From Nevskiaceae bacterium (GTDB lineage Bacteria > Pseudomonadota > Gammaproteobacteria > Steroidobacterales > Steroidobacteraceae), in contig VEQP01000016.1 in the NCBI GenBank assembly GCA_018883185.1, positions 1 to 62,544 on the forward strand: a stretch of DNA of 62,544 bases, in the 5' to 3' direction. This document shows, piece by piece, positions 1-62,544 of the stretch. The notes under the pieces were generated by a model that ran no database searches, was not told the DNA's origin, and was given only the letters and a program-made list of their open reading frames with translations. Numbering within the stretch: the first letter of the stretch is position 1; every line of letters begins with the position of its first letter. The translations under genes and the position numbers were made by a program.

Positions 1-1
1 C

Positions 2-3000
2 GCCAACGTGACGGTGACGGGCAGCGGATCTCTGCACGCGTACTTCGGTCAGGCGAGCGCGGATGGCGCCGGAGCGAGCTACTCGGTGGGCACCGGTGTG
101 AGCATCAAGATCCCCCTGCCGACGGGCGCTGAAAACGTGGCGAGCTCCGCGTTCCGCTGGAAGAAGGGCAGCGCGGGCACCGTGACCGACCTTGTGTTCA
201 ACAACGGGTTTTTGGCATTCGGCGCCATCGGCGCCGGAGCGAGCAACGCGGCGGCAGCAAGCAATACCTCGTCCATCAATATCCGTGGCAGTTTGGTACA
301 GCCCAATTACTTCGACAACGTCAACACGGGGCGTAACGGCTACTTCAAGCTCACCTATCAGAACTATCCGCTGGATCTCGAGCTCGGCATCGGCACGGGT
401 GGTGGTCGGTGGAACGGTAATACAAGTTTCGCTTCGACGCAGGGCACGTATGTCATCGGAGCCGGTGCCTACCTAGAGATCGCAGGTTACAAGCCAGGCC
501 TGGGCACGGGGCCGGGTGGCGGGCCGAAGGGGTCTGGCGTCATCGAATCCGTCGTGCCGGTTGGCATCGGTACGACATCATCGACGATCACGAATCGCTA
601 CGAGCTTGCGGCTGACAAGTCGTTCATCAAGGTCACGACATCAGTCACGGCCTCTGCGGGCAGTCTTGCGAACGTGGGTCTGTGGGTGGGAACGCGAGAC
701 GATTATGTGGGCAGCAAAGACGCCAACACCAAGCGGATGGGCGAGTTCGTCGGTGGCAACTTCGTCGCGGCAACGGTGACGGGTCAGCCTTCGAGCGTGT
801 TGCGTATCGACGAGAACACGAATAACACGGGCGCCTCCGTGTTGTTCTACTCCACCGATACCTCGGCGAGAGTCACTTTCGATAGATGTTGCGACTTCGA
901 CAATGCCACCTCGGTGAACCCTCAGTTGCAGATCATTACAGCAACCAACGACGGGTCCTATGCGCTGTACTCGACGATGGGCGACCTCGCTCCCGGTGCG
1001 AGCAAGAGCATCGTCTGGTACTACGCAGCGGCACCCGCTCAGAACATCGGTTCGGTCATCAGCGGTGTCGTCGACTCATCGGTCTCCGTCGTCAGCCTGA
1101 GTTATGCGTTGGCGCCGCTCAGCGAAACCTACACCTATCGGGGTACGGCGTTCACGCTCTCAAGCTTGTGGAGTGCGAGCAGCATCTTCGGTAGCGACTA
1201 CGCCAGCTGGGTACACGGCACCGACTACGAGTTCGAAGTCGGAGGAACGGCGATCACCGGGTACACCGATGCGGGCACCTATACCGGAATCGGCGTCACG
1301 ATACTGCGTAGCGGTTATCGACTGGCGACTTCGGGCAACACGTTAGGGTCGCTCACCATCACTCCCGCGCCCCTGACGATCACCGCGAACGACGCGACGA
1401 GCACGTACAGCGGTACGGCCCACAGTGGCGGTAACGGGGTCACCTATAGCGGGTTTGTGAACGGTCAGACGGCGAGCGTGCTGGCCGGTGCCGCGACGTT
1501 CACCGGCACGAGTCAGGGCGCGATCAATGCGGGCACCTACGTGCTCACGCCGGGCGGGCTGAGCTCCAGCAATTACGCGATCACCTTTACTAACGGCGTG
1601 CTGACGATCACGCCGCGGCCGATCACGGTCACGGCCGATGCCAAGTCCAAGGTGTACGGTGAAACGGACCCAACGCTGACCTACGCCGTCACCACGGGTT
1701 CGCTCGTCAGTGGCGACACGCTCACCGGCGAACTGACGAGAGCTGCAGGCGCCAACGTCGGCACCTACGCCATCGACGCCTCCGCGCTCGCTAACGCCAA
1801 CTACACGATCACCCGCGTGAATGGCGTGCTCACCATCACGCCGCGGCCGATCACGGTCACGGCGGATGCCAAGTCGAAGATCTATGGCGATGCCGACCCA
1901 ACGCTGACCTACGCCGTCACCACGGGCTCGCTGGTCAGCGGCGATACGCTCGCCGGTGCACTCACGCGTGCGGCGGGGACCAACGTCGGCACCTATGCGA
2001 TCGACGCCTCCGCGCTCGCCAACGCCAACTACACGATCACTCGTGTGAATGGCGTGCTCACCATTACGCCGCGGCCGATTACGGTCACGGCGGATGCCAA
2101 GTCGAAGATCTATGGCGATGCCGACCCAACGCTGACCTACGCCGTCACCACGGGCTCGCTCGTCAGCGGCGACACGCTCACCGGCGCACTCACGCGTGCG
2201 GCCGGGACTAACGTCGGCACCTATGCGATCGATGCCTCCGCGCTCGCCAACGCCAACTACACGATCACTCGCGTGAATGGCGTGCTGACGATCACGCCGC
2301 GGCCGATCACGGTCACGGCCGATGCCAAGTCGAAGATCTATGGCGATGCCGACCCAACGCTGACCTACGCCGTCACCACGGGCTCGCTCGTCAGCGGCGA
2401 CACGCTCACCGGTGCACTCACGCGTGCGGCCGGGACTAACGTCGGCACCTACGCGATCGACGCCTCGGCGCTCGCCAACGCCAACTACACCATCACGCGG
2501 GTCAACGGCGTGCTGACGATCACCCCGCGCCCCATCACGGTCACGGCAGATACGAAGATCAAGGTATTTGGTCAACCGGATCCCGGCTTGACCTACGCGG
2601 TGACGGCGGGCTCGCTGTTGGCGGGTGATGCGTTACAGGGTGAACTGTCGCGCGCCCTAGGCGAAAAGGTCGGCGCTTACGTCATCGATGGGTCAGCGCT
2701 GAAAAACCCCAACTACCAAGTCGCGTATATCAACGGCATTTTATCGGTCGTTCCTCCCCGACCCGAACCGACTATTGCCGTGGGTGGCCGCGTGTTGTCG
2801 ACAGAGGGGACGCCGCGTTTGCTGTCGGGTGTTCGAAACTTGACGTGGAGTTGGAGTTCCAAGGACTCGGGATTACGTCTCGTCGATGGAGGGCGTCGGC
2901 TCGCCTCGGCAGGTCCGGACCTCGCGGGCCCGCCACTGGATCGCTCAGATGCCTTGATCGCTCGCAGCCTCACAGGCGGCACCGGCAGCTCTGGTACGAA

Positions 3001-4228
3001 TGGCGCCAGGTCAACCTCCCGTGATCCGAATCGGGCGATCGGTGCGACTCTCGGAGCACGGCCAAGAAGCCTTGGCGTTGCAGAGCGCGCCGACGAGGCG
3101 GCTGAACTCACTGCGGCGGCGCTGTTGGCGGGCGCGGGGAGAGTCGGTGCAGCGGGCGAGAGCCGCGGGCAGGCAGTGGGGTCTGCCAGAGCTGGAGTTA
3201 ATGGCGGCGCGGCGCCGCCGCCTAAGCCGAATCGTGATCGTGATGTGGCCATCGTGCTGCTGATCGCGATCGTTGCGGTGGCTATCGGCGTCGCCGTGAA
3301 AAGTGGTGGCATCATCGCTGCGCTCAAAGCTCTGCTCGGCGCTGCCCAAAGCACAACGGGTAGCGGATCTTTGTCTGCTGCGCTGCAGAAAGCACTCGCG
3401 CAGAGCCTGAAGTCGCAGACACTGTCATCGGACTTCAAAGTCGAGGCCAGCACCGATCCATCTTCGATGACGCACGATATTGCCCGGGCGGAGGATCGGC
3501 CCTTGGCACTCGATAGCGTGTCGATCGAGCACAAGCCGCGACCGATCGTGCCGATTGTGATCGATGCGATCGCTCCGGCAAAACGCTCTGCGGACGCTAC
3601 AGCGGCAGGGCCGAATTTGGCGCAATTGTTCGGCCTGAACCCGCAGCCTTCCGAGGCTGATGCAACGCCGATGAAGGCCGAGCAGGAAGGCTCACTCGCC
3701 GAGGCTGAGGAGTCGGTAGTGACTGGTACCGTCAAAGATCAATTGCGTGCGCGTATCGAAGAGCAACTCAGCGGCCTGCCATCTGTGCTACTCGGTGAAG
3801 CCACGGGTCAAATTTTCAATCAAGTGCAGACCATCCTCGGTGAGATTTCCGCCGGACGTGACGTGCTCGCTCGCGCTTGGGGCGATTCAACGGATTTAGC
3901 CGAGTACCGGCAGATCACGCGGACCAAGCCCGATGCCCATTTCGTGGTGGGGATCGCCGATCACGCCGTGAGCGTGTCGCAGACCTCGACGCTGACGGCG
4001 AGTTTTAAGGGCTTCACGTTGGTCTCGCTGGACTTTTCCGTGCTCTTCACGCTGCAGGTTAGCGTTGCCCGCCTGGAAATGCAGGGTGGTCGCATTCGCA
4101 GGCTGTGTGCCGAATCCACGGTGGGCTCCGGCGCTATGAGCTTGGGCGCGCGCGAGTTGATGGCGATTCCGCCGCGCGAGTTTGCTTTGGGTGAAGTGGA
4201 TTTGGGTGAGGGTGTCTCCGTTGCTTGA
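2..4228 (+). CDS. TpsA-like large exoprotein with tandem MBG repeats, 5' truncated
   Basis: The frame is open to the window edge, so the N-terminus (signal peptide and TPS secretion domain) lies upstream; GTG at 8 is not the true start. The visible 1408 codons begin with Gly/Ser/Thr/Asn-rich beta-strand sequence typical of filamentous-haemagglutinin-like exoproteins. A degenerate MBG-type domain follows (about 1360-1612), then four nearly identical 76-residue MBG repeats (1613-2524) and one diverged copy (2525-2752). MBG domains are immunoglobulin-like stalk modules of bacterial surface proteins. The last 450 residues are Ala/Arg-rich and contain a strongly hydrophobic stretch (3244-3297) after a Pro/Lys/Arg/Asp segment. 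The stop overlaps the start of the TpsB gene, so the pair is translationally coupled. The expected role is a surface-exposed or released adhesin; its ligand cannot be read from sequence. Confidence 0.8.
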   Translation, partial: ANVTVTGSGSLHAYFGQASADGAGASYSVGTGVSIKIPLPTGAENVASSAFRWKKGSAGTVTDLVFNNGFLAFGAIGAGASNAAAASNTSSINIRGSLVQPNYFDNVNTGRNGYFKLTYQNYPLDLELGIGTGGGRWNGNTSFASTQGTYVIGAGAYLEIAGYKPGLGTGPGGGPKGSGVIESVVPVGIGTTSSTITNRYELAADKSFIKVTTSVTASAGSLANVGLWVGTRDDYVGSKDANTKRMGEFVGGNFVAATVTGQPSSVLRIDENTNNTGASVLFYSTDTSARVTFDRCCDFDNATSVNPQLQIITATNDGSYALYSTMGDLAPGASKSIVWYYAAAPAQNIGSVISGVVDSSVSVVSLSYALAPLSETYTYRGTAFTLSSLWSASSIFGSDYASWVHGTDYEFEVGGTAITGYTDAGTYTGIGVTILRSGYRLATSGNTLGSLTITPAPLTITANDATSTYSGTAHSGGNGVTYSGFVNGQTASVLAGAATFTGTSQGAINAGTYVLTPGGLSSSNYAITFTNGVLTITPRPITVTADAKSKVYGETDPTLTYAVTTGSLVSGDTLTGELTRAAGANVGTYAIDASALANANYTITRVNGVLTITPRPITVTADAKSKIYGDADPTLTYAVTTGSLVSGDTLAGALTRAAGTNVGTYAIDASALANANYTITRVNGVLTITPRPITVTADAKSKIYGDADPTLTYAVTTGSLVSGDTLTGALTRAAGTNVGTYAIDASALANANYTITRVNGVLTITPRPITVTADAKSKIYGDADPTLTYAVTTGSLVSGDTLTGALTRAAGTNVGTYAIDASALANANYTITRVNGVLTITPRPITVTADTKIKVFGQPDPGLTYAVTAGSLLAGDALQGELSRALGEKVGAYVIDGSALKNPNYQVAYINGILSVVPPRPEPTIAVGGRVLSTEGTPRLLSGVRNLTWSWSSKDSGLRLVDGGRRLASAGPDLAGPPLDRSDALIARSLTGGTGSSGTNGARSTSRDPNRAIGATLGARPRSLGVAERADEAAELTAAALLAGAGRVGAAGESRGQAVGSARAGVNGGAAPPPKPNRDRDVAIVLLIAIVAVAIGVAVKSGGIIAALKALLGAAQSTTGSGSLSAALQKALAQSLKSQTLSSDFKVEASTDPSSMTHDIARAEDRPLALDSVSIEHKPRPIVPIVIDAIAPAKRSADATAAGPNLAQLFGLNPQPSEADATPMKAEQEGSLAEAEESVVTGTVKDQLRARIEEQLSGLPSVLLGEATGQIFNQVQTILGEISAGRDVLARAWGDSTDLAEYRQITRTKPDAHFVVGIADHAVSVSQTSTLTASFKGFTLVSLDFSVLFTLQVSVARLEMQGGRIRRLCAESTVGSGAMSLGARELMAIPPREFALGEVDLGEGVSVA
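1613..2524 (+). repeat. Four tandem 228-bp coding repeats (MBG modules)
   Basis: Four in-frame units start at 1613, 1841, 2069 and 2297, each exactly 228 bp (76 codons) and opening with codons for PRPITVTADAKSK. Units two to four differ by only about a dozen bases by eye, including at third positions, which implies recent duplication or gene conversion. A fifth unit at 2525 keeps the PRPITVTAD opening but has diverged. Each unit carries the YGxxDPTLTY and GTYAIDASAL segments of MBG domains. Copy number is likely to vary between strains. Confidence 0.93.
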
Positions 4229-5903
4229 GTCAAATACAGGGTTACCTCGCTCGGTGGGCGCGGCGTTCGTCGCGATTTTCAACGTGATGGCATTTGCTCA
4301 GCCCCTGCCTGATGCCGGCCGCGTACAGCGAGACAACGAGCCGCGCGCGCTCCCCGCGCCACGGCCGCAGGTGCCGCTGGATATGCCAAAGCCGCCAATC
4401 GCGGACTCCGTGTCAGGTGGTGCGACCGTGCAGATTGCATCGGTGCGCTTTTCGGGAAACACCTTGCTGACATCGGAGGTGTTGCAGGCATCCGTCAGTG
4501 ATTTGATCGCCAAGCCCGTCGATCTTTCCGGCTTGAAAGCGGTTGCGGATCGAGTTACGTCGCAATATCTGGCCGCTGGATATCCTTTCGCTCGCGGCTA
4601 TCTGTTGCCGCAGGAAATCACCGACGGGGTGTTGCAGGTCGGTGTGATCGAGGGGCGATATGGTCGGATCAACGTCGTGGGCGATGAGCGACTGGCGCCT
4701 CTTTCGGCGCCATTTCTCGCCGCGTTGCAACCTGGGGATCCCATCGCCTCCGCCCCCCTCGAGCGTCGTCTGCTCATCCTCGCGGATCAGCCCGGCGTCA
4801 ATGTCTCGGCCTTGATTCGCTCCGGCGCGGCGGAGGGCGAGGGGGATCTGCAGATCACCGTTTCACATACGGCTCGATTCCGCATCGATGTAGGTGTCGA
4901 CAATCATGGTAGCCAGTACACCGGAAAAGACCGCCTCAGGATCGATGCCGAGCTCGACAGCCCCTTCCGTCTGGGCGATCAACTGGTGATCCGAGGCATC
5001 GTGAGCGAGCAGGATCTGTGGCTGGGCAGTCTCGGCTATGGTCTACCTATTGGCGTATCCGGGTTGCGCGCTGCGGGGAGTTTTTCGCGTACAACGTACG
5101 AGTTGGGTGAGCCTTTCGCGGCCCTCGGTGCTTCGGGCACGGCGGATGTTGCAGCGATCGATCTGTCTTATCCGTTGATTCGTTCGCCCATGATGAACCT
5201 CGGACTCTCCGCCTCGGTGCAGCGCAAGATGCTTCGCGACCAGTTGCGAGTTATCGACAGCAACGAGCGCAAGTCGAGTTGGAGTATTCCCTCGACGGTT
5301 CGTTTCGACTGTCGCTCTGACTCAGGCGGCCTGACCTACGGTGCACTGAGCGTCACCGTTGGTCGACTGCACTTGCAGGGTGATGCATTGAACATCGACC
5401 AAGCGAGCGGTCGAAGCGCCGATGGTCTGTTTCGCAAGTGGAACCTTGATCTGGCGCGAGTCCAGCCCTTCGGCCAATCGCGCGTATCAGCGTTTTTGCG
5501 CGTCTCCGCACAACGTGCCGACCGAAACCTGGACTCGTCCGAGAAGTTCAGTTTGGGTGGGCCTGCGGCCGTTCGGGCCTATCCGACGGGCGAGGGAAAT
5601 GGTGACGAGGGAATGTATGGCCAGCTCGAGTTGCGTGTTGCAGCGGGCCCCGTGAGCCCCTTCGTATTTTTCGATGCGGGCTCGACCCGCATCAATGCCC
5701 GGACCTCCAACCTGAGCGCCGCCTCCCTCGCCAACGGCCGCTCGATCTCCGGTGTCGGAGTCGGTACTCGGCTGAACCGAGGTGGATGGGAAGCGGAGGC
5801 TGTCGCGGCATGGGCGGTGGACGGCGGGGCGCCCGAGGCTGAGGTCAGTACGGGCTCGCCGCGTGTTTGGCTGACTGCACACTATCGTTTCGAGGTGCGC
5901 TGA
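4212..5903 (+). CDS. TpsB outer-membrane transporter (ShlB/FhaC/HecB family)
   Basis: This is the Omp85-type transporter that secretes the TpsA partner across the outer membrane. I chose GTG at 4212, which overlaps the tpsA stop by 17 bases, because the product then begins with a plausible Sec signal ending near VMAFAQ; an upstream ATG at 4182 is also in frame. The 563-residue protein has a Pro-rich linker, then POTRA domains (about residues 70-220, containing VRFSGNTLL and GVLQVGVIEGRYGRI), then a 16-strand-type beta-barrel beginning near RIDVGVDNHGSQYTGKDRL. It ends in the aromatic-terminated strand WLTAHYRFEVR. Length and architecture match the ShlB/FhaC family (about 550-590 residues). 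The last base of its stop codon is the first base of the next ATG. Confidence 0.88.
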   Translation: MSPLLESNTGLPRSVGAAFVAIFNVMAFAQPLPDAGRVQRDNEPRALPAPRPQVPLDMPKPPIADSVSGGATVQIASVRFSGNTLLTSEVLQASVSDLIAKPVDLSGLKAVADRVTSQYLAAGYPFARGYLLPQEITDGVLQVGVIEGRYGRINVVGDERLAPLSAPFLAALQPGDPIASAPLERRLLILADQPGVNVSALIRSGAAEGEGDLQITVSHTARFRIDVGVDNHGSQYTGKDRLRIDAELDSPFRLGDQLVIRGIVSEQDLWLGSLGYGLPIGVSGLRAAGSFSRTTYELGEPFAALGASGTADVAAIDLSYPLIRSPMMNLGLSASVQRKMLRDQLRVIDSNERKSSWSIPSTVRFDCRSDSGGLTYGALSVTVGRLHLQGDALNIDQASGRSADGLFRKWNLDLARVQPFGQSRVSAFLRVSAQRADRNLDSSEKFSLGGPAAVRAYPTGEGNGDEGMYGQLELRVAAGPVSPFVFFDAGSTRINARTSNLSAASLANGRSISGVGVGTRLNRGGWEAEAVAAWAVDGGAPEAEVSTGSPRVWLTAHYRFEVR

Positions 5904-7096
5904 TGCCCGAGCACCCTGCTGTTTGGCGCAATGATGCTTTGCTGCAGCTCGGGGCTAGCGACGTCCGTTTCGGGGATGTCTCGCTGACAGAGCTCGCAGC
6001 CACGCGCGGCACTCCGCTGTATGTCTACCACTCGGACCGGATACTCGAGAACATCTCTGCGCTGCGCGATGCCTTGGGGCGTATCGGTCGGCCATTCCGG
6101 ATTCGGTACGCGATGAAGTGCAACCGCTATGTGCCCGTACTCGATCTGATTCGAGCCGAGGGAGATATCGGTATCGATGCCTGCTCCCCGCGTGAGGTGG
6201 AGTTGGCGCTGTCACGCGGTTTTACAGCGGGGGAGATCACGGTCACTGCCTCGAATCTCGCCAATGCGGATCTGCGCTTGCTCGCACAGCACGGTATACA
6301 TTTGAACTCCGACACTTGCTCAGTCGCTCGCCGTTTCGGCGCGCTGGGCGCGGGCGGGTCCTTCGGTCTGCGTCTCGATCCGCCGCGGCCCTTGCAGCGC
6401 GACAGTGGCGAAAAACTCAATTACATCGGCGGTAAATTCGGAGTGTCGCGCGCCGACTTGCCGGCCGTATACGCAGCGGCGTGCGCGGCGGGTCTTAACG
6501 TCAACACTCTGCATGTGCATTGCGGGTGGTCGATGCAATCGCAGCACGCGGTGGCGTTCGACGCGGCGATGGGCGCACTTGCCGACACATTCGCAGAGCT
6601 GCCGGGCATTCGGACACTGAACGTTGGCGGCGGGCTGGCGCACCGGCACCGGATCGATGACCAGCCAATGAGCATCGATACATGGTCGCAGATCATCAGT
6701 CGGCGGCTCGGTCACTTGCCGGTCACCATCGAATGCGAGATCGGCACCTACATCATGGCCAATGCGGGCCTGTTGCTGACGGCGGTCAATACGGCCGAGC
6801 GACGCTCGGGTCAGGATTGGTTGGGTGTCGATGTCGGGCATGCGGTCAATGTTTATGCCTACCACTACGGCATTCCGCTCGAACTCGTGCCGGTGAGTCG
6901 TCCTCATGACGCGGCGAGTCGTGTTTACCATGTGGGCTCGAATATCAACGAGGCTGAGGACCTGCTTGCGCGTGAAGCGGCGTTGCCCGAAACACGGGAG
7001 GGTGATCTGCTGGCGCTCTATTGCACGGGAGCCTACGGGGCGGCCATGCAGTCCGATCACTGCCTGCGCGGAGCAGCACCTGAGCATCTGATCTGA
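5903..7096 (+). CDS. PLP fold-type III decarboxylase-like protein (LysA/ODC superfamily)
   Basis: The ATG at 5903 overlaps the TpsB stop by one base. The 397-residue product has the alanine-racemase-type TIM barrel of diaminopimelate/ornithine decarboxylases: PLP lysine in RYAMKCN (K72), a Gly-rich phosphate loop at NVGGGLAHRH, EIGTYIMANAG in place of the usual EPGR segment, and GAYGAAM near the C-terminus. The subunit-swapped catalytic motif usually read as CESxD aligns here with INEAED, so the catalytic Cys is Asn349. The substrate is therefore unlikely to be predictable from LysA. Related enzymes occur in siderophore and polyamine-like pathways, but no siderophore synthetase is near. An MFS exporter follows 42 bp downstream, so one possibility is production and export of a small amine. 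Confidence 0.72.
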   Translation: MPEHPAVWRNDALLQLGASDVRFGDVSLTELAATRGTPLYVYHSDRILENISALRDALGRIGRPFRIRYAMKCNRYVPVLDLIRAEGDIGIDACSPREVELALSRGFTAGEITVTASNLANADLRLLAQHGIHLNSDTCSVARRFGALGAGGSFGLRLDPPRPLQRDSGEKLNYIGGKFGVSRADLPAVYAAACAAGLNVNTLHVHCGWSMQSQHAVAFDAAMGALADTFAELPGIRTLNVGGGLAHRHRIDDQPMSIDTWSQIISRRLGHLPVTIECEIGTYIMANAGLLLTAVNTAERRSGQDWLGVDVGHAVNVYAYHYGIPLELVPVSRPHDAASRVYHVGSNINEAEDLLAREAALPETREGDLLALYCTGAYGAAMQSDHCLRGAAPEHLI

Positions 7097-7138
7097 GACA
7101 ATCCGCGCCGGCACGTTGCCCCCGCGTGCGTCCTCCCG

Positions 7139-8311
7139 GTGTCTGCGCGCATGTTGGTGATTGTCGGTGTCGTCGTTTTCATTACCTTCATTGGTATCGG
7201 CATCATCGTGCCGCTGTTTCCGTTCTTCGGCGAGCGCATCGGTGCTTCGCCCGAGACCATCACGCTTGCCGTGGCTGTTGGTGCCTTCGGGCAGCTGATC
7301 TCGACGCCCTTTTGGGGCTGGCTCAGTGACCGAATCGGTCGCAAGCCCGTGCTACTGCTGAGTTTGGCAGGCAGCACGCTCGCCAACGTGTTGCTCGCTT
7401 ACGCCGATTCACTATCGACCCTGCTTCTCTCGCGCCTCGTGGCCGGGCTCATGTCCGGGATCATCGCCGTGGCTTTCGCCTCAGTCGCCGATGTCACGGA
7501 GGGAGATCAGCGCGCCAAGGCCATGGGGCGAATTGGTGCGTGTTTCTCCTTCGGGTTCATGATGGGTCCGGCCCTCGGGGGTTTGCTGGCGGGTGAGAAT
7601 CCGGCATCGACCGATTATTTCGGAATCGCCATGATGGCGGCGGCACTCGACGTCGTCGCGCTGCTGCTCGCTGCTGCCTTCTTGCGCGAGACGCACCCTC
7701 CGGCGCAACGCACCTCCGCTCCGATGTTCGACCGGCAGCTCGCGCGTCGCAGCTTGCATCACCCGGTGTTGATGAAGATGTGTCTGGCGAATCTGTTGTT
7801 CGCCGGAAGTTTCGCGGTGATTGATTCGATGCTGCCGCTCTTCGGCAATCGGGTTCACGGACTCACGCCCGTGCAGATTGGCTATCTGTTTACGTTCATG
7901 GGGCTGATGTCGACCCTGGTGCAGGCCTTTGCAGTGGGTCGCTTTTCAGCCCGCTTCGGTGTATTCGGTTCAGTGACCACAGGGCTTGCGCTGTTTGGCG
8001 TTGGACAAATGTTCATCGCCATCTCCGGATCGAGTGCCACGATGGTGCTCGGGGGATTTTGTATTGCCGCAGGATTTGCGATCTTCAATGCCCCGGCATC
8101 AACGATCGTCACCACGGCAGTCGCACCTGCCGAGCGCGGGACCGTGCTCGGAATATTCCAAGGGGCGGGCAATGTCGGGCGCACGCTGACGCCGCTGTAT
8201 TCAGGGTGGCTGTTCACGGCCGTGGGTCCTGCAGCGCCGTTCGTTGGCGCCTCGTTGATCATGGTACCGGCGCTCGGTGCACTGTGGCGGGCCCGCAGGG
8301 CAGCCGGTTAA
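7139..8311 (+). CDS. MFS exporter, DHA1 (TetA/MdtG-like) type
   Basis: This is a twelve-helix major facilitator superfamily protein of 390 residues, within the usual 390-420 for DHA1 drug/metabolite:H+ antiporters. The loop 2-3 signature is GWLSDRIGRKPVLL. An antiporter-type motif C region follows (FGFMMGPALGGLLAG), and helices alternate to the C-terminal RRAAG. I keep the GTG at 7139; ATG at 7151 (MLVIVGVV) would remove only four residues. It lies 42 bp downstream of the decarboxylase-like gene and 17 bp upstream of the DUF1838 gene, consistent with one transcript. The substrate is unknown. Confidence 0.8.
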   Translation: MSARMLVIVGVVVFITFIGIGIIVPLFPFFGERIGASPETITLAVAVGAFGQLISTPFWGWLSDRIGRKPVLLLSLAGSTLANVLLAYADSLSTLLLSRLVAGLMSGIIAVAFASVADVTEGDQRAKAMGRIGACFSFGFMMGPALGGLLAGENPASTDYFGIAMMAAALDVVALLLAAAFLRETHPPAQRTSAPMFDRQLARRSLHHPVLMKMCLANLLFAGSFAVIDSMLPLFGNRVHGLTPVQIGYLFTFMGLMSTLVQAFAVGRFSARFGVFGSVTTGLALFGVGQMFIAISGSSATMVLGGFCIAAGFAIFNAPASTIVTTAVAPAERGTVLGIFQGAGNVGRTLTPLYSGWLFTAVGPAAPFVGASLIMVPALGALWRARRAAG

Positions 8312-8328
8312 GACGGGAGGGAAGAACC

Positions 8329-9228
8329 TTGAGCAAGAAAACACTGACACGTCGCGAAGCGGGGGCCTTGATGGTTGGCTCTGCTGGCGCCGTAGCGACG
8401 ACTCACGCGGCGGCTGGCGCGGGCAAGTCGAAACCGCCCACTCGGTTGCCTACCGACCCGCGCGAGATCATGGAAGCGCTGGTGCGCATCTACGGCACCA
8501 CTGGCCCAAAACGGGTCACCTGGAAGACGCGCATCACCGTGTACGCGGTTCAAGCCTCCGGGGTCACGCCGCTCATCGGCCTGCGCGGCAGCGAGAGCAG
8601 TTGGTGGACCCGCAAGGATGAGTCGACCTGGGTTCGTTATTCCTCCACGCTGTCGTTTTTCGAGGATTTGCAGACGCGGCAGTTCATCGACGAATTTCGC
8701 AATCCGCTCAATGGCCATGTGGGAAAGCTCGGCGTGAGTTTCATCCGCCACAAGGAAGGGGAGTTCTTCACGCCCATGGGCGAGTATTTCGGCAGCATGA
8801 AAAAGGCATTCCCGCAGGTGTATCCGGATGAGCCGCTCAGCGCCGACTGGGATCTCGATGCCGGCGTGGTGCGCTTGCGTGGCGCGTCGAACTTTCCGCC
8901 GATTCTGCGGCAGCCCACCAAAGAAACTGCGACTCTAGTGGTGCGCGCGGCAGAGCTCTTCGATAAACGGGTTGAGACGCCGGAGGCTTCGGTATCAGGA
9001 TGGAACATCCGCCCTTGGGAGCCGTTTCTAGGTATGGGCGATGCACCAGGCCATGTGATCTGGCACTTCGATGGTGTGAAGTTGACGGATGTGGAGTTGC
9101 TCGATGTGGACTATCTGGCGCGCGCACGCGCGCACACGCCGCTGTTCGACCGCAGCCCCCAGTTCGACGACGGTCCCTCGTTCTTCGAGCGCGTGATCGA
9201 GATGCGGGGTCGAAAACCCGCCGGCTGA
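8329..9228 (+). CDS. DUF1838 family protein with Tat signal
   Basis: A longer frame is open upstream, but TTG at 8329 is preceded by a strong GGGAGGGAAG ribosome-binding site and yields an N-terminus with a twin-arginine signal (LTRREAGALMVG, then an Ala-rich h-region to THAAAGAG). The mature part matches the DUF1838 family as I know it: DPREIMEALVRIYG, SWWTRKDESTW, GKLGVSFIRHKEGEFF, DWDLDAGVVRLRG and the end HTPLFDRSPQFDDGPSFFERV. No catalytic role is established for this family. Tat export suggests a folded periplasmic protein. It sits between two MFS genes next to the hydrolase/methyltransferase cluster. The convergent GPH gene ends 24 bp away. Confidence 0.72.
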   Translation: MSKKTLTRREAGALMVGSAGAVATTHAAAGAGKSKPPTRLPTDPREIMEALVRIYGTTGPKRVTWKTRITVYAVQASGVTPLIGLRGSESSWWTRKDESTWVRYSSTLSFFEDLQTRQFIDEFRNPLNGHVGKLGVSFIRHKEGEFFTPMGEYFGSMKKAFPQVYPDEPLSADWDLDAGVVRLRGASNFPPILRQPTKETATLVVRAAELFDKRVETPEASVSGWNIRPWEPFLGMGDAPGHVIWHFDGVKLTDVELLDVDYLARARAHTPLFDRSPQFDDGPSFFERVIEMRGRKPAG

Positions 9229-9252
9229 TTCACGGTAGTACCGGAGACGACT

Positions 9253-10608
9253 TCAGCGAGCGGGCTCAACCCGCTCAGGCAATTTATAGAACCACAGGAA
9301 AATGAGCCCCGCGGTGTAGGCCAGCGAGGGAATGCCGACAAGGCTGAGGATTACCGCGAGTTCTGCGCTTGGCGGCTGTTGCTCTAGCGGCAGGTTCTTG
9401 TCGAAGTGCATCATCTGCAGCAACTCGCCGAGCAGCAACGGCCCGAGCGAGTAACCCAGTCTTTCGATGAAGACGTAGACCGACGTGTAGAGCCCCTCGC
9501 GTCGCAGGCCGGTGCGCTCACGATCGTGATCGATGGTGTCGAGCCACATCGCCTGACTGAAGAGCAGTATGGCCGAAGAAAAAATTCCCGCGAGGATTCC
9601 TCGCGCCACGAAAAACGCGGTGGAGTCCTCCGGCGTTGCGAGCAGCCACGTGAGCGTGGCAAACACCTCGCCGACAATGCCGATGGCGAGTCCGGTCCGC
9701 TTTGTCATGTAGCGACCGAGCCAGCGAAACACGGGGATGAAGATCACTGTGCTTGCGATCGTGGCGACAGCCAGTTGTGACATCAGCGAGAAGTCGCGCT
9801 TCAGTACCATGACGACGAAAAAAGCCGTGGTGGCGCCGCCCGCCGAGAGGGCGATGAACTGCAGCACCTTGATACCAACCATCATCATGAACGGACGATT
9901 GTCGAGCACAGCTCGAAACTGGTCGCGAATCGGCACATGGGATGCCGCTTCATCGATTTGCGAGGCATTGGCCGTTCGTGTGCCGAAGAAGGTGGTCATC
10001 ATCACGGCGAATACGAGGGCGCCGTAGATCGCTCCCAGAGTCTGATATGAGTCGGGGTTCTGACGACCGAGTTTCTCGACGAGCAGCGGGGCGAGGGCAC
10101 TGCCTGCGACCGAGCCGAACATCATGAACACCGAGCGGTAGCCCATGATGCCGAGACGCTGCATGCGGTCTCGTGTCATCTCCACGGGCATGGTCAGGTA
10201 GGGCACGTTGAAGATGGTGAAGCCGAGTGAATACACCACGAGCACGGCGAGGGCGAGATAGGGCGCGTTACTCGGGCTTACCATCAGGTGCAATGAGTAG
10301 ACGAGTGGCAGGCTGACGGCACAGATCACCGCGCCGAGTAGCAGATACGGTCGGCGTCTTCCCCAACGCGAGCGTGTTCGATCGGTGATCCAGCCCATCA
10401 GCGGATCGCTGATCGCATCGGCGAACCGTGCAATGAACACGATCAAGCCGGCGATCCCGGGCTCCATCTTGATCACGGTCGTGAGGTAAACGAGTACGAG
10501 TGCCGTGACGACGTTCAGGTAAACAATGGTTCCGAAGGAGCCTAGGCCCCAGCTGAACCGCACTCGCCACGGGATGGCCCCCGGCTCGGCTGCCGGGTCA
10601 GCCGACAT
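9253..10608 (-). CDS. MFS transporter, GPH (glycoside-pentoside-hexuronide:cation symporter) type
   Basis: The 451-residue membrane protein has the GPH hallmark segments: FSWGLGSFGTIVYLN in helix 1, FADAISDPLMGWITDRTRSRWGRRRP in the first long cytoplasmic loop (the cation-binding Asp region and basic loop), and a central soluble linker. GPH carriers usually import sugars or glycosides with Na+ or H+, although many bacterial relatives have unknown substrates. It is the last gene of a minus-strand operon (hydrolase, MT1, coiled-coil protein, this carrier). Its ATG overlaps the 3' end of the coiled-coil gene by 11 bases, which indicates translational coupling to that small protein. Confidence 0.8.
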   Translation of the reverse strand: MSADPAAEPGAIPWRVRFSWGLGSFGTIVYLNVVTALVLVYLTTVIKMEPGIAGLIVFIARFADAISDPLMGWITDRTRSRWGRRRPYLLLGAVICAVSLPLVYSLHLMVSPSNAPYLALAVLVVYSLGFTIFNVPYLTMPVEMTRDRMQRLGIMGYRSVFMMFGSVAGSALAPLLVEKLGRQNPDSYQTLGAIYGALVFAVMMTTFFGTRTANASQIDEAASHVPIRDQFRAVLDNRPFMMMVGIKVLQFIALSAGGATTAFFVVMVLKRDFSLMSQLAVATIASTVIFIPVFRWLGRYMTKRTGLAIGIVGEVFATLTWLLATPEDSTAFFVARGILAGIFSSAILLFSQAMWLDTIDHDRERTGLRREGLYTSVYVFIERLGYSLGPLLLGELLQMMHFDKNLPLEQQPPSAELAVILSLVGIPSLAYTAGLIFLWFYKLPERVEPAR

Positions 10609-10903
10609 CGCCTTGTCGCGCGAGGCTTTCGAAGGTGTAGGAGTCGGCGTGCGGTGCTCCGGCCACTCGCTCGATCAGCACGGCGCGCTCTCGTTCGAGC
10701 TCTTTGGCGAGATCCCCTTGCGGTACGAAATCATTGAGTTGCTTGCGATCGAGCAGGTTTTTTTCCTGCAGCAAGTGCTCGAGGACCGTGACGCGATCAC
10801 GCAGGATCCATAGTTCGGCAAGCAACTCGCTGTTCATCCGCATCAGGTCATCAAGTTCTTTCTGACCCAGGTAGGGGCGTTCGGGGCGATCGACAGTACG
10901 CAT
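10598..10903 (-). CDS. Small coiled-coil protein coupled to GPH transporter
   Basis: The 101-residue acidic/basic protein has no signal peptide or membrane helix. Residues about 18-50 form a heptad-patterned helix (ELLAELWILRDRVTVLEHLL), followed by RKQLNDFVPQ and a second charged helix. I do not recognise it from a named family. It aligns clearly with the small protein at 61150-61482 through the pattern ELxxE[LV]x[IV]LR[DE]Rxxx[LV]E[HR]LL, then Rxx[LI]xx[FY]xPQ. Both sit immediately upstream of an MFS gene and overlap its start. MT1 ends 12 bp upstream. A regulatory or scaffolding subunit for the transporter is a guess from context. Confidence 0.7.
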   Translation of the reverse strand: MRTVDRPERPYLGQKELDDLMRMNSELLAELWILRDRVTVLEHLLQEKNLLDRKQLNDFVPQGDLAKELERERAVLIERVAGAPHADSYTFESLARQGDVG

Positions 10904-10915
10904 CGTGATGAGTCC

Positions 10916-12004
10916 TCAGGCGGGCTTGCGACCGCGGGTGACCCACGGATAGCCACGCTTCTCGAGCGCAAATTCATCCACGTCAACGAAGCCGGCATCT
11001 CGCATGATCTCGGCCAGGTTGATTGAGGCTGCGGCGGAGAAGAACGGTTCGGCCCGGTTGTCGGTGTCCCAGTCGAGGATTACCGCCTGCATCGGATTTA
11101 CGGCGCGGAACGGCGGCGGATCGTTGATGATCATCTCGCCGCCTGGGCGAAGGATGCGGAACATCTCACGGATGACCTTCTCGGTGACGACCGGTGGCAT
11201 CTCGTGGTGAACGGCGTAAGAGATGACGACGTCGACGCTGTCGTTTTGCTCGGCAACGTTGCAGCCGTCTTCTTGGCGGAAGGTGATGTTGAGGCCCAGC
11301 ATCTCGCTCATGAAGTGGCCCGAGCGCAGCAACGCGGGTGACAGATCGCCGCCGATCAGTTCTGCATTCGGGAACTTTTGCCGAGCTACGCTCAGCGTTG
11401 TCGCGCCGCCGCAGCCCACTTCGTAGATGCGCTTAGGATCGCCCACGCGCAACTGATCGAGCACCCGACCGCGTTGCGAGCGGATGTCGGCGAAGACATC
11501 GACGGCCGCGTAGCCGCCGTGCACGAAGACGTAGGGTCCAATGCCCGCCATGAACATGGGTTGGGTCATGTCGTAGCCGTCCCAGCCGCCAGGCTCGAGG
11601 TGCCACTCCACGCCCTCGTACCAAGACGGGATCTCCAGGTCGGGGTTTAGCTGCAGCCGCGAGGTATCTGTGGGCTTCTTGGCTTCGGCGATGGCCTGCC
11701 ACTCGGCGCGGCGTGCCTCCACGGCCGGGATAGCGCGAATGTAATTCTGCTCGCCGACCCAGCGCTGGTAGAAGCGGTTGAACCGGTAGGCTTTCGAGCG
11801 CTCCACGACATCACGAGCGCGTCTCAGTCGGTCTTGCCACACATGCGGTCGTGCATCGCCCTTGAACTCTTCGGCGAGTTCAGGTGCCTCAGGCTGAGTG
11901 GCGAAGTCTTGCTCTGCGATGTCACGCAGTGCGGAGCTCGAGAAGGTTTGCAGCGAGCCGAGGAACTGCAGGCCGGCGCGGCCGCGTTGCTTGAGTGTGA
12001 TCAT
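10916..12004 (-). CDS. SAM-dependent methyltransferase (MT1) with N-terminal extension
   Basis: This is a class I methyltransferase of 362 residues. The SAM-binding fold spans about residues 190-300: motif I YEVGCGGATTLS, acidic end of strand 2 LIGGDLS, motif IV region DVVISYAVHHEM and post-motif FRILRPGGEMIINDPP. About 190 residues precede the fold and contain RLQLNPDLEIP...VEWHLEPGG, a motif shared with MT2 and MT3. After the fold comes LDWDTDNRAEPFF, also shared. The gene overlaps the hydrolase stop by 4 bases (12001-12004) and is followed by the coiled-coil protein and GPH carrier. The methyl acceptor is unknown; the HH(E) segment after motif IV resembles small-molecule O- or C-methyltransferases. 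Confidence 0.8.
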   Translation of the reverse strand: MITLKQRGRAGLQFLGSLQTFSSSALRDIAEQDFATQPEAPELAEEFKGDARPHVWQDRLRRARDVVERSKAYRFNRFYQRWVGEQNYIRAIPAVEARRAEWQAIAEAKKPTDTSRLQLNPDLEIPSWYEGVEWHLEPGGWDGYDMTQPMFMAGIGPYVFVHGGYAAVDVFADIRSQRGRVLDQLRVGDPKRIYEVGCGGATTLSVARQKFPNAELIGGDLSPALLRSGHFMSEMLGLNITFRQEDGCNVAEQNDSVDVVISYAVHHEMPPVVTEKVIREMFRILRPGGEMIINDPPPFRAVNPMQAVILDWDTDNRAEPFFSAAASINLAEIMRDAGFVDVDEFALEKRGYPWVTRGRKPA

Positions 12005-12936
12005 GGACGGGAACCTCCACTATCGAGTTCGTTCCAGAATGTACCTAATGCGGTATTGAGTTCGGCTGGTGATTCCAGCGGCAGCAGCCTTCCGGCAGAG
12101 GCCAACTCCACTACGCGGCCGTTGCTGAACCCGGCACCGATCTTTTTCGCCATCTCCGGCGTGAGTACGGTATCTCCCGTGCCGACGGGGATCATCACCG
12201 GCATCCGCAGTTTCGGCAGCACCTCGCTGGCGGCCGGCTGCTGCTCGGCGGCGGTGAGGAACGCGACGAAGGTTTCATACGGTGTCTGCTCGAGCATGGA
12301 GCGGTAGCGGGCCCGCGCCGTCAACGAGGCCGAGGGCGCGACGATGTATTCGTTGAAGCGTCGGAACAATGTGTCCTTCCCCTCGATCACGACGGTGCGC
12401 GCGTTCTCGGCGCGGTAACGTACTCCCGCCGGATCCAGCGTGCCGCCGATGACGGAGCTGATCAGGGTCATCGATCGACAGCGCTCCGGGCGCTGCGCGC
12501 ACGCCAGCATCGCGATGTTACCGCCACCGCTCAGGCCGACGATATCAACGGGTTCGCGAACACCCACTGCGTCCAGAAACTCGAGTAATTCGGCGGCGTA
12601 GCGCTTCGAGTCGACTTTCGTTGCGGTGAGGTGGGATGAATTACCGTGGCCGGAGAAATCGGGTGCGAGACAGCGCCGTGTTTCGCACAGCGCATTCAAC
12701 TGATCCGTCCAAAGGCGCGAGTCGAGCAGCAGCGCGTGCACGAAGAGTACGGGGCGACCCTTGCCGCGCTCCCTGTAACTGATCTGCACGTTGCTGAGGT
12801 CTGCCACGCGCTGCACCACAGGTGCGGCGTGTGCCGGCGTAACGCCGCTCATCAACAACCCTGCCACTGTCAGCATCGCCGCGCAGTTGTTGCGCAGTGC
12901 TGACACCCGAGATCGACAACGCGATGAGGTGCTCAT
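12001..12936 (-). CDS. Exported alpha/beta hydrolase-fold protein, catalytic His replaced
   Basis: The 311-residue protein has a basic N-terminus and hydrophobic stretch to VTPAHAAPV, a Sec-type signal. The alpha/beta hydrolase core shows the oxyanion-side FVHALLLDSRLW, nucleophile elbow GLSGGGN and the acid in GTGDTVLTPE. The position expected for the catalytic His (AGHLLPLE in relatives) reads AGRLLPLE; the codon at 12088-12090 is AGG (Arg) on the coding strand. The protein may therefore be non-hydrolytic or use another base. It is first in the minus-strand operon, with a 4-base overlap into MT1, and is divergent from the TonB receptor gene across 184 bp. Confidence 0.78.
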   Translation of the reverse strand: MSTSSRCRSRVSALRNNCAAMLTVAGLLMSGVTPAHAAPVVQRVADLSNVQISYRERGKGRPVLFVHALLLDSRLWTDQLNALCETRRCLAPDFSGHGNSSHLTATKVDSKRYAAELLEFLDAVGVREPVDIVGLSGGGNIAMLACAQRPERCRSMTLISSVIGGTLDPAGVRYRAENARTVVIEGKDTLFRRFNEYIVAPSASLTARARYRSMLEQTPYETFVAFLTAAEQQPAASEVLPKLRMPVMIPVGTGDTVLTPEMAKKIGAGFSNGRVVELASAGRLLPLESPAELNTALGTFWNELDSGGSRP

Positions 12937-12981
12937 GAGGTCCTAGACTAACTCCGAATCACGCGCTGGGAGGATTTCGAC

Positions 12982-13020
12982 GTATGCGTTTTGCGTATGG
13001 TTAACGCATTCTGAATACGC
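12982..13020. promoter_or_regulatory. Operator-like repeat cluster between divergent operons
   Basis: Within the 184-bp divergent intergenic region, 12982-13020 is AT-richer and repeats a GCGT/ACGC element in both orientations: TATGCG, TTGCGTATG, TTAACGCAT and AATACGC. TGCGT (12992-12996) and ACGCA (13004-13008) form an inverted repeat with a 7-bp spacer. A separate perfect 10-bp palindrome TGTGATCACA lies downstream. This could be the shared operator of the hydrolase and TonB-receptor operons; no cognate regulator is visible nearby. Confidence 0.4.
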
Positions 13021-13120
13021 CAAAGGTATTGGACGCCAAACCTGCTGCGCGTGACTGTGATCACATGCCGGCGTGGCTGATCAACAACAACAGCCGGTAG
13101 TCCATCAACGGGAGGATTGA

Positions 13121-15616
13121 ATGTCTCAGCGAGCATCGTTTCGAACTCAAGTTTTGATTGCCGCGGCCGTGGCGGCTGCAGTCAGTGGCACAGCCAGCGC
13201 CCAAGCGCAGTTGGAAGAAATCGTCGTTACCGCCCGTCGAACGGCGGAGTCGCTGCAGGAAACTCCCATCTCGGTCACCGCTTTCACCGCCGAGTCGATC
13301 GAGCGTCGCGGTATCCGCAACGTGCAGGATCTGGTGCGTTTCACGCCGGGTCTGAGCTTCGATAAGGGTTTTGCACCCCAAGACACGCGTCCGAATATCC
13401 GCGGATTGCCAACCACTCGCGGTCGTCCGCCCATTGGCATTCTTCTTGATGGCATCGATATTTCCTCCGAGTCCATCGCCACGGCGGGTGGCTCGAACCT
13501 CATGAACCTGAAGCTCGTCGATGTCGAGCGAATCGAGGTGGTCAAGGGCCCGCAAAGCGCGCTGTACGGCCGAGTGGCCTTCGGTGGCGCCATCAATTAC
13601 GTCTCGAAGCGTCCGAGCCTCGATAAGCAAGAGTCGAACGTCACGCTCGATCTGGCGACGGGCGGACTCGTCGAGACCCGCGGGTCGATCAACCTGCCGG
13701 TCAGCGACACGGTGGCGCTGCGTATCAATGCCCTCTATAGCTCGTTCGATGGCTTCTTCACCAACAGCATTTCGGGTGAGGACATTGGCGGTTGGGACAC
13801 GAAGGGCGTCGCTGCTGCGCTGCGCTTCAAGCCCAGCGACAACGTCGATTTCACCGCGCGGCTGTCGTACTCCGATGACGAATCGGGCCCGCGTGCCTCG
13901 TACTACGTGGGTCAGGCCGTTCCGGGCCGTAACACTCGGCTGAATCTGCCCGCGAACGCTGTGGGTCTTCGCCTCGGCGTGCCTCCGGGCGGCTCGCCGC
14001 TGCCTGCCTCGATCCCGTACCCGGCGATCGGGGAGGCTCAACTGGGCGACAAGATCCTGCTCAGTGTTGACCCGTTGACGGGCAAAGATTACGAAGGCAG
14101 CACGCTGAAGGCGCTGGTGTTCAGCCTCGTCGGCGAAGTCGACATGGGTTGGGCGACGTTCAACACCTGGACGGGCTACACCAAGGCCGACACGCTGAGT
14201 CGCGCTGATGCCGACTTCTTCGCCGCACCCGCAGCGGCGTCGACGCGGCCGATCGCAGGCAGCTACGAAGCGTTGCCGGCCTTGTCGATCACCGACCTCG
14301 ACACCGAAGCGAAGCAAGTCAGCCAAGAATTCCGCCTCGGCAAATTCGACGGCGATGGTCTGCGCTGGGGCGTAGGCGCGCTGTACTGGAAGGAAGACTA
14401 TTCCAGCATCAACGCCTCGATCTTCATCGGTGGTTACTTCCGTAATCCGCCGCTGGTTCCGGCCGGAGCACCGTGGTCGGCGGCAGCCGAAGTGGCCGCA
14501 CGCGGCAAGATCGCGGGTGACCCCAACTACCGCAACACGGAGCACAAGTCGGCCTACGTTACGCTGGCCTACGACGTCACCGAGCAACTCGAGGTCAGTG
14601 CCGAGGCACGCTACAGCGAAGAGCAGTTCGACTATCTCTTCGGTCGTGCGCTGTCGCTCGGTGTGAATGCGGCGACGGGTGCGCTCAATCCGGCGACCTT
14701 CGCGGGCAGCGTCTTCACGCCGTCTTCGAGCACGGATTTCTTTGCACCGAAAGTCACCGTCAACTACACCCCGGTCGATGGGAAGTTGATCTATGCCACG
14801 GCCTCCAAGGGCGTGAAGCCCGCGGGCTTCCTGAACGTGGGTGTGGTGCTCGATGCAAACGATGCCAAGTACAACCCCGAGGAATTGTGGAACTACGAAC
14901 TCGGCTTCAAGACCTCGTGGATCGATGATCGTTTGCGAGTTAACGGCGCCCTGTTCCAGATGAAGTACACCGATCGCATCGCGCAGATTCTGGTGCCGGA
15001 TACCCGTAGCCCGCAGGGCACCTCAACGCTGGTCCGCAACCAGGGTGAGGCCAAGGTCGATGGCGCAGAACTTGAGATCACGGCGGCTCTCTCCGAGAGT
15101 GTCACGTTGTCGGCCGGCTACACCTATATCGATGCACGCTTCATCGAGTCGGAGGTGCCCAACACTTCGGCACTTGGTATCGCGGGCTCAGGCAACTGCC
15201 GCGTCGGCAACGTGGGCACACAGGTCGTGTGCTTCACCAATACGAACGGCAAGAGCCTCGAGCAGTCGGCCAAACATGCGCTCGTCGCTTCGGTCGCCTA
15301 CTCGCGCGAGATGGCGAACGGCTGGACGCTGAACGGCGAGATCACCGGGCAGTGGCGTAGCAAGCGCTTCCTGTCGCCCGATAACCTCGTTTGGCTGCCG
15401 AAGCACTCGAACGTTGACCTGCAAGTTGGCATGTCGAACGACAAGTACACCGTCGTGGCCTATGCGAACAACCTGTTCGATTTCACGGGCGCCACGTCGG
15501 CGCAGAGCTACGGCGATCCGTACATTGCCTTCCCGGTTGCTCCGCCTGTGCTGGCGTACACGACGTACCCTGCCGATCCGCGCCAGATCGGCGTTCGGCT
15601 CGGCATGAAGTTCTAA
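13121..15616 (+). CDS. TonB-dependent outer-membrane receptor
   Basis: This is an 831-residue TonB-dependent transporter. The Sec signal ends near SGTASAQAQ. The plug begins with LEEIVVTARRTAESLQETP, the TonB-box/plug opening common in receptor families of Sphingomonas, Caulobacter and Steroidobacter-type bacteria. The plug continues through VQDLVRFTPGLSF and VERIEVVKGPQSALYGRVAFGG. The barrel ends in an aromatic-terminated strand (IGVRLGMKF). A GGGAGGA ribosome-binding site precedes the ATG. It opens the long plus-strand operon, suggesting that the operon's substrate enters through this channel. The ligand is not deducible; there is no nearby FecIR pair or siderophore gene to suggest iron. 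Confidence 0.92.
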   Translation: MSQRASFRTQVLIAAAVAAAVSGTASAQAQLEEIVVTARRTAESLQETPISVTAFTAESIERRGIRNVQDLVRFTPGLSFDKGFAPQDTRPNIRGLPTTRGRPPIGILLDGIDISSESIATAGGSNLMNLKLVDVERIEVVKGPQSALYGRVAFGGAINYVSKRPSLDKQESNVTLDLATGGLVETRGSINLPVSDTVALRINALYSSFDGFFTNSISGEDIGGWDTKGVAAALRFKPSDNVDFTARLSYSDDESGPRASYYVGQAVPGRNTRLNLPANAVGLRLGVPPGGSPLPASIPYPAIGEAQLGDKILLSVDPLTGKDYEGSTLKALVFSLVGEVDMGWATFNTWTGYTKADTLSRADADFFAAPAAASTRPIAGSYEALPALSITDLDTEAKQVSQEFRLGKFDGDGLRWGVGALYWKEDYSSINASIFIGGYFRNPPLVPAGAPWSAAAEVAARGKIAGDPNYRNTEHKSAYVTLAYDVTEQLEVSAEARYSEEQFDYLFGRALSLGVNAATGALNPATFAGSVFTPSSSTDFFAPKVTVNYTPVDGKLIYATASKGVKPAGFLNVGVVLDANDAKYNPEELWNYELGFKTSWIDDRLRVNGALFQMKYTDRIAQILVPDTRSPQGTSTLVRNQGEAKVDGAELEITAALSESVTLSAGYTYIDARFIESEVPNTSALGIAGSGNCRVGNVGTQVVCFTNTNGKSLEQSAKHALVASVAYSREMANGWTLNGEITGQWRSKRFLSPDNLVWLPKHSNVDLQVGMSNDKYTVVAYANNLFDFTGATSAQSYGDPYIAFPVAPPVLAYTTYPADPRQIGVRLGMKF

Positions 15617-15620
15617 GTTG

Positions 15621-16625
15621 ATGCCGAGCGAGGGGTCTGCCAGGGGGGAGGCCACGAGTAGCGGGTGGGTGACGCGAGTCACCCGCCCGTTTCTTTTTGT
15701 CTTCGTCGCCCTGATCATGGTGACGTCCACCACCGCGTCGGCGGCGGAGTCTTCTGGGCTCATCGACGATGCCACGCTCGAGGCGCGGTATGCCGGGACG
15801 CCCTCGCAGTTTTTGATGGTGGATGGCGTGCGGCTGCACGTGCGCGACGAGGGCCGGGGTCCAGCGCTGATGCTGCTCAATGGACACCTTGGCAGCCTGC
15901 ATATGTGGGAGCCGTGGATTCCGGAGCTCACGCGTCACTTTCGAGTGATCCGTCTCGATTACCCGCCTTACGGGTTGTCGGGCCCGGACCCGAGCGGTGT
16001 CTACAGCACCGAACGTGCGGTGCAGCTCGTCGGCAAGTTGGCCGATCAACTCGGTCTGAAACGCTTTCACATTGGCGGCACGTCGAACGGTGCGATGGTC
16101 GCGTTGTTTTTCGCGATCGAGCATCCCGAGCGCGTGGATCGGCTCGTGGTGTCGACTCTGCCGGCGGGGCGTCCGCCGGCGCGTCAGCCGAGTGCGGCGA
16201 TGAGGGCTGCGGCGCAACAACTTCGTGCGCAGGCCCCGTACCAGCCGCGCGAGTTCTGGCAGGCGTTTCTCGATGACATCACGGCGAACGACGGCGTGGT
16301 GACGCCCGAACTCGTCACGCGGTATCACGACCTGAATAATCGCGAGGGCGCGAAGGCTTGGGTCGACGCCTACATCCAGACCCAGTATCGGGTTTGGGAT
16401 ACGCTGGATGTGCCGCAGTATTACGGGCGGCTGACACGTCCCGTGCTCCTGCAGTGGGGCGCAGACGGGGTAGTGCTGCCCGAGGCGATCGGCGGCCAGG
16501 TCGCAGCGCTGCTGAAGGGGGCGCCCGTCACCCTGCGTCAATACCGCGGTGCCGGTCACTTGCCCATGATCGAACAGCCGACCGCGACCGTGCGAGACGC
16601 GATCGAGTTCTTGAAGGCGCGTTGA
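15621..16625 (+). CDS. Exported alpha/beta hydrolase
   Basis: The ATG at 15621 lies 4 bp after the TonB receptor stop. The 334-residue product has a hydrophobic N-terminal segment (FLFVFVALIMVTSTTASAAES), likely a Sec signal, although a later ATG (MVTSTTASA) is possible. The alpha/beta hydrolase fold keeps a full triad: nucleophile Ser in GGTSNGAM, Asp in WGADGVVLPE and His in GAGHLPMIEQ. A periplasmic esterase, amidase or C-C hydrolase acting on the compound imported by the receptor is plausible from the context. It contrasts with the His-lacking homologue on the other side of the divergent promoter. Confidence 0.82.
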   Translation: MPSEGSARGEATSSGWVTRVTRPFLFVFVALIMVTSTTASAAESSGLIDDATLEARYAGTPSQFLMVDGVRLHVRDEGRGPALMLLNGHLGSLHMWEPWIPELTRHFRVIRLDYPPYGLSGPDPSGVYSTERAVQLVGKLADQLGLKRFHIGGTSNGAMVALFFAIEHPERVDRLVVSTLPAGRPPARQPSAAMRAAAQQLRAQAPYQPREFWQAFLDDITANDGVVTPELVTRYHDLNNREGAKAWVDAYIQTQYRVWDTLDVPQYYGRLTRPVLLQWGADGVVLPEAIGGQVAALLKGAPVTLRQYRGAGHLPMIEQPTATVRDAIEFLKAR

Positions 16626-16653
16626 AGCCGGTCCGACCGGCTACACTGACGCG

Positions 16654-17823
16654 GTGTTGAATCGCACCGCCGCGGGACCGCTCATCGACTTCAAACGCGA
16701 CGACAAAGCGCGAGGCGCTTTCGTCTCGGCGCTGCGTCGTCACGTGCTCGAAGATCTGGGCGGGGTCATGCAAGCGGACTTCGCCTCGCGTGTGGCAGCG
16801 CAGCCACCTGCCGAGGGTTGGAACGCCGAGCAGGTGCATCAGGCGATGCGTTCGCGGCAGTCTTTCCGCTTTTACTCGGCGCTACGCACCTGCTCGCAGG
16901 ATTTGCTGTATCAAACGGTGCGGGCGCCAATCGAGCGATCGCGCGCTGCGCTGATGCAGGAGGCCCCAGATGCGGGCGGCTCACTCCTGCTTGATCCGCA
17001 GTTGCCGGTGCCGCGCTCCGTCTCGGCGATCGATATTCATCTGATGCCGGGTAGCTATCACACCGAGTACGGCGCGGACGATCAGACCATGGGCGCGGTG
17101 TATGAGCAGCGACTGGCCCTGTCCACCTTCGGTGTGTTCGGACCGAACCTTGATGACATTGGACAGTCGATCGCGCGCTTCATGCGATTGCACCATCCGC
17201 GATGGCGTCCGAAGCGCATTCTTGATCTGGGGTGCACGGTCGGTCACAACACCGGGGCTTGGAAGGATGTGTTCCCGAGTGCCGAAGTCCACGGCATAGA
17301 CGTGGCTGCGCCCTGTCTGCGCTACGCGCATGCACGGGCTTGCGCGCAACAACGCGCCGTTCACTATCGGCAGATGAACGCCGAGACCTTGGCGTACGCC
17401 GACGGCCACTTCGATCTGGTGTTTTCCTCTATGTTCCTGCACGAGTTGCCACGTCGTTCTCTGGCGCGCGTGTTTCGTGAAGCGCACCGAGTGCTACGCC
17501 CGGGCGGCTTGATGTTGCACATGGAATTGCCGCCAGCGATGCAGTTGTCGGCCTACGAGTCGTTTCATCTTGATTGGGATGGCCACTACAACAATGAGCC
17601 CTTCTACCGGGCGTTTCGCGCGTGTGATCCTCGGCAATTGGTGGCCGAAGCCGGGTTCGCCACGGGGCGATACGTGCAGCATGTCGTTCCTTCTTGGAGC
17701 GCGCTGGGTCCTACCGCCTGGCGGCGTGCGGTGCGCGCTAATGAAGCTTCGGTGGATTCACCGCAGACGGGCCGATTGGCTCGTGGCGTGCGATGGTTTT
17801 GTTTCGGCGCCTGGAGAGACTGA
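16654..17823 (+). CDS. SAM-dependent methyltransferase (MT2) with N-terminal extension
   Basis: This 389-residue class I methyltransferase starts at GTG 16654. It is collinear with MT3 (58564-59763) throughout, including the first 190 residues. It shares LLLDPQLPVPRSVSAIDIHL, motif I LDLGCTVGHNTG, HGIDVAAPCLRY, HFDLVFSSMFLHELP, HRVLRPGGLMLHMELP and the post-core DWDGHYNNEPFY. The N-terminal region shows no recognisable domain and may bind the substrate. The next gene, an MFS transporter, starts 3 bp after its stop. It sits in the TonB-receptor operon. The family's acceptor is unknown. Confidence 0.8.
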   Translation: MLNRTAAGPLIDFKRDDKARGAFVSALRRHVLEDLGGVMQADFASRVAAQPPAEGWNAEQVHQAMRSRQSFRFYSALRTCSQDLLYQTVRAPIERSRAALMQEAPDAGGSLLLDPQLPVPRSVSAIDIHLMPGSYHTEYGADDQTMGAVYEQRLALSTFGVFGPNLDDIGQSIARFMRLHHPRWRPKRILDLGCTVGHNTGAWKDVFPSAEVHGIDVAAPCLRYAHARACAQQRAVHYRQMNAETLAYADGHFDLVFSSMFLHELPRRSLARVFREAHRVLRPGGLMLHMELPPAMQLSAYESFHLDWDGHYNNEPFYRAFRACDPRQLVAEAGFATGRYVQHVVPSWSALGPTAWRRAVRANEASVDSPQTGRLARGVRWFCFGAWRD

Positions 17824-17826
17824 GGC

Positions 17827-19092
17827 ATGACGAACCCTGGATTTCTCGGATGGCGGGTCGTTGCGGCATCCACCATCGGTCTTGGATGCGGACTCGGCAC
17901 GCTGGTGGCGGCGACCTTCGGGGTCTTTCTTGGTCCGTTGCAACAGCAGTTCGCCTGGTCACAGAGCTCTGTGCTGACGGCGTTGCTCGTCGTGACCATC
18001 ACCGCCTCGTTCCTCGCGCCCGTGGTGGGAGCGGTGGTCGATCGCTTCGGCGCGCGTCGCATCATCCTGGCCTCGTTTGTCGCCGAGATGCTGATCGTGG
18101 GTTCACTCGCTTTCCAAAGCGATAATCTGTGGACGTTTTATCTGCGTTTTTTCTTGCTCGCGGCATTCACCTTGGGCACGACGCACGTCGCATTCGCGCG
18201 GGTGCTTACCGTGTGGTTCGACCGTCGCCGCGGCCTCGCGCTCGGCATCGCGTTGTCGGGTATCGGCATCGGCGGGTTCATCTGGCCGCTGTACGCTCAG
18301 TTCATGATCGGCGAGTTTGGTTGGCGCAACGCTTATTTGCTTTTGGCGGTGGCCGTGGCTGTCTTTGCGTTGCCGGTGATTTTTTTCTGGCTTAAAGACA
18401 CGCCGCAGTCCGTAGGGCAGTGGCCCGACGGTGATTCGGCGCCTCACGACGGAGTGGCGCGCGGCGATGATCGCTCGGTGCCGTTGTCGAGTGCGCAGGG
18501 CATGACGCTCGGTGAAGCCAGCCGAACGGGGCAGTACTGGTTGATGATCGTCACGTTCTTTTTGATCGGCTTTGTCGTGCAGAGCATCATCCTGCATCTG
18601 GTGCCGTTGCTGACGGGGCGGGGCGTCTCGCCGATGCGCGCGGCTCTTGCCCAGTCGACCTTGTTTCTCGCCCTGACCACCGGCCGCTTGGTCACCGGCT
18701 GGTTGATGGACCGGTTTTTTGCCCCGCGCGTAGCGCTCGCGTTCCTCATCGCGCCGATTGTGGGCATCGTCATGCTGGCGCTCGGCGTCAGCGAATGGCT
18801 TGCGGTGATCTCGGCCTTGTTGGTGGGACTGGCGGTCGGGGCGGAAGTGGATGTGCTGGCCTATCTTACGGGGCGATATTTCGGGGCTCGGCACTTCGCG
18901 GCGGTGTACGGATCGTTCTACGGCATCTATTCGCTGAGCGGCGGCATCGGTCCGTTCGTCACTGCACTGGCCGTGGAGCGGTTCGGCGGTTACACGCCGG
19001 TGTTGCTCGCCCACTCGGCGGTGCTCGTCGTGTGCTGCGTGTTGTTGCTGCGCTTTGCGGCCTTTCCGAGCAAGTCACAAAGCGCCTCATGA
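17827..19092 (+). CDS. MFS transporter, OFA/monocarboxylate-like
   Basis: The 421-residue protein has twelve predicted helices. It opens GWRVVAASTIGLGCGLGT and carries VVGAVVDRFGARRIILASF in loop 2-3 and FARVLTVWFDRRRGLALGIALSGIGIGG, the pattern of the oxalate:formate-antiporter/MCT-like MFS group that moves organic anions. It lies 3 bp behind MT2, and its stop overlaps the next ATG by 4 bases. This MFS subfamily differs from the carriers that accompany MT1 (GPH) and MT3 (Spinster-like), so the methyltransferases, not the carriers, are the conserved element. Confidence 0.8.
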   Translation: MTNPGFLGWRVVAASTIGLGCGLGTLVAATFGVFLGPLQQQFAWSQSSVLTALLVVTITASFLAPVVGAVVDRFGARRIILASFVAEMLIVGSLAFQSDNLWTFYLRFFLLAAFTLGTTHVAFARVLTVWFDRRRGLALGIALSGIGIGGFIWPLYAQFMIGEFGWRNAYLLLAVAVAVFALPVIFFWLKDTPQSVGQWPDGDSAPHDGVARGDDRSVPLSSAQGMTLGEASRTGQYWLMIVTFFLIGFVVQSIILHLVPLLTGRGVSPMRAALAQSTLFLALTTGRLVTGWLMDRFFAPRVALAFLIAPIVGIVMLALGVSEWLAVISALLVGLAVGAEVDVLAYLTGRYFGARHFAAVYGSFYGIYSLSGGIGPFVTALAVERFGGYTPVLLAHSAVLVVCCVLLLRFAAFPSKSQSAS

Positions 19093-19838
19093 ACGTTTTA
19101 TTGTTGAAAGTACTGCTCGTTCCCTCGCTCATTGCGCTCGTCACTTTAGCGGGGCGTCGTTGGGGGCAGCGCTTGGCCGGTTGGCTTGGCGGATTCCCGA
19201 TCGTCGCGGGGCCGGTGCTGCTTGTGCTCGCCATCGAGAATGGCAACGGGTTCGCCGCTGAAGCGGCGTTTGCTGCGCTCGTGGGTCTGGCTCCGGCGAT
19301 GTTGTTTTATTTGGCTTATACCCATTTCGCGACGCGGGTTCGTTGGTTTGTCGCAGCTCCGGCGGCTCTACTGTGTTGGGTTGCGGCGATCGGAGCGTTG
19401 CATCTATTTCAGCCCTCGTTGTGGTTGGGTATCGCGCTGGGTGCCAGCGCTTTGTGGCTCGTGCCACGACTGATGCCCGCTGCGATGGTCGGTGAATCGC
19501 CTAAACCGCATCCACTGGAACTGGCCTCGCGCATGGTGGTGGGCGCGGCGGTCACCGTGTTCAGCAGCGAGCTCGGGCGGCGTGGCGGCGCGCAGCTGAG
19601 CGGGTACGCGGCGCTCTTCCCATCGATCGGGCTCGTCGTGGCGAGTTTCAATCACGCGCAGGGCGGAGCCGCCGCGGCGACGTTGTTTCTGCGCGGTATG
19701 ACCCGCGGCATGTGGTCGGTGGCGAGTTTTTGCCTGACATTGATGTTTGTGCTGCCGCGCGCATCCTTGGGCATGGCGTTTCTCGCCGCCACGCTGGTGG
19801 CTATGCTCACTCATTGGCTGTCGAGGCCGCTGCCATGA
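19089..19838 (+). CDS. Unrecognised integral membrane protein
   Basis: I chose ATG at 19089, which overlaps the upstream MFS stop by 4 bases; a longer frame upstream runs inside the MFS gene. The 249-residue product is almost entirely hydrophobic, with about seven or eight helices. The N-terminal GRRWGQRLAGWLGGFPIVAG followed by ENGNGFAAEAAF resembles a widespread family of uncharacterised inner-membrane proteins whose function I do not know. The second half (SELGRRGGAQLSGYAALFPS) may repeat the theme of the first (the GGFPIVAGP and GYAALFPSIG segments), suggesting internal duplication. Its stop overlaps the SDR start. Confidence 0.7.
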   Translation: MNVLLLKVLLVPSLIALVTLAGRRWGQRLAGWLGGFPIVAGPVLLVLAIENGNGFAAEAAFAALVGLAPAMLFYLAYTHFATRVRWFVAAPAALLCWVAAIGALHLFQPSLWLGIALGASALWLVPRLMPAAMVGESPKPHPLELASRMVVGAAVTVFSSELGRRGGAQLSGYAALFPSIGLVVASFNHAQGGAAAATLFLRGMTRGMWSVASFCLTLMFVLPRASLGMAFLAATLVAMLTHWLSRPLP

Positions 19839-20824
19839 ATTTGCAAATGTTGGGTCGGGTACTCGCGTTCTACGGTCGATTCCTATTCAGTTTTACCGAG
19901 CCTGGGTTTCGGTTTCGACGGTTTTTTTGGCGGACTGCGACGCGTGATTTTCGCGGTCAAGTGTGGCTGGTGAGCGGTGCCTCAGGTGGTCTTGGTGCAT
20001 ACATCGCGGGTGAGGCGGTCAAGGCGGGTGCAACGGTTATCGCTGCGGCGCGCGATGCCGGGAAGCTTGCCGCACTACGCGAGAGCCTCGCGCCCGAGCT
20101 GCGTCCGCGACTTGAGCCGTGGGTCTGTGATTTCGCGCTGCAAAGCAAGGTCACCACGCTACTGCAGCAGTTGCACTCTGGCGGGCGCCGCATCGATGTG
20201 CTCGTCAATAACGTAGGCGTGCTATGTGACGCGCACGAGCTGACTGCGGAGGGTCGCGAACGCTCATTTGCCATTAATCTTCTGTCGCATTTCCAGCTCA
20301 CCGAGGGGCTGCTCGCGAACGGTCTGCTGGGTGAGGGGGCGGCGGTCATCAACATGAGTTCGGGCGGTGGCTACAATTTTCCTTTGCTACCCGAGCTGCT
20401 CAATGTGACGGAGGCGTCGCGCTATAACGGAACCGCGGCCTATGCCTGCCACAAACGCGCGCAAATGGTGCTCAACGCGCACTGGCGGGGCGTGTACGGA
20501 AATCAGAACATTGCGTTCTACGTCATGCACCCGGGCTGGGTCGATACCGAAGGCGTGCAGCGTTCGCTACCGCGATTTCGCCGTGCGTTGAAGTCCATAC
20601 TGCGTGATGCCGCCTCCGGTGCCGACACGGCGCTTTGGTTGGCAGCAGAGCGTCCGACGCAAGCCGATGTGGCGGGAGTATGGTTTGATCGGGCGCTGCG
20701 GCCAGCCCATGTTTTTGCTTACACCCGGGAGGGTGACCGTGCCGTGCAGTCATTGATCGACAGGTTGCGGGGAGAGTTGAACGATGGCCAAAGTAAAACG
20801 CCTGCGGCGCCCACGAGTCAGTGA
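19835..20824 (+). CDS. Short-chain dehydrogenase/reductase (DHRS12-like)
   Basis: The ATG at 19835 gives a 4-base overlap with the membrane protein gene. The 329-residue protein has an N-terminal amphipathic lead (GRVLAFYGRFLFSFTEPGF), then an NAD(P)-binding Rossmann fold: SGASGGLGAYIA (TGxxxGxG equivalent), NNVGVL, catalytic Ser in INMSSGGGY, and YxxxK as YACHK. The lead sequence and the long NV(T)EASRYNGTAAYA loop are reminiscent of DHRS12/retinol-dehydrogenase-like SDRs that act on lipophilic alcohols or ketones. The next gene begins 41 bases before its end. The substrate is unknown. Confidence 0.82.
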   Translation: MNLQMLGRVLAFYGRFLFSFTEPGFRFRRFFWRTATRDFRGQVWLVSGASGGLGAYIAGEAVKAGATVIAAARDAGKLAALRESLAPELRPRLEPWVCDFALQSKVTTLLQQLHSGGRRIDVLVNNVGVLCDAHELTAEGRERSFAINLLSHFQLTEGLLANGLLGEGAAVINMSSGGGYNFPLLPELLNVTEASRYNGTAAYACHKRAQMVLNAHWRGVYGNQNIAFYVMHPGWVDTEGVQRSLPRFRRALKSILRDAASGADTALWLAAERPTQADVAGVWFDRALRPAHVFAYTREGDRAVQSLIDRLRGELNDGQSKTPAAPTSQ

Positions 20825-21269
20825 TCTGACCGGGCGCTGGGAGTATCTGCGCTGGGAGATTGTTTACCCCGACGGTACGACGACGCATCCGTTCGGCGCC
20901 GACGCCTGCGGCACTTTGTTGTACACCGCCGACGGCGGTATGAGCGCGAACATCATGGCGGGCGCTCGTCCTGCGCTTTCGAAGGCTAACCCCCGCGCAG
21001 CCAGCATGGCGGAGCGGGCACGCGCCTTCGATGGATATTTCGGCTACGCGGGCCGTTGGCGGCTCGAGGGCGAGCGGGTGGCGCACGAGGTGACCGTAGC
21101 CTCGAATCCCGCCCTTGTCGGTAGCGTGCAATGGCGTACCGCCACCTTTCGCGGGCGCAGCTTGACCTTGTCGGTGGAAGAGCCCGTGGCCGGTGGGTTG
21201 CGCGTCCATCGCTTGGTATGGCAACGACCACGTCGCGCTCGATCGGCCCAACGGAGCAAGGCGCCATGA
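20784..21269 (+). CDS. Lipocalin-like domain protein
   Basis: The 161-residue protein has no signal peptide. LTGRWEYLRWEIVYPDGT, FGADACGTLLYTADGGMSANIM and FDGYFGYAGRWRLEGERVAHEV match the bacterial lipocalin_5-like domain, a small ligand-binding beta-barrel often found next to SDRs and tailoring enzymes. It overlaps the SDR gene by 41 bases, and its stop shares an ATGA with the following serine hydrolase. A role as a ligand carrier or isomerase-like enzyme for the operon's lipophilic substrate is inferred from the fold only. Confidence 0.72.
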   Translation: MAKVKRLRRPRVSDLTGRWEYLRWEIVYPDGTTTHPFGADACGTLLYTADGGMSANIMAGARPALSKANPRAASMAERARAFDGYFGYAGRWRLEGERVAHEVTVASNPALVGSVQWRTATFRGRSLTLSVEEPVAGGLRVHRLVWQRPRRARSAQRSKAP

Positions 21270-22513
21270 CGCTGTCACGTCGCGAATGGCTCGGGGGATT
21301 GGCGGCGAGTGCCGCGGTGGCGCCTCAGGTTTTGGCACAGACAGGTGCTCCCGCGGTACAGCATTTGCGCGAGCTCGAGTACCGTTTCGCCGCGATGGTC
21401 AGTCGATCGCAGCGTGCCGGGGTCGTGTGGCGAGTGAGTCGCGAGGGCCAACTCGTGAGCGCAGGGTCCATCGGGCAACATGCCGACGATGCCGTGTTCC
21501 GTCTTTATTCGATGACGCGTGCCATCACATCGGTCGCGGGCCTGCGGCTCATCGAGGCCGGGAAGCTTTCTTTGGTGGATCCTCTCGAGCGCTACCTGCC
21601 CGAGTTCGCCTCGCCGCGCGTGTTGCGCGATCCGCGCAGCGGCAGTCTCGACACCACGCTCGCCAAGCGCTCAATCCGTATTCTCGATCTGTTCACCTAC
21701 ACGGCTGGCTTCGGCTATGCCCCCGACTATCCGCAGGCGCTCGGCTTGCAACGCGACGACGTCCTCGGTTTGCGCTTGACTACTGCCGAGGGTATCCGCC
21801 ATCTGGCCCGATTCCCGTTGCTGTTTGAGCCTGGGGCCCGCTGGCACTACGGATTTTCCAGTGACGTCCTCGGTCGCGTAATCGAGGTCATCACCGGTGA
21901 GTCGCTGGCGCAGGCTCTGCAGCGTCTTGTTTGCGAACCCCTAGACATGCGCGATACGGGTTTTCACGCTCCGCCGGGGCGGCTTGCCGTCGCCTATGCG
22001 CAACGAGAAGGGCGTCTCGTCGATGTCACCTCACAGTTGCCGAAGTCCTCCGACTACGAGCGTCCCGGTCGCCTTCACTCGGGCGGTGGCGGATTGCTCG
22101 CCACCGCTGACGACTATTGGAAGTTTTGCGAAATGCTGCGTCGGGGGGGCGAGGGTCCCAAAGGACGTGTGCTCAAGACCGCGACGGTCGAGGCCATGTT
22201 GAGCAACCGTATGTTCCCAGAGCAGGGTCCCTTGTTTTGGCACCAGAAGATTCGCTCGCCCGCCATGACCGGCGGTGGCTGGGGCCTCGGTATCGGCGTG
22301 CGTGTGGCGCCTGTCGACGATGGCGTGTTGCGTAGCCCCGCGGGTGAGGCCTTCTGGGGTGGACTCGCCGGAACCGGTTTTTTCATTCACCGAGCGAGCG
22401 GCATCAGTGCCGTAGTGATGACACAATACTTGGGTCCGGACGGTGACGATCCCGTCGTGATGATGCGCGACATCGTGTATCGCGCGCTTTTGCCCGCCGC
22501 AGCTTTGGCATGA
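21266..22513 (+). CDS. Tat-exported serine hydrolase (class C beta-lactamase fold) with altered SxxK
   Basis: I chose ATG at 21266 (4-base overlap) because it gives a clean Tat signal: LSRREWLGGLAASAAVAPQVLAQ. The 415-residue product has the beta-lactamase/penicillin-binding-protein-like fold of EstB-type esterases: FRLYSMTRAITSVAGLRLIE around the nucleophile Ser82, the WHYGFSSDVLGRVIE Tyr motif, and a C-terminal GGLAGTGFFIH loop. In the SxxK motif the lysine is Arg85 (CGT at 21518-21520). Since that Lys is the usual general base, activity may be altered. It is likely periplasmic, a de-esterifying or transacylating enzyme of the operon, or a pseudoenzyme. Confidence 0.8.
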   Translation: MTLSRREWLGGLAASAAVAPQVLAQTGAPAVQHLRELEYRFAAMVSRSQRAGVVWRVSREGQLVSAGSIGQHADDAVFRLYSMTRAITSVAGLRLIEAGKLSLVDPLERYLPEFASPRVLRDPRSGSLDTTLAKRSIRILDLFTYTAGFGYAPDYPQALGLQRDDVLGLRLTTAEGIRHLARFPLLFEPGARWHYGFSSDVLGRVIEVITGESLAQALQRLVCEPLDMRDTGFHAPPGRLAVAYAQREGRLVDVTSQLPKSSDYERPGRLHSGGGGLLATADDYWKFCEMLRRGGEGPKGRVLKTATVEAMLSNRMFPEQGPLFWHQKIRSPAMTGGGWGLGIGVRVAPVDDGVLRSPAGEAFWGGLAGTGFFIHRASGISAVVMTQYLGPDGDDPVVMMRDIVYRALLPAAALA

Positions 22514-22526
22514 CCGGAGGTCTGAC

Positions 22527-23129
22527 ATGAAAGAGCAGCAAGCCTATCCCGCCTACATCGGCGTATCGGACGTAACAACCGTATCCCACGAGCAGATGCG
22601 GGTCGAAGGATTTTTCGAAGGCCAGCCCTCGCTGATGTTCGATGAGCCCGAGGGTTTCGACATCGGGGATCCCCCCGACCTGCGTGGTCGTTCGCGGGGT
22701 TGGACGCCGGTGCATGCGCAGCTGGCGGCACTTGCGGGCTGCACCTCGATCACCATCGCCGTGGTTGCTCGCGACCAGAAGTTCAAGCATCAAGGGTTGG
22801 CCACCAAGCTGCGTTCCTTGATCGATATCCGCGGCTTTTTCTTCGATCTGCACCTACAACCGAAGTTCGAGCAGCTGAACTTCGACCTCACCCTCAACAC
22901 CCGCGAGCCGGTGCAGCGGATTCGCGAACTCGCCGCCGAGACCCACCGACGATGTCCGCAGCTCGGGCTGTTTCGACTGGCCGGCATTCCCATGGTGGTC
23001 ACCTGGTACCGGAAGGGCTCGAAGTCGGTGTTATTCGAGGAACGATTTTCGCTTCGTGCGGGTCGTACCCCTGAAGACCGACTGATTGCCCAGGCCGCCA
23101 AGGCCACGCGTAAATCGGTCAAGAAATAA
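22527..23129 (+). CDS. OsmC-like protein
   Basis: The 200-residue soluble protein begins 13 bp after the serine hydrolase stop, with a GGAGG ribosome-binding site. QLAALAGCTSITIAVVARDQ and HRRCPQLGLFRLAGIPMVVTW match the two conserved cysteine regions of the OsmC/Ohr superfamily (C72 and C143), which reduce organic or fatty-acid hydroperoxides. A roughly 60-residue N-terminal part carries the first strands (MRVEGFFEGQPSLMFDEPEG). Similarity is partial, so another cysteine-dependent role is possible. Its presence before a TolC-like protein and a copper oxidase suggests stress or oxidation chemistry. Confidence 0.6.
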   Translation: MKEQQAYPAYIGVSDVTTVSHEQMRVEGFFEGQPSLMFDEPEGFDIGDPPDLRGRSRGWTPVHAQLAALAGCTSITIAVVARDQKFKHQGLATKLRSLIDIRGFFFDLHLQPKFEQLNFDLTLNTREPVQRIRELAAETHRRCPQLGLFRLAGIPMVVTWYRKGSKSVLFEERFSLRAGRTPEDRLIAQAAKATRKSVKK

Positions 23130-23151
23130 ACTGCATAGGGAGTTCGATGTA

Positions 23152-24567
23152 ATGACGCCGGTCGTAAGACGGGTTAGGGGAGCTGTTGGGTTGGCGGTCG
23201 CCGCGGCCTGTGCGCTAGTGGCCGGTTGCGTCACCGTGGATCCTGCGCAGTCGGTGCGCCAGTTGGATCAGAAGGTGCCGGCTTTCGGCACCGAGTCACT
23301 GCAGTTCCTGCGCGAGGTGCAGAAGCCGGAGGAGCGTCGGGAAGCCGTGAAGGCCGTGTTGGCCAAGCCGCTCGGCCAAACTGAGGCTGTGCGTGTGGCG
23401 ATGCTCAATAGCGCCGCCATGCAGGTGCTCGTCGCGCAGAACGTCGCGGAGGCGACCGCTGCCGCGCAATCGGGCCGCATTGGCAATCCTTGGTTCAACT
23501 ACGAGCGCATGCGCTCGGAGGATCACCTCGAGATCTCGCGGATGCTCTCCTTCGGCGTGCTCGAGTTGCTGACCTTGCCGCAGCGGCAACGGCTCGCGGC
23601 CGAGTCGCGACGGGCGGCCGAATGGCAGTTGGCGGCCGCTGTGGTCGATGAAGTCACGCAGATTCGCCAGGCTTGGGTCAATGCTGTGGCGAGTGCTCAA
23701 AGCGCCGCCTATGCCGAACGAATCTTGCAAAGCGCCCAGGCGAGCGCTGAACTCGCGCGTCGCATGGAGGCGGCGGGCAACTTTAACCGCATCGCGCGGG
23801 CGCGCCAGCAGGCTTACGAGGCGGAGGCCGTGACTTCGCATGCACTCGCGAGGCAGGCTGCGAGCGTGGCCCGCGAGCAGCTCATTCGTAAGCTCGGGCT
23901 CGATGCCACACAAGCCGACACGCTGCAGTTACCGCAGCGACTGCCTGATTTGCCGGCGGCGCCGCTCGAGGCAGCCAAGGTGGGTGCGGTCGCCTCCGAT
24001 GCGCGGCTCGATGTGCAGCTGGCTGAAGCGCAGCTGCGTGCTGCGCTGCGTGCCGAGGGGCTGAATGGATGGACCAGTCGGACCGACATTGAACTCGGCC
24101 TGCGCCGCGAAGCGGATGGTGGCGCGCGCGGTTTCGAGGTCGATCTCCGTCTGCCGGTGTTCGACTGGGGCGGTTTGCAGCGACAGGGCGCGCGGGCGCG
24201 TTCGCTCGCGGCCGCACAGCAACTGGAGGCGACGCTGCGTGCGGCGGGCTCGCAAACTCGCGAGAGTTATGTGCGATACCTCACGGCCTACGAGCTGGCG
24301 CGGCACCATCGCGAGGAGTTGCTGCCGCTGCGAACGGTGATCTCCGAGGAGACGCTACTGCGTTACAACGGCATGTTTATTGGTGTATTCGAACTGCTGG
24401 CCGATGCCCGTGACCAGATCGACACCGTACGCGCGGTGATCAGCGCCGAGCAGCAGTTCTGGCTCGCCGAGGCGGCGCTGCAGTCGACCATCGTAGGTCG
24501 TCCGGCCGCGGGGGCGGCGGAGTCGATCATGCGCGCGCCGGCAGCGGCCGATGCGGCGGCACACTAA
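23152..24567 (+). CDS. TolC-like outer-membrane efflux lipoprotein
   Basis: Although the frame is open from 23086, ATG at 23152 gives a canonical lipoprotein signal (GLAVAAACALVAGC). The 471-residue product is rich in long amphipathic helices (QAAYEAE..., ARAQ..., EQLIRKLGLDA) in two similar halves, as in outer-membrane efflux proteins. QSGRIGNPWFNYERMRSEDHLEIS and EVDLRLPVFDWGGLQRQGARAR resemble the channel strand/helix junctions of the TolC/CusC family. No cognate RND or MFP is adjacent; the RND pump at 40-44 kb or an MFS partner could use it. It is 22 bp upstream of the copper oxidase, a pairing seen in copper-efflux loci. Confidence 0.78.
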   Translation: MTPVVRRVRGAVGLAVAAACALVAGCVTVDPAQSVRQLDQKVPAFGTESLQFLREVQKPEERREAVKAVLAKPLGQTEAVRVAMLNSAAMQVLVAQNVAEATAAAQSGRIGNPWFNYERMRSEDHLEISRMLSFGVLELLTLPQRQRLAAESRRAAEWQLAAAVVDEVTQIRQAWVNAVASAQSAAYAERILQSAQASAELARRMEAAGNFNRIARARQQAYEAEAVTSHALARQAASVAREQLIRKLGLDATQADTLQLPQRLPDLPAAPLEAAKVGAVASDARLDVQLAEAQLRAALRAEGLNGWTSRTDIELGLRREADGGARGFEVDLRLPVFDWGGLQRQGARARSLAAAQQLEATLRAAGSQTRESYVRYLTAYELARHHREELLPLRTVISEETLLRYNGMFIGVFELLADARDQIDTVRAVISAEQQFWLAEAALQSTIVGRPAAGAAESIMRAPAAADAAAH

Positions 24568-24589
24568 CTCGGAATCTAAGGTTGCTGAC

Positions 24590-25918
24590 ATGAAATCACG
24601 CAGACAGTTTTTTTCAATGGCGGGCATGGTCGGTGGGGCCGCAGTGGCCGGTAGCGTCAGTCGCGTTGCCATGGCGGCTTTGCCCGAGCCGGTGATCGAG
24701 CAGGGTGCACAAACCCGGCCGCCGCTGCAGCCTTCGAGTGGTCGGCCATATCGTCCGGTCACCACGCTCAATGGCTGGACGCTGCCCTTTCGTATGCGCG
24801 ACGGCGTCAAAGAATTTCATTTGGTGGCTGAGCCTGTCGTGCGCGAGTTTGCGCCGGGCTTCAAGGCCAATCTTTGGGGTTATAACGGCCAAAGCCCGGG
24901 GCCGACGATCGAGGTCGTCGAGGGCGACAAGCTGCGTATTTTCGTGACCAATCGTTTGCCGGAGGCGACGACCATTCATTGGCACGGGCAGCGTCTGCCG
25001 AATGGCATGGACGGTGTCACGGGGTTGACCCAACCGTCGATTCCGCCGGGCAAGACGTTCGTGTACGAATTCGTCGCACGACGACCCGGCACCTTCATGT
25101 ACCACCCGCACACCGATGAGATGGTGCAGATGGCGATGGGCATGATGGGGTTCTGGGTGACCCACCCGCGCGGGCCGAACCCGCTCATCGACGAGGCCGA
25201 CCGCGATTTCTGCTTTCTGCTTAACGCGTTCGACATCGATCCGGGTAGCGCCACACCGCGGATCATGACGATGCTCGATTTCAATATTTGGAGTTGGAAC
25301 AGTCGGGTGTTCCCGGGCATCGATCCGCTCGTCGTTCGTCTCGGTGATCGAGTGCGCTTGCGGGTGGGCAACCTCACGATGACGAATCACCCGATCCATC
25401 TGCACGGGCACGAATTTCAGGTGACCGGAACAGACGGCGGTCCGACGCCGCGCTCGACGCGTCGCTACGAGGTGACCGAAGACGTCGCCGTGGGCCAGAT
25501 GAAGCAACTCGATTTCATCGCCGACGAAGAGGGTGATTGGGCGGTGCACTGCCACAAGAGCCATCACACCATGAACGCGATGGGTCACGATGTGCCCACC
25601 ATGATCGGTGTTGAGCAAGCTGACCTCGCCCGCAAGATCAGCGATCTCGTGCCGGGTTACATGGAGATGGGCAGTCACGGCATGGATGAGATGTCGACGA
25701 TGCGCATGCCGCTGCCGGCGAACACGCTGCCGATGATGATGGGCGAGGGGCCCTTCGGGGCGCTCGGCATGGGCGGTATGTTCAGCGTGGTCAAGGTGCG
25801 CCGTAACCAAAAGCGCGGGGATTACACGGATCCAGGCTGGTTCAAGCATCCGCCGGGAACCGTCGCCTACGAATACCAGGGCGAGACGCCACCGCCCGTG
25901 CGCGGCGGAACGCGCTAA
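24590..25918 (+). CDS. Tat-exported multicopper oxidase, compact two-domain type
   Basis: ATG at 24590 gives a Tat leader (SRRQFFSMAGMVGGAAVAG...AMA). The 442-residue enzyme has the four copper-binding signatures: TTIHWHGQRLP, GTFMYHPHTDE, TNHPIHLHGHEFQ and AVHCHKSHHTMNAMGH. The last supplies the T1 His-Cys-His ligands. Only about 110 residues of linker separate the first and last cupredoxin domains, so the central domain of CopA/CueO-type enzymes appears to be missing. The C-terminal third is Met-rich (MEMGSHGMDEMSTMRM), typical of cuprous oxidases. Likely periplasmic oxidation of Cu(I) or a phenolic substrate. It is the last gene of the plus-strand run, before a convergent Lrp gene. Confidence 0.85.
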   Translation: MKSRRQFFSMAGMVGGAAVAGSVSRVAMAALPEPVIEQGAQTRPPLQPSSGRPYRPVTTLNGWTLPFRMRDGVKEFHLVAEPVVREFAPGFKANLWGYNGQSPGPTIEVVEGDKLRIFVTNRLPEATTIHWHGQRLPNGMDGVTGLTQPSIPPGKTFVYEFVARRPGTFMYHPHTDEMVQMAMGMMGFWVTHPRGPNPLIDEADRDFCFLLNAFDIDPGSATPRIMTMLDFNIWSWNSRVFPGIDPLVVRLGDRVRLRVGNLTMTNHPIHLHGHEFQVTGTDGGPTPRSTRRYEVTEDVAVGQMKQLDFIADEEGDWAVHCHKSHHTMNAMGHDVPTMIGVEQADLARKISDLVPGYMEMGSHGMDEMSTMRMPLPANTLPMMMGEGPFGALGMGGMFSVVKVRRNQKRGDYTDPGWFKHPPGTVAYEYQGETPPPVRGGTR

Positions 25919-25936
25919 CAGCGATAGCGGATCGCG

Positions 25937-26449
25937 CTAGCGGCGACGACGCGGTGAGCGCGGTCGTGGTGAGGCCCTTGGCGATCCGCCCTCGATCGGC
26001 AGCGCGGTTTCGTATTTGACCTGCTTGAGTGCGAAGCTCGAGCGGATGCTGGCGATGCCGGGAATGCGCGTCAGCTCATCAACGATGAAGCGTTGCAGGG
26101 CCTCGAGGTTGGCTACCACGACGCGCAGCAAGTAGTCCGCATCGCCCGTCATGAGGTAGCACTCCATTACCTGCGGAAACGCCGCGACAGTGGTCTCAAA
26201 GGCGTTGAGGGCGCGATCAACCTGGCGCTCGAGCGACACGTGAATGAACACGTTGACGCCCAAATCGAGTTGTCGTGGATCGAGCAAGGTGACGTGACGC
26301 TGAATCACGCCCGTCTCCTCGAGCGCTCGCACCCTCGCGAGACACGGTGATGGTGAGAGGTGTACGCGCCGGGCCAGCTCGACGTTGGTGAGTTTCGCGT
26401 CGCGCTGTAGTTCGGCAAGAATGCGGCGGTCTGTTGCGTCTAGAGGCAT
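25937..26449 (-). CDS. Lrp/AsnC-family transcriptional regulator
   Basis: The 170-residue protein opens with the Lrp winged-HTH ([41 protein letters not shown]) followed by the RAM effector domain ([39 protein letters not shown]). A basic tail ([13 protein letters not shown]) follows. It is divergent from aceE over 106 bp that hold an Lrp-like binding site (26475-26489), so autoregulation is likely. A similar site lies just upstream of the putA start, and Lrp-type proteins commonly control putA in proteobacteria. The effector is probably an amino acid. Confidence 0.9.
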
Positions 26450-26474
26450 GAATCACTGCGAATAGATTATGCAG

Positions 26475-26489
26475 AAGCATATTATGCCT
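26475..26489. promoter_or_regulatory. Lrp-like binding site between lrp-type gene and aceE
   Basis: AAGCATATTATGCCT matches 12 of the 15 positions of the E. coli Lrp consensus YAGHAWATTWTDCTR. It overlaps a perfect inverted repeat TATGC-AGAA-GCATA (26468-26481), and the surrounding 40 bp are AT-rich in an otherwise GC-rich region. It lies 26-40 bp upstream of the regulator's start and about 65-80 bp upstream of aceE. Confidence 0.5.
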
Positions 26490-26555
26490 GTATGTGGCGA
26501 TAACATGGCAGCTATTCAGCATGATCTGCGGTTCGCGGCGCCCTAAAGTGTCGCC

Positions 26556-29213
26556 ATGAACGCACTGCATGACAGCGATCCGGAAGAGACCCGCGAGTGG
26601 CTCGAGGCCTTGAAGGCGGCCGTGGCAAGCGGTGGGCGCGAGCGCGGCCTGTACCTGCTTACCCAACTCGAGCAGCAGGCACAGCAGCTCGGCGTGGTGG
26701 CGCATGTCATGCCGTATTCCGCTTACCAAAATACGGTGCCGCTGGCTGAGCAGGCGGTGCATCCGGGTGACGTTGCTCTCGAGGAGCGATTAACTGCGCT
26801 CATGCGTTGGAACGCGCTCGCGATGGTGGTGCGCGCCAACAAGGCCTACGGTGAGCTCGGCGGGCACGTGGCAACCTACGCGTCGGCTGCCGAGATCTTC
26901 GAGACCGGACTCAATCACTTTTTCCGCGGGCCCGATGCGCCGGGCGGTGGCGATCTGGTGTTCTTTCAGCCGCACTCGGCGCCCGGGGTTTATGCGCGAG
27001 CGTGGCTCGAGGGGCGGATCAGCGAAGCGCAACTGATGCGCTATCGGCAGGAAACCGGCGGCGAGGGGCTTTGCAGCTACCCGCATCCCTGGCTGATGCC
27101 GAATTTCTGGCAGTTTCCGACAGGCTCGATGGGCATCGGCCCGATCAATTCCATCTATCAGGCGCGATTCTTGCGCTACCTCGAGCACCGCGGTCTCGCC
27201 GAGACCTCCGCGCGTCGCGTATGGGGCATCTTCGGCGATGGTGAGATGGATGAGCCCGAGTCGATTGGTGCGCTGACCCTTGCAGCGCGCGAGAAGCTCG
27301 ACAACCTCACTTTCATCATCAATTGCAATCTGCAGCGGCTGGACGGCCCCGTGCGTGGCAACGGCCAGATCATCCAGGAGCTCGAGGCGTTATTCACAGG
27401 CGCGGGCTGGAACGTCATCAAGGTGTTATGGGGCTCGGACTGGGATGCGCTGTTTGCACGCGATCGCAATCATGCGCTGCTCAAGGCCTTCGCGGGCACG
27501 GTCGATGGGCAGTATCAGACCCTGGGCGCCAACGATGGGGCCTACAACCAGCAACATTTCTTTGCCCTAGATCCGCAACTTCGTGCGCTGGTGGCGCATA
27601 TGTCGCTGTCGGAGATCGATGCTCTGAAGCGAGGCGGTCATGACTTCCGCAAGTTGTACGCGGCATTCGCTGCGGCGATCGCGCACAAAGGTCAACCGAC
27701 GGTGATCCTTGCCAAGACCAAGAAAGGTTACGGTATGGGCCGCGCTGGCGAATCGCGCATGACGGCTCATCAGGAAAAAAAGCTGGATGTGGATGCGCTG
27801 CGCGAGTTTCGCGACCGATTCAACCTGCCGCTGTCGGATCGTGAGGTCGAGGAACTGCGTTTTCTGAAGCCCGCCGAGGACAGTGCCGAGCTGCGCTACC
27901 TGCGCGAGCGGCGCAGCGCTCTCGGCGGTGCGTTGCCCACACGTCGAGCTCAGGGTGAAACGCTCGCAGTGCCACCGCTCGATACCTACGCGGGTTTTGC
28001 GCTCAATGCCGGTGGCAAGGAGATGTCGACGACGATGGCGGTCGTGCGCCTGATCAGCGCTCTGCTGCGCGATCGTGTGTTGGGTCCGCGTCTCGTACCG
28101 ATCGTTGCCGATGAGGCGCGGACCTTCGGTATGGCCGCTCTGTTTCGCCAGATCGGCATCTATTCCCCGCTCGGTCAGTTATATGAGCCGGAAGATGCGG
28201 GCTCGCTGCTGTCGTATCGGGAAAGTCGTGATGGTCAGTTGCTGGAGGAGGGCATCACCGAGGCCGGTGCGCTGTCGTCCTGGGTTGCCGCAGCGACGAG
28301 CTATAGCGTGCATGGCGTCACGCTGCTGCCGATCTACATCTACTACTCCATCTTTGGTTTTCAACGCGTCGGCGATCTGATCTGGGCCGCTGCTGATCAA
28401 CGTGCCCGCGGCTTTCTGCTCGGGGCTACGGCGGGGCGCACAACACTCGGCGGTGAGGGTTTGCAGCATCAGGACGGTTCGAGCCACCTGGTTGCCGCAA
28501 CGGTGCCCAACTGCCGCGCGTATGACCCCGCCTTTGCCGCTGAACTCGCCGTGATCTTTGATCATGGCGCGCGGCGCATGTTGCAGGAGAACTGCGATGA
28601 GTTCTATTACCTCACGGTGATGAACGAGAACTATGCGCAGCCTGATCTGCCCGAGGGCGCTGCTGAAGGTGTGATTCGTGGCATGTACCGTTTTACGGTT
28701 TGCGGCGAGCCCGCGACACCACAGCTGCGATTGCTTGGCGCGGGTGCGATCCTGCGCGAGGTGTTGGCGGCTGGCGAGCTGCTGCGCGACGAGTTCAACG
28801 TCAGCAGCGAAGTATGGAGCGTCACGAGCTTCAGTGAATTGGCGCGTGAGGCGCGTGATTGCGAGCGCTGGAATCGCCTCAATCCGCTGCAATCGCCTCG
28901 TCAAAGTCACCTTGAGCGCTCGCTCGCCGGCGCGGCGCCGATCGTCGCCGCCAGCGACTACGTGCGCGCGGTGCCGCAGATGCTCGCGAGCTTCCTGCCG
29001 CAGCGGCGCTACGTGGTGCTCGGTACGGATGGCTTCGGCCGTAGCGACACCCGCGCCGCGCTTCGGGAGTTTTTCGAAGTGGATCGTTACAGCATCGTGC
29101 TGGCCGCGCTGCAGACGCTGGCCGAGTCGGGTGCGATGACGCGCGAGCGATGGGCGGATGCCGTGCAGCGTTACGGCAAGCAGGGCGGCAGCCGACCGTC
29201 TTGGGAACGCTGA
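26556..29213 (+). CDS. aceE: Pyruvate dehydrogenase E1 component, homodimeric type
   Basis: The 885-residue protein (E. coli AceE is 887) aligns along its length with AceE. It has ELERRL-type and RWNALAMVVRANK N-terminal segments, GGDLVFFQPHSAPGVYARA, SSYPHP-like CSYPHPWLMP, and the thiamine-diphosphate motif IFGDGEMDEPESIGA...NLTFIINCNLQRLDGP. The central linker region (FGMAALFRQIGIYSPLGQLYEPED) and C-terminal domain are present. It catalyses decarboxylation of pyruvate and reductive acetylation of lipoyl-E2. The E2 and E3 genes (aceF, lpd) are not adjacent, which is unusual. It is divergent from an Lrp-type regulator and convergent with putA, 5 bp apart. Confidence 0.95.
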   Translation: MNALHDSDPEETREWLEALKAAVASGGRERGLYLLTQLEQQAQQLGVVAHVMPYSAYQNTVPLAEQAVHPGDVALEERLTALMRWNALAMVVRANKAYGELGGHVATYASAAEIFETGLNHFFRGPDAPGGGDLVFFQPHSAPGVYARAWLEGRISEAQLMRYRQETGGEGLCSYPHPWLMPNFWQFPTGSMGIGPINSIYQARFLRYLEHRGLAETSARRVWGIFGDGEMDEPESIGALTLAAREKLDNLTFIINCNLQRLDGPVRGNGQIIQELEALFTGAGWNVIKVLWGSDWDALFARDRNHALLKAFAGTVDGQYQTLGANDGAYNQQHFFALDPQLRALVAHMSLSEIDALKRGGHDFRKLYAAFAAAIAHKGQPTVILAKTKKGYGMGRAGESRMTAHQEKKLDVDALREFRDRFNLPLSDREVEELRFLKPAEDSAELRYLRERRSALGGALPTRRAQGETLAVPPLDTYAGFALNAGGKEMSTTMAVVRLISALLRDRVLGPRLVPIVADEARTFGMAALFRQIGIYSPLGQLYEPEDAGSLLSYRESRDGQLLEEGITEAGALSSWVAAATSYSVHGVTLLPIYIYYSIFGFQRVGDLIWAAADQRARGFLLGATAGRTTLGGEGLQHQDGSSHLVAATVPNCRAYDPAFAAELAVIFDHGARRMLQENCDEFYYLTVMNENYAQPDLPEGAAEGVIRGMYRFTVCGEPATPQLRLLGAGAILREVLAAGELLRDEFNVSSEVWSVTSFSELAREARDCERWNRLNPLQSPRQSHLERSLAGAAPIVAASDYVRAVPQMLASFLPQRRYVVLGTDGFGRSDTRAALREFFEVDRYSIVLAALQTLAESGAMTRERWADAVQRYGKQGGSRPSWER

Positions 29214-29218
29214 GGGTG

Positions 29219-32200
29219 TCAGTCGAGGCTGAGTAGCGCCGTGTTGCCACCCGTCGCGGTCGTGTTGACCGTCAGTACGCGCTCGGTCGTCAGTCGCGCG
29301 AGGTAATGCGGGCCCCCCGCCTTGGGGCCGGTGCCCGACAAGCCCGTGCCACCAAAGGGCTGCACGCCCACCACGGCACCGATCATGTTGCGGTTTACGT
29401 ACACATTGCCGGCGAGGGAGTCAGCGAACGCACGTTGTCGCGTGTACTCGAGGCGCGTCTGTACGCCGAGCGTTAGTCCGTAGCCGTTGGCGCGTATGGC
29501 CGCGAGCAATTGCGGGAGCGCTTGGGCCCGATAACGCACCACGTGCAGGATCGGCCCGAAGGCCTCCTCACGCAGATCGGCGACATCGGTGATTTCGATC
29601 AATGCGGGCGGTACGTAGCGCTCGGCTTCGCGGAGCCCTATGGGCAGCGTGCAGCGTTTGCGCAGGCGACCGCGGGCCGACATCCGCTCGATGTGAGCCT
29701 GTAGTTTTTGCGCCGCTGCGACGGTGATCACAGGGCCGACGTCGGTATCGAGCGCGGCGGCCTCACCGATGACCAGCGTGTCCATGGCGCCCTCGAGCAT
29801 CTCGAGGATGCGCTCGGCCGAGTCCTCCTGCAGGCAGAGCAGCCGCAAGGCTGAGCAACGCTGCCCGGCGCTGCCGAAGGCCGAGGCCACAGCGTCATCG
29901 ACGACTTGCTCTGGCAGCGCCGTGGAATCGACCACCATGGCGTTCAGCCCGCCGGTCTCCGCGATCAGCGGCAGGATCGCCCCGTCGCGCGCGGCCAGTC
30001 GACGATTGAGCCACTGCGCTGTGGCCGTCGAGCCGGTGAAGACCACACCGGCGAGTGCGGGGTGGGCGAGTGCAATGTCGCCGAATGCCGGGCCCTCCAT
30101 CGGAACCACATGCAGTGCATCGGCAGGCAGGCCTGCTTCACGCAACAAGGCCGCGAATGCGAGTGCGATGCGCGGCGTGGTCTCTGCGGGTTTAGCAAGT
30201 ACGGTATTGCCCGTCACCAGGGCGGCGACGATCTGGCCTGCAAAAATAGCGAGCGGAAAATTCCACGGACTGATGCAGACCATCAAGCCACGCGGTGTGA
30301 GGGTGAGTTCATTGGTCTCGCCCGTGGGTCCGCGCAGGATCGTCGGCTGTCCCTGCAGGCGCCGCGCCTCGAGCGCGTAGTACCGACAAAAATCCGCAGC
30401 TTCGCGCACTTCGGCGATCGCATCCGCGGCAGTCTTGCCGGCCTCGTGCACGAGAAGCGCCATAAAGGAAGCCCGGCGTTCCTCCAACAGCTCTGCCGCA
30501 CGCTCAAACATCACAGCGCGGGCATGAACATCGACCGTTGCCCAGTTGCGCCCGTATGCGGCAGCACTCTGCAAGGCGTCCGTCAGATCATCGCTCGAGG
30601 CGAATGGGCACTCGCTGCGTGCTGCGTTGGTGTCGGCGAGCACCCGCTGCTGCAGCCACTCGAGCGAATTCGCTCGGCCGAAATCGAGGCCCTGCGAATT
30701 GCGCCGCTCGGTGCCATACAGGCCGACGGGCAGTGGAATCCCCGGGTGACTGAGACAGTCCTGCGCGCGCAATTGCGCGTAAGGGTCGGTGACCACCTGG
30801 TCGAGCGGGACTCGCTCATCCATGAATCGGTTCACGAACGAGGTGTTCGCGCCGTTTTCGAGCAGCCGCCGGACCAGATAGGCCAAGAGCTCGGCATGCG
30901 GCCCGACTGGCGCATACACCCGCACGGCTGGAAAGCCGGGCAGCTGCCGCCGCGCCTCGTCGTACAGCAGGCCGCCCATACCGTGCAAGCGCTGGAATTC
31001 GAAGCCTCGGGCGTCGGGTCGCAGCGCGAGGATCGCTCCCAGCGTGTGCGCGTTGTGCGTCGCGAACTGGGGATACACGTGGGGGATCGCGCCGAGAAGC
31101 TGCCGAGCGCAGGCGAGATACGCCACGTCAGTGGCCGCCTTGCGGGTGTAGACCGGGTACTGCTCCAGGCCGCGCTCTTGGGCGCGTTTGATCTCACTGT
31201 CCCAGTAGGCTCCCTTGACCAGACGAATCGCGAGCGGTCTGCCGAGGGCGCGAGCGCGCTCGAGCAAGTGGTCGATCACTGCCGGTGCCCGCCGACCGTA
31301 GGCCTGCACCGCGAGACCTAAACCCTCTCGACCTCGCGTGTGAGGATCGCGCATCAGCGCTTCGACAACCTGTAGCGACAACTCGAGGCGGTCCTGTTCT
31401 TCGGCATCGATAGTCAGGGCGATGCCGCGATCGGCGGCGAGCCGCCATAGCTCCAAGGCGCGCGGCAGCAGTTTCCCCAACGTTCGCTCCCGGTGCATGA
31501 GCGCGTAGCGGGGATCGAGCGCCGAGAGTTTGATGGAAATCGACGAATGCGCGTGTACGGAGGCGGCGGCCGTCATCGAAGCCGCAGGTCGTGCTGCAGC
31601 GATGGCCTCGATGGCATGCACGTAGGCCTCGTGGTACCGGCGCGCATCGGCATCGGTGCGGGCGCCTTCACCCAGCATGTCGAAGGAGGCCAGGGCGAGC
31701 GAGGGCTCTTTAGCGGAGCGCCGCAGGGCCTCCGCAATGCTACGACCGACCACGAATTCACCGCCGATGATGGTCATCGCTCGGCGCAAGGCCTGACGAA
31801 CGATCGGTTCGCTGGCGCGCTGGGTGAGGCTGCGCAGGAACCCGCCGGCGTCGACGGTCATCGACGCGGGCAAATCGACCAGTCTTCCCGTGAGCATCAA
31901 GCCCCAGGTCGAGGCATTGACAAACAGCGAGTCGGAGCGACCTGCGTGGGCGCCCCAATCACCCGCCGCGAGTTTCTCTGCGATCAGTCGATCGGCGGTA
32001 TCGTCGTCCGGGATTCGCAGCAAGGCCTCGGCGAGGCACATGAGGGCGATGCCTTCCTGATTGGAGAGGCCGAACTCCTGCAAGAAGGCATCGAGATAGG
32101 GGCGCTCCTCGGCACGCGCTCGGGCGCCGGCCACCAAGCGGCGCGCCGACTCGAGGGCGGACTGCCTCTCGCCGGGAGAGAGGGCCTCGAGAAGCGCGGT

Positions 32201-32245
32201 GACGTCCTGCGCCTCATCGCGCAGCGGGGGCGAGCGGAACTCCAT
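29219..32245 (-). CDS. putA: Bifunctional proline dehydrogenase / P5C dehydrogenase
   Basis: The 1008-residue PutA has the short architecture without the N-terminal ribbon-helix-helix repressor domain of E. coli PutA (1320 residues). An alpha-domain precedes the proline dehydrogenase barrel (SIKLSALDPRYALMHRERTL, LTIDAEEQDRLELSLQ, RLVKGAYWDSEIKRAQ). The P5C dehydrogenase follows: PWNFPLAIFAGQIVAALVTGNTVLAKPAE, EtgGLNAMVVDSTALPEQVV and the catalytic Cys in SAGQRCSALRLL. It oxidises proline to glutamate through a channelled intermediate, with electrons passing from FAD to quinone. Because it cannot self-repress, regulation must come from elsewhere; the Lrp-type gene 3 kb away is a candidate. 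Confidence 0.95.
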   Translation of the reverse strand: MEFRSPPLRDEAQDVTALLEALSPGERQSALESARRLVAGARARAEERPYLDAFLQEFGLSNQEGIALMCLAEALLRIPDDDTADRLIAEKLAAGDWGAHAGRSDSLFVNASTWGLMLTGRLVDLPASMTVDAGGFLRSLTQRASEPIVRQALRRAMTIIGGEFVVGRSIAEALRRSAKEPSLALASFDMLGEGARTDADARRYHEAYVHAIEAIAAARPAASMTAAASVHAHSSISIKLSALDPRYALMHRERTLGKLLPRALELWRLAADRGIALTIDAEEQDRLELSLQVVEALMRDPHTRGREGLGLAVQAYGRRAPAVIDHLLERARALGRPLAIRLVKGAYWDSEIKRAQERGLEQYPVYTRKAATDVAYLACARQLLGAIPHVYPQFATHNAHTLGAILALRPDARGFEFQRLHGMGGLLYDEARRQLPGFPAVRVYAPVGPHAELLAYLVRRLLENGANTSFVNRFMDERVPLDQVVTDPYAQLRAQDCLSHPGIPLPVGLYGTERRNSQGLDFGRANSLEWLQQRVLADTNAARSECPFASSDDLTDALQSAAAYGRNWATVDVHARAVMFERAAELLEERRASFMALLVHEAGKTAADAIAEVREAADFCRYYALEARRLQGQPTILRGPTGETNELTLTPRGLMVCISPWNFPLAIFAGQIVAALVTGNTVLAKPAETTPRIALAFAALLREAGLPADALHVVPMEGPAFGDIALAHPALAGVVFTGSTATAQWLNRRLAARDGAILPLIAETGGLNAMVVDSTALPEQVVDDAVASAFGSAGQRCSALRLLCLQEDSAERILEMLEGAMDTLVIGEAAALDTDVGPVITVAAAQKLQAHIERMSARGRLRKRCTLPIGLREAERYVPPALIEITDVADLREEAFGPILHVVRYRAQALPQLLAAIRANGYGLTLGVQTRLEYTRQRAFADSLAGNVYVNRNMIGAVVGVQPFGGTGLSGTGPKAGGPHYLARLTTERVLTVNTTATGGNTALLSLD

Positions 32246-32247
32246 GG

Positions 32248-32262
32248 AAGCGCATTATGCCC
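32248..32262. promoter_or_regulatory. Candidate Lrp-like site upstream of putA
   Basis: AAGCGCATTATGCCC, ending within 20 bp of the putA start, matches 10 of 15 positions of the Lrp consensus and 11 of 14 positions of the core of the site beside the Lrp-type gene (26475-26489). It is weaker than that site and could be chance. Confidence 0.3.
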
Positions 32263-32355
32263 GGCTGAGCTCGGCGACAGCGCGGAAAGGCGGCACCGTC
32301 ATGAACCTTTCAGGCTTCTCGGGTACACTCGGCTATCCCTTTTCCTCGGTGACAC

Positions 32356-33441
32356 ATGGAAACACTTGGCCCCCCGCAGGCAGACCCCTCGACGACGACG
32401 AGCCGTAAGGCCTTGTTGCTGGCTTTCGAAAATGCGGGTTACCTCAAGCCGTTCTTCGCACTGGCCGTAGACCTCGGCATTTTTGCCGGCGGGTTGGCAC
32501 TGGTGCTTATGGACGGTGCGGTGTGGTGGAAGCTGCTCGGTACGGTGCTCATCACCGCGGGCATCGTGCGTCTGTTCCTTATCGGGCACGACGCCTGCCA
32601 TGGTTCGTTTTTCAAGAGCCAGTTGCTGAACGATATTTTTGGTCGAGTGGCCTTCCTGCCCTCGATGACGGCGTTCAGCCTCTGGGATGTTGGCCACAAC
32701 GTCGCGCACCATGGCTTCAATAATCTCAAGGGGCGCGACCAGGTGTGGGCGCCGTTTTCCAAAGAAGAGTTCGATGCGTTGCCGCGCTATCGTCGGGTGC
32801 TCGAGCGGATTTATCGCAGTGGCGCCGGATGGGGCCTGTATTACTTCCTCGAACTCTGGTGGAAGAAGCTTTATTTCGCGACCCGTCGCCAGATCGGAGC
32901 GAGCCGCGCCAAGTACCAGTGGGACAGTGTGCTGGTGACTGTGGGCATGGTGTCTTGGATCGCGCTGGTGGCACTCGTCGCGATCGAGACGGAACAAAGC
33001 TTCTGGCTGCTGTTTGTGCTCGGAATCGTCGTGCCTTTCGCTCTCTGGAACGCGATCATGGGCTTCGTGGTGTTCGTCCACCACACCCATCCGGCCATTG
33101 CTTGGTTCCAGAAGCGGCAGGAGTGGCAGCGCTACCGCGCCTACCTCACTGCAACCGTGCATGTGAAGTTCCCATTCGGCCTTGATCGCTTGATGCACAA
33201 CATCATGGAGCACAACGCGCACCACCTGAATCCGCGTATCCCGATGTACTCGCTGCGCAAGGCGCAGCGCGTATTGAACGAGCGGTTCAACGACCAGTAC
33301 CAGGCCTACCGCATGACCTGGCGCGTGTATCGGGACTGCGTTCGCCGCTGCAAGCTCTATGATTTCGCCAACCACGCGTGGCTCGATTTCCGCGGTCAGG
33401 TGACATCTCGCGTCAACTTGGTTGCGGCACCGGCCGGCTGA
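32356..33441 (+). CDS. Membrane fatty-acid desaturase
   Basis: The 361-residue protein has four or so membrane segments and the three histidine boxes of the acyl-lipid desaturase family: HDACH, HNVAHH and HNAHH (in NIMEHNAHHLNPRIPMY). It introduces a double bond into lipid acyl chains using a diiron centre and electrons from ferredoxin or cytochrome. The regiospecificity (delta-9 or delta-12 type) cannot be assigned. A weak sigma70-like -10 (TACACT, 32324-32329) lies upstream. The stop is overlapped by the following selO reading frame. Confidence 0.85.
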   Translation: METLGPPQADPSTTTSRKALLLAFENAGYLKPFFALAVDLGIFAGGLALVLMDGAVWWKLLGTVLITAGIVRLFLIGHDACHGSFFKSQLLNDIFGRVAFLPSMTAFSLWDVGHNVAHHGFNNLKGRDQVWAPFSKEEFDALPRYRRVLERIYRSGAGWGLYYFLELWWKKLYFATRRQIGASRAKYQWDSVLVTVGMVSWIALVALVAIETEQSFWLLFVLGIVVPFALWNAIMGFVVFVHHTHPAIAWFQKRQEWQRYRAYLTATVHVKFPFGLDRLMHNIMEHNAHHLNPRIPMYSLRKAQRVLNERFNDQYQAYRMTWRVYRDCVRRCKLYDFANHAWLDFRGQVTSRVNLVAAPAG

Positions 33442-35027
33442 GGTTCGCGGCCCTGGCTGATTTGCTGCACGGGGTCTACCTCGATCGGTTCGTTGCCGAG
33501 CTTCCGGGTGACCATAGCGGAGACCCCCAGCCTCGCGCCGTTCCCGGGGTGTGCTACTCACTGGTCCAGCCCACCCCCGTTCGCGACGCGCAACTTCTGG
33601 CGTGGAATGCGGCGCTCGCGCAGCAACTCGGTTTCGACGCGTTGGCGCCTGAAGTCTCTTGCTTGCAGGTGCTCGTCGGCAATGCCGTGGCGCCCGGCAT
33701 GCGACCCTACGCCGCGCGCTACGGCGGGCATCAATTTGGCAACTGGGCGGGTCAGTTGGGTGATGGGCGGGCGATCACGCTCGGCGAACTTCGCCTCCCT
33801 GATGGCAGCGTCCGCGAGTTGCAGCTTAAGGGCGCGGGCCAAACTCCCTACTCGCGTTTCGCCGACGGCCGTGCCGTCCTGCGTTCGAGTTTGCGTGAAT
33901 ACCTCTGCAGCGAGGCGATGCACGCGCTCGGCGTGCCGACCACGCGGGCCTTGAGTCTCCTCGGAACGGGCGAGGGGGTCGTTCGCGACATGTTCTATGA
34001 CGGCAGGCCCGAGAGCGAACCTGGCGCGATCGTGTGTCGGGTGGCGCCCTCGTTTGTGCGCTTCGGCAATTTCGAGATCCACGCCGCGTTGCAGGAGCAC
34101 GATCCGCTGCGCCGTTTGCTCGAGTGGGTGATTCGGCATCACTTCCCTCAATTCGCGCCGGGTGCAGCCGATGTGGCCGACAGTCGTCGATATGCAGACT
34201 GGTTTCGCGAGGTGTGCGAGCGGACCGCGGTCATGGTCGCGCACTGGATGCGGGTCGGCTTCGTGCATGGCGTGATGAACACCGACAACATGTCGGTGCT
34301 CGGCCTGACCATCGACTACGGGCCCTATGGTTGGCTCGAAGGCTACGAGCCCGGTTGGACGCCGAACACCACTGATGCCTCGGGTCGTCGGTATTGCTAT
34401 GGCAACCAACCGCAGATCGCTCTGTGGAATCTGGCGCGGCTCGCGAGTGCCCTGATGCCGCTCGTCGAGGACAAGGCTGCCCTGCAGGATGGCCTGGAGC
34501 ACTATCGGGCGACGTTCGCTGCGCAGCACCAGAGGCTTTTCGCGGCGAAGCTAGGCCTGCCCAGTCTCGACCGACCGGAGGACGAAGCCTTGCTAGCCGA
34601 TCTCCTACGCTTGTTGCAGGTGGCAGAGACCGACATGACTCTGTTTTTCCGCGCGCTCGGCAATCTCGACGGACGAGCGGCCGTGGCGCTTGCCTCATAT
34701 TCGCCGGATGCACTCGATGCGCAGCAGGCTGCGCAGTGGGACGCTTGGTTTGCTCGCTACGCGCAGCGCGCGGCAGAGGAGGGCGAGGCTCCCGAGGTTC
34801 GGCGCGAGCGCATGAATGCGCACAACCCGATTTACGTGCCGCGCAACTATCTGGCGCAGCAGGCCATCGATGCGGCGACACAAGGGGACCTCGACCCATT
34901 GCACGCGCTGCTGCGCGTGCTGGAGCGGCCCTACACCGAGCAAGCCGGGTGCGAGGCCTTTGCTGCGAAACGACCGGAATGGGCGCGTCACAAACCGGGC
35001 TGCTCGGCGCTTTCCTGCAGCTCCTGA
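33378..35027 (+). CDS. selO: Protein AMPylase SelO (YdiU/UPF0061 family)
   Basis: The pseudokinase-fold adenylyltransferase is clear from ARYGGHQFGNWAGQLGDGRAITLGE, LKGAGQTPYSRFADGRAVLRSS, REYLCSEAMHALGVPTTRALSL, GFVHGVMNTDNMSVLGLTIDYGP and WNLARLASAL. The C-terminus SCSS carries the conserved Cys that is selenocysteine in animals. SelO transfers AMP to Ser/Thr/Tyr of target proteins under redox control. The start is uncertain. The in-frame ATG at 33378 would overlap the desaturase by 64 bases; alternatives are CTG at 33438, overlapping the desaturase TGA, CTG at 33453 or TTG at 33462. Family N-termini suggest a start near 33438-33462, i.e. about 520-529 residues. Confidence 0.92.
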   Translation: MARFPRSGDISRQLGCGTGRLRFAALADLLHGVYLDRFVAELPGDHSGDPQPRAVPGVCYSLVQPTPVRDAQLLAWNAALAQQLGFDALAPEVSCLQVLVGNAVAPGMRPYAARYGGHQFGNWAGQLGDGRAITLGELRLPDGSVRELQLKGAGQTPYSRFADGRAVLRSSLREYLCSEAMHALGVPTTRALSLLGTGEGVVRDMFYDGRPESEPGAIVCRVAPSFVRFGNFEIHAALQEHDPLRRLLEWVIRHHFPQFAPGAADVADSRRYADWFREVCERTAVMVAHWMRVGFVHGVMNTDNMSVLGLTIDYGPYGWLEGYEPGWTPNTTDASGRRYCYGNQPQIALWNLARLASALMPLVEDKAALQDGLEHYRATFAAQHQRLFAAKLGLPSLDRPEDEALLADLLRLLQVAETDMTLFFRALGNLDGRAAVALASYSPDALDAQQAAQWDAWFARYAQRAAEEGEAPEVRRERMNAHNPIYVPRNYLAQQAIDAATQGDLDPLHALLRVLERPYTEQAGCEAFAAKRPEWARHKPGCSALSCSS

Positions 35028-35095
35028 AGCATTGACGCTGCAGCGGTGCCCGCGTAGTCTCCTTCTGTTAAATTTTCCCTTTGAGGCGGCCGACG

Positions 35096-35641
35096 ATGAC
35101 GACCATGTCCCAGCGCTCCTATTGGCTTACCGCGGGTACCCTTGCGGCAATCATGGCCGTCACCCGGATCGGGCACTTCGGTGAGGCGGGCGGTTTGCCG
35201 GACGCGTCGTGGGCGGTGTTTTTCCTGGGTGGCCTGTGGCTGCGCGACTCGCGCCTGTTCCCGGCGTTCTTCGCGCTGGGTTGGGTGGCCGACATGATCG
35301 CCTTCTCGCTGGGTACGCCGACGAATTGCTACTCGATTGCGTATCTGTTCCTGATCCCCGCCTACGCTAGCCTCTGGTTCGCCGGCCGTCTGGCCAGTGA
35401 GCGACTGCCGCAGCAAGTGGCTGCGGTGGTGGTGGGTGCAACGCTGTGCTTCGGGTTCGCGAATCTCGGCATGCTGTGGCTCGCGCCGAGCGCGCAAGGC
35501 CTCTCCGCAGCGGAGTTCGCTCGTGCTGTGGCGGGGTACTTCCCGGGTTATCTGCTGACGATGAGCGTCTATGTCGCCGTCGGGCTGCTCGCGGCGCAGT
35601 TGCTCGGCAAACTTCGGCTGGGCGTTCGCGCCGGCGAGTAA
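35096..35641 (+). CDS. BtuM-like small membrane protein (candidate cobalamin transporter)
   Basis: The chosen ATG (35096) is preceded by GAGGCGG at good spacing. The 181-residue protein has about six hydrophobic helices with the motif pattern WLRDSRLFPAFFALGWVADMIAFSLG and NCYSIAYLFLIPAYASLWFAGR. Length, topology and a single Cys78 at the start of that segment fit the solitary ECF S-component-like BtuM proteins, in which a cysteine at about position 80 ligands cobalamin. No cobalamin riboswitch or other B12 gene is visible, so the assignment rests on resemblance. Otherwise it is an uncharacterised membrane protein. A strong terminator follows. Confidence 0.5.
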   Translation: MTTMSQRSYWLTAGTLAAIMAVTRIGHFGEAGGLPDASWAVFFLGGLWLRDSRLFPAFFALGWVADMIAFSLGTPTNCYSIAYLFLIPAYASLWFAGRLASERLPQQVAAVVVGATLCFGFANLGMLWLAPSAQGLSAAEFARAVAGYFPGYLLTMSVYVAVGLLAAQLLGKLRLGVRAGE

Positions 35642-35658
35642 AAGCGAGTTTGAATAAA

Positions 35659-35692
35659 AAAGGGCGCGGCGGAGAAATCCGCCGCGCCCTTT
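35659..35692. terminator. Bidirectional intrinsic terminator
   Basis: This is a perfect 15-bp stem (35659-35673 pairing with 35678-35692) with a GAAA tetraloop. The stem is GC-rich with AAA/TTT at its ends, giving a T-run on either strand. It lies between the convergent BtuM-like gene (plus) and porin gene (minus). It is the clearest terminator in the window. Confidence 0.92.
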
Positions 35693-35717
35693 GCTTTGAT
35701 GCGCTACGCCTCGTCGA

Positions 35718-36407
35718 TCACTTACCCCAAGGGAGGGTGGTGGCGACCGTAAAGACGACCTTGCTCTCGGATGATCCGATGTCATCCGGAGCATTCTTGT
35801 AGGCGGCCAGATCGCTGCCATCGACCCACTTGAGGTTCAGGGCAAAGTTGCCCACGGTCTTGCTGACGCCGATCGAGTAGTCGGTGTAACTGTCGTCACC
35901 CCAGTAGTCGCCGTCGCTGTAGCCGGCGTGCAGGTTGAATGAGAAATCGTTGGCCATCGGGATGGCGGCGTTCGCTTCGATGTATGACGCCGACTTACCG
36001 CTGTTACCGAAGTCCCAGGCGTACCACACCTTGGCCGAGACGGCCTTGTAGCCGAAGCCCGCATAGGCCTCGGTAAACTTCAGATCCTTGTAGGTATCGA
36101 GATAGAGATACTGGATCACGCCGAGATCGAAACTGGCGTCCTCGCCGATGCTGCCGCGGTAACCCGCGTACAGGTCGAGCTCGACATCCGAGTCGCCGAA
36201 ATCAACATTGCTCGCAAACGCACCAGCGTAGATCCCGGACTCGCCTGACCAATCAAGACTCGCCTGCAGAGCCGGGTCGCGCGCCGTCTGCGTGATGCCG
36301 CGGAAGTCGTAGTCGGAGGCGACCGTGATCGTCGAACTGACTTCGGCCTGCGCGGTGGCGGCCATGCCACTTAGAGCGACGACGGCGATGATCGGGGCAG
36401 TCTTCAT
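35718..36407 (-). CDS. TorF/Gcw_chp-type putative porin
   Basis: A longer frame extends upstream, but the ATG at 36407 follows GAGGAAT and gives a clean Sec signal (MKTAPIIAVVALSGMAATAQA). The 229-residue mature beta-barrel shows the Gcw_chp pattern: VSSTITVASDYDFRGITQT, SLDWSGESGIYAGAFASNVD, VELDLYAGYRG and repeated GxSDGDYWGDDS-type strands. Proteins of this family are predicted outer-membrane channels of unknown specificity, one of which is linked to TMAO respiration loci. It is monocistronic, between a terminator and a 176-bp spacer. Confidence 0.82.
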   Translation of the reverse strand: MKTAPIIAVVALSGMAATAQAEVSSTITVASDYDFRGITQTARDPALQASLDWSGESGIYAGAFASNVDFGDSDVELDLYAGYRGSIGEDASFDLGVIQYLYLDTYKDLKFTEAYAGFGYKAVSAKVWYAWDFGNSGKSASYIEANAAIPMANDFSFNLHAGYSDGDYWGDDSYTDYSIGVSKTVGNFALNLKWVDGSDLAAYKNAPDDIGSSESKVVFTVATTLPWGK

Positions 36408-36583
36408 GAATGCATTCCTCGGGGGTGTGGTGACTGGGGAATCTAGAGCAAGCGCCGTGCCACGAGTAAACATGCGTTTTAGTGGGCCGACAGGCTCATT
36501 GTAACGCCAAACGCGCACCGCTTTGGTGCAGTGCGGCCCACTTCGTGCCGGGGATAGTGCAGCGCTGCTGCTAAACTCTCCCG

Positions 36584-38005
36584 ATGCCGAATGCCTTGTT
36601 CGATGGCCCGGTGGCCTTTGTTGATGTGGAAACCACCGGAGGTCATCCGGCGTGGCACCGCGTCACGGATATCGCCATCGTTGCGATGCAGGCGGGAGAA
36701 GTCGAGTGGGAGTGGCATACCCTGGTCAATCCGGGGGTACCCATCCCGCCCTCCATCCAGCAACTCACAGGCATCAGCAATGAGATGGTCGCCGAGGCGG
36801 CGCCGTTCGCTGAACTGGCGGCGGAAATCGCCGAGCGCCTCGCCGGTCGACGATTCGTCGCCCACAACGCCCGCTTCGACTACGGTTTCGTGCGCGCCGA
36901 GATGCGCCGAGCCGGACGGCAGTTCAGTGCGCCGCTCGCGTGCACGGTGCGCTTGTCGCGCGAGTTGTACCCCGAGGAGCGGCGTCACAACCTCGACTCG
37001 ATCATGGCGAGGCACGACCTCGAGTGCGCCACGCGCCACCGTGCCTTGCCTGATGCTCAGGTACTCGCGCAGTTTTGGCAGCGCCTTCGTGCGCAGTGGC
37101 CCTTGCAGCGACTCGACGAAGCGCTTGAACGTATCGGCCAGCGACCCTCGTTGCCTGCGCAGTTACCCGCGGATTTGCTCGACGATCTGCCTGAGAGCGC
37201 CGGTGTCTACCGCTTTCATGGTGAGCAGGATGCGTTGCTCTACGTGGGCAAGGCCAACAACCTGCGTGAGCGGGTCTTGTCGCATTTCATGTCGGCAACC
37301 CGCGACGCGAAGTCGCAGCGGCTCTGTACCCAGGTGCGTCGCATCGAGTGGACCGAGACGGCGGGCGAGCTCGGCGCCCTGTTGCTCGAGTCCAAACTCG
37401 TGCGTACGCGGCAGCCGGTGTACAACCGTCGGCTGCGCGGCAACGCTGAAGTGTGGAGTTGGCAGTTCGCCGACAACCTCGAGCCGCCGCGGCTGCAACC
37501 GCTTTGCGGGCCGCTGCCGAGCGAAGGTGATTTCTTTGGCCTCTATCCGACTGCACGCCAGGCCCGAACCGCGCTCACCAACCTTGCGCGCGAGCAGCGG
37601 CTCTGTCTGCGTCTGCTCGGGCTCGAGACGGGCGGCGGTGGGTCGTGTTTCGGTTATCAGCTCGGACGTTGCACGGGTGCCTGCGTGGGCGCGGAGCCGC
37701 CGGCCAAGCATGCATTGCGGGCTAAGCTTGCGCTCGCGCCGCTGAAACTACGGGCGTGGCCCTATGCAGGAGCCGTGGCCGTCGAGGAACAGGACGCACT
37801 CGGTGTGCGGCATTGGCATGTGATCGATGGCTGGCAGTACCTCGGCACTCACGTGCTCGAGGCCGGTACGGATGGCGCGGCGACGCTGGACACCAAACGC
37901 GAGGGCTTCGACGCTGACACATACCGCATCTTGGTGCGTCACTTGAAGCCGGGTGCGCGCGGCGTGCGGCCGTGGCCGCAGGCCGCGGCCTGGAGCGAGC
38001 CATGA
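36584..38005 (+). CDS. DEDDh exonuclease / GIY-YIG endonuclease fusion
   Basis: The 473-residue protein joins two nuclease modules. Residues 1-170 are a DnaQ-type 3'-5' exonuclease: FVDVETTGG, VAHNARFDYGFV and HRALPDA supply the DEDDh metal ligands. Residues 200-290 form a UvrC/Cho-like GIY-YIG domain: GVYRFHGEQDALLYVGKANNLRERVLSHF and a Glu/Asn-bearing ALLLESKLVRTRQPVYNRR. A C-terminal part with CFGYQLGRCTGACVG follows, a Cys-rich segment found in UvrC/Cho proteins. This DnaQ-Cho fusion is known in several bacteria and probably acts in repair. The stop overlaps the rlmKL ATG by 4 bases. Confidence 0.9.
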   Translation: MPNALFDGPVAFVDVETTGGHPAWHRVTDIAIVAMQAGEVEWEWHTLVNPGVPIPPSIQQLTGISNEMVAEAAPFAELAAEIAERLAGRRFVAHNARFDYGFVRAEMRRAGRQFSAPLACTVRLSRELYPEERRHNLDSIMARHDLECATRHRALPDAQVLAQFWQRLRAQWPLQRLDEALERIGQRPSLPAQLPADLLDDLPESAGVYRFHGEQDALLYVGKANNLRERVLSHFMSATRDAKSQRLCTQVRRIEWTETAGELGALLLESKLVRTRQPVYNRRLRGNAEVWSWQFADNLEPPRLQPLCGPLPSEGDFFGLYPTARQARTALTNLAREQRLCLRLLGLETGGGGSCFGYQLGRCTGACVGAEPPAKHALRAKLALAPLKLRAWPYAGAVAVEEQDALGVRHWHVIDGWQYLGTHVLEAGTDGAATLDTKREGFDADTYRILVRHLKPGARGVRPWPQAAAWSEP

Positions 38006-40206
38006 GTGCCGCGAGCGCGCTGCTACCGCTCGTGGTCAGCGTGCCGCGGGGTTTTGGTGACTTGCTCGCCGAGGAACTGCGTCGTTTCGGTGCGCTCGAT
38101 GTTCGCGAGCGCGGTAACACGGTGGCGTGTACGGGCTCGCTTGAGGTGGCGTACCGCGTGTGCCTTGAATCCTGGGTGGCGAGCCGCGTGTACCTCGAAC
38201 TGCTGCGCTTCGAGGCCGTCGACGACGCTGAAATCTACAAGGCTTTGCATGCCATTCCTTGGGCGCGACATATCGACCCGCAGTTCACCATCGCTTGCGA
38301 GTGGAGTGGACGTCACCCCGCGATCGGTAACACCCATTACGGCACGCTGCGTCTGAAGGATGCGATTTGCGATGCGCTGCGCGAGACGACGGGACACCGG
38401 CCGGATGTGGCGATGCAACAGCCGGGTGTACGGGTGCATGCCCATGCGGTCGGCACCAAGGTCACGGTGTCACTGGATCTGGCTGGCGAGGGTTTGCATC
38501 GACGCGGCTGGCGTGGCGAAACGGGTGAGGCGCCGCTGCGCGAGAACATTGCCGCGGGTATCTTGCTGCGCGCCGGTTGGCCGCGGATCGTTGCCGCCGC
38601 GGGCGGTTTCATTGACCCGCTTTGCGGCTCAGGAACGCTGGTGATCGAGGCGGCGCGCATGGCCGCAGGGTTCGCGGCAAATCATCGGCGACGCTATTTC
38701 GGCTTTCTGCAGTGGCGTGGGCACGATGCGCCGCTCTGGAGCGCGCTCTGCGCGGCGGCGGCCGCGCGCGCGGAGCAGGGCTTGCAGACGTGGCGCGACT
38801 CGCGCCGCGGGCCGTTGCAGGGGCGTGAGCAGGAGGCGCGACTCGTGCGCGAGTCCCGCTTGAATGCTTCGTACGCCGGCGTCGGCGAGTTGTGCGAGTT
38901 CTCAGTCGGTACGCTCGCCGACGCCGCGCCGCCTGCCGGCGCCACATCAGGGCTGCTGTGCACCAACCCGCCGTGGGGTGTGCGGCTTGGCGATGCGGCT
39001 GGTGCGCGTGCGGTGCACGCGGAATTGGGCCGCGTGCTACGGGAGCGGTTCCAGGGCTGGGAGGCGGCTGTGCTGACGGGGGATGCCTCCCTCGGGCTCG
39101 AACTTGGCTTGCGAGCGCATCGGGTGCACACGGTCTGGAATGGGGCGCTCGAGTGCCGTTTGCTGCGTATTGTCGTGAAGGCCGAGGCCGAGCGCGATCT
39201 GAAGCCGCAGAGCGGCTCGCAGATCGACCTGCAGCTTGCCGAGACGCCGGGGGCGGTGATGTTCGCCAACCGCATCCGCAAGAACGTCAAACAATTATCG
39301 GCTTGGCTGCGTCGCGAGCAGGTGACGTGCTTTCGACTCTACGACGCCGACATGCCCGAATATGCTTTCGCCATCGACGAGTATGCAGCCGCGGAGTCAG
39401 GCGAGCGCTGGTTGTTGGTGCAGGAGTACGAAGCGCCGCGTGAGATTCCGCCCGACACCGTTCGCCGCCGGCGTAGCGAAGCACTCGCCGGACTTGTCAC
39501 CGCATCGGGCGTGCCTGCCCAGAACGTCAAACTTCGTACGCGACGTCGGGTGCAGCGCGGCGATCAGTACACCAAGCGCGATGAACGGCGCGAGTTCCAC
39601 GTGGTGCGGGAGAACGGTTTGCTGTTTCGCGTCAACTTCGACGACTACCTCGATACCGGCCTCTTTCTCGACCATCGCACAACGCGCGCCAAATTACGCG
39701 AGGTGGCAGCGGGTAAGCGGTTCCTGAATTTGTTTGCGTATACGGGCACCGCGACCGTGTATGCCGCTGCCGGCGGCGCTGCGGCGACGACAACGGTGGA
39801 CTTGTCGGCGACGTATCTCGATTGGGCGCGCGCCAACCTCGCGCTCAACGGGTTTGACCGCCCGCAGCACCGACGCGAACAGGCTGATGTGCGTGAGTGG
39901 CTCATCGAGGCCGAGCAGCGGGGCGAGCGCTTTGATCTGATCTTCTGCGATCCGCCAACCTTCTCGAACAGCAAGCGCATGAGCGGCGTGTTCGACGTGC
40001 AGCGTGATCACGTGTCGTTGATCAGTCGGTGCATGGCATTGCTGACGCCCGGCGGGCGGCTGGTGTTTTCGACCAATGCCCAGCGGTTCAAGATCGACGC
40101 CGAGGGTCTCTCGCGTTGGAAGCTGAAGGACGTCAGTCGGCCGACCATCCCGCCCGACTTTGCGCGAAATACGTATATACATCAGTGTTTCGAGATTGAG
40201 CCCTGA
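38002..40206 (+). CDS. rlmKL: Bifunctional 23S rRNA methyltransferase RlmKL
   Basis: ATG at 38002 overlaps the upstream stop. The 734-residue protein carries an N-terminal THUMP region (SVPRGFGDLLAEELRRFGA), the RlmL domain (DPLCGSGTLVIEAA and TNPPWGVRLGD, forming m2G2445) and the C-terminal RlmK domain (FLNLFAYTGTATVYAA, FDLIFCDPPTFSNSKRM, forming m7G2069). E. coli RlmKL has 702 residues. It acts on the large ribosomal RNA during assembly. Coupling to a DNA-repair nuclease is not functionally obvious. Confidence 0.95.
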   Translation: MSAASALLPLVVSVPRGFGDLLAEELRRFGALDVRERGNTVACTGSLEVAYRVCLESWVASRVYLELLRFEAVDDAEIYKALHAIPWARHIDPQFTIACEWSGRHPAIGNTHYGTLRLKDAICDALRETTGHRPDVAMQQPGVRVHAHAVGTKVTVSLDLAGEGLHRRGWRGETGEAPLRENIAAGILLRAGWPRIVAAAGGFIDPLCGSGTLVIEAARMAAGFAANHRRRYFGFLQWRGHDAPLWSALCAAAAARAEQGLQTWRDSRRGPLQGREQEARLVRESRLNASYAGVGELCEFSVGTLADAAPPAGATSGLLCTNPPWGVRLGDAAGARAVHAELGRVLRERFQGWEAAVLTGDASLGLELGLRAHRVHTVWNGALECRLLRIVVKAEAERDLKPQSGSQIDLQLAETPGAVMFANRIRKNVKQLSAWLRREQVTCFRLYDADMPEYAFAIDEYAAAESGERWLLVQEYEAPREIPPDTVRRRRSEALAGLVTASGVPAQNVKLRTRRRVQRGDQYTKRDERREFHVVRENGLLFRVNFDDYLDTGLFLDHRTTRAKLREVAAGKRFLNLFAYTGTATVYAAAGGAAATTTVDLSATYLDWARANLALNGFDRPQHRREQADVREWLIEAEQRGERFDLIFCDPPTFSNSKRMSGVFDVQRDHVSLISRCMALLTPGGRLVFSTNAQRFKIDAEGLSRWKLKDVSRPTIPPDFARNTYIHQCFEIEP

Positions 40207-40279
40207 GCGGTGTGGCCGGGCCTTGGTCACCGGCGGAGGCGCGGTGGCGCAGTCTCGGGCAGGTGCGTATGGTGGGACC

Positions 40280-41365
40280 ATGATGCGCCGTTTCTTTGAA
40301 ATTTCCGGACTCGTACTTGTGACCGCGGCGCTTGCCGCCTGTGGTGGGAGCGGCAAACCTGCTGCGCCGGTTTCGTCACTGACCGTCACCGTCACTCAGC
40401 CACAGCGGCAAACGGTGGAGCGCGAGATTGCGGCCTCAGGGTCGGTCGCAGCGTGGCAGGAGATGTCGCTCGGTGTCGAACTCACCGGCATACGCGTCGC
40501 GAACGTGCTGGTCGAGCCGGGTGCGCGCGTGTCGGCGGGCCAGCCCTTGCTGGAACTCGACCGTCGTACGCTTGACGTCCAGGCGCGGCAGGCGGAGGCC
40601 AATCTCGCGCAAGCCAAGGCGAGCGCAGAGCTGGCGATTGCGCAGGCGACCCGCGGTGAGACCTTGCTGGAGCGTAATCTGATATCGACCAATGATTACG
40701 AGGTGCTGCGCGCCAACCGGGCCAAGGCCGAGGCCCAACGCACCTCGGCCGAAGCCGAGCGGGACAACGCGCGTTTGCGGCTCGGTTTCGCGACCTTGCG
40801 GGCTCCCGACTCCGGCATCGTATCGGCGCGTAACGTGCAACCGGGTCAGATCGTGGCAAGTGGCGCGGAGTTGCTGCGCCTGATCCGTCGTGGGCGCCTC
40901 GAGTGGCGTGCCGAGGTTGCCGAGACCGATTTGCCACGCATCAAGATAGGCGATCGGGTGGGCTTGCGTGGTCCCGGCGGGGCGGCCGTCGAAGGACGGA
41001 TCCGTGCAGTGTCGCCCGCCATCAACCCGCAGACGCGCACCGCCCTGGTTTACGCCGATTTGACGGAGCCGGGCGCGCTGCGTGCCGGCATGTTCGCCGA
41101 GGGCCGTTTGCGGGTCGGGCAGGCCGAGGTCACTGTCGTGCCTCGTGAGTCGGTGGTGTTCCGCGATGGATTCCCCTATGTGTTCACCGTCGGCGAGGGC
41201 GGCGTGGTGGGCCAGCGGCGCATCGATGCGGGCGCCTCCTACGGCGATCGCATCGAGGTTCGCTCGGGTCTCACGCTTAACGATCGCATCGTCGTGCGCG
41301 GTGCAGGTTTTCTCGGCGACGGCGATATTGTGAAGGTGGTCACATCGGCCGCAGCGGGTGGCTAA
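40280..41365 (+). CDS. RND efflux periplasmic adaptor lipoprotein (MFP/HlyD family)
   Basis: ATG at 40280 follows GGTGGGA and yields a lipoprotein signal (VLVTAALAAC, then GGS). The 361-residue adaptor has a lipoyl/barrel-sandwich half (VEPGARVSAGQPLLELDRR and LRAPDSGIVSARNVQPGQIV), a helical hairpin (QAEANLAQAKASAELAIAQA) and beta-barrel/membrane-proximal domains. It bridges an RND pump to an outer-membrane channel. The RND gene starts 39 bp downstream. No TolC-type gene is adjacent; the lipoprotein at 23-24.5 kb is one candidate partner. Confidence 0.9.
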   Translation: MMRRFFEISGLVLVTAALAACGGSGKPAAPVSSLTVTVTQPQRQTVEREIAASGSVAAWQEMSLGVELTGIRVANVLVEPGARVSAGQPLLELDRRTLDVQARQAEANLAQAKASAELAIAQATRGETLLERNLISTNDYEVLRANRAKAEAQRTSAEAERDNARLRLGFATLRAPDSGIVSARNVQPGQIVASGAELLRLIRRGRLEWRAEVAETDLPRIKIGDRVGLRGPGGAAVEGRIRAVSPAINPQTRTALVYADLTEPGALRAGMFAEGRLRVGQAEVTVVPRESVVFRDGFPYVFTVGEGGVVGQRRIDAGASYGDRIEVRSGLTLNDRIVVRGAGFLGDGDIVKVVTSAAAGG

Positions 41366-41404
41366 CGTGCAATCCCGACGCGGGCATGACCACGGGTCGC
41401 TGAC

Positions 41405-44400
41405 ATGAACCTCTCGCGCTGGGGCATCCAGTATCCGCTGCCCTCCGTGCTGCTATTTGTGGTGCTGACGGGCGCAGGTCTCTGGGGCTGGCGACAATTG
41501 CCCATCTCCCAACTGCCCGATATTGCACTGCCGACAATCCAGATTACGGTCGGTCTCGCGGGTGCCACACCCTCGACGCTCGAGACCGATGTCACGCGCA
41601 AGATCGAGGACGCGGTCTCCAGCGTCCCTAACATCGACCGCATCACTTCGGCGGTCAGCGAGGGAACCTCGATCACGCGCATCGAATTCGAACTCGGTCG
41701 TGATCTCGCCGTCGCCCTCGATGAGGTCAAGGATGCCGTGGCCCAGGTCCGGCGCGAGTTGCCGCAGGACATCGATGAACCGGTAATCCAGCGTCTGAAT
41801 CTCGTCGGCGGCACGCTGCTCGCGTACGGCGTAGAGTCGGCGCGTCTTGCTCCGGACGAGCTGTCCTGGTTCGTCGACGACAAGGTCACCAAAGCGATCT
41901 ACGGCGTGGCGGGTGTCGGTTCGGTGTCGCGCATCGGCGGCGTCGATCGTGAGGTGCGCATTGATCTTCGGCCCGAGGCCTTGCAGGCGCTAGGCGTCTC
42001 TGCGGGGTCGGTATCCGCGCAATTGGCGCGCTTGCAGGTCGAGCGGCCGGGCGGGCGTACGGAAGCGGGCGGCGCCGAGCAGTCCGTTCGCACGATCGCC
42101 ATTGTCCGCAATGCTGCGGATCTGGCCGATTACCCGATCTACCTCCCCGACGGTCGCACGGTACGCCTCTCGGCCATCGCCCAAGTCACGGACGGGGCCG
42201 CAGAGTCGCGCGCCGCGGCGTTGCTCGATGAGCGCGACGTCGTCGGGTTTTCGATCCGGCGCACGGCGGGTTCGAGCGAAGTGGCGGTCGGCGAGGGCGT
42301 GCGTGCCGCCGTGGAGCGCCTGCAGAAGGATCATCCCGAGGTCAAATTCACCGAGGTCCAGTCTTCGGTGGAGGCCGCCAAGGCTTCCTACGACTCCTCG
42401 ATGGTGATGTTGCTCGAAGGGGCGATTCTCGCCGTGATCGTGGTGTGGTTCTTTCTGCGCGAGTGGCGCGCCACGCTGATCTCCGCGGTGGCACTGCCGC
42501 TGTCAGTGATTCCCACTTTCGCAGTGATGCAGTGGTTCGGGTTTTCGCTGAATCTATTGACCTTACTTGCGCTGGCGGTGGTGATCGGCGTACTGGTCGA
42601 CGATGCGATCGTCGAGGTCGAGAACGTGGCCCGGCACCGGGCGATGGGCAAGCCACCTCGCGAGGCTGCAATCGACGCCGCCGACGAAATCGGCATTGCG
42701 GTGATCGCCACCTCTGTGACGCTCGCCGCGGTGTTCATCCCGGTCGCCTTCATGCCCGGGGTCACCGGCAAGTTCTTCCGTGAGTTTGGCTGGACGGCCG
42801 CTGCCGCCGTGCTGTTTTCGCTGCTCGTGGCGCGCCTGCTGACACCGATGCTGGCGGCGTTTTTCATGCGCGGCGAGCCCAAGTCCACGGTCGACTCACC
42901 GTTGATGCAACGCTACCTCGGCTGGGTCGAGTGGGCACTGCAGCATCGGCGTCGAGCGCTCGGTCTGGCGATGCTGACCTTCGTGGGCTCATTGGCCTTG
43001 GTGCCGTTGATCCCGAAGACCTTCGTGCCGACCACGGACACCTCGCGTGCTTTGCTGCAGGTGGAATTGCCGCCGGGCGCACGTCTGGCTGACTCTCTGG
43101 AGGTTGCCCGCGAGGTGCGCGCGCGCCTGCGCAGCGGTGTGCCCGAGATCGAGTCGATCTTCACCAAGATCGGTGCCGGCGGCAGCGAGACCATGGGCGG
43201 CGGGCTGAGTTTCCCCGAGGCGCGCAAGGTCGATTTGACGCTGAAGTTTCGCGACGACCGCAAGCGCAGCAGCGCGGAACTCGAGAACGCGGTGCGCGAG
43301 CGACTGCGTGATCTGCCGGGCGTGCGCGTCGGCTTCGCAGCAGGGGGGCCGGGCGATCGGCTGACGTTGGTTATCGCCGGCCGTGATTCAGAGCAACTCT
43401 CCATCGCCTCGCGTGATCTTGCAGCGGCGATCCGCACCGTGCCCGGCATTGGTTCGGTCAGCACGTCGGCGGCGTTGCTGCGCCCGGAGATCGTCATTCG
43501 TCCCGACCCCGCGCGGGCGGCTGACCTGGGCGTGTCGACGGTCGACATTGCCGATGCGGCACGCATCGCTACCAGCGGTGACGTGCGGCAGCGCCTCGCC
43601 AAGCTGAATCTCGCCGAGCGTCAGGTGCCTATCCGCGTGCAGTTGGCCGGAGCCTCGCTGACCGACCCTGCGGTGTTGCGTCAGTTGCGTGTGCCGGGCA
43701 AGAACGGGCCCGTGCCTTTGTCTGCCGTCGCGGAGATCACCGAGAGCAGTGGACCGGCGCGCATCGATCGCTTGAACCGCGAGCGCAATGTGACGGTGTC
43801 CGCTGAGCTCAATGGTTTGCCGCTCGGCGATGTGATGGGACGAGTCAACCGCATGCCTGCGGTGCAGAACATGCCGCCCGGCGTGCGCATTGTGCCGGCG
43901 GGCGATTCCGAAGCCTTCGTCGAGTTGTTCGTCGGTTTCGCGCTGGCGCTGCTCGCGGGAATCCTGTCGGTGTATCTCGTGTTGTTGCTGCTCTTTCATA
44001 GCGCCACCCAGCCGCTGGTCATCCTCGCTGCAGTGCCGCTCTGTGGCGGCGGCGCCTTCGGCCTGCTGCTGCTGACGAACAATGCGCTGTCGCTACCCTC
44101 GTTGATCGGGTTGCTGTTGCTCAACGGTATTGCCGTCAAAAATTCGATCCTGATCGTGGATTACGCGATCCTCGGCGAAGCTGCCGGCATGAATCGGCAC
44201 GATGCGCTGATTGACGCCTGCCGCAAGCGTGCCAGGCCGGTCATCATGACCACGCTCGCCATGGGCGCGGGGATGCTGCCGATCGCGCTCGGACTCGGGG
44301 CGGATGGCAACTTCCGCACCCCGCTCGGTGTGTCGGTGATCGGTGGGCTCATCACCTCGACGCTGCTCTCACTTGTCGTGGTGCCGGCGGCTTACTCGCT

Positions 44401-44482
44401 CGTCGCTGAAGTCACCGAGAAGTATTTGCGGCCGCTACTCAACCGGGTGCTGCACCCGGGCGCGGCGGCGCACTCAAAGTAA
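41405..44482 (+). CDS. RND multidrug-type efflux pump (AcrB/MdtBC-like)
   Basis: This is a 1025-residue inner-membrane proton antiporter of the HAE-1/AcrB superfamily: NLSRWGIQYPLPSVLLFVVL helix 1, QLPDIALPTIQITVG, the first large periplasmic loop, the TM4 proton-relay GVLVDDAIVEVENVARH, and the second-half repeat with LLLLFHSATQPLVILAAVPL and NGIAVKNSILIVDYA. It exports amphipathic compounds with the upstream adaptor. Its 3' end overlaps the convergent puuB-like gene by 9 bases, with no terminator between them. Confidence 0.93.
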   Translation: MNLSRWGIQYPLPSVLLFVVLTGAGLWGWRQLPISQLPDIALPTIQITVGLAGATPSTLETDVTRKIEDAVSSVPNIDRITSAVSEGTSITRIEFELGRDLAVALDEVKDAVAQVRRELPQDIDEPVIQRLNLVGGTLLAYGVESARLAPDELSWFVDDKVTKAIYGVAGVGSVSRIGGVDREVRIDLRPEALQALGVSAGSVSAQLARLQVERPGGRTEAGGAEQSVRTIAIVRNAADLADYPIYLPDGRTVRLSAIAQVTDGAAESRAAALLDERDVVGFSIRRTAGSSEVAVGEGVRAAVERLQKDHPEVKFTEVQSSVEAAKASYDSSMVMLLEGAILAVIVVWFFLREWRATLISAVALPLSVIPTFAVMQWFGFSLNLLTLLALAVVIGVLVDDAIVEVENVARHRAMGKPPREAAIDAADEIGIAVIATSVTLAAVFIPVAFMPGVTGKFFREFGWTAAAAVLFSLLVARLLTPMLAAFFMRGEPKSTVDSPLMQRYLGWVEWALQHRRRALGLAMLTFVGSLALVPLIPKTFVPTTDTSRALLQVELPPGARLADSLEVAREVRARLRSGVPEIESIFTKIGAGGSETMGGGLSFPEARKVDLTLKFRDDRKRSSAELENAVRERLRDLPGVRVGFAAGGPGDRLTLVIAGRDSEQLSIASRDLAAAIRTVPGIGSVSTSAALLRPEIVIRPDPARAADLGVSTVDIADAARIATSGDVRQRLAKLNLAERQVPIRVQLAGASLTDPAVLRQLRVPGKNGPVPLSAVAEITESSGPARIDRLNRERNVTVSAELNGLPLGDVMGRVNRMPAVQNMPPGVRIVPAGDSEAFVELFVGFALALLAGILSVYLVLLLLFHSATQPLVILAAVPLCGGGAFGLLLLTNNALSLPSLIGLLLLNGIAVKNSILIVDYAILGEAAGMNRHDALIDACRKRARPVIMTTLAMGAGMLPIALGLGADGNFRTPLGVSVIGGLITSTLLSLVVVPAAYSLVAEVTEKYLRPLLNRVLHPGAAAHSK

Positions 44483-45766
44483 ATCGCGCAAGCGAAAGTA
44501 CAGCATCGCCAACACCAGCGCGGGCCGACGCAGCCAGTCCCCGCCGATGAAATCGCTATGCGGGATGCGTGCGAAGACATCAAAACGCTCGCTGGAGCCG
44601 GCAATGGCTTCTGCCAGCAGCTTGCCGGCAATGCCCGTCAGGGCAATGCCGTGGCCCGAGAATCCCTGCAGAAAGTACGCACCGTCGAGACGCCCGAAGT
44701 GGGGTGCGCGATTCTGTGTAATGTCGACGTAGCCGCCCCAGGCGTGATCGATCGCGACATCGGCCAGTTGTGGGAATACTTTGAGCATGCGCGCGCGTGC
44801 GCTGTGGCGGGCGCTGTGCAGGTCGAAGCCGGAGTAGCTGACCGGGCCGCCGAAGAGTAACCGGTGGTCCGCCGAGCGGCGAAAGTAGTTGAGAATCCAG
44901 TTGATGTCGCTGACGGCGGCGTTATTGCGAATCAACGCTGCGGCGCGCTCGGCGCCCAGCGGCTCCGTAGCGACGATGTAGGTGCCGACGCCCATGATCT
45001 TGCGGGCGAGTGGCGGCGCGAGCGAACCCAGCCAGGCATTGCCGCACAGCGCGAGTTCCCGGCAGTGCAGCTGGCCCGCCACGGTGCGCACCTCGAAGCC
45101 GCGGGAGCCGCCCCAGCTGACGGGCATGTACGAGAGCGCGCGCGAGCTCTCGTAGATCTGCACGCCTGCCTGCTCGGCGGCCGCGGCCAGACCCTGGGTG
45201 TACTTGAGTGGGTGCAGGTGGCCGCCCTGACTGTCGAAGGTGCCGGCGACGTAGCGGTCCGAGGCAATGGTCTGGCGCAACTCCTCGCGCTCGACCAGGC
45301 GGACGCTCGGGTAGTTGAGCGAGTGATGCAGGAACTCGACTTCCTCTCGCAGTTCGCGCTCCTGGCGCGCCTTGAGCGCCACGTGCATCTGCCCGGCGAT
45401 GTAGTCGCAGTCGATGGCGTACCGTTCGATCAGTTCACGTTGCCAGCGCAGACCCTCTACCGAGACGTCCCAGACGCGGCGTGCATCGGCCGCACCGATG
45501 AGGCGCTCGAGCTTGGCGTGTCCGCAGGCGACGCCCGCAATGGCCTGCGCGCCGCTGCGCCCCGAAGCGCCCCAGCCGATGCGCTCTGACTCGAGTAACG
45601 CCACCCGATAGCCGCGCTCGGCCAATTGCAGCGCCGTGGAGCAGCCGGCGATGCCGCCGCCCACTACGCACACATCGGCGCTATGACTGCCTTGCAGGGC
45701 GGGTCGAATCGGCGGCGTGGCGGCCGTGGTCGAGTACCACGAGTCAATGTGACTCGGCGTACTCAG
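44474..45766 (-). CDS. puuB: FAD-dependent gamma-glutamylputrescine oxidoreductase-like (PuuB)
   Basis: The DAO-type flavoenzyme is clear from DVCVVGGGIAGCSTALQLAERGY (dinucleotide fold), RIGWGASGRSGAQ, GGHLHPLKYTQGLA and the C-terminal GFSGHGIALTGIAGKLLAEA. A GTG at 45673 lies inside the Rossmann strand, so the real start must be upstream. In frame, codons back to 45766 encode SHIDSWYSTTAATPPIRPAL, typical of PuuB N-termini. The only plausible initiators are CTG at 45766 (overlapping the puuA TGA as CTGA, after GGGGGCG) or ATT at 45748. The CTG gives 430 residues, against 426 in E. coli PuuB. It oxidises gamma-glutamylputrescine to the aldehyde. Confidence 0.85.
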   Translation of the reverse strand: MSTPSHIDSWYSTTAATPPIRPALQGSHSADVCVVGGGIAGCSTALQLAERGYRVALLESERIGWGASGRSGAQAIAGVACGHAKLERLIGAADARRVWDVSVEGLRWQRELIERYAIDCDYIAGQMHVALKARQERELREEVEFLHHSLNYPSVRLVEREELRQTIASDRYVAGTFDSQGGHLHPLKYTQGLAAAAEQAGVQIYESSRALSYMPVSWGGSRGFEVRTVAGQLHCRELALCGNAWLGSLAPPLARKIMGVGTYIVATEPLGAERAAALIRNNAAVSDINWILNYFRRSADHRLLFGGPVSYSGFDLHSARHSARARMLKVFPQLADVAIDHAWGGYVDITQNRAPHFGRLDGAYFLQGFSGHGIALTGIAGKLLAEAIAGSSERFDVFARIPHSDFIGGDWLRRPALVLAMLYFRLRDLL

Positions 45767-47136
45767 ATCGCCCCCATGTACCAGTCGACCTCGAGGGGGG
45801 TGACGTGGGAGTGAAACTCCTCCAGTTCACACTGCTTGACGGTGTCGTACAGCCGGCAGAACGGTTTACCGAGGTAAGCGGTGGCGAACTCGCTTGCCCT
45901 AAACCTTTCGAGGGCGGTCGGCCAATGGATCGGCAGGGGCTCGCCCTGTTGACGGTAGGCGTTGCCGAGCAGCGCGGGCGGCGGCTCCAGTCCCTGCGAG
46001 ATGCCGTAGTGAATGCCGGCCAGCATCCAGGCCACCACCAGGTAGGGATTAGCGTCGGCCCCGGCCAAGCGATGCTCGATGCGGCGGTTGCGCGCATCGC
46101 TCAGCGGGATGCGAACGGCTGAGCCGCGGTTGTTGATCGACCAAGAGGGCATCATCGGCACGTAGGCCTCAGGTCGAAAGCGGCGATACGAGTTCGGCCC
46201 CGGCGCGCAAATCGCCATGCCTTCGCCCAAGGTGGCGAGCACCCCACCGATGGCATGGCGCAGCGTCGGATTGTCGAGCCGTCCTTCAGCATCGGCGTCC
46301 GGACAGGCAAAGATGTTCTCGCCTGCCGCCGTCTCCACGCTCGCGTGAACGTGCAAACCCGAGCCCGCCATATCGCGGTAGGGCTTGGCCATAAAGGTGA
46401 CGTCCCAGCCGTACTCGCGGGCGATGGCTCGCACCGCCCGCTTAAAGCGGATGGCCTGGTCACAGGCCAGCAGGGCGTCGGGCTGATGACTGAGGTTGAT
46501 CTCAAATTGCCCCGCGCCATACTCCGCCAGAGCGCCTGTGACGGGGATGTTTTGGGCTCGACAGACCTCGTCTATTCTGGATAAAACTTCAGAATATTCA
46601 TTAAGATCTGTCATAGAATTAATCTGATTTTTAAATTCGCGACGACCCGCCTTGGGTAGCGGCGGCGGCTGCGGCAAGCCATCGGCGCGACGCTCACGAT
46701 CGACGAAATAGAACTCGTATTCGATGGCCACAACCGGAGTCAGGTTGAGCCGGTGAAAACGGTCGAGCACCTTGACGAGCACGTGCCGGGGGTCGCCGAA
46801 GAAGGGGCGCCCGTCGCTCTCATACATCGACACCTGGGCCTGTGCGATACCCCCTTTCACCCAGGGAACGGAAACGAGTGAGCCGGGCAGCGGGCGACAG
46901 GGTCGGTCTGCATCGCCATCGTCGAAACCGAGGCCGGTCGCCTCGGCGGTGCCGCCGCGCACATCGAGTGCGAACATGGAGCCCGGCAGCGGCAGACCCT
47001 CGGCAAAGACCTTGGCCAGACCAGCGCGGTCGACGCGTTTGCCACGCTCGATCGCATTCAGATCTGCGAGAAAGAGGTCGACATGGCGCAAATCTGGGTG
47101 CGCTTCGAGAAAGCGATCAAGGTCGGCTGGGGTCAT
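45763..47136 (-). CDS. puuA: Gamma-glutamylputrescine synthetase-like (PuuA family, copy 1)
   Basis: The 457-residue glutamine-synthetase-fold enzyme has IEYEFYFVDRE, GALAEYGAGQFEINLSHQPD, FMAKPYRDMAGSGLHVHASV, GPNSYRRFRPEAYVP and NRRIEHRLAGADANPYLV. These are the ATP/metal and glutamate-binding segments of PuuA-type ligases, which join glutamate to putrescine or related amines. It starts the minus-strand unit and is followed by puuB. Codons in 46572-46640 (EFKNQINSMTDLNEYSEVL) are strikingly AT-rich (about 24% GC by count) and use TTA, AGA and ATA, unlike the rest of the gene. Confidence 0.9.
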   Translation of the reverse strand: MTPADLDRFLEAHPDLRHVDLFLADLNAIERGKRVDRAGLAKVFAEGLPLPGSMFALDVRGGTAEATGLGFDDGDADRPCRPLPGSLVSVPWVKGGIAQAQVSMYESDGRPFFGDPRHVLVKVLDRFHRLNLTPVVAIEYEFYFVDRERRADGLPQPPPLPKAGRREFKNQINSMTDLNEYSEVLSRIDEVCRAQNIPVTGALAEYGAGQFEINLSHQPDALLACDQAIRFKRAVRAIAREYGWDVTFMAKPYRDMAGSGLHVHASVETAAGENIFACPDADAEGRLDNPTLRHAIGGVLATLGEGMAICAPGPNSYRRFRPEAYVPMMPSWSINNRGSAVRIPLSDARNRRIEHRLAGADANPYLVVAWMLAGIHYGISQGLEPPPALLGNAYRQQGEPLPIHWPTALERFRASEFATAYLGKPFCRLYDTVKQCELEEFHSHVTPLEVDWYMGAI

Positions 47137-47332
47137 GCGGGGTCTGCCGGAGAGGGGCTGCGTCGGCAGCCACCGGGGGTGGGAGAATACTCGCCTTGTG
47201 CGCCATGTCGCAATGCAGCACTATATAAAACAATGCTTTAAGTGACTTTCCTAGATCGAGTGCAGGCCATGGCGCCCCAATCTGTGGTCTAATGCACTCG
47301 CGGTTTAGATCACTCACAACCGCCTATTTCGT
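47137..47332. promoter_or_regulatory. Divergent promoter region of the polyamine locus
   Basis: The 196 bp between the divergent puuA (minus) and puuD (plus) starts contain an AT-rich core (47220-47243, ACTATATAAAACAATGC) able to supply a TATATA-like -10 for the minus operon, and TCTAAT (about 47286-47291) for the plus operon. I find no convincing -35 boxes or a clear operator. The puuD start lacks an obvious Shine-Dalgarno sequence. Confidence 0.4.
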
Positions 47333-48103
47333 ATGTCGCTGCGCCCCATCATTGGAATTCCTGCCGATCGTCGCATGGTCGGTCCTCACCCGTTTCATAT
47401 GGTGGGGGAGAAATACGCTCACGCCGTCTCGCGTGCCGCTGGGGCCTTGCCCTTGCTCGTGCCCGTGCTGCCCGAGCCCTTGGATCTCGCTGAGTTGCTA
47501 GCGCATCTAGATGGCTTGCTGCTGCCGGGGAGTCCCTCCAACGTCGAGCCACATCACTACGACGAGGGGCCCAGCGAACCTGGGACGCTCCACGACCCGG
47601 AGCGCGATGCCACGACGCTGCCGCTGATCCGCGCCGCCATCGAGGCGGGTGTGCCGCTGCTTGGGCTCTGCCGTGGCTTCCAGGAGATGAACGTCGCCCT
47701 AGGCGGCGCCCTGTGGCAGAAGGTGCACGAGGTTCCGGGTCTGCAGGACCATCGCGAGGACAAGACCGCTGCGCTCGATGTGCAGTACGCACCGGTTCAC
47801 GAGGTTTACCTGGAACCCGGCCCGATGCGCGATTGGGCGGGTGGGCGCGATCGCATTCGGGTGAACTCCCTGCACGGCCAAGGCGTCAAACGACTGGCTC
47901 CGGGCTTGCGCGTCGAGGCCACGGCGCCCGATGGCCTGATCGAGGCGTTCTGCTTGCCCGATGCCCCGACTTTCACCCGCGCGGTGCAGTGGCACCCCGA
48001 GTGGCGGGTCATGGCCAACGAGTTTTCCGTGGCGCTGTTCACCGCTTTTGGTGAGGCAGCCCGCGCCCGCGCAGCCATCAAGGCTGCGCGTTACCGAGGT
48101 TAG
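47333..48103 (+). CDS. puuD: Gamma-glutamyl-GABA hydrolase (PuuD, class I amidotransferase fold)
   Basis: The 256-residue protein has the peptidase C26 signature: IGIPADRRMVGPHPFHMVGEKY, DGLLLPGSPSNVEPHHY, nucleophile Cys in LLGLCRGFQEMNVALGG, and the His/Glu pair in FTRAVQWHPEWR. PuuD cleaves gamma-glutamyl-gamma-aminobutyrate to glutamate and GABA in putrescine breakdown. It heads the plus-strand polyamine operon, 4 bp upstream of the second puuA. Confidence 0.93.
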   Translation: MSLRPIIGIPADRRMVGPHPFHMVGEKYAHAVSRAAGALPLLVPVLPEPLDLAELLAHLDGLLLPGSPSNVEPHHYDEGPSEPGTLHDPERDATTLPLIRAAIEAGVPLLGLCRGFQEMNVALGGALWQKVHEVPGLQDHREDKTAALDVQYAPVHEVYLEPGPMRDWAGGRDRIRVNSLHGQGVKRLAPGLRVEATAPDGLIEAFCLPDAPTFTRAVQWHPEWRVMANEFSVALFTAFGEAARARAAIKAARYRG

Positions 48104-48107
48104 TGTT

Positions 48108-49448
48108 ATGAGCGATCCGATTTCGACGTTTTTCAAAGAGCACAATATTCAGGAAGTCGAGGCCATTGTTCCGGATATGGCCGGCATCGCGCGCGGCAAG
48201 GTCATGCCCGCGCAGAAGTTTCAGGGCGATCAGGGTATGCGCTTGCCGGAGAGCATTTTCTTGCAGACGGTGACTGGCGATTACCCCGAGGAAACCTCGG
48301 CGGCGATGAGCCCCGCTGAGATCGACATCGTGCTCAAGCCCGACCCGCGGACGGTGCGAAGGGTGCCCTGGACCCCTGAGCCCACCGCCCAGGTCATCCA
48401 CGATTGTTTCTACAGCGATGGTCGGCGCGTGAAGATGGCGCCGCGCGAAGTCCTCAAGCACGTGCTCGATCTCTACGCCCAAAAAGGCTGGGATCCCGTG
48501 GTCGCTCCGGAGCTCGAGTTCTATCTCGTCGAACCGAACATCGACGCTGACTATCCGCTGAAGCCGCCGATCGGCCGATCGGGGCGCGCTGAGCCTGGCC
48601 GGCAGTCCTACAGTATCGCCGCGGTCAACGAGTTCGACCCGCTGTTCGATGACGTTTATCAGTTCTGCGAAGACCAGGACATCGCCATCGATACGCTGAT
48701 CCATGAAGACGGCCCGGCGCAAATGGAGATCAACCTGCTGCACGGCAATGCGCTTGATCTTGCGGATCAGGCGTTCATGTTCAAGCGCACTGCGCGCGAG
48801 GCGGCGCTGCGTCACAAGATGTACGCGACCTTCATGGCCAAGCCCCACGCCAAGGAACCGGGCAGCGCGATGCACATCCACCAGAGCATCGTCGATGCCA
48901 AGACGCGCAATAACATCTTCTCCGCCGCCGACGGTTCGCCGACCTCGCTCTTTTTTGCCCACATCGCGGGGCTGCAGCGCTATTTGCCCGCGGCCATGGC
49001 GCTGCTCGCACCGAACGTGAATTCCTACCGACGCATCAGCCGGTTTCAGGTGGCGCCGATCAATGTGCAGTGGGGCTACGACAACCGCACCGCCGGTCTG
49101 CGCGTGCCGATGTCCGGGCCGCAGGACCGACGCGTCGAGAATCGTCTGGCCGGTGCCGACGCCAACCCGTATTTGGCGAGCGCGGCCTCGCTCGCCTGCG
49201 GCTACCTCGGGATGGTGCAGGGGCTCTCGCCGACGGAGCCGATCACCGGCAGTGCCCACGACCTGCCGTTCTCGCTGCCGCGCAGTCTCGATGAGGCGAT
49301 CCGTTTGTTGCGCGAGTGCGATCCGCTGATCGAGATCCTGGGTGAGTCCTTCGTGTCAGCATTCACGCTTGTGAAAGAGGCCGAGTACGAAGTCTTCCTG
49401 CAGGTCATCAGCTCTTGGGAGCGCGAGCACTTGCTGCTGAACGTGTAG
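48108..49448 (+). CDS. puuA2: Gamma-glutamylpolyamine synthetase-like (PuuA/SpuI family, copy 2)
   Basis: ATG at 48108 begins MSDPISTFFKEHNIQEVEAI; the longer upstream frame runs inside puuD. The 446-residue glutamine-synthetase-fold ligase has DMAGIARGKVMP, APELEFYLVEPN, IHEDGPAQMEINLLHGNALD, FMAKPHAKEPGSAMHIHQSI and DRRVENRLAGADANPYLAS. It differs clearly from copy 1, including a substrate-region GRSGRAEPGRQSYSI segment, so the two probably prefer different amines (as with the multiple SpuI/PauA ligases of Pseudomonas). It is followed by the aminotransferase after 20 bp. Confidence 0.9.
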   Translation: MSDPISTFFKEHNIQEVEAIVPDMAGIARGKVMPAQKFQGDQGMRLPESIFLQTVTGDYPEETSAAMSPAEIDIVLKPDPRTVRRVPWTPEPTAQVIHDCFYSDGRRVKMAPREVLKHVLDLYAQKGWDPVVAPELEFYLVEPNIDADYPLKPPIGRSGRAEPGRQSYSIAAVNEFDPLFDDVYQFCEDQDIAIDTLIHEDGPAQMEINLLHGNALDLADQAFMFKRTAREAALRHKMYATFMAKPHAKEPGSAMHIHQSIVDAKTRNNIFSAADGSPTSLFFAHIAGLQRYLPAAMALLAPNVNSYRRISRFQVAPINVQWGYDNRTAGLRVPMSGPQDRRVENRLAGADANPYLASAASLACGYLGMVQGLSPTEPITGSAHDLPFSLPRSLDEAIRLLRECDPLIEILGESFVSAFTLVKEAEYEVFLQVISSWEREHLLLNV

Positions 49449-49468
49449 GCACGCAGTACCATGGGCGC

Positions 49469-50839
49469 ATGACTCGTACCGCCGACTGGCAGGCGCTCGA
49501 CGCCGCCCATTACCTGCACCCGTTTACCGACCATCAGTCGCTCGCTCGTAAGGGCACGCGGGTCATCACCCGCGCCGAGGGCGTCTATCTCTGGGATTCG
49601 GAAGGTCGGCGCATCCTTGATGGTATGTCGGGCCTGTGGTGCGTAGCGCTAGGTTATGGTCGGCGCGAACTCGCCGAAGCGGCCTATCGGCAGATGCTCG
49701 AGCTGCCGTACTACAACAGCTTCTTCCAGTGCGCGAATCCGCCGGCGATCGAACTGGCAGCGAAGCTCGCCGAGCTCGCCCCGCCTCAGTTCAAACGCAG
49801 TTTCTTCACCAGCTCGGGGAGTGAAGCGAACGACACCTTGGTGCGCATGGTGCGCCGCTATTGGGCCCTGCGCGGGCAGCCGCAGCGGCAGGTAATCATC
49901 AGTCGTTGGAACGGTTACCACGGCAGCACCATGGCGGGTGCCTCGCTCGGCGGCATGAAAGCCATGCATGCGCAGGGTGGGCTGCCCATCCCGGGCATCG
50001 TGCATATCGGCCAGCCGTATTGGTTCGAGTGCGGTGGCGATCTCACCCCCGAAGAATTCGGTCTGCAGGCGGCGCGCGAGCTCGAGCAGAAGATCCTGGA
50101 GGTCGGTCCCGAGAACGTAGCAGCCTTCATCGGCGAACCGGTGCAAGGGGCGGGTGGGGTGATCATTCCGCCCGACAGCTACTGGCCCGAGGTGCAACGC
50201 ATCGTTGATCGCTACGGCATCCTGCTGGCCTCGGACGAAGTGATCTGCGGATTTGGGCGAACCGGTCGCTGGTTCGGCTGCGAGCACTACGGCACGCGAC
50301 CCGACTTCATGACGCTCGCCAAAGCCATCACCTCGGGCTATTTGCCTTTGGGCGCACTCATGGTCAGCGACCGTGTAGCCGACGTGCTGATTGCCGAGGG
50401 CGGCGAGTTCGCCCACGGCTACACCTACTCGGGTCATCCGGCCGCTGCCGCTGTGGCACTCGCCAACCTTGGGATCATGCAGCGTGAGCACATCATTGAT
50501 CGAGTCAGGGAGACGCTGACGCCGTACTGGGCGAAGCGCTGGGCGGAGCTCGGCGATCACCCGCTCGTCGGGGAGGCGCGGTCGTTGGGTCTTTTCGGGG
50601 CACTCGAACTCGTCCCGCGTAAGCCTTCTCGGGCGTTTTTCCCGGAGCGGGGCACGGTCGGGACGCGCGCCCGGGACCTCGCCATCGGCAACGGGCTCGT
50701 CATGAGGGCGGTGTGGGACACGCTGATCGTCGCGCCGCCGCTCGTGATCCGCGAGGCCGAGATCGACGAGCTCATCGAGAAGGCGCGCCTGACCCTCGAT
50801 CAGTTGCGTGACGCGCTGCATAAAGATGGGCTCATTTGA
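49469..50839 (+). CDS. spuC: Class III aminotransferase, putrescine-pyruvate type (SpuC-like)
   Basis: ATG at 49469 starts MTRTADWQALDAAHYLHPFT, matching SpuC-family N-termini. The 456-residue PLP enzyme shows LDGMSGLWCVALGYG, FFTSSGSEANDTLVRMVRRY, WNGYHGSTMAGASLGGM, DEVICGFGRTGRWFG and the PLP lysine in TLAKAITSGYLPLGA. In Pseudomonas, SpuC moves an amino group from putrescine or cadaverine to pyruvate. It offers a route parallel to gamma-glutamylation. No aldehyde dehydrogenase to complete either route is in the window. Confidence 0.87.
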   Translation: MTRTADWQALDAAHYLHPFTDHQSLARKGTRVITRAEGVYLWDSEGRRILDGMSGLWCVALGYGRRELAEAAYRQMLELPYYNSFFQCANPPAIELAAKLAELAPPQFKRSFFTSSGSEANDTLVRMVRRYWALRGQPQRQVIISRWNGYHGSTMAGASLGGMKAMHAQGGLPIPGIVHIGQPYWFECGGDLTPEEFGLQAARELEQKILEVGPENVAAFIGEPVQGAGGVIIPPDSYWPEVQRIVDRYGILLASDEVICGFGRTGRWFGCEHYGTRPDFMTLAKAITSGYLPLGALMVSDRVADVLIAEGGEFAHGYTYSGHPAAAAVALANLGIMQREHIIDRVRETLTPYWAKRWAELGDHPLVGEARSLGLFGALELVPRKPSRAFFPERGTVGTRARDLAIGNGLVMRAVWDTLIVAPPLVIREAEIDELIEKARLTLDQLRDALHKDGLI

Positions 50840-50969
50840 CCGGCAGTCCGTGGTAGGCCTCGCCGCGGTCTTTCCCGCGCAGCATTGCTGGGATATAAAA
50901 GGCGACAGGTGCCCGCCGAGGCGCCGTTTCCTGCCCCTCACCACGCTCAATCAGGGAGAGACCCGCACC

Positions 50970-52070
50970 ATGATCAAATCGGTCCGATCCGCAGCGCTTG
51001 CCGTCGCGGTCGCTGCCGCGCTTGTCGGCTGCAGCAGCAGCAAGCCGGTGGAGAAGCTCAACGTGTACAACTGGTCGGACTACATCGACGAGTCCGTCAT
51101 CACCGACTTCGAAAAAGAAACCGGCATCGATGTGACCTACGATGTTTTCGATTCGAACGAAGTACTGGAGACAAAGTTGTTGGCGGGCAGTACGGGCTAT
51201 GACATCGTTGTGCCATCCGCTTCGTTCCTCGAGCGCCAGATCAAGGCGGGTATCTTCCAGAAGCTAGACAAGGCGCAACTGCCGAACCTGAAGAATCTGG
51301 ACCCCGAGCTCTCCGCGCAGATCGCCCGTCACGATCCGGGCAACGAGCACTCGGTGAACTATCTTTGGGGAACCTCGGGTGTTGGCTACAACGTCAGCAA
51401 GATCAAGGAGCGCATGGCTGACGCGCCGCTAGATAGTTTCGCCATGTTCTACGATCCGAAGGTGGTCGCGAAGTTTGCCGACTGTGGTGTATCCGTCCTA
51501 GATGCGCCTTCGGAGGTACTTGGTACCGTGCTCATTTACCTCGGCAAGGATCCTAACAGTGAAAACCCGGAGGATCTGGCCGCCGCCGAGAAGGTGCTGA
51601 TGTCGATTCGGCCCTTCGTCAAGTACGTCCACTCTTCTAAATACATCGACGATTTGGCCAACGGCGAGATTTGTTTGACCCTCGGTTGGTCGGGCGATGT
51701 GCTGCAGGCCCGAGATCGTGCGGCCGAGGCCAAAAACGGTGTCGAGGTCGCATACAAGATCCCGCGTGAAGGTGCGGTGATGTTCTTCGATATGCTCGCG
51801 ATCCCCAAGGATGCGAAGAACGTCAAGAACGCGCATATCTTCATCAACTATCTATTGCGACCGGACGTGGCGGCGAAGAACACCAACTACGTCAATTACG
51901 CCAACAGCAACGCGGCATCCACTACGCTGGTAAACCCTGAGGTGTTGAACGACCCGGGTGTCTATCCGACGGCCGAGACGAAGCCGAAGCTCAACGTGGA
52001 TCTCGCCGAGAGCGACGCCTTTACACAGTTGCTGACGGCGTCCTGGACCCGGTTCAAGGCAGGCAGCTGA
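50970..52070 (+). CDS. potF: Polyamine ABC transporter substrate-binding lipoprotein
   Basis: ATG at 50970 (after CAGGGAGAG) gives a lipoprotein signal (AVAVAAALVGC, then SSS). The 366-residue binding protein resembles PotF/SpuD: LNVYNWSDYIDESVITDFEK, GYDIVVPSASFLERQIKAG, YLWGTSGVGYNVSKIKER and LTLGWSGDVLQARDRA, the polyamine-pocket Trp/Asp regions. It captures putrescine or spermidine in the periplasm for PotGHI. A GC-rich stem-loop follows its stop, which may favour its higher expression relative to the membrane genes. Confidence 0.92.
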   Translation: MIKSVRSAALAVAVAAALVGCSSSKPVEKLNVYNWSDYIDESVITDFEKETGIDVTYDVFDSNEVLETKLLAGSTGYDIVVPSASFLERQIKAGIFQKLDKAQLPNLKNLDPELSAQIARHDPGNEHSVNYLWGTSGVGYNVSKIKERMADAPLDSFAMFYDPKVVAKFADCGVSVLDAPSEVLGTVLIYLGKDPNSENPEDLAAAEKVLMSIRPFVKYVHSSKYIDDLANGEICLTLGWSGDVLQARDRAAEAKNGVEVAYKIPREGAVMFFDMLAIPKDAKNVKNAHIFINYLLRPDVAAKNTNYVNYANSNAASTTLVNPEVLNDPGVYPTAETKPKLNVDLAESDAFTQLLTASWTRFKAGS

Positions 52071-52094
52071 GCCACGAGTCATCATCACACCGCG

Positions 52095-52123
52095 CGGCGG
52101 GGTCAAATCCATCGACCCCGCCG
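52095..52123 (+). terminator. Intercistronic stem-loop after potF (attenuator or mRNA stabiliser)
   Basis: CGGCGGGGTC (52095-52104) pairs perfectly with GACCCCGCCG (52114-52123) around a 9-nt loop. No T-run follows, so full termination is unlikely. Such hairpins behind binding-protein genes commonly protect the upstream message or allow partial read-through into the ATPase and permease genes. Confidence 0.6.
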
Positions 52124-52172
52124 TCGGGTTCACCCGCAAAGGGACTGGGGCTTACCGACGTAGGGGCGCAAG

Positions 52173-53282
52173 ATGGCTGAGCGGGTAGTCGATCGACAAA
52201 ATCAATACTTACGCATCGAAGGAGTCACCAAACGCTTTGGTGATTTCGTCGCCGTCGATAACGTTTCGCTAGGCATTTTCAAAGGTGAAATCTTTTGTCT
52301 GCTCGGTGGTTCGGGTTGTGGCAAGACGACTCTGTTGAGAATGCTTGCGGGGTTCGAGTCGCCGACGGCGGGTCGGATCCTGATCGATGGCCAGGATATG
52401 GCGGGAATCCCCCCCTACGAACGCCCCGTCAACATGATGTTTCAGTCCTATGCACTATTTCCGCACATGACGGTGGCGGCGAACGTGGCGTTTGGACTTG
52501 AACAAGAGCGCATAGCGCGACCGGAAATCGATCGTCGCGTGGGCGAGATGCTCGATATCGTCAAACTTGGCGAGTTCGCCAAGCGCAAACCGCATCAACT
52601 CTCAGGTGGGCAGCGTCAGCGGGTGGCGCTCGCGAGAGCACTCGTCAAGAAACCGAAACTCCTGCTGCTTGACGAGCCGCTCGGTGCTCTCGACAAAAAG
52701 TTGCGCGAGCACACCCAGTTCGAGCTGATCAATCTGCAGGAGCAGCTGGGTGTCACCTTCGTGGTCGTGACCCATGATCAAGAAGAAGCGATGACGCTGG
52801 CCTCGCGCATCGGGGTGATGAACAAGGGTCAAATCGTACAGGTCGGTACGCCGACCGAGATTTACGAGTTCCCCAACTCCCGTTTCGTCGCCGATTTCAT
52901 TGGCTCGGTCAATATGTTCGAGGGGCGGCTCATCGAAGATGAGCCTGGCCACGTGCGCATCCGTTGCGAGGAGCTCGATACCACCGTGTTCGTCAGTCAT
53001 GGCATCAGTGCGGCACCTGACGCGCGGGTGTTCGTAGCCATCCGGCCTGAGAAAATAGAGATGACCCGGGGGCAGTCGGCTGATGGGGAGAACTGCGTAG
53101 GCGGTGTGGTGCGCGAGATTGCCTACATGGGCGATCTGTCTGTTTACCTGGTGCGCCTCGATGGCGGTCGTATGGTGCGAGTCACCATCCCAAATATCGA
53201 ACGACACGATGAACGGATCGTGTGGGACGAGCGGGTCGTGCTTCGCTGGCAACCCTCCAGTCCAGTCGTCCTGACCCAGTAG
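52173..53282 (+). CDS. potG: Polyamine ABC transporter ATPase
   Basis: The 369-residue ATPase has Walker A GGSGCGKTTLLRMLAG, Q-loop MFQSYALFPHMTV, signature LSGGQRQRVALARAL, Walker B LLLLDEPLGALDKKLRE and the switch His in VVTHDQEEAMTLA. A C-terminal TOBE domain (VFVAIRPEKIEM, VVREIAYMGDLSVYLVRL) is typical of PotA/PotG. It powers import with PotH and PotI and is 6 bp upstream of potH. Confidence 0.95.
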   Translation: MAERVVDRQNQYLRIEGVTKRFGDFVAVDNVSLGIFKGEIFCLLGGSGCGKTTLLRMLAGFESPTAGRILIDGQDMAGIPPYERPVNMMFQSYALFPHMTVAANVAFGLEQERIARPEIDRRVGEMLDIVKLGEFAKRKPHQLSGGQRQRVALARALVKKPKLLLLDEPLGALDKKLREHTQFELINLQEQLGVTFVVVTHDQEEAMTLASRIGVMNKGQIVQVGTPTEIYEFPNSRFVADFIGSVNMFEGRLIEDEPGHVRIRCEELDTTVFVSHGISAAPDARVFVAIRPEKIEMTRGQSADGENCVGGVVREIAYMGDLSVYLVRLDGGRMVRVTIPNIERHDERIVWDERVVLRWQPSSPVVLTQ

Positions 53283-53288
53283 CGCGTC

Positions 53289-54215
53289 GTGGCGAGCTCA
53301 ACTTCCTCCACAGCTCATTCGGTGCTTTCAGCCGGACGGCGGCTCGTGGTTGCGGCTCCGTACCTATGGTTGTTCGTGTTCTTCGCCGTTCCGTTCGCAA
53401 TCGTCTTCAAGATTTCGTTCTCGTACATGGTCACCACGCAGCCGGGTTACGCGCCGCTGTTCGAGTGGATCGAAGAGGCGCAGCGGCTGGTTGCGACCTT
53501 CAATGTCGCCAACTATCAGGTGCTGCTGCAGGACTCGTTGTACCTGAGCACGTTTCTCTACTCGCTGAAGGTGGCGGCAATCTCGACGGTGCTGTGCCTG
53601 TTGCTGGGATATCCGATGGCCTACGCCATTGCGCGGTCTGCGCCCACCACACGCAATCTGTTCTTGATGCTGATCATCCTGCCTTTCTGGACTTCGTTTC
53701 TGCTTCGCGTCTACGCCTGGATCGGACTGCTCAAGACCAACGGAGTGATCAACAACGCCTTGCTGGCGCTTGGGGTCATCGATCAGCCGTTGGTGTTGCT
53801 CTACACCGACTTCGCCGTCTACGTCGGCATTGTTTATTCCTACCTGCCATTCATGATCTTGCCGCTGTACTCGAATCTCGAAAAACACGATTTGACGCTG
53901 CTCGAGGCTGCTTCGGATTTGGGGGCGCGGCCGGTTAAGGCGTTTTTCAAGATCACCTTGCCGCTATCGATGCCCGGGATCGTTGCAGGTTGCTTGCTGG
54001 TATTCATCCCGGCGGTCGGCGAATTCGTCATTCCCTCGCTCCTCGGCCGTACCGATCAACTGATGATCGGAACAGTGCTTTCCGCGCAGTTTTTCGGTGC
54101 GCGCAACTGGCCCGTGGCGAGTGCCGTGGCGATCGCCTTGCTGTTGCTGCTGTTGTTGCCGATTTTGCTCTTTCAGCGCTATCAACAGCGGGAACTCGAG
54201 GCATCCCGTCGATGA
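53289..54215 (+). CDS. potH: Polyamine ABC transporter permease
   Basis: The GTG-started 308-residue permease aligns with E. coli PotH. It shows PYLWLFVFFAVPFAIVFKISF, PTTRNLFLMLIILPFWTSFLLRVYAWIGLLK and the EAA cytoplasmic loop EAASDLGARPVKAFFKITLPL, with six membrane helices. Its stop overlaps the potI start by 4 bases. Confidence 0.94.
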   Translation: MASSTSSTAHSVLSAGRRLVVAAPYLWLFVFFAVPFAIVFKISFSYMVTTQPGYAPLFEWIEEAQRLVATFNVANYQVLLQDSLYLSTFLYSLKVAAISTVLCLLLGYPMAYAIARSAPTTRNLFLMLIILPFWTSFLLRVYAWIGLLKTNGVINNALLALGVIDQPLVLLYTDFAVYVGIVYSYLPFMILPLYSNLEKHDLTLLEAASDLGARPVKAFFKITLPLSMPGIVAGCLLVFIPAVGEFVIPSLLGRTDQLMIGTVLSAQFFGARNWPVASAVAIALLLLLLLPILLFQRYQQRELEASRR

Positions 54216-55060
54216 ACGACCGCGGTGTGTTTCGCAATTCGATCCTGGGTCTCGGGCTCGCTTTCCTCTACATCCCGATCCTGTCGATGATGTTTTTCTC
54301 TTTCAACAACTCGCGGTTGGTGACGGTGTGGGACGCGGAGAATTCACCGACGCTGCGTTGGTATGTGCGCTTGTTCGAAAATGAGCAACTGCTGGGTGCC
54401 GCCTGGATCTCCATCAAAATCGCCGCCTTGTCCGCGAGTGGAGCCGCGATACTGGGCACGCTGGCAGGATTGGTGTTGACTCGGTTTGGACCGTTCCGCG
54501 GCAGGGCGTTGCTGTCGGCGATGACGACGGCACCGCTCGTCATGCCGGAGGTGATCATGGGCATCGCCATGCTGCTGCTGTTCGTGGCGTTCGAGCAGAT
54601 GATCGGTTGGCCGGCCGGTCGAGGGCTGCTCACCATCACGATCGCCCACATCACTTTCACCATGGCTTATGTCACGGTAGTTGTGCAGTCACGGCTCGCG
54701 GGCTTCGATGATGCCTTAGAGGAGGCGGCGCTCGATCTCGGGGCACGGCCCGCCACGGTGTTCTTCAAGATCACACTGCCCTTGATCATGCCGGCGATCG
54801 TGTCGGGCTGGCTGCTGGCCTTCACCCTGTCATGGGATGATGTGGTGATTTCCCAATTTGTCTCTGGGCCTGGATCCTCGACTCTGCCGATGGAGATTTT
54901 CTCGCGGGTGCGCCGTGGCGTCAGCCCAGACATCAACGCACTCGCGACGATCATGGTCCTCATCGTCGCGACAGGTGTAGTGGCCTCGACGATCTGGATG
55001 AAGCGTCAGGAGCGCAAACGACTGCTTGAAGAGCAGATGGCGCGCAGCGATACGCCGTGA
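54212..55060 (+). CDS. potI: Polyamine ABC transporter permease
   Basis: ATG at 54212 overlaps the potH stop. The 282-residue permease has the PotI N-terminus (LGLAFLYIPILSMMFFSFNNSR, then LVTVW), RWYVRLFEN and the EAA motif EEAALDLGARPATVFFKITL. FTLSWDDVVISQFVSGPGS is a PotI-type segment. It completes the PotFGHI importer. Confidence 0.94.
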   Translation: MNDRGVFRNSILGLGLAFLYIPILSMMFFSFNNSRLVTVWDAENSPTLRWYVRLFENEQLLGAAWISIKIAALSASGAAILGTLAGLVLTRFGPFRGRALLSAMTTAPLVMPEVIMGIAMLLLFVAFEQMIGWPAGRGLLTITIAHITFTMAYVTVVVQSRLAGFDDALEEAALDLGARPATVFFKITLPLIMPAIVSGWLLAFTLSWDDVVISQFVSGPGSSTLPMEIFSRVRRGVSPDINALATIMVLIVATGVVASTIWMKRQERKRLLEEQMARSDTP

Positions 55061-55073
55061 GATACCGCAGCCG

Positions 55074-55862
55074 ATGACGCGTAGCATAGGCATCGATGTC
55101 GGCGGTTCGACTCTCCGTGTCGCGGAGGTTGATCTGCTTTCCGGTCACGCGGAGGAGGGCATGCAGAGTATTCCGATGCCCGCTGGGGCGCGGCCCGACG
55201 ATGTCCTTACCGTGCTGGCGAGTGCCGTGGAGCGCTATCAGCCGGAGCTGCCGGTGGGGCTCGCGTTTCCCACTGTGGCGCAGCATGGGCATGCGCGGAC
55301 GGCCGCTAACGTGCACGACTCCTGGATCGGTCTCGACGTGCAGCGCGAGTTCTCACGTCGCTGTCATCGACCGGTGGTGTTTCTCAACGATGCCGATGCG
55401 GCGGGCGTCGCGGAGATGCATTTTGGTGCCGGTCGACAACTTGCGGCCGAGATGGCGGCGGGCGCTGCGGCAGCGCGACGGGTGGTGGTCCTGACGTTCG
55501 GCACGGGGATCGGTAGCGCACTCTTCCTCGATGGTGCGTTGTGGCCGAACACGGAGTTCGGCCATTTGATGCTGCCGGGTGTGACGGACGTCGACGGCGA
55601 AGGCTACGCCGCGGCGAGTGTACGCACGCGCCTCGCGCTCGATTGGTCGGCGTGGACGCAGCGGGTCAATTGTTATCTACATGAGTTGCACCGACTGCTG
55701 TGGCCGGACGTCTTCATACTCGGCGGCGCGGTTAGCGAACGCGCCGAGGAATGGATGCCGCTGCTCGACAGTCCCGCCCGCCTCTTGCCTGCGGCGCTCC
55801 GTGGTCATGCCGGCGTCGTGGGCGCCGCGTGGGCGGCAGCAACCGATAGAATGTCTCGATGA
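55074..55862 (+). CDS. ppgK: ROK-family kinase, polyphosphate-glucokinase-like
   Basis: The 262-residue protein starts at ATG 55074, 13 bp after potI. It shows the phosphate-1 motif IGIDVGGSTLRVAEVD, NDADAAGVAEMHFG, VVLTFGTGIGSALFLDG and LWPNTEFGHL, the arrangement of bacterial polyphosphate/ATP glucokinases. These phosphorylate glucose using polyP or ATP. An insertion (GRQLAAEMAAGAAAARR) precedes the GTG motif. Lying directly behind a polyamine importer is unusual. Its stop overlaps the next ATG by 4 bases. A related sugar kinase is the main alternative. Confidence 0.75.
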   Translation: MTRSIGIDVGGSTLRVAEVDLLSGHAEEGMQSIPMPAGARPDDVLTVLASAVERYQPELPVGLAFPTVAQHGHARTAANVHDSWIGLDVQREFSRRCHRPVVFLNDADAAGVAEMHFGAGRQLAAEMAAGAAAARRVVVLTFGTGIGSALFLDGALWPNTEFGHLMLPGVTDVDGEGYAAASVRTRLALDWSAWTQRVNCYLHELHRLLWPDVFILGGAVSERAEEWMPLLDSPARLLPAALRGHAGVVGAAWAAATDRMSR

Positions 55863-57046
55863 AGTTCGACAATCCGCGGCCCGAGACACAGGTCAATCAT
55901 CCCCCCGAGATCGAGACGCCCGAAGACAATCGGCCACTCAATCTTCCGATCTATCAAAACGTCAAATGGCAGACCGACAGCGTGGACGAAAGTCTGCGGG
56001 TGCTGCGCGGCGAGCGCGCAGGATTCTTCTATTCGCGGGTGGGCAATCCGTCGGTGCGGCAACTCGAGTTGCTGCTCGCGCAACTGCAAGGGCGAAGCAG
56101 TTGTCTCGCCTCGGCATCGGGCGTCAATGCCATCGCTCAGTGCCTGTTGTCGCTGACGAGTGCCGGAGATCACATCGTATTTTTCATTGAAGGGTATGGC
56201 CCGACGCGGCAGATCATCCGCAAGTTCCTCGCCCGCTTTGGCGTCACGCATACGATGCTCTCGATCGATGACCTGCCGGCGCTCGAACGCGAATTGGCAT
56301 CGCGGGCGACCCGTCTGGTGTTTTTCGAGTCGCCCACCAACCCGGTCAACAAGATCGCCGATATCGGCGCGATAACGAGCTTGGCGCGTAAACACGGAGC
56401 GTTGACCGTGCTCGACAACACGGCCGCAGGCTTTCACCAACATGGCCAGTTCGACATCGACGTGTTCATCCACAGTCTCACCAAGTTCACCACGGGCGCG
56501 GGCGATGTGATGGGTGGTGCTGTGATTGCCGATGAGGCCCTGATTGGCTCCATGCGCGCCGACTACGCGCTGCTCGGGGCGCAACTCGATGCGTTATCGG
56601 CTTCGCTCATGGTGCGCGGCATGAAGACTTATTTTGTGCGCTACCGGACGCAGTCTGCGGCTGCATTGCAGATCGCCCGTTTTCTCGAAGCACATCCCGC
56701 GGTCGCCAAGGTCCGCTATCCGGGCCTCGAGTCGCACGCGCAGGCCGCTCGGGCGCGAGCACAGATGAGCGACTTCGGCACCGTGATCACCTTCGATTTG
56801 CGCGCCGGATTCGACGCGGGCAGAGCGTTCGCGGAATCGCTGTGCCTCTTTGCACGCACGCCGAGCTTCGGGTCAACGGAGTCGCTGGTCGTGCCGCCGC
56901 AGATGATGCAGCCGCGGGACTTTTCTCCCGCCGAGTTGCTGGCCTCAGATATCGGGCCGGGCACGGTGCGCTTGTCGATCGGGCTAGAAGATCCGCTCGA
57001 CTTGCAGGCGGATCTCAGTCGCGGCCTTGAGCTCGCTCGCGGCTGA
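55859..57046 (+). CDS. PLP-dependent trans-sulfuration enzyme (Cys/Met metabolism family)
   Basis: The 395-residue enzyme has SCLASASGVNAIAQCLLSLTS, FFESPTNPVNKIADI, LTVLDNTAAGF and the PLP lysine in IHSLTKFTTGAGDVMGGAVI. The SFGSTESLVVPPQMMQPRDF tail, with RLSIGLEDPLDLQADL, matches cystathionine synthases/lyases. Cystathionine gamma-synthase, beta-lyase or methionine gamma-lyase cannot be separated by eye. It overlaps the kinase gene by 4 bases and converges with the FAD oxidoreductase gene 6 bp away. Confidence 0.85.
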   Translation: MKFDNPRPETQVNHPPEIETPEDNRPLNLPIYQNVKWQTDSVDESLRVLRGERAGFFYSRVGNPSVRQLELLLAQLQGRSSCLASASGVNAIAQCLLSLTSAGDHIVFFIEGYGPTRQIIRKFLARFGVTHTMLSIDDLPALERELASRATRLVFFESPTNPVNKIADIGAITSLARKHGALTVLDNTAAGFHQHGQFDIDVFIHSLTKFTTGAGDVMGGAVIADEALIGSMRADYALLGAQLDALSASLMVRGMKTYFVRYRTQSAAALQIARFLEAHPAVAKVRYPGLESHAQAARARAQMSDFGTVITFDLRAGFDAGRAFAESLCLFARTPSFGSTESLVVPPQMMQPRDFSPAELLASDIGPGTVRLSIGLEDPLDLQADLSRGLELARG

Positions 57047-57052
57047 CGACGC

Positions 57053-58567
57053 TCAAGCGCGCTCGATCGGCAGGGTCAGCCCCAGCCAGCGCCCGAGGGC
57101 GAGTGCAGGGGTAAGCATCATGCCGGGGACAAAGGCATTACCCAAGGTAGCGCCGCTGCCGAGCACTTCGCCTGCCGCATAGAGATTCGGAATCGGTGTG
57201 CCATTCTTTCGGGTGACGCGCAGTTGCGCATCGACTGTGACGCCGACTGAGGATGTCGCCGAGTGTCCGAGGTGGGTGACGGCATAGTAGGGCCCTTGCG
57301 AAATGGCCCGCGGTAGATGCCTTCGCCCCAGACTGTCTTGGCCTTGCGTTACCGCCACGTTGTATTGCTCTATGCTGGCTCGCAGACCCGCTCCGTCAAT
57401 GCGCGTCTTCGCGGCGAGTTCCTCGATCGACTCGGCTCGATGAAACATCGGGTGGGTGTTGAAGTGGGCGAGGAATTTTTCCTTGCTCCAGTCGGGAATC
57501 TGCTGCGGCGCAGCGTCGACGATCGCCTGATCGAAGACGATTTGATAGCGCAGCTGCGGTTGTTCGAGCAGGGCTTGCTCGCGTTGGTTGGTCAGCGGTT
57601 CGTCTTCGCGAATGAATCGCTTGCCGGCATTGTTGACCCAGATTTCCCAAGGCAGACGTCGTTGCGGAACGGTGTTGAATCGGGCGTAGACCGTGGCTGG
57701 AAACTGCCCAGCGGTGAGAATCGATCCGGTACCGGGGCGGTGCAGGTCGTGTCCGCGCAGCACGCCACCGACGGCTGTCGCGAGACTCAAGCCATCGCCC
57801 AGCGCCTGCGGGTAGGAACCGGAGGAATAAGCCGGCACACCGCTGAGTTCCGCGAATAGACGCGGGTTCATCGCATAACCGCCACTCGTCAGCAGCACGT
57901 GACGCGCACGCACGCGCTGCTCCGCTCGCTCGCCCTGTGCCACGCGTACGCCCGTGACTGCACCGCTTTGATCCTGCAACAGACCTGTGACCTGGGTTCG
58001 CATTCGCAGGGTGATGTGACCTGAGCTCACCAGCGGCGCGATTTGAGGGCGGATCACATCAAGGATGGCGACGCCTTCTTCTTTGGCCCAAATGTAGCGC
58101 GGCGTGTCATAGGCCTTGCGACCCGGGCTGTCGCCCGTCACTGGATGCTCCGGCAACGGCTTCAGGCCCGAATCAAGCAACCAATTGACCGTGTCCGGAG
58201 CCTGTAAGGTCGCGAGACGCACGACGTTTGGATCGGCCCGGCCGTTGGACAGACGCATCGCTTCTTCGAAGTGCTGCTGCGGCGAGTCGACGATGCCCTT
58301 TGCTCGCTGCGTGTGCGAGCCCGCAGCGCTGATCTGTCCGTTGGCCAAGTGCAGCGTGCCGCCGATGTCATCCGCACGATCGAAGACGACGACCCGCGCA
58401 CCACGGCGTGCCGCGAACAGTGCGGCGGGCAAACCCGCAGTGCCCGCACCGATGACGGCAAGATCGTATACGTTCGTGTCTTTGGCCACTGACTCCTCCG
58501 CCACACTGGCGAGTGACAGCGCACCGGCCACGCCGAGTCCGCCATGGATAAACGTTCGTCGCTTCAC
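57053..58567 (-). CDS. Tat-exported FAD-dependent oxidoreductase (fumarate-reductase/ketosteroid-dehydrogenase-like)
   Basis: The 504-residue flavoprotein begins with a Tat leader (KRRTFIHGGLGVAGALSLAS). The FAD_binding_2 fold follows: DLAVIGAGTAGLPAALFAARR, FDRADDIGGTLHLANGQIS, HVLLTSGGYAMNPRLF and the C-terminal PNLYAAGEVLGSGATLGNAF. Relatives include fumarate/urocanate reductases and 3-ketosteroid dehydrogenases, which transfer hydride across C-C double bonds. The usual fumarate-reductase HHTMGG segment reads LGHSATSSVGVTVD, so the substrate is not fumarate. The start overlaps the MT3 stop by 4 bases. It is the last gene of the MT3 cassette. Confidence 0.82.
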   Translation of the reverse strand: MKRRTFIHGGLGVAGALSLASVAEESVAKDTNVYDLAVIGAGTAGLPAALFAARRGARVVVFDRADDIGGTLHLANGQISAAGSHTQRAKGIVDSPQQHFEEAMRLSNGRADPNVVRLATLQAPDTVNWLLDSGLKPLPEHPVTGDSPGRKAYDTPRYIWAKEEGVAILDVIRPQIAPLVSSGHITLRMRTQVTGLLQDQSGAVTGVRVAQGERAEQRVRARHVLLTSGGYAMNPRLFAELSGVPAYSSGSYPQALGDGLSLATAVGGVLRGHDLHRPGTGSILTAGQFPATVYARFNTVPQRRLPWEIWVNNAGKRFIREDEPLTNQREQALLEQPQLRYQIVFDQAIVDAAPQQIPDWSKEKFLAHFNTHPMFHRAESIEELAAKTRIDGAGLRASIEQYNVAVTQGQDSLGRRHLPRAISQGPYYAVTHLGHSATSSVGVTVDAQLRVTRKNGTPIPNLYAAGEVLGSGATLGNAFVPGMMLTPALALGRWLGLTLPIERA

Positions 58568-59763
58568 CCGCGCCGCTCCGCGCCGAAGATGAACCAGCCA
58601 CCGCTGCCATGGGGTGGCGCTGCCAGCTCGCCTTTCAGAAAGCGTGAGTAGCGTTCCTCACCGAACGATGCCGCATCCGGAATGGTGAGTTTAAAGGCAT
58701 CAGTCGACAGGAAGCCGGCGTCCAAACACAGCGCAAGCGGATCCTGATCGCGGTAGTTGGTGTAGAACGGCTCGTTGTTGTTGTGGGTATCCCAGTTCCA
58801 GAAGAAGTTTTCGTATTCGCTCACGGACGCAGCATCCGGCAGTTCCATATGCACCATCAGGCCGCCCGGCGTGAGCAACCGATGACACTCGCGCAGCACG
58901 TTGCGCGTAGCCTTGAGCGGAATCTCGTGCAGGAAAAAACTCGACACAATCAAATCGAAGTGGCCATCCGGGAAATCCGTGTGCTCGGCGTTTTGCTGAC
59001 TGAAGTGCACCGCAATGCCCTCGTGCTCAGCCAGTGCGTGACCGTAGCGCAGCACGGGCGCTCCGCAATCGATGCCATGCGCCTCACTTTGCGGGAACGC
59101 GCTCTTATACGGCAGCAGGTTTTTGCCAGCCGTGGTACCAAGATCGAGGATGCGACGCGGTGTGAAGCCGGGTCGCGTGCGTTGTATCCAGTGCGCGATC
59201 GACTCGGCGACGACCCCTGGCCGCTTCCGATAGGGATGCTGACCGGTAAAGACTTTGCCGCCAAAGCCCACGACGGCGCCTTGTGAGACATCGTCGACGG
59301 TGTGTTCTGCGGTTACCCAGCCCGGTGCGAGATGCACATCGAGTGCGCTGAGATAGCGCGGCACCTCGAAGCTTGGATCGAGGCGCAATGACCCGCCTGC
59401 AGGATTGCGCGTGGCCAGATCACGCGCCAGGTCTATCATCTCGGGTAGGGCGCGTTCAATTGCCGGTTGCACTGACAGGTAGCACATCTCCTGCGCGTTG
59501 TAGCGCAGCGTGCTGTAGAGCCGGTGCAGCGGGTCGGGTTCCATAACGCGCTCGATGTCGCGCCAGTTCGCAGGCTCGGCGCCACGCGCGCGCAAGTTCG
59601 GAGCGACCTCGGCCTCGTAGTGCCGACGCACCGCGGCGCGCAGGTCGATGATCGCGTGCTTGCGTAGCATGCTGACAAATGATTGCCGCGCCCGTTCGTC
59701 ATGGGTTGGGCGGAACAACTCGTCGATGTTCGGGGTTGGAATCTCTTCGGCGCGTGCAGCCAT
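58564..59763 (-). CDS. SAM-dependent methyltransferase (MT3) with N-terminal extension
   Basis: ATG at 59763 follows AGGACACGC; the longer upstream frame is not supported. The 399-residue protein is collinear with MT2: N-terminal SFVSMLRKHAIIDLRAAVRR, RLDPSFEVPRYLSALDVHLA, motif I ILDLGTTAGKNLLPYK, HGIDCGAPVLRYGHALAEHE, HFDLIVSSFFLHEIP, RLLTPGGLMVHMELPD and NWDTHNNNEPFYTNY. It lies 28 bp downstream of a Spinster-like MFS gene and overlaps the FAD oxidoreductase gene. The acceptor is unknown. Compared with MT2, the motif I Cys becomes Thr, which does not preclude SAM binding. Confidence 0.8.
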   Translation of the reverse strand: MAARAEEIPTPNIDELFRPTHDERARQSFVSMLRKHAIIDLRAAVRRHYEAEVAPNLRARGAEPANWRDIERVMEPDPLHRLYSTLRYNAQEMCYLSVQPAIERALPEMIDLARDLATRNPAGGSLRLDPSFEVPRYLSALDVHLAPGWVTAEHTVDDVSQGAVVGFGGKVFTGQHPYRKRPGVVAESIAHWIQRTRPGFTPRRILDLGTTAGKNLLPYKSAFPQSEAHGIDCGAPVLRYGHALAEHEGIAVHFSQQNAEHTDFPDGHFDLIVSSFFLHEIPLKATRNVLRECHRLLTPGGLMVHMELPDAASVSEYENFFWNWDTHNNNEPFYTNYRDQDPLALCLDAGFLSTDAFKLTIPDAASFGEERYSRFLKGELAAPPHGSGGWFIFGAERRG

Positions 59764-59791
59764 GGTGCGTGTCCTCCGCTGTCGAATCGTA

Positions 59792-61153
59792 TCAGTCCGC
59801 CTCGCCCCAGTTGGCGGCGCGTCGTACTGCAGTCTCGTAGCTGATGCGGCCATAGGCGAGGATGGCGATGCCGATGGCACCACCCATGAAACATACCAAC
59901 GCCAGGCTCGGCGCGATACCGGTCGGGTAATTGAACACCGTATCCGATAGGAAGCCTACGGCGCCCGAACCGACGGCGATGCCGACGAGGCCGGTCAGCA
60001 GCGTGTACACCGCCACCACCTGACCGCGTAGCTGGTTGGGCGTGACCTGATTTAGGGCGGTGAGCGCCGCCGTGACGGCCCAAGTGGCGAACAGCGAGGT
60101 GAACACATGGCCTAAGAGCGCGAGCTCCGGCGTCGGTGCGAAGCATTTGGCTGTGCCGAATACAGCCCAAGCGAGGCACTGCAGCATCATCACGAGAATT
60201 GGGCCGTCCTTGCGACCGCGCTTGGCGAGCCAGGTGAGGGCGTACCCTGCCGTGATAGCGCTGATGATGCCGAACGGCACGCCAACTACGGCCAGTGCCA
60301 GCGCGATACGTTGCGGTTCCCATTCATAAACGCGCACGAACAGTGTCGGGAACCAGGCAAGCTGCGCGTTGACGATCATGACGTTCATGATCGTACCCAT
60401 CATTACTGCGACGAGGGCCATGCGGTTGGTGGACAGTTCACGCCACAGCGGTACAAGTGAAATCTTCGACCCGGCTGCAGTCGTCGCACCACGTCGTTCC
60501 GGCTCGCGCATGGTGAGCGCCATCAGCACGGCGAGTAGGATCCCGGGCGCAGCTACGATGAACAACACCACCTGCCAATCGCTGAAGCGACCGAGCACTC
60601 CGGGTGCCATCGCTTGCACCGAGTCTGCGAGACCGATGGCCACACCGCCTAGCATGTAGGCGATGCCGATCCCGATCGAACCTCCCATGGCGAACACGCC
60701 ATAGGCACGTGGCCGCAGCTTTGGTGGGAAGTAGTCGGCAATCAACGAGGAGGAAGCCGGCGTGATGGTGGCTTCACCCGCGCCCATGACGACGCGCGAG
60801 GAAAACAAACCCCAGAACGATTTGGAGAGTCCGCCGGCCATGGTGGCGAGACTCCAGATCGCGAGTCCGCCGTAAACGACTGGCACACGCTTCCAGCGAT
60901 CGATCAGAAAGCCGACCGGCAACGTGAACAAACTGTAGAACAACGCGAACGCGAGCCCCTGGATGATGCCAATTTCGGTGTCAGAGAGTTGCAGGTCTGC
61001 CTTGATCGGCTTGACGAGCAGGCCGATGACAATTCGATCGACTACGCCGAGTGCGTACGACATGACCAGCAACGCGACGACGTACCACGCGTAGACCGGG
61101 TTCGGCCAGGGTTTCGACGCGGCGTTCGCCTCGTTCGCGGGCTGGATGCTCAC
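59792..61153 (-). CDS. MFS transporter, Spinster-like
   Basis: The 453-residue membrane protein shows helix 1 VYAWYVVALLVMSYALGVVD followed by RIVIGLLVKPIKADLQLSD, the charged TM1 Asp-Arg pair of Spinster-like carriers. Loop 2-3 is GFLIDRWKRVPVVYGGL, and GAGEATITPASSSLIADYFP is a hallmark of that group, which exports lipophilic or organic-anion substrates. Its start overlaps the 3' end of the coiled-coil gene by 4 bases. With MT3 and the FAD oxidoreductase it forms a four-gene minus-strand operon. Confidence 0.82.
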   Translation of the reverse strand: MSIQPANEANAASKPWPNPVYAWYVVALLVMSYALGVVDRIVIGLLVKPIKADLQLSDTEIGIIQGLAFALFYSLFTLPVGFLIDRWKRVPVVYGGLAIWSLATMAGGLSKSFWGLFSSRVVMGAGEATITPASSSLIADYFPPKLRPRAYGVFAMGGSIGIGIAYMLGGVAIGLADSVQAMAPGVLGRFSDWQVVLFIVAAPGILLAVLMALTMREPERRGATTAAGSKISLVPLWRELSTNRMALVAVMMGTIMNVMIVNAQLAWFPTLFVRVYEWEPQRIALALAVVGVPFGIISAITAGYALTWLAKRGRKDGPILVMMLQCLAWAVFGTAKCFAPTPELALLGHVFTSLFATWAVTAALTALNQVTPNQLRGQVVAVYTLLTGLVGIAVGSGAVGFLSDTVFNYPTGIAPSLALVCFMGGAIGIAILAYGRISYETAVRRAANWGEAD

Positions 61154-61482
61154 GTGCCGGATCCGTGTGCGGGTTCGCTCGCTTGTGCGGTCGGTGGCGG
61201 ATGCATGCGGAACACGCGTTTAAGATACGCATCGCGCCAAGCATTGCGTTCGGCATCGACGGCGGCCTGCGGCTGATAGGCCTCGATCGCTTCACGGGTC
61301 ACGGGTATCCCCGCATCGAGCAAGCGCTCTACGGTATCAAGTCGTTCGCGCAACACCGCCACTTCGGTGGTCAACTCGATCAGAAAGGTCATCATCTGAT
61401 CGATCGACGGATCATCGAAGAAAACAGGCCGTCTGCCACGAGTGGTGCGAGGCAGGGAGACTTCCGTGGGTGCTTTGCTCAT
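61150..61482 (-). CDS. Small coiled-coil protein coupled to Spinster-like transporter
   Basis: The 110-residue soluble protein has a basic N-terminus (RTTRGRRPVFFDDPSID), a heptad helix (ELTTEVAVLRERLDTVERLL), then TREAIEAYQPQAAVDAERNA and a Pro-rich tail. It shares with the small protein at 10598-10903 the order D..M...., ELxxE, LR[DE]R, LExLL, Rxx[LI] and [FY]xPQ, covering about 65 residues. Both immediately precede and overlap an MFS gene. I do not recognise the family. The heptads suggest self-association or binding to the carrier's cytoplasmic face. Confidence 0.72.
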   Translation of the reverse strand: MSKAPTEVSLPRTTRGRRPVFFDDPSIDQMMTFLIELTTEVAVLRERLDTVERLLDAGIPVTREAIEAYQPQAAVDAERNAWRDAYLKRVFRMHPPPTAQASEPAHGSGT

Positions 61483-61535
61483 GGTTTGGGTAGCATAACG
61501 CGTCGCAGAGGCTTTTCGACGCGGAGGAATACTCG

Positions 61536-62544
61536 ATGCTTAACACTGCCACGTTTCGGTTGCTGGCTGTCGTCGTGTTGGTGATAAACCTCGCGTCGAT
61601 GCCGACCTCGGCGCAGACGACAGGAACGGTGGCTGCACCGCAGCCCCAGTTGCTGCGCATACGCATGGCCACCTTCGCTGCGGCCGATCTCGAAGTCGTT
61701 GAGCGCGACTACGGTCGCTGGCTCGGCTACAAGGTTCGCGAACGTGGTGTCGTCTCGGCGGACCTTGCGACCAGTTGGGGAACACCGAAGGCGGCCGGGC
61801 GCGCTTATCTCTTGATGAGTGCCGATGCGGCGCCCGATGTGTACATTCGAGCCGTACAGGCATCGCCCGCCGCCTTGGCCTTGCCGTATAAGCCCTTGCT
61901 GACCTACGGATGGAACGGCATCGAGATCATTGTCGACGATCCGGACGGCTTGCATGCCAAGCTTAAGGATTCGCCGTTCCGCGTGATCGGGGAACCTGCA
62001 CCACTCGGTGCCTATCCGAGCATCCGTGCGTTTCAGGTGGTGGGGCCGAGTGGAGAAGTGTTGTATCTAACGGCTGAGACGGGCGATCGCAGCCGCTCGC
62101 TGCTGCCGTTGCCCAATGGCGAAGTCGGCCGGATTTTCATCATGGTGATCGGTGGTCCCGACATCGAGGCGCTGCTCGATTTCTACACGACACCGTTCGG
62201 CTTGACGCGCAACAAGCCCCGCAGCGTGCCGGTGGGCGTGTTGATTCGTGCTCAATCGCTGGCGCCAGGCACAGGCTTGCCGCTGACTACGACCCGCCTT
62301 GCTGAGCACGGCAACTTGATCGAGTTTGATGGCTACTCCGCCAATGCGGGGCCCCGAGCGGTGCCGGAGGGAGATCTGCCGCTCGGCATTATCTCGACGA
62401 GCTTTTCGGTGCGCAGTATCGCCGCGCTGCAACTCAGAGACACTACGCTGAAAGGATTCGCGGCGCCGCAGCGCCTGCCCGGACTCGCTTACGGCGGGGG
62501 CCACGCAGTGACACTACGTGGCCCCGCCGGAGAGTGGGTCGAAC
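61536..62544 (+). CDS. Exported VOC (glyoxalase/dioxygenase-fold) protein, 3' truncated
   Basis: ATG at 61536 follows a GGAGGAAT ribosome-binding site, and the frame stays open to the window end (336 codons). The product has a Sec signal (LLAVVVLVINLASMPTSAQ) and two VOC-like modules. Residues about 40-180 contain LRIRMATFAAADLEVVERDY, YGWNGIEIIVDD and FQVVGPSGEVLYLTAE; the second begins GRIFIMVIGGPDIEALLDFY. VOC proteins include glyoxalases, isomerases and ring-cleaving dioxygenases. A periplasmic VOC protein is unusual. It is divergent from the MT3 cassette across only 53 bp, so the two may share regulation. Confidence 0.72.
   Translation, partial: MLNTATFRLLAVVVLVINLASMPTSAQTTGTVAAPQPQLLRIRMATFAAADLEVVERDYGRWLGYKVRERGVVSADLATSWGTPKAAGRAYLLMSADAAPDVYIRAVQASPAALALPYKPLLTYGWNGIEIIVDDPDGLHAKLKDSPFRVIGEPAPLGAYPSIRAFQVVGPSGEVLYLTAETGDRSRSLLPLPNGEVGRIFIMVIGGPDIEALLDFYTTPFGLTRNKPRSVPVGVLIRAQSLAPGTGLPLTTTRLAEHGNLIEFDGYSANAGPRAVPEGDLPLGIISTSFSVRSIAALQLRDTTLKGFAAPQRLPGLAYGGGHAVTLRGPAGEWVE

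Follow-up and report, generated by a model that had tools for sequence, protein, structure and literature searches.

The window, a stretch of 62,544 nucleotides from a Nevskiaceae bacterium (contig VEQP01000016.1), contains three methyltransferase genes, MT1, MT2 and MT3, each lying in an operon of its own (Table 1). The open reading frames are those that a sequence-only reading of the window had proposed, with MT1 and MT3 on the minus strand and MT2 on the plus strand, and the partner genes named there were also found: a hydrolase by MT1, a short-chain dehydrogenase (SDR) downstream of MT2 and a FAD_binding_2 oxidoreductase by MT3. Two of its carrier assignments, GPH-type and OFA/monocarboxylate-like, were supported by matches that both fall under the NCBIfam cut-offs. 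It further placed an MFS gene beside each MT, which is correct for MT2 and MT3, where the carrier gene adjoins, but not for MT1, which is separated from its MFS gene by a small gene, c1a. The MT3 operon has the order c1b, MFS, MT3, FAD. The small genes c1a and c1b, like 15 additional MT paralogues of the genome, do not figure in the sequence-only reading.

Table 1. Genes of the window discussed in the text.
Feature	Position	Strand	Remarks
DUF1838 protein	8446..9228	+	DUF1838 genes flank 5/93 gene-called MTs elsewhere (best 80 of at least 321 loci)
GPH-type MFS carrier	9253..10608	-	accessory gene of MT1 operon; MFS_2 E 1.1e-77
c1a	10598..10903	-	small helical partner of MT1; 12 bp downstream of MT1
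MT1	10916..12004	-	divergent family member; Methyltransf_25 core; long branch in tree
Alpha/beta hydrolase	12001..12936	-	upstream of MT1, 4-base overlap
TonB-dependent receptor	13121..15616	+	between MT1 and MT2 operons
Alpha/beta hydrolase	15618..16625	+	upstream of MT2
MT2	16654..17823	+	member without adjacent c1; Methyltransf_25 core
OFA/monocarboxylate-like MFS carrier	17827..19092	+	downstream of MT2
Short-chain dehydrogenase	19835..20824	+	MT2 operon
FAD_binding_2 flavoprotein	57053..58567	-	overlaps MT3 end by 4 bases
MT3	58564..59763	-	Methyltransf_25 core; predicted structure, mean pLDDT 95.5
MFS carrier	59792..61153	-	between c1b and MT3
c1b	61150..61482	-	small helical partner in MT3 operon; predicted structure; ranked first for MT3 in pairing test

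The methyltransferase family

The N-terminal motif L.L[D/N]P....P.......HLxPG is an exact match in all three proteins, as had been claimed. MT2 and MT3 match the C-terminal motif WDxxxNxEPF[FY] exactly, whereas MT1 has WDTDNRAEPFF, in which R replaces N. These shared motifs are above chance, because a profile built from MT1-3 alone retrieved 15 additional members among gene calls from stretches fetched from the same genome. One row of this genome (L012) starts late in the first alignments. By whole-genome search the family totals 18 MTs in 2.8 Mb. All three window proteins match Methyltransf_25, with E values of 2.2e-16 (MT1), 1.7e-21 (MT2) and 2.7e-18 (MT3). In a wider alignment of 80 rows H144, G148 and E331 (MT3 numbering), which lie inside the two motifs, are invariant, N329 is kept in 79 rows and the SAM-binding residues D207, G209, G213 and D232 are each kept in at least 76. 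The Methyltransf_25 matches, the four conserved SAM-binding residues and a model of pLDDT 95.5 place the family in the class I SAM-dependent methyltransferase superfamily. The predicted fold consists of the SAM core plus a hairpin of two helices, residues 21-59 and 78-119.

Within that superfamily MT1-3 form a single family outside all of the characterised models tried (NCBIfam and PDB sequence search), as the sequence-only reading had supposed. All listed NCBIfam matches fell far under the curated cut-offs (25 of 30 families were listed for MT2), the best scores being 49.4 bits against a cut-off of 510 for MT1, 57 against 180 for MT2 and 41.6 against 180 for MT3. Of 168 PDB sequence matches, the 60 listed all start no earlier than profile position 157 and thus leave the N-terminal part of the MTs uncovered. 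The small-molecule class I methyltransferases RebM (3bus), DsyB (7wdq) and Rv2258c (5f8c) have the SAM-binding core in common with the MTs but differ over the whole chain, none of the 50 Foldseek rows listed exceeding a TM score of 0.44 by query length. In COMT-type O-methyltransferases the N-terminal domain is a winged helix, whereas the MT N-terminus is a predicted long helical hairpin; the scores that compare the two are whole-chain TM scores only, the best being 0.44 among the 50 rows listed.

No published description of the family was found in a literature search of titles and abstract openings, a partial coverage that gives weak evidence of absence. The family apparently consists of bacterial methyltransferases not described before. 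A member is carried by a plasmid of strain TomTYG65, and the word 'methyltransferase' is absent from the main text, one part of the publication, of the tomatine paper on this strain (PMC10653915). In the annotation of plasmid pJE1 the MT is a 'class I SAM-dependent methyltransferase' and c1 a 'hypothetical protein'.

A small helical protein encoded beside the methyltransferase

The c1 proteins are about 100 residues long with predicted helices at 25-56 and 73-91, and the genome has 16 c1 genes for its 18 MTs. c1a matches the c1 profile with an E value of 2.0e-30, being itself among the profile rows. No convincing family or structure match to c1 was found, the matches to PspB, a small helical membrane protein, being weak: among 14 c1 proteins TIGR02976 matched 2, the better one with an E value of 0.00031, and Pfam PspB matched one (E 0.0049). 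A Pfam scan of the same 14 proteins listed 13 families, each matched by one member with a best E value of 0.0049, and a fold search of the PDB gave a best E value of 2.7. The similarity to PspB is probably that of a common coiled-coil pattern. We also considered c1 as a Trm112 family member and rejected this, since Trm112, for which Pfam includes a model, is absent from the 13 families listed.

The constant neighbour of the MT is c1, which is far commoner there than a transporter. In loci of other organisms (the best 80 of at least 321), scanned with a c1 profile trained on our genome only, a c1 lies within 400 bp and on the same strand at 59 of 80 MTs; 4 of the other 21 are within 600 bp of the locus end and 1 more has a c1 on the opposite strand. 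When all 104 MTs in these 80 loci are counted, 72 have an adjacent c1, which is downstream in 62 cases, so that the MT usually comes first. These adjacency counts are independent of our home-made gene caller, which recovered 93 of the 104 MTs of the frame-based search and performed badly at some loci, L048, L100 and L102 being the visible cases. No MT-c1 fusion was seen among 111 MT and 84 c1 gene calls. The two genes also have an identical presence pattern in 60 related genomes, ours included (both in 32, neither in 28), as they do in the 36 of these that lie outside the genus (both in 8, neither in 28), and in a phylum-wide draw of 150 genomes they occur in the same 2, one of them ours. In the tree 36 of 120 MTs have no adjacent c1 (MT3 and one opposite-strand case were scored as having one), and therefore c1 is not required by every member. 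The MT2 relatives L041, L042 and L100, and also L011 of our genome, each have an adjacent c1. At L094 MTs stand in tandem and c1 is absent. One c1 of our genome has an SDR and a TonB receptor as neighbours, and the closest MT found on its contig is some 9 kb away.

The MT and c1 distances are correlated over 80 pairs (r 0.80; 0/5000 shuffles) and within the 12 pairs of our genome (r 0.45; 9/5000 shuffles). In a pairing test the true c1 partner took rank 1 for 9 of these 12 MTs, among them c1a for MT1 (first of 12) and c1b for MT3, with a mean rank of 1.5 against 6.5 expected (0/20000). For this work MT3 was coupled with c1b despite the intervening MFS gene, 4 of the 72 adjacent foreign pairs were left out as too short, and one of the two c1 genes alongside the L016 MT was used. 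The divergence of c1 tracks the MT N-terminal hairpin most closely, with a weight of 0.42 (5-95% range 0.30-0.57) compared with 0.11 for the SAM core. Residue covariation, for which the effective number of pairs was only 44.8, gave no preferred interface: the hairpin took part in 37 of the top 100 pairs versus 30.4 expected and a shuffled mean of 34.2 (sd 4.6). MT and c1 are one-strand neighbours in distant phyla, and their paralogous copies have diverged as matched pairs.

Operon surroundings and copy number

The sequence-only reading took MT plus MFS carrier as the defining unit, which does not hold as a rule in other organisms. In the best 80 of at least 321 loci MFS genes flank 6 of 93 gene-called MTs (about 1.9 expected); 12 MTs have one within two genes (about 3.8 expected) and 18 within four (about 7.5 expected). 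These counts leave out c1, the expectation derives from a background of 192 distant genes that included only 2 of MFS type, and the seeds used to recognise MFS were in part taken from the surroundings of MTs, a bias towards MFS near MTs. In our genome MFS genes lie within two genes of 5 of 18 MTs and within four of 9 (0.7 and 1.4 expected). No MFS was recognised among the four genes on either side at L041 and L100 (relatives of MT2) or at L058 (a relative of MT3), where c1 is present and at L058 directly adjoins the MT. L056 and L065, two further relatives of MT3, are arranged largely like the window, with the MT adjoined by an MFS gene and FAD_binding_2 no more than three genes away. The carrier as core partner is thus weakened by the 93 foreign MTs and may hold for the MT3 branch. 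Nor is there general support for the proposed entry of substrates through the TonB receptor, since such receptors are not enriched in other organisms (within four genes of 9 of 93 MTs against 11.0 expected, best 80 of at least 321 loci).

Enzymes of the FAD_binding_2, FAD_binding_3 and FAD_binding_4 families, SDR, OYE, hydantoinase/caprolactamase-like proteins, isochorismatase, MmgE/PrpD, HapK and DUF1838 all occur in MT clusters. In the most expanded genome catabolic-type genes made up 24 of 184 near MTs versus 11 of 195 in control loci, a weak result (one-sided p 0.01). Of 20 control loci, 1 contained an MT and was left out, and at 4 of the 20 MT loci the MT itself was not among the gene calls. 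No single neighbour family was significant there (lowest p 0.17), and MFS_1 was matched by 3 of 91 MT neighbours, the 4 loci without an MT gene call contributing no genes. Oxidoreductases and transporters recur among the neighbours, in keeping with small-molecule chemistry. A guess at the substrate from the neighbours was given up: no gene set is constant and the MT-c1 pairs of L041, L058 and L099 lie among genes without evident link, so we name no substrate. The Nostoc loci have a trpB-like neighbour, recognised by eye, which may be incidental.

Three related metagenome-assembled genomes have 64, 58 and 42 MTs versus 8, 5 and 6 c1s, the per-genome MT counts being possible lower bounds in genomes for which scoring stopped at a maximum number of candidates. 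This excess again means that c1 is not required by every MT; most MTs of the most expanded lineage must do without a c1 of their own. The 64 copies occupy a genome of 4.0 Mb and make up about 1.6% of its genes, as estimated by assuming one gene per kb. In two cyanobacteria, a Nostoc and an Okeania, one MT and one c1 were found each. That the MT has reached dozens of copies in at least two lineages suggests that its range of substrates has diversified, and in some bacteria the dozens of copies probably serve modification of many different small molecules. The flavin monooxygenase and enolase expansions of SAR202, as their main texts describe them (PMC5395668, PMC6946804), are likewise cases in which one enzyme family of aquatic bacteria has diverged into dozens of paralogues, 'aquatic' being read from isolate names for the expanded MT genomes. 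The SAR202 expansions differ in enzyme family and phylum, and the word 'methyltransferase' was not found in those main texts, which are one part of each publication.

A proposed two-gene methyltransferase module

We favor, with a probability of roughly 0.53, a two-gene module in which a SAM-dependent MT and a dedicated c1 carry out small-molecule methylation and are recruited into varied operons. The MT is a class I enzyme with a predicted N-terminal helical hairpin, and the helical protein of about 100 residues would bind it, most likely via that hairpin. Bound c1 may stabilise the MT or shape its substrate pocket, which would be lined by the conserved H144, H279-E280 and E331, and the MT would methylate small organic molecules. 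The module would have been inserted among changing oxidoreductases, hydrolases and carriers (in the window a GPH, an OFA-like and a third MFS), each copy presumably acting on another substrate.

MT and c1 could instead act in one pathway without a stable complex, c1 serving the same substrate on its own as a carrier, chaperone or small helper. The 36 tree MTs without adjacent c1, the c1 located some 9 kb from an MT beside an SDR and a TonB receptor, and covariation without an interface all agree with this. We nevertheless place it well below even odds: paralogous pairs within one genome have diverged as matched, as specific contact would leave, and the leading weight of the hairpin is the expected trace of such contact. 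It is improbable that the MT fold serves a reaction other than methyl transfer, in that the SAM-binding D207, G209, G213 and D232 are retained (at least 76 of 80 rows), although several catabolic-type neighbours need no methylation.

Slightly less probable still is that the MT works as one unit with the MFS carrier, the two altering and transporting related compounds. In its favor are the operons of the window MTs, 3/3 of which include an MFS gene, the enrichment in our genome (5/18 and 9/18 versus 0.7 and 1.4 expected) and the arrangement retained at L056 and L065, but elsewhere 6 of 93 MTs are flanked by MFS and 12 have one within two genes (best 80 of at least 321 loci), MFS_1 matches 3 of 91 neighbours in the most expanded genome, and none was recognised near L041, L100 or L058. 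A regulatory or toxin-antitoxin-like pair, in which c1 restrains a harmful methyltransferase, would account for a small partner beside an enzyme, matched pairs, many copies and a wide and patchy distribution. We think this very unlikely: in several genomes MTs vastly outnumber c1 (64 versus 8) and there is not one antitoxin per toxin, L094 has tandem MTs without c1, the MT comes first and c1 second in 62 of 72 cases (best 80 of at least 321 loci), and the operon mates in the window are metabolic.

For the favored two-gene module the nearest parallel that we propose is Trm112, which the cited part of PMC5372719 describes as a small protein that binds and activates the methyltransferases Trm9, Trm11, Mtq2 and Bud23; by the same account the translation machinery is the best-known setting of SAM methyltransferases that have a small activating partner. 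The likeness to c1 is that of a small protein paired with methyltransferases. Trm112, however, is one protein for several enzymes of the translation apparatus, whereas the MT paralogues tend towards one partner each. The prediction for c1 is an all-helical fold, and its Pfam matches are no better than E 0.0049.

If the module is real, the MT-c1 pair, widespread in bacteria and directed at small molecules, would represent a new design. The pair offers direct handles in the interaction itself, the 12 matched pairs of one genome and the single-pair cyanobacteria. A broader proposal, which we consider doubtful as a whole, is that of a new class of two-component small-molecule methyltransferases, the copies of which were originally matched to their own helical subunit setting substrate choice. 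The up to 64 copies per genome in some aquatic bacteria would then be a set of tools that opens up dissolved organic matter of diverse chemistry and poor degradability, a parallel to the oxygenase expansions of SAR202, and the lineage with few c1s would have freed its MTs from the subunit. The share of genes that the family takes up in the 64-copy genome points to chemistry hidden by present annotation.

The methyltransferase family and the c1 proteins

The sequence-only reading had placed the three methyltransferase (MT) genes of the window, MT1, MT2 and MT3, in a single family, and our analysis agrees, the family falling outside the characterised models tried. The first of two motifs said to be shared by the three proteins (L.L[D/N]P....P.......HLxPG, N-terminal) is exact in all of them; the second (WDxxxNxEPF[F/Y], C-terminal) is exact in MT2 and MT3, but MT1 has R in place of N. 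Ten residues are invariant in an 80-row MT alignment (P135, H144, G148, D270, H279, E280, L297, G301, E331 and G350), of which H144, G148 and E331 fall inside these motifs. An MT1-3 profile run against gene calls of fetched stretches of the source genome gave 15 further members; three weaker matches (E 7e-14 to 2e-9) were excluded as other methyltransferases. A search of the whole genome (2.8 Mb, E <= 1e-45) likewise gave 18 members. The MT3 model (pLDDT 95.5) has two long helices (21-59 and 78-119) arranged as a hairpin followed by a class I core, and none of the 50 PDB fold matches listed exceeded 0.44 when scored by query length.

Clustering of the genes surrounding the 18 paralogues detected c1, a family of small (~100 aa) helical proteins with 16 copies in the genome, two of them (c1a and c1b) in the window. 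The c1b model is a helical hairpin (pLDDT 85.7) and carries a conserved GxRPxFF-type stretch near its N-terminus. No convincing match to c1 was found in Pfam (14 proteins scanned), NCBIfam (14) or PHROGs (3), nor in the PDB by sequence or by the fold of one model; the strongest similarity was a weak one to PspB (two of the 14 proteins in NCBIfam, best E 0.00031).

Features of the window and of locus L040
Feature	Position	Strand	Remarks
MT1	10916-12004	minus	intact ORF, Methyltransf_25 core
MT2	16654-17823	plus	intact ORF, Methyltransf_25 core
MT3	58564-59763	minus	intact ORF, Methyltransf_25 core
c1a	10598-10903		12 bp downstream of MT1
c1b	61150-61482		end overlaps start of MFS gene in MT3 operon
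Secretion genes	8-5903		1406-aa ORF, then ShlB/FhaC-type transporter gene
Glutamine synthetase-type cluster	44474-55060		two glutamine synthetase-type genes, C26 peptidase; ABC transporter-like genes by eye
c1 of L040	L040:8105-8431		no adjacent MT (nearest on contig ~9 kb); SDR and TonB receptor gene adjoin

By gene order the secretion genes are a two-partner secretion pair, and the glutamine synthetase-type cluster is presumably ordinary putrescine uptake and degradation.

Association and joint divergence of MT and c1

In the source genome c1 directly adjoins 11 of the 18 MTs, lies one gene away from MT3 and is found at ~3.5 kb and ~9 kb from two others (those of L021 and C59); none was seen around three more in the fetched stretches (L018, L020, L022). 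MT2 has no c1 of its own, and its relatives at L041, L042, L100 and, in the same genome, L011 each have one. The end of one contig has a c1 but too little remaining sequence for an MT.

A collection of species genomes was scanned with six closer MTs, and the best 80 of at least 321 loci were kept. Judged by record titles these are mostly from Alpha- and Gammaproteobacteria, the others including six loci from cyanobacteria, two each from Binatota and Acidimicrobiia, and a single myxococcal one. Using a profile trained on the source genome only, c1 was found within 400 bp and on the same strand in 59 of these 80 MTs; among the 21 misses four were <600 bp from the locus end and one more had c1 on the opposite strand. 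All 11 loci from organisms titled as non-Proteobacteria had c1. In Nostoc (L068, L099) a trpB-like gene, called by eye, precedes the MT-c1 pair by ~30 bases. Two records (L067, L100) are titled Klebsiella pneumoniae MAG, a label that is probably wrong, since the MT of L100 lies near MT2 in the tree and both isolate names resemble those of environmental MAGs.

Among 60 related genomes, the source included, MT and c1 were both present in the same 32 and both absent from the other 28. Outside the genus (36 genomes) eight had both and 28 neither, a coincidence that by our own arithmetic has a chance of ~3e-8 under random placement with kinship ignored. In a phylum-wide draw of 150 genomes the only two carriers, the source genome and G149 (spacing 41 bp), each had both genes. 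On the MT tree, presence of c1 required at least 18 changes over 120 rows (84 with c1) vs 31 for shuffled labels; c1 is thus clustered on the tree, with repeated loss or separation.

MT and c1 distances were correlated over 80 pairs, 12 from the source genome and 68 foreign (r 0.80; 0 of 5000 shuffles). Because shared species history accounts for part of this value, the test was redone within the 12 pairs of the source genome and gave r 0.45 (9 of 5000 shuffles); the true c1 ranked first for nine of the 12 MTs, with a mean rank of 1.5 vs 6.5 expected (0 of 20000). Therefore, the pairs look to have duplicated and diverged jointly. The N-terminal hairpin of MT tracked c1 divergence most (weight 0.42), followed by the C-terminus (0.25) and then the rest. 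At the level of single residues, 37 of the 100 top covarying pairs lay in the hairpin vs 30.4 expected and a mean of 34.2 (sd 4.6) for shuffled pairs.

MFS genes and other operon mates

An MT together with an MFS carrier had been proposed as the defining unit of a small-molecule system. This proved wrong as a general rule. When neighbours of 93 gene-called foreign MTs were tabulated, c1 being left out, MFS genes flanked six; the count rose to 12 at a distance of up to two genes and to 18 at up to four. A small background (MFS in 2 of 192 distant genes) gave expected values of 1.9, 3.8 and 7.5. Around the 18 MTs of the source genome the corresponding MFS counts were four, five and nine. Two MT3 relatives, L056 and L065, count in favour of the pairing, an MFS gene adjoining the MT with FAD_binding_2 close and c1 6-7 kb off. 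Almost as frequent as MFS within four genes of foreign MTs were SDR (14 of 93, 3.8 expected), FAD_binding_4 oxidase (15 of 93, 0 expected) and FAD_binding_3 (14 of 93, 7.5 expected).

Gene order runs c1, SDR, MT at L051 and simply c1, MT at L058. The MT-c1 cluster of plasmid pJE1 contains flavoproteins, hydantoinase subunits, MmgE/PrpD, SDR, HapK, two MFS genes and a TonB receptor. Genes surrounding further pairs have no evident link. Hence, the MT-c1 module is able to exist on its own, and the operon genes that accompany it vary. MT plus c1 is the best-supported unit, and is probably a two-component small-molecule methyltransferase.

Expansion of the MT family

Rare across the phylum (one of the 149 other genomes drawn), the family is present in 24 genomes of the source genus, the source included, at 1-31 copies. 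In a second lineage, of MAGs whose isolate names suggest an aquatic origin, copy numbers go up to 64, 58 and 42, and a MAG of a Rhodospirillaceae record has 52 MTs and 28 c1 (by locus, L066, L094, L095 and L115, in genomes G209, G210, G211 and G213, have 64, 58, 42 and 52, respectively). Among 31 surveyed relatives of the second lineage, ten genomes had 8-62 MTs and an eleventh had two; that survey scored fewer candidates and so gave 62 for the genome otherwise counted at 64. Two relatives lacking the family have 28 and 30 Methyltransf_11 matches; the total for the most expanded genome is 89, and c1 is scarce there (eight vs 64 MTs). Catabolic-type enzymes were in mild excess near its MTs (24 of 184 vs 11 of 195 in the control; one-sided p 0.01), with no single neighbour family significant; among 91 scanned neighbours alpha/beta hydrolase, FAD_binding_2 and GST occurred four times each and MFS_1 three times. 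The most striking fact is this expansion of the MT family in some bacteria.
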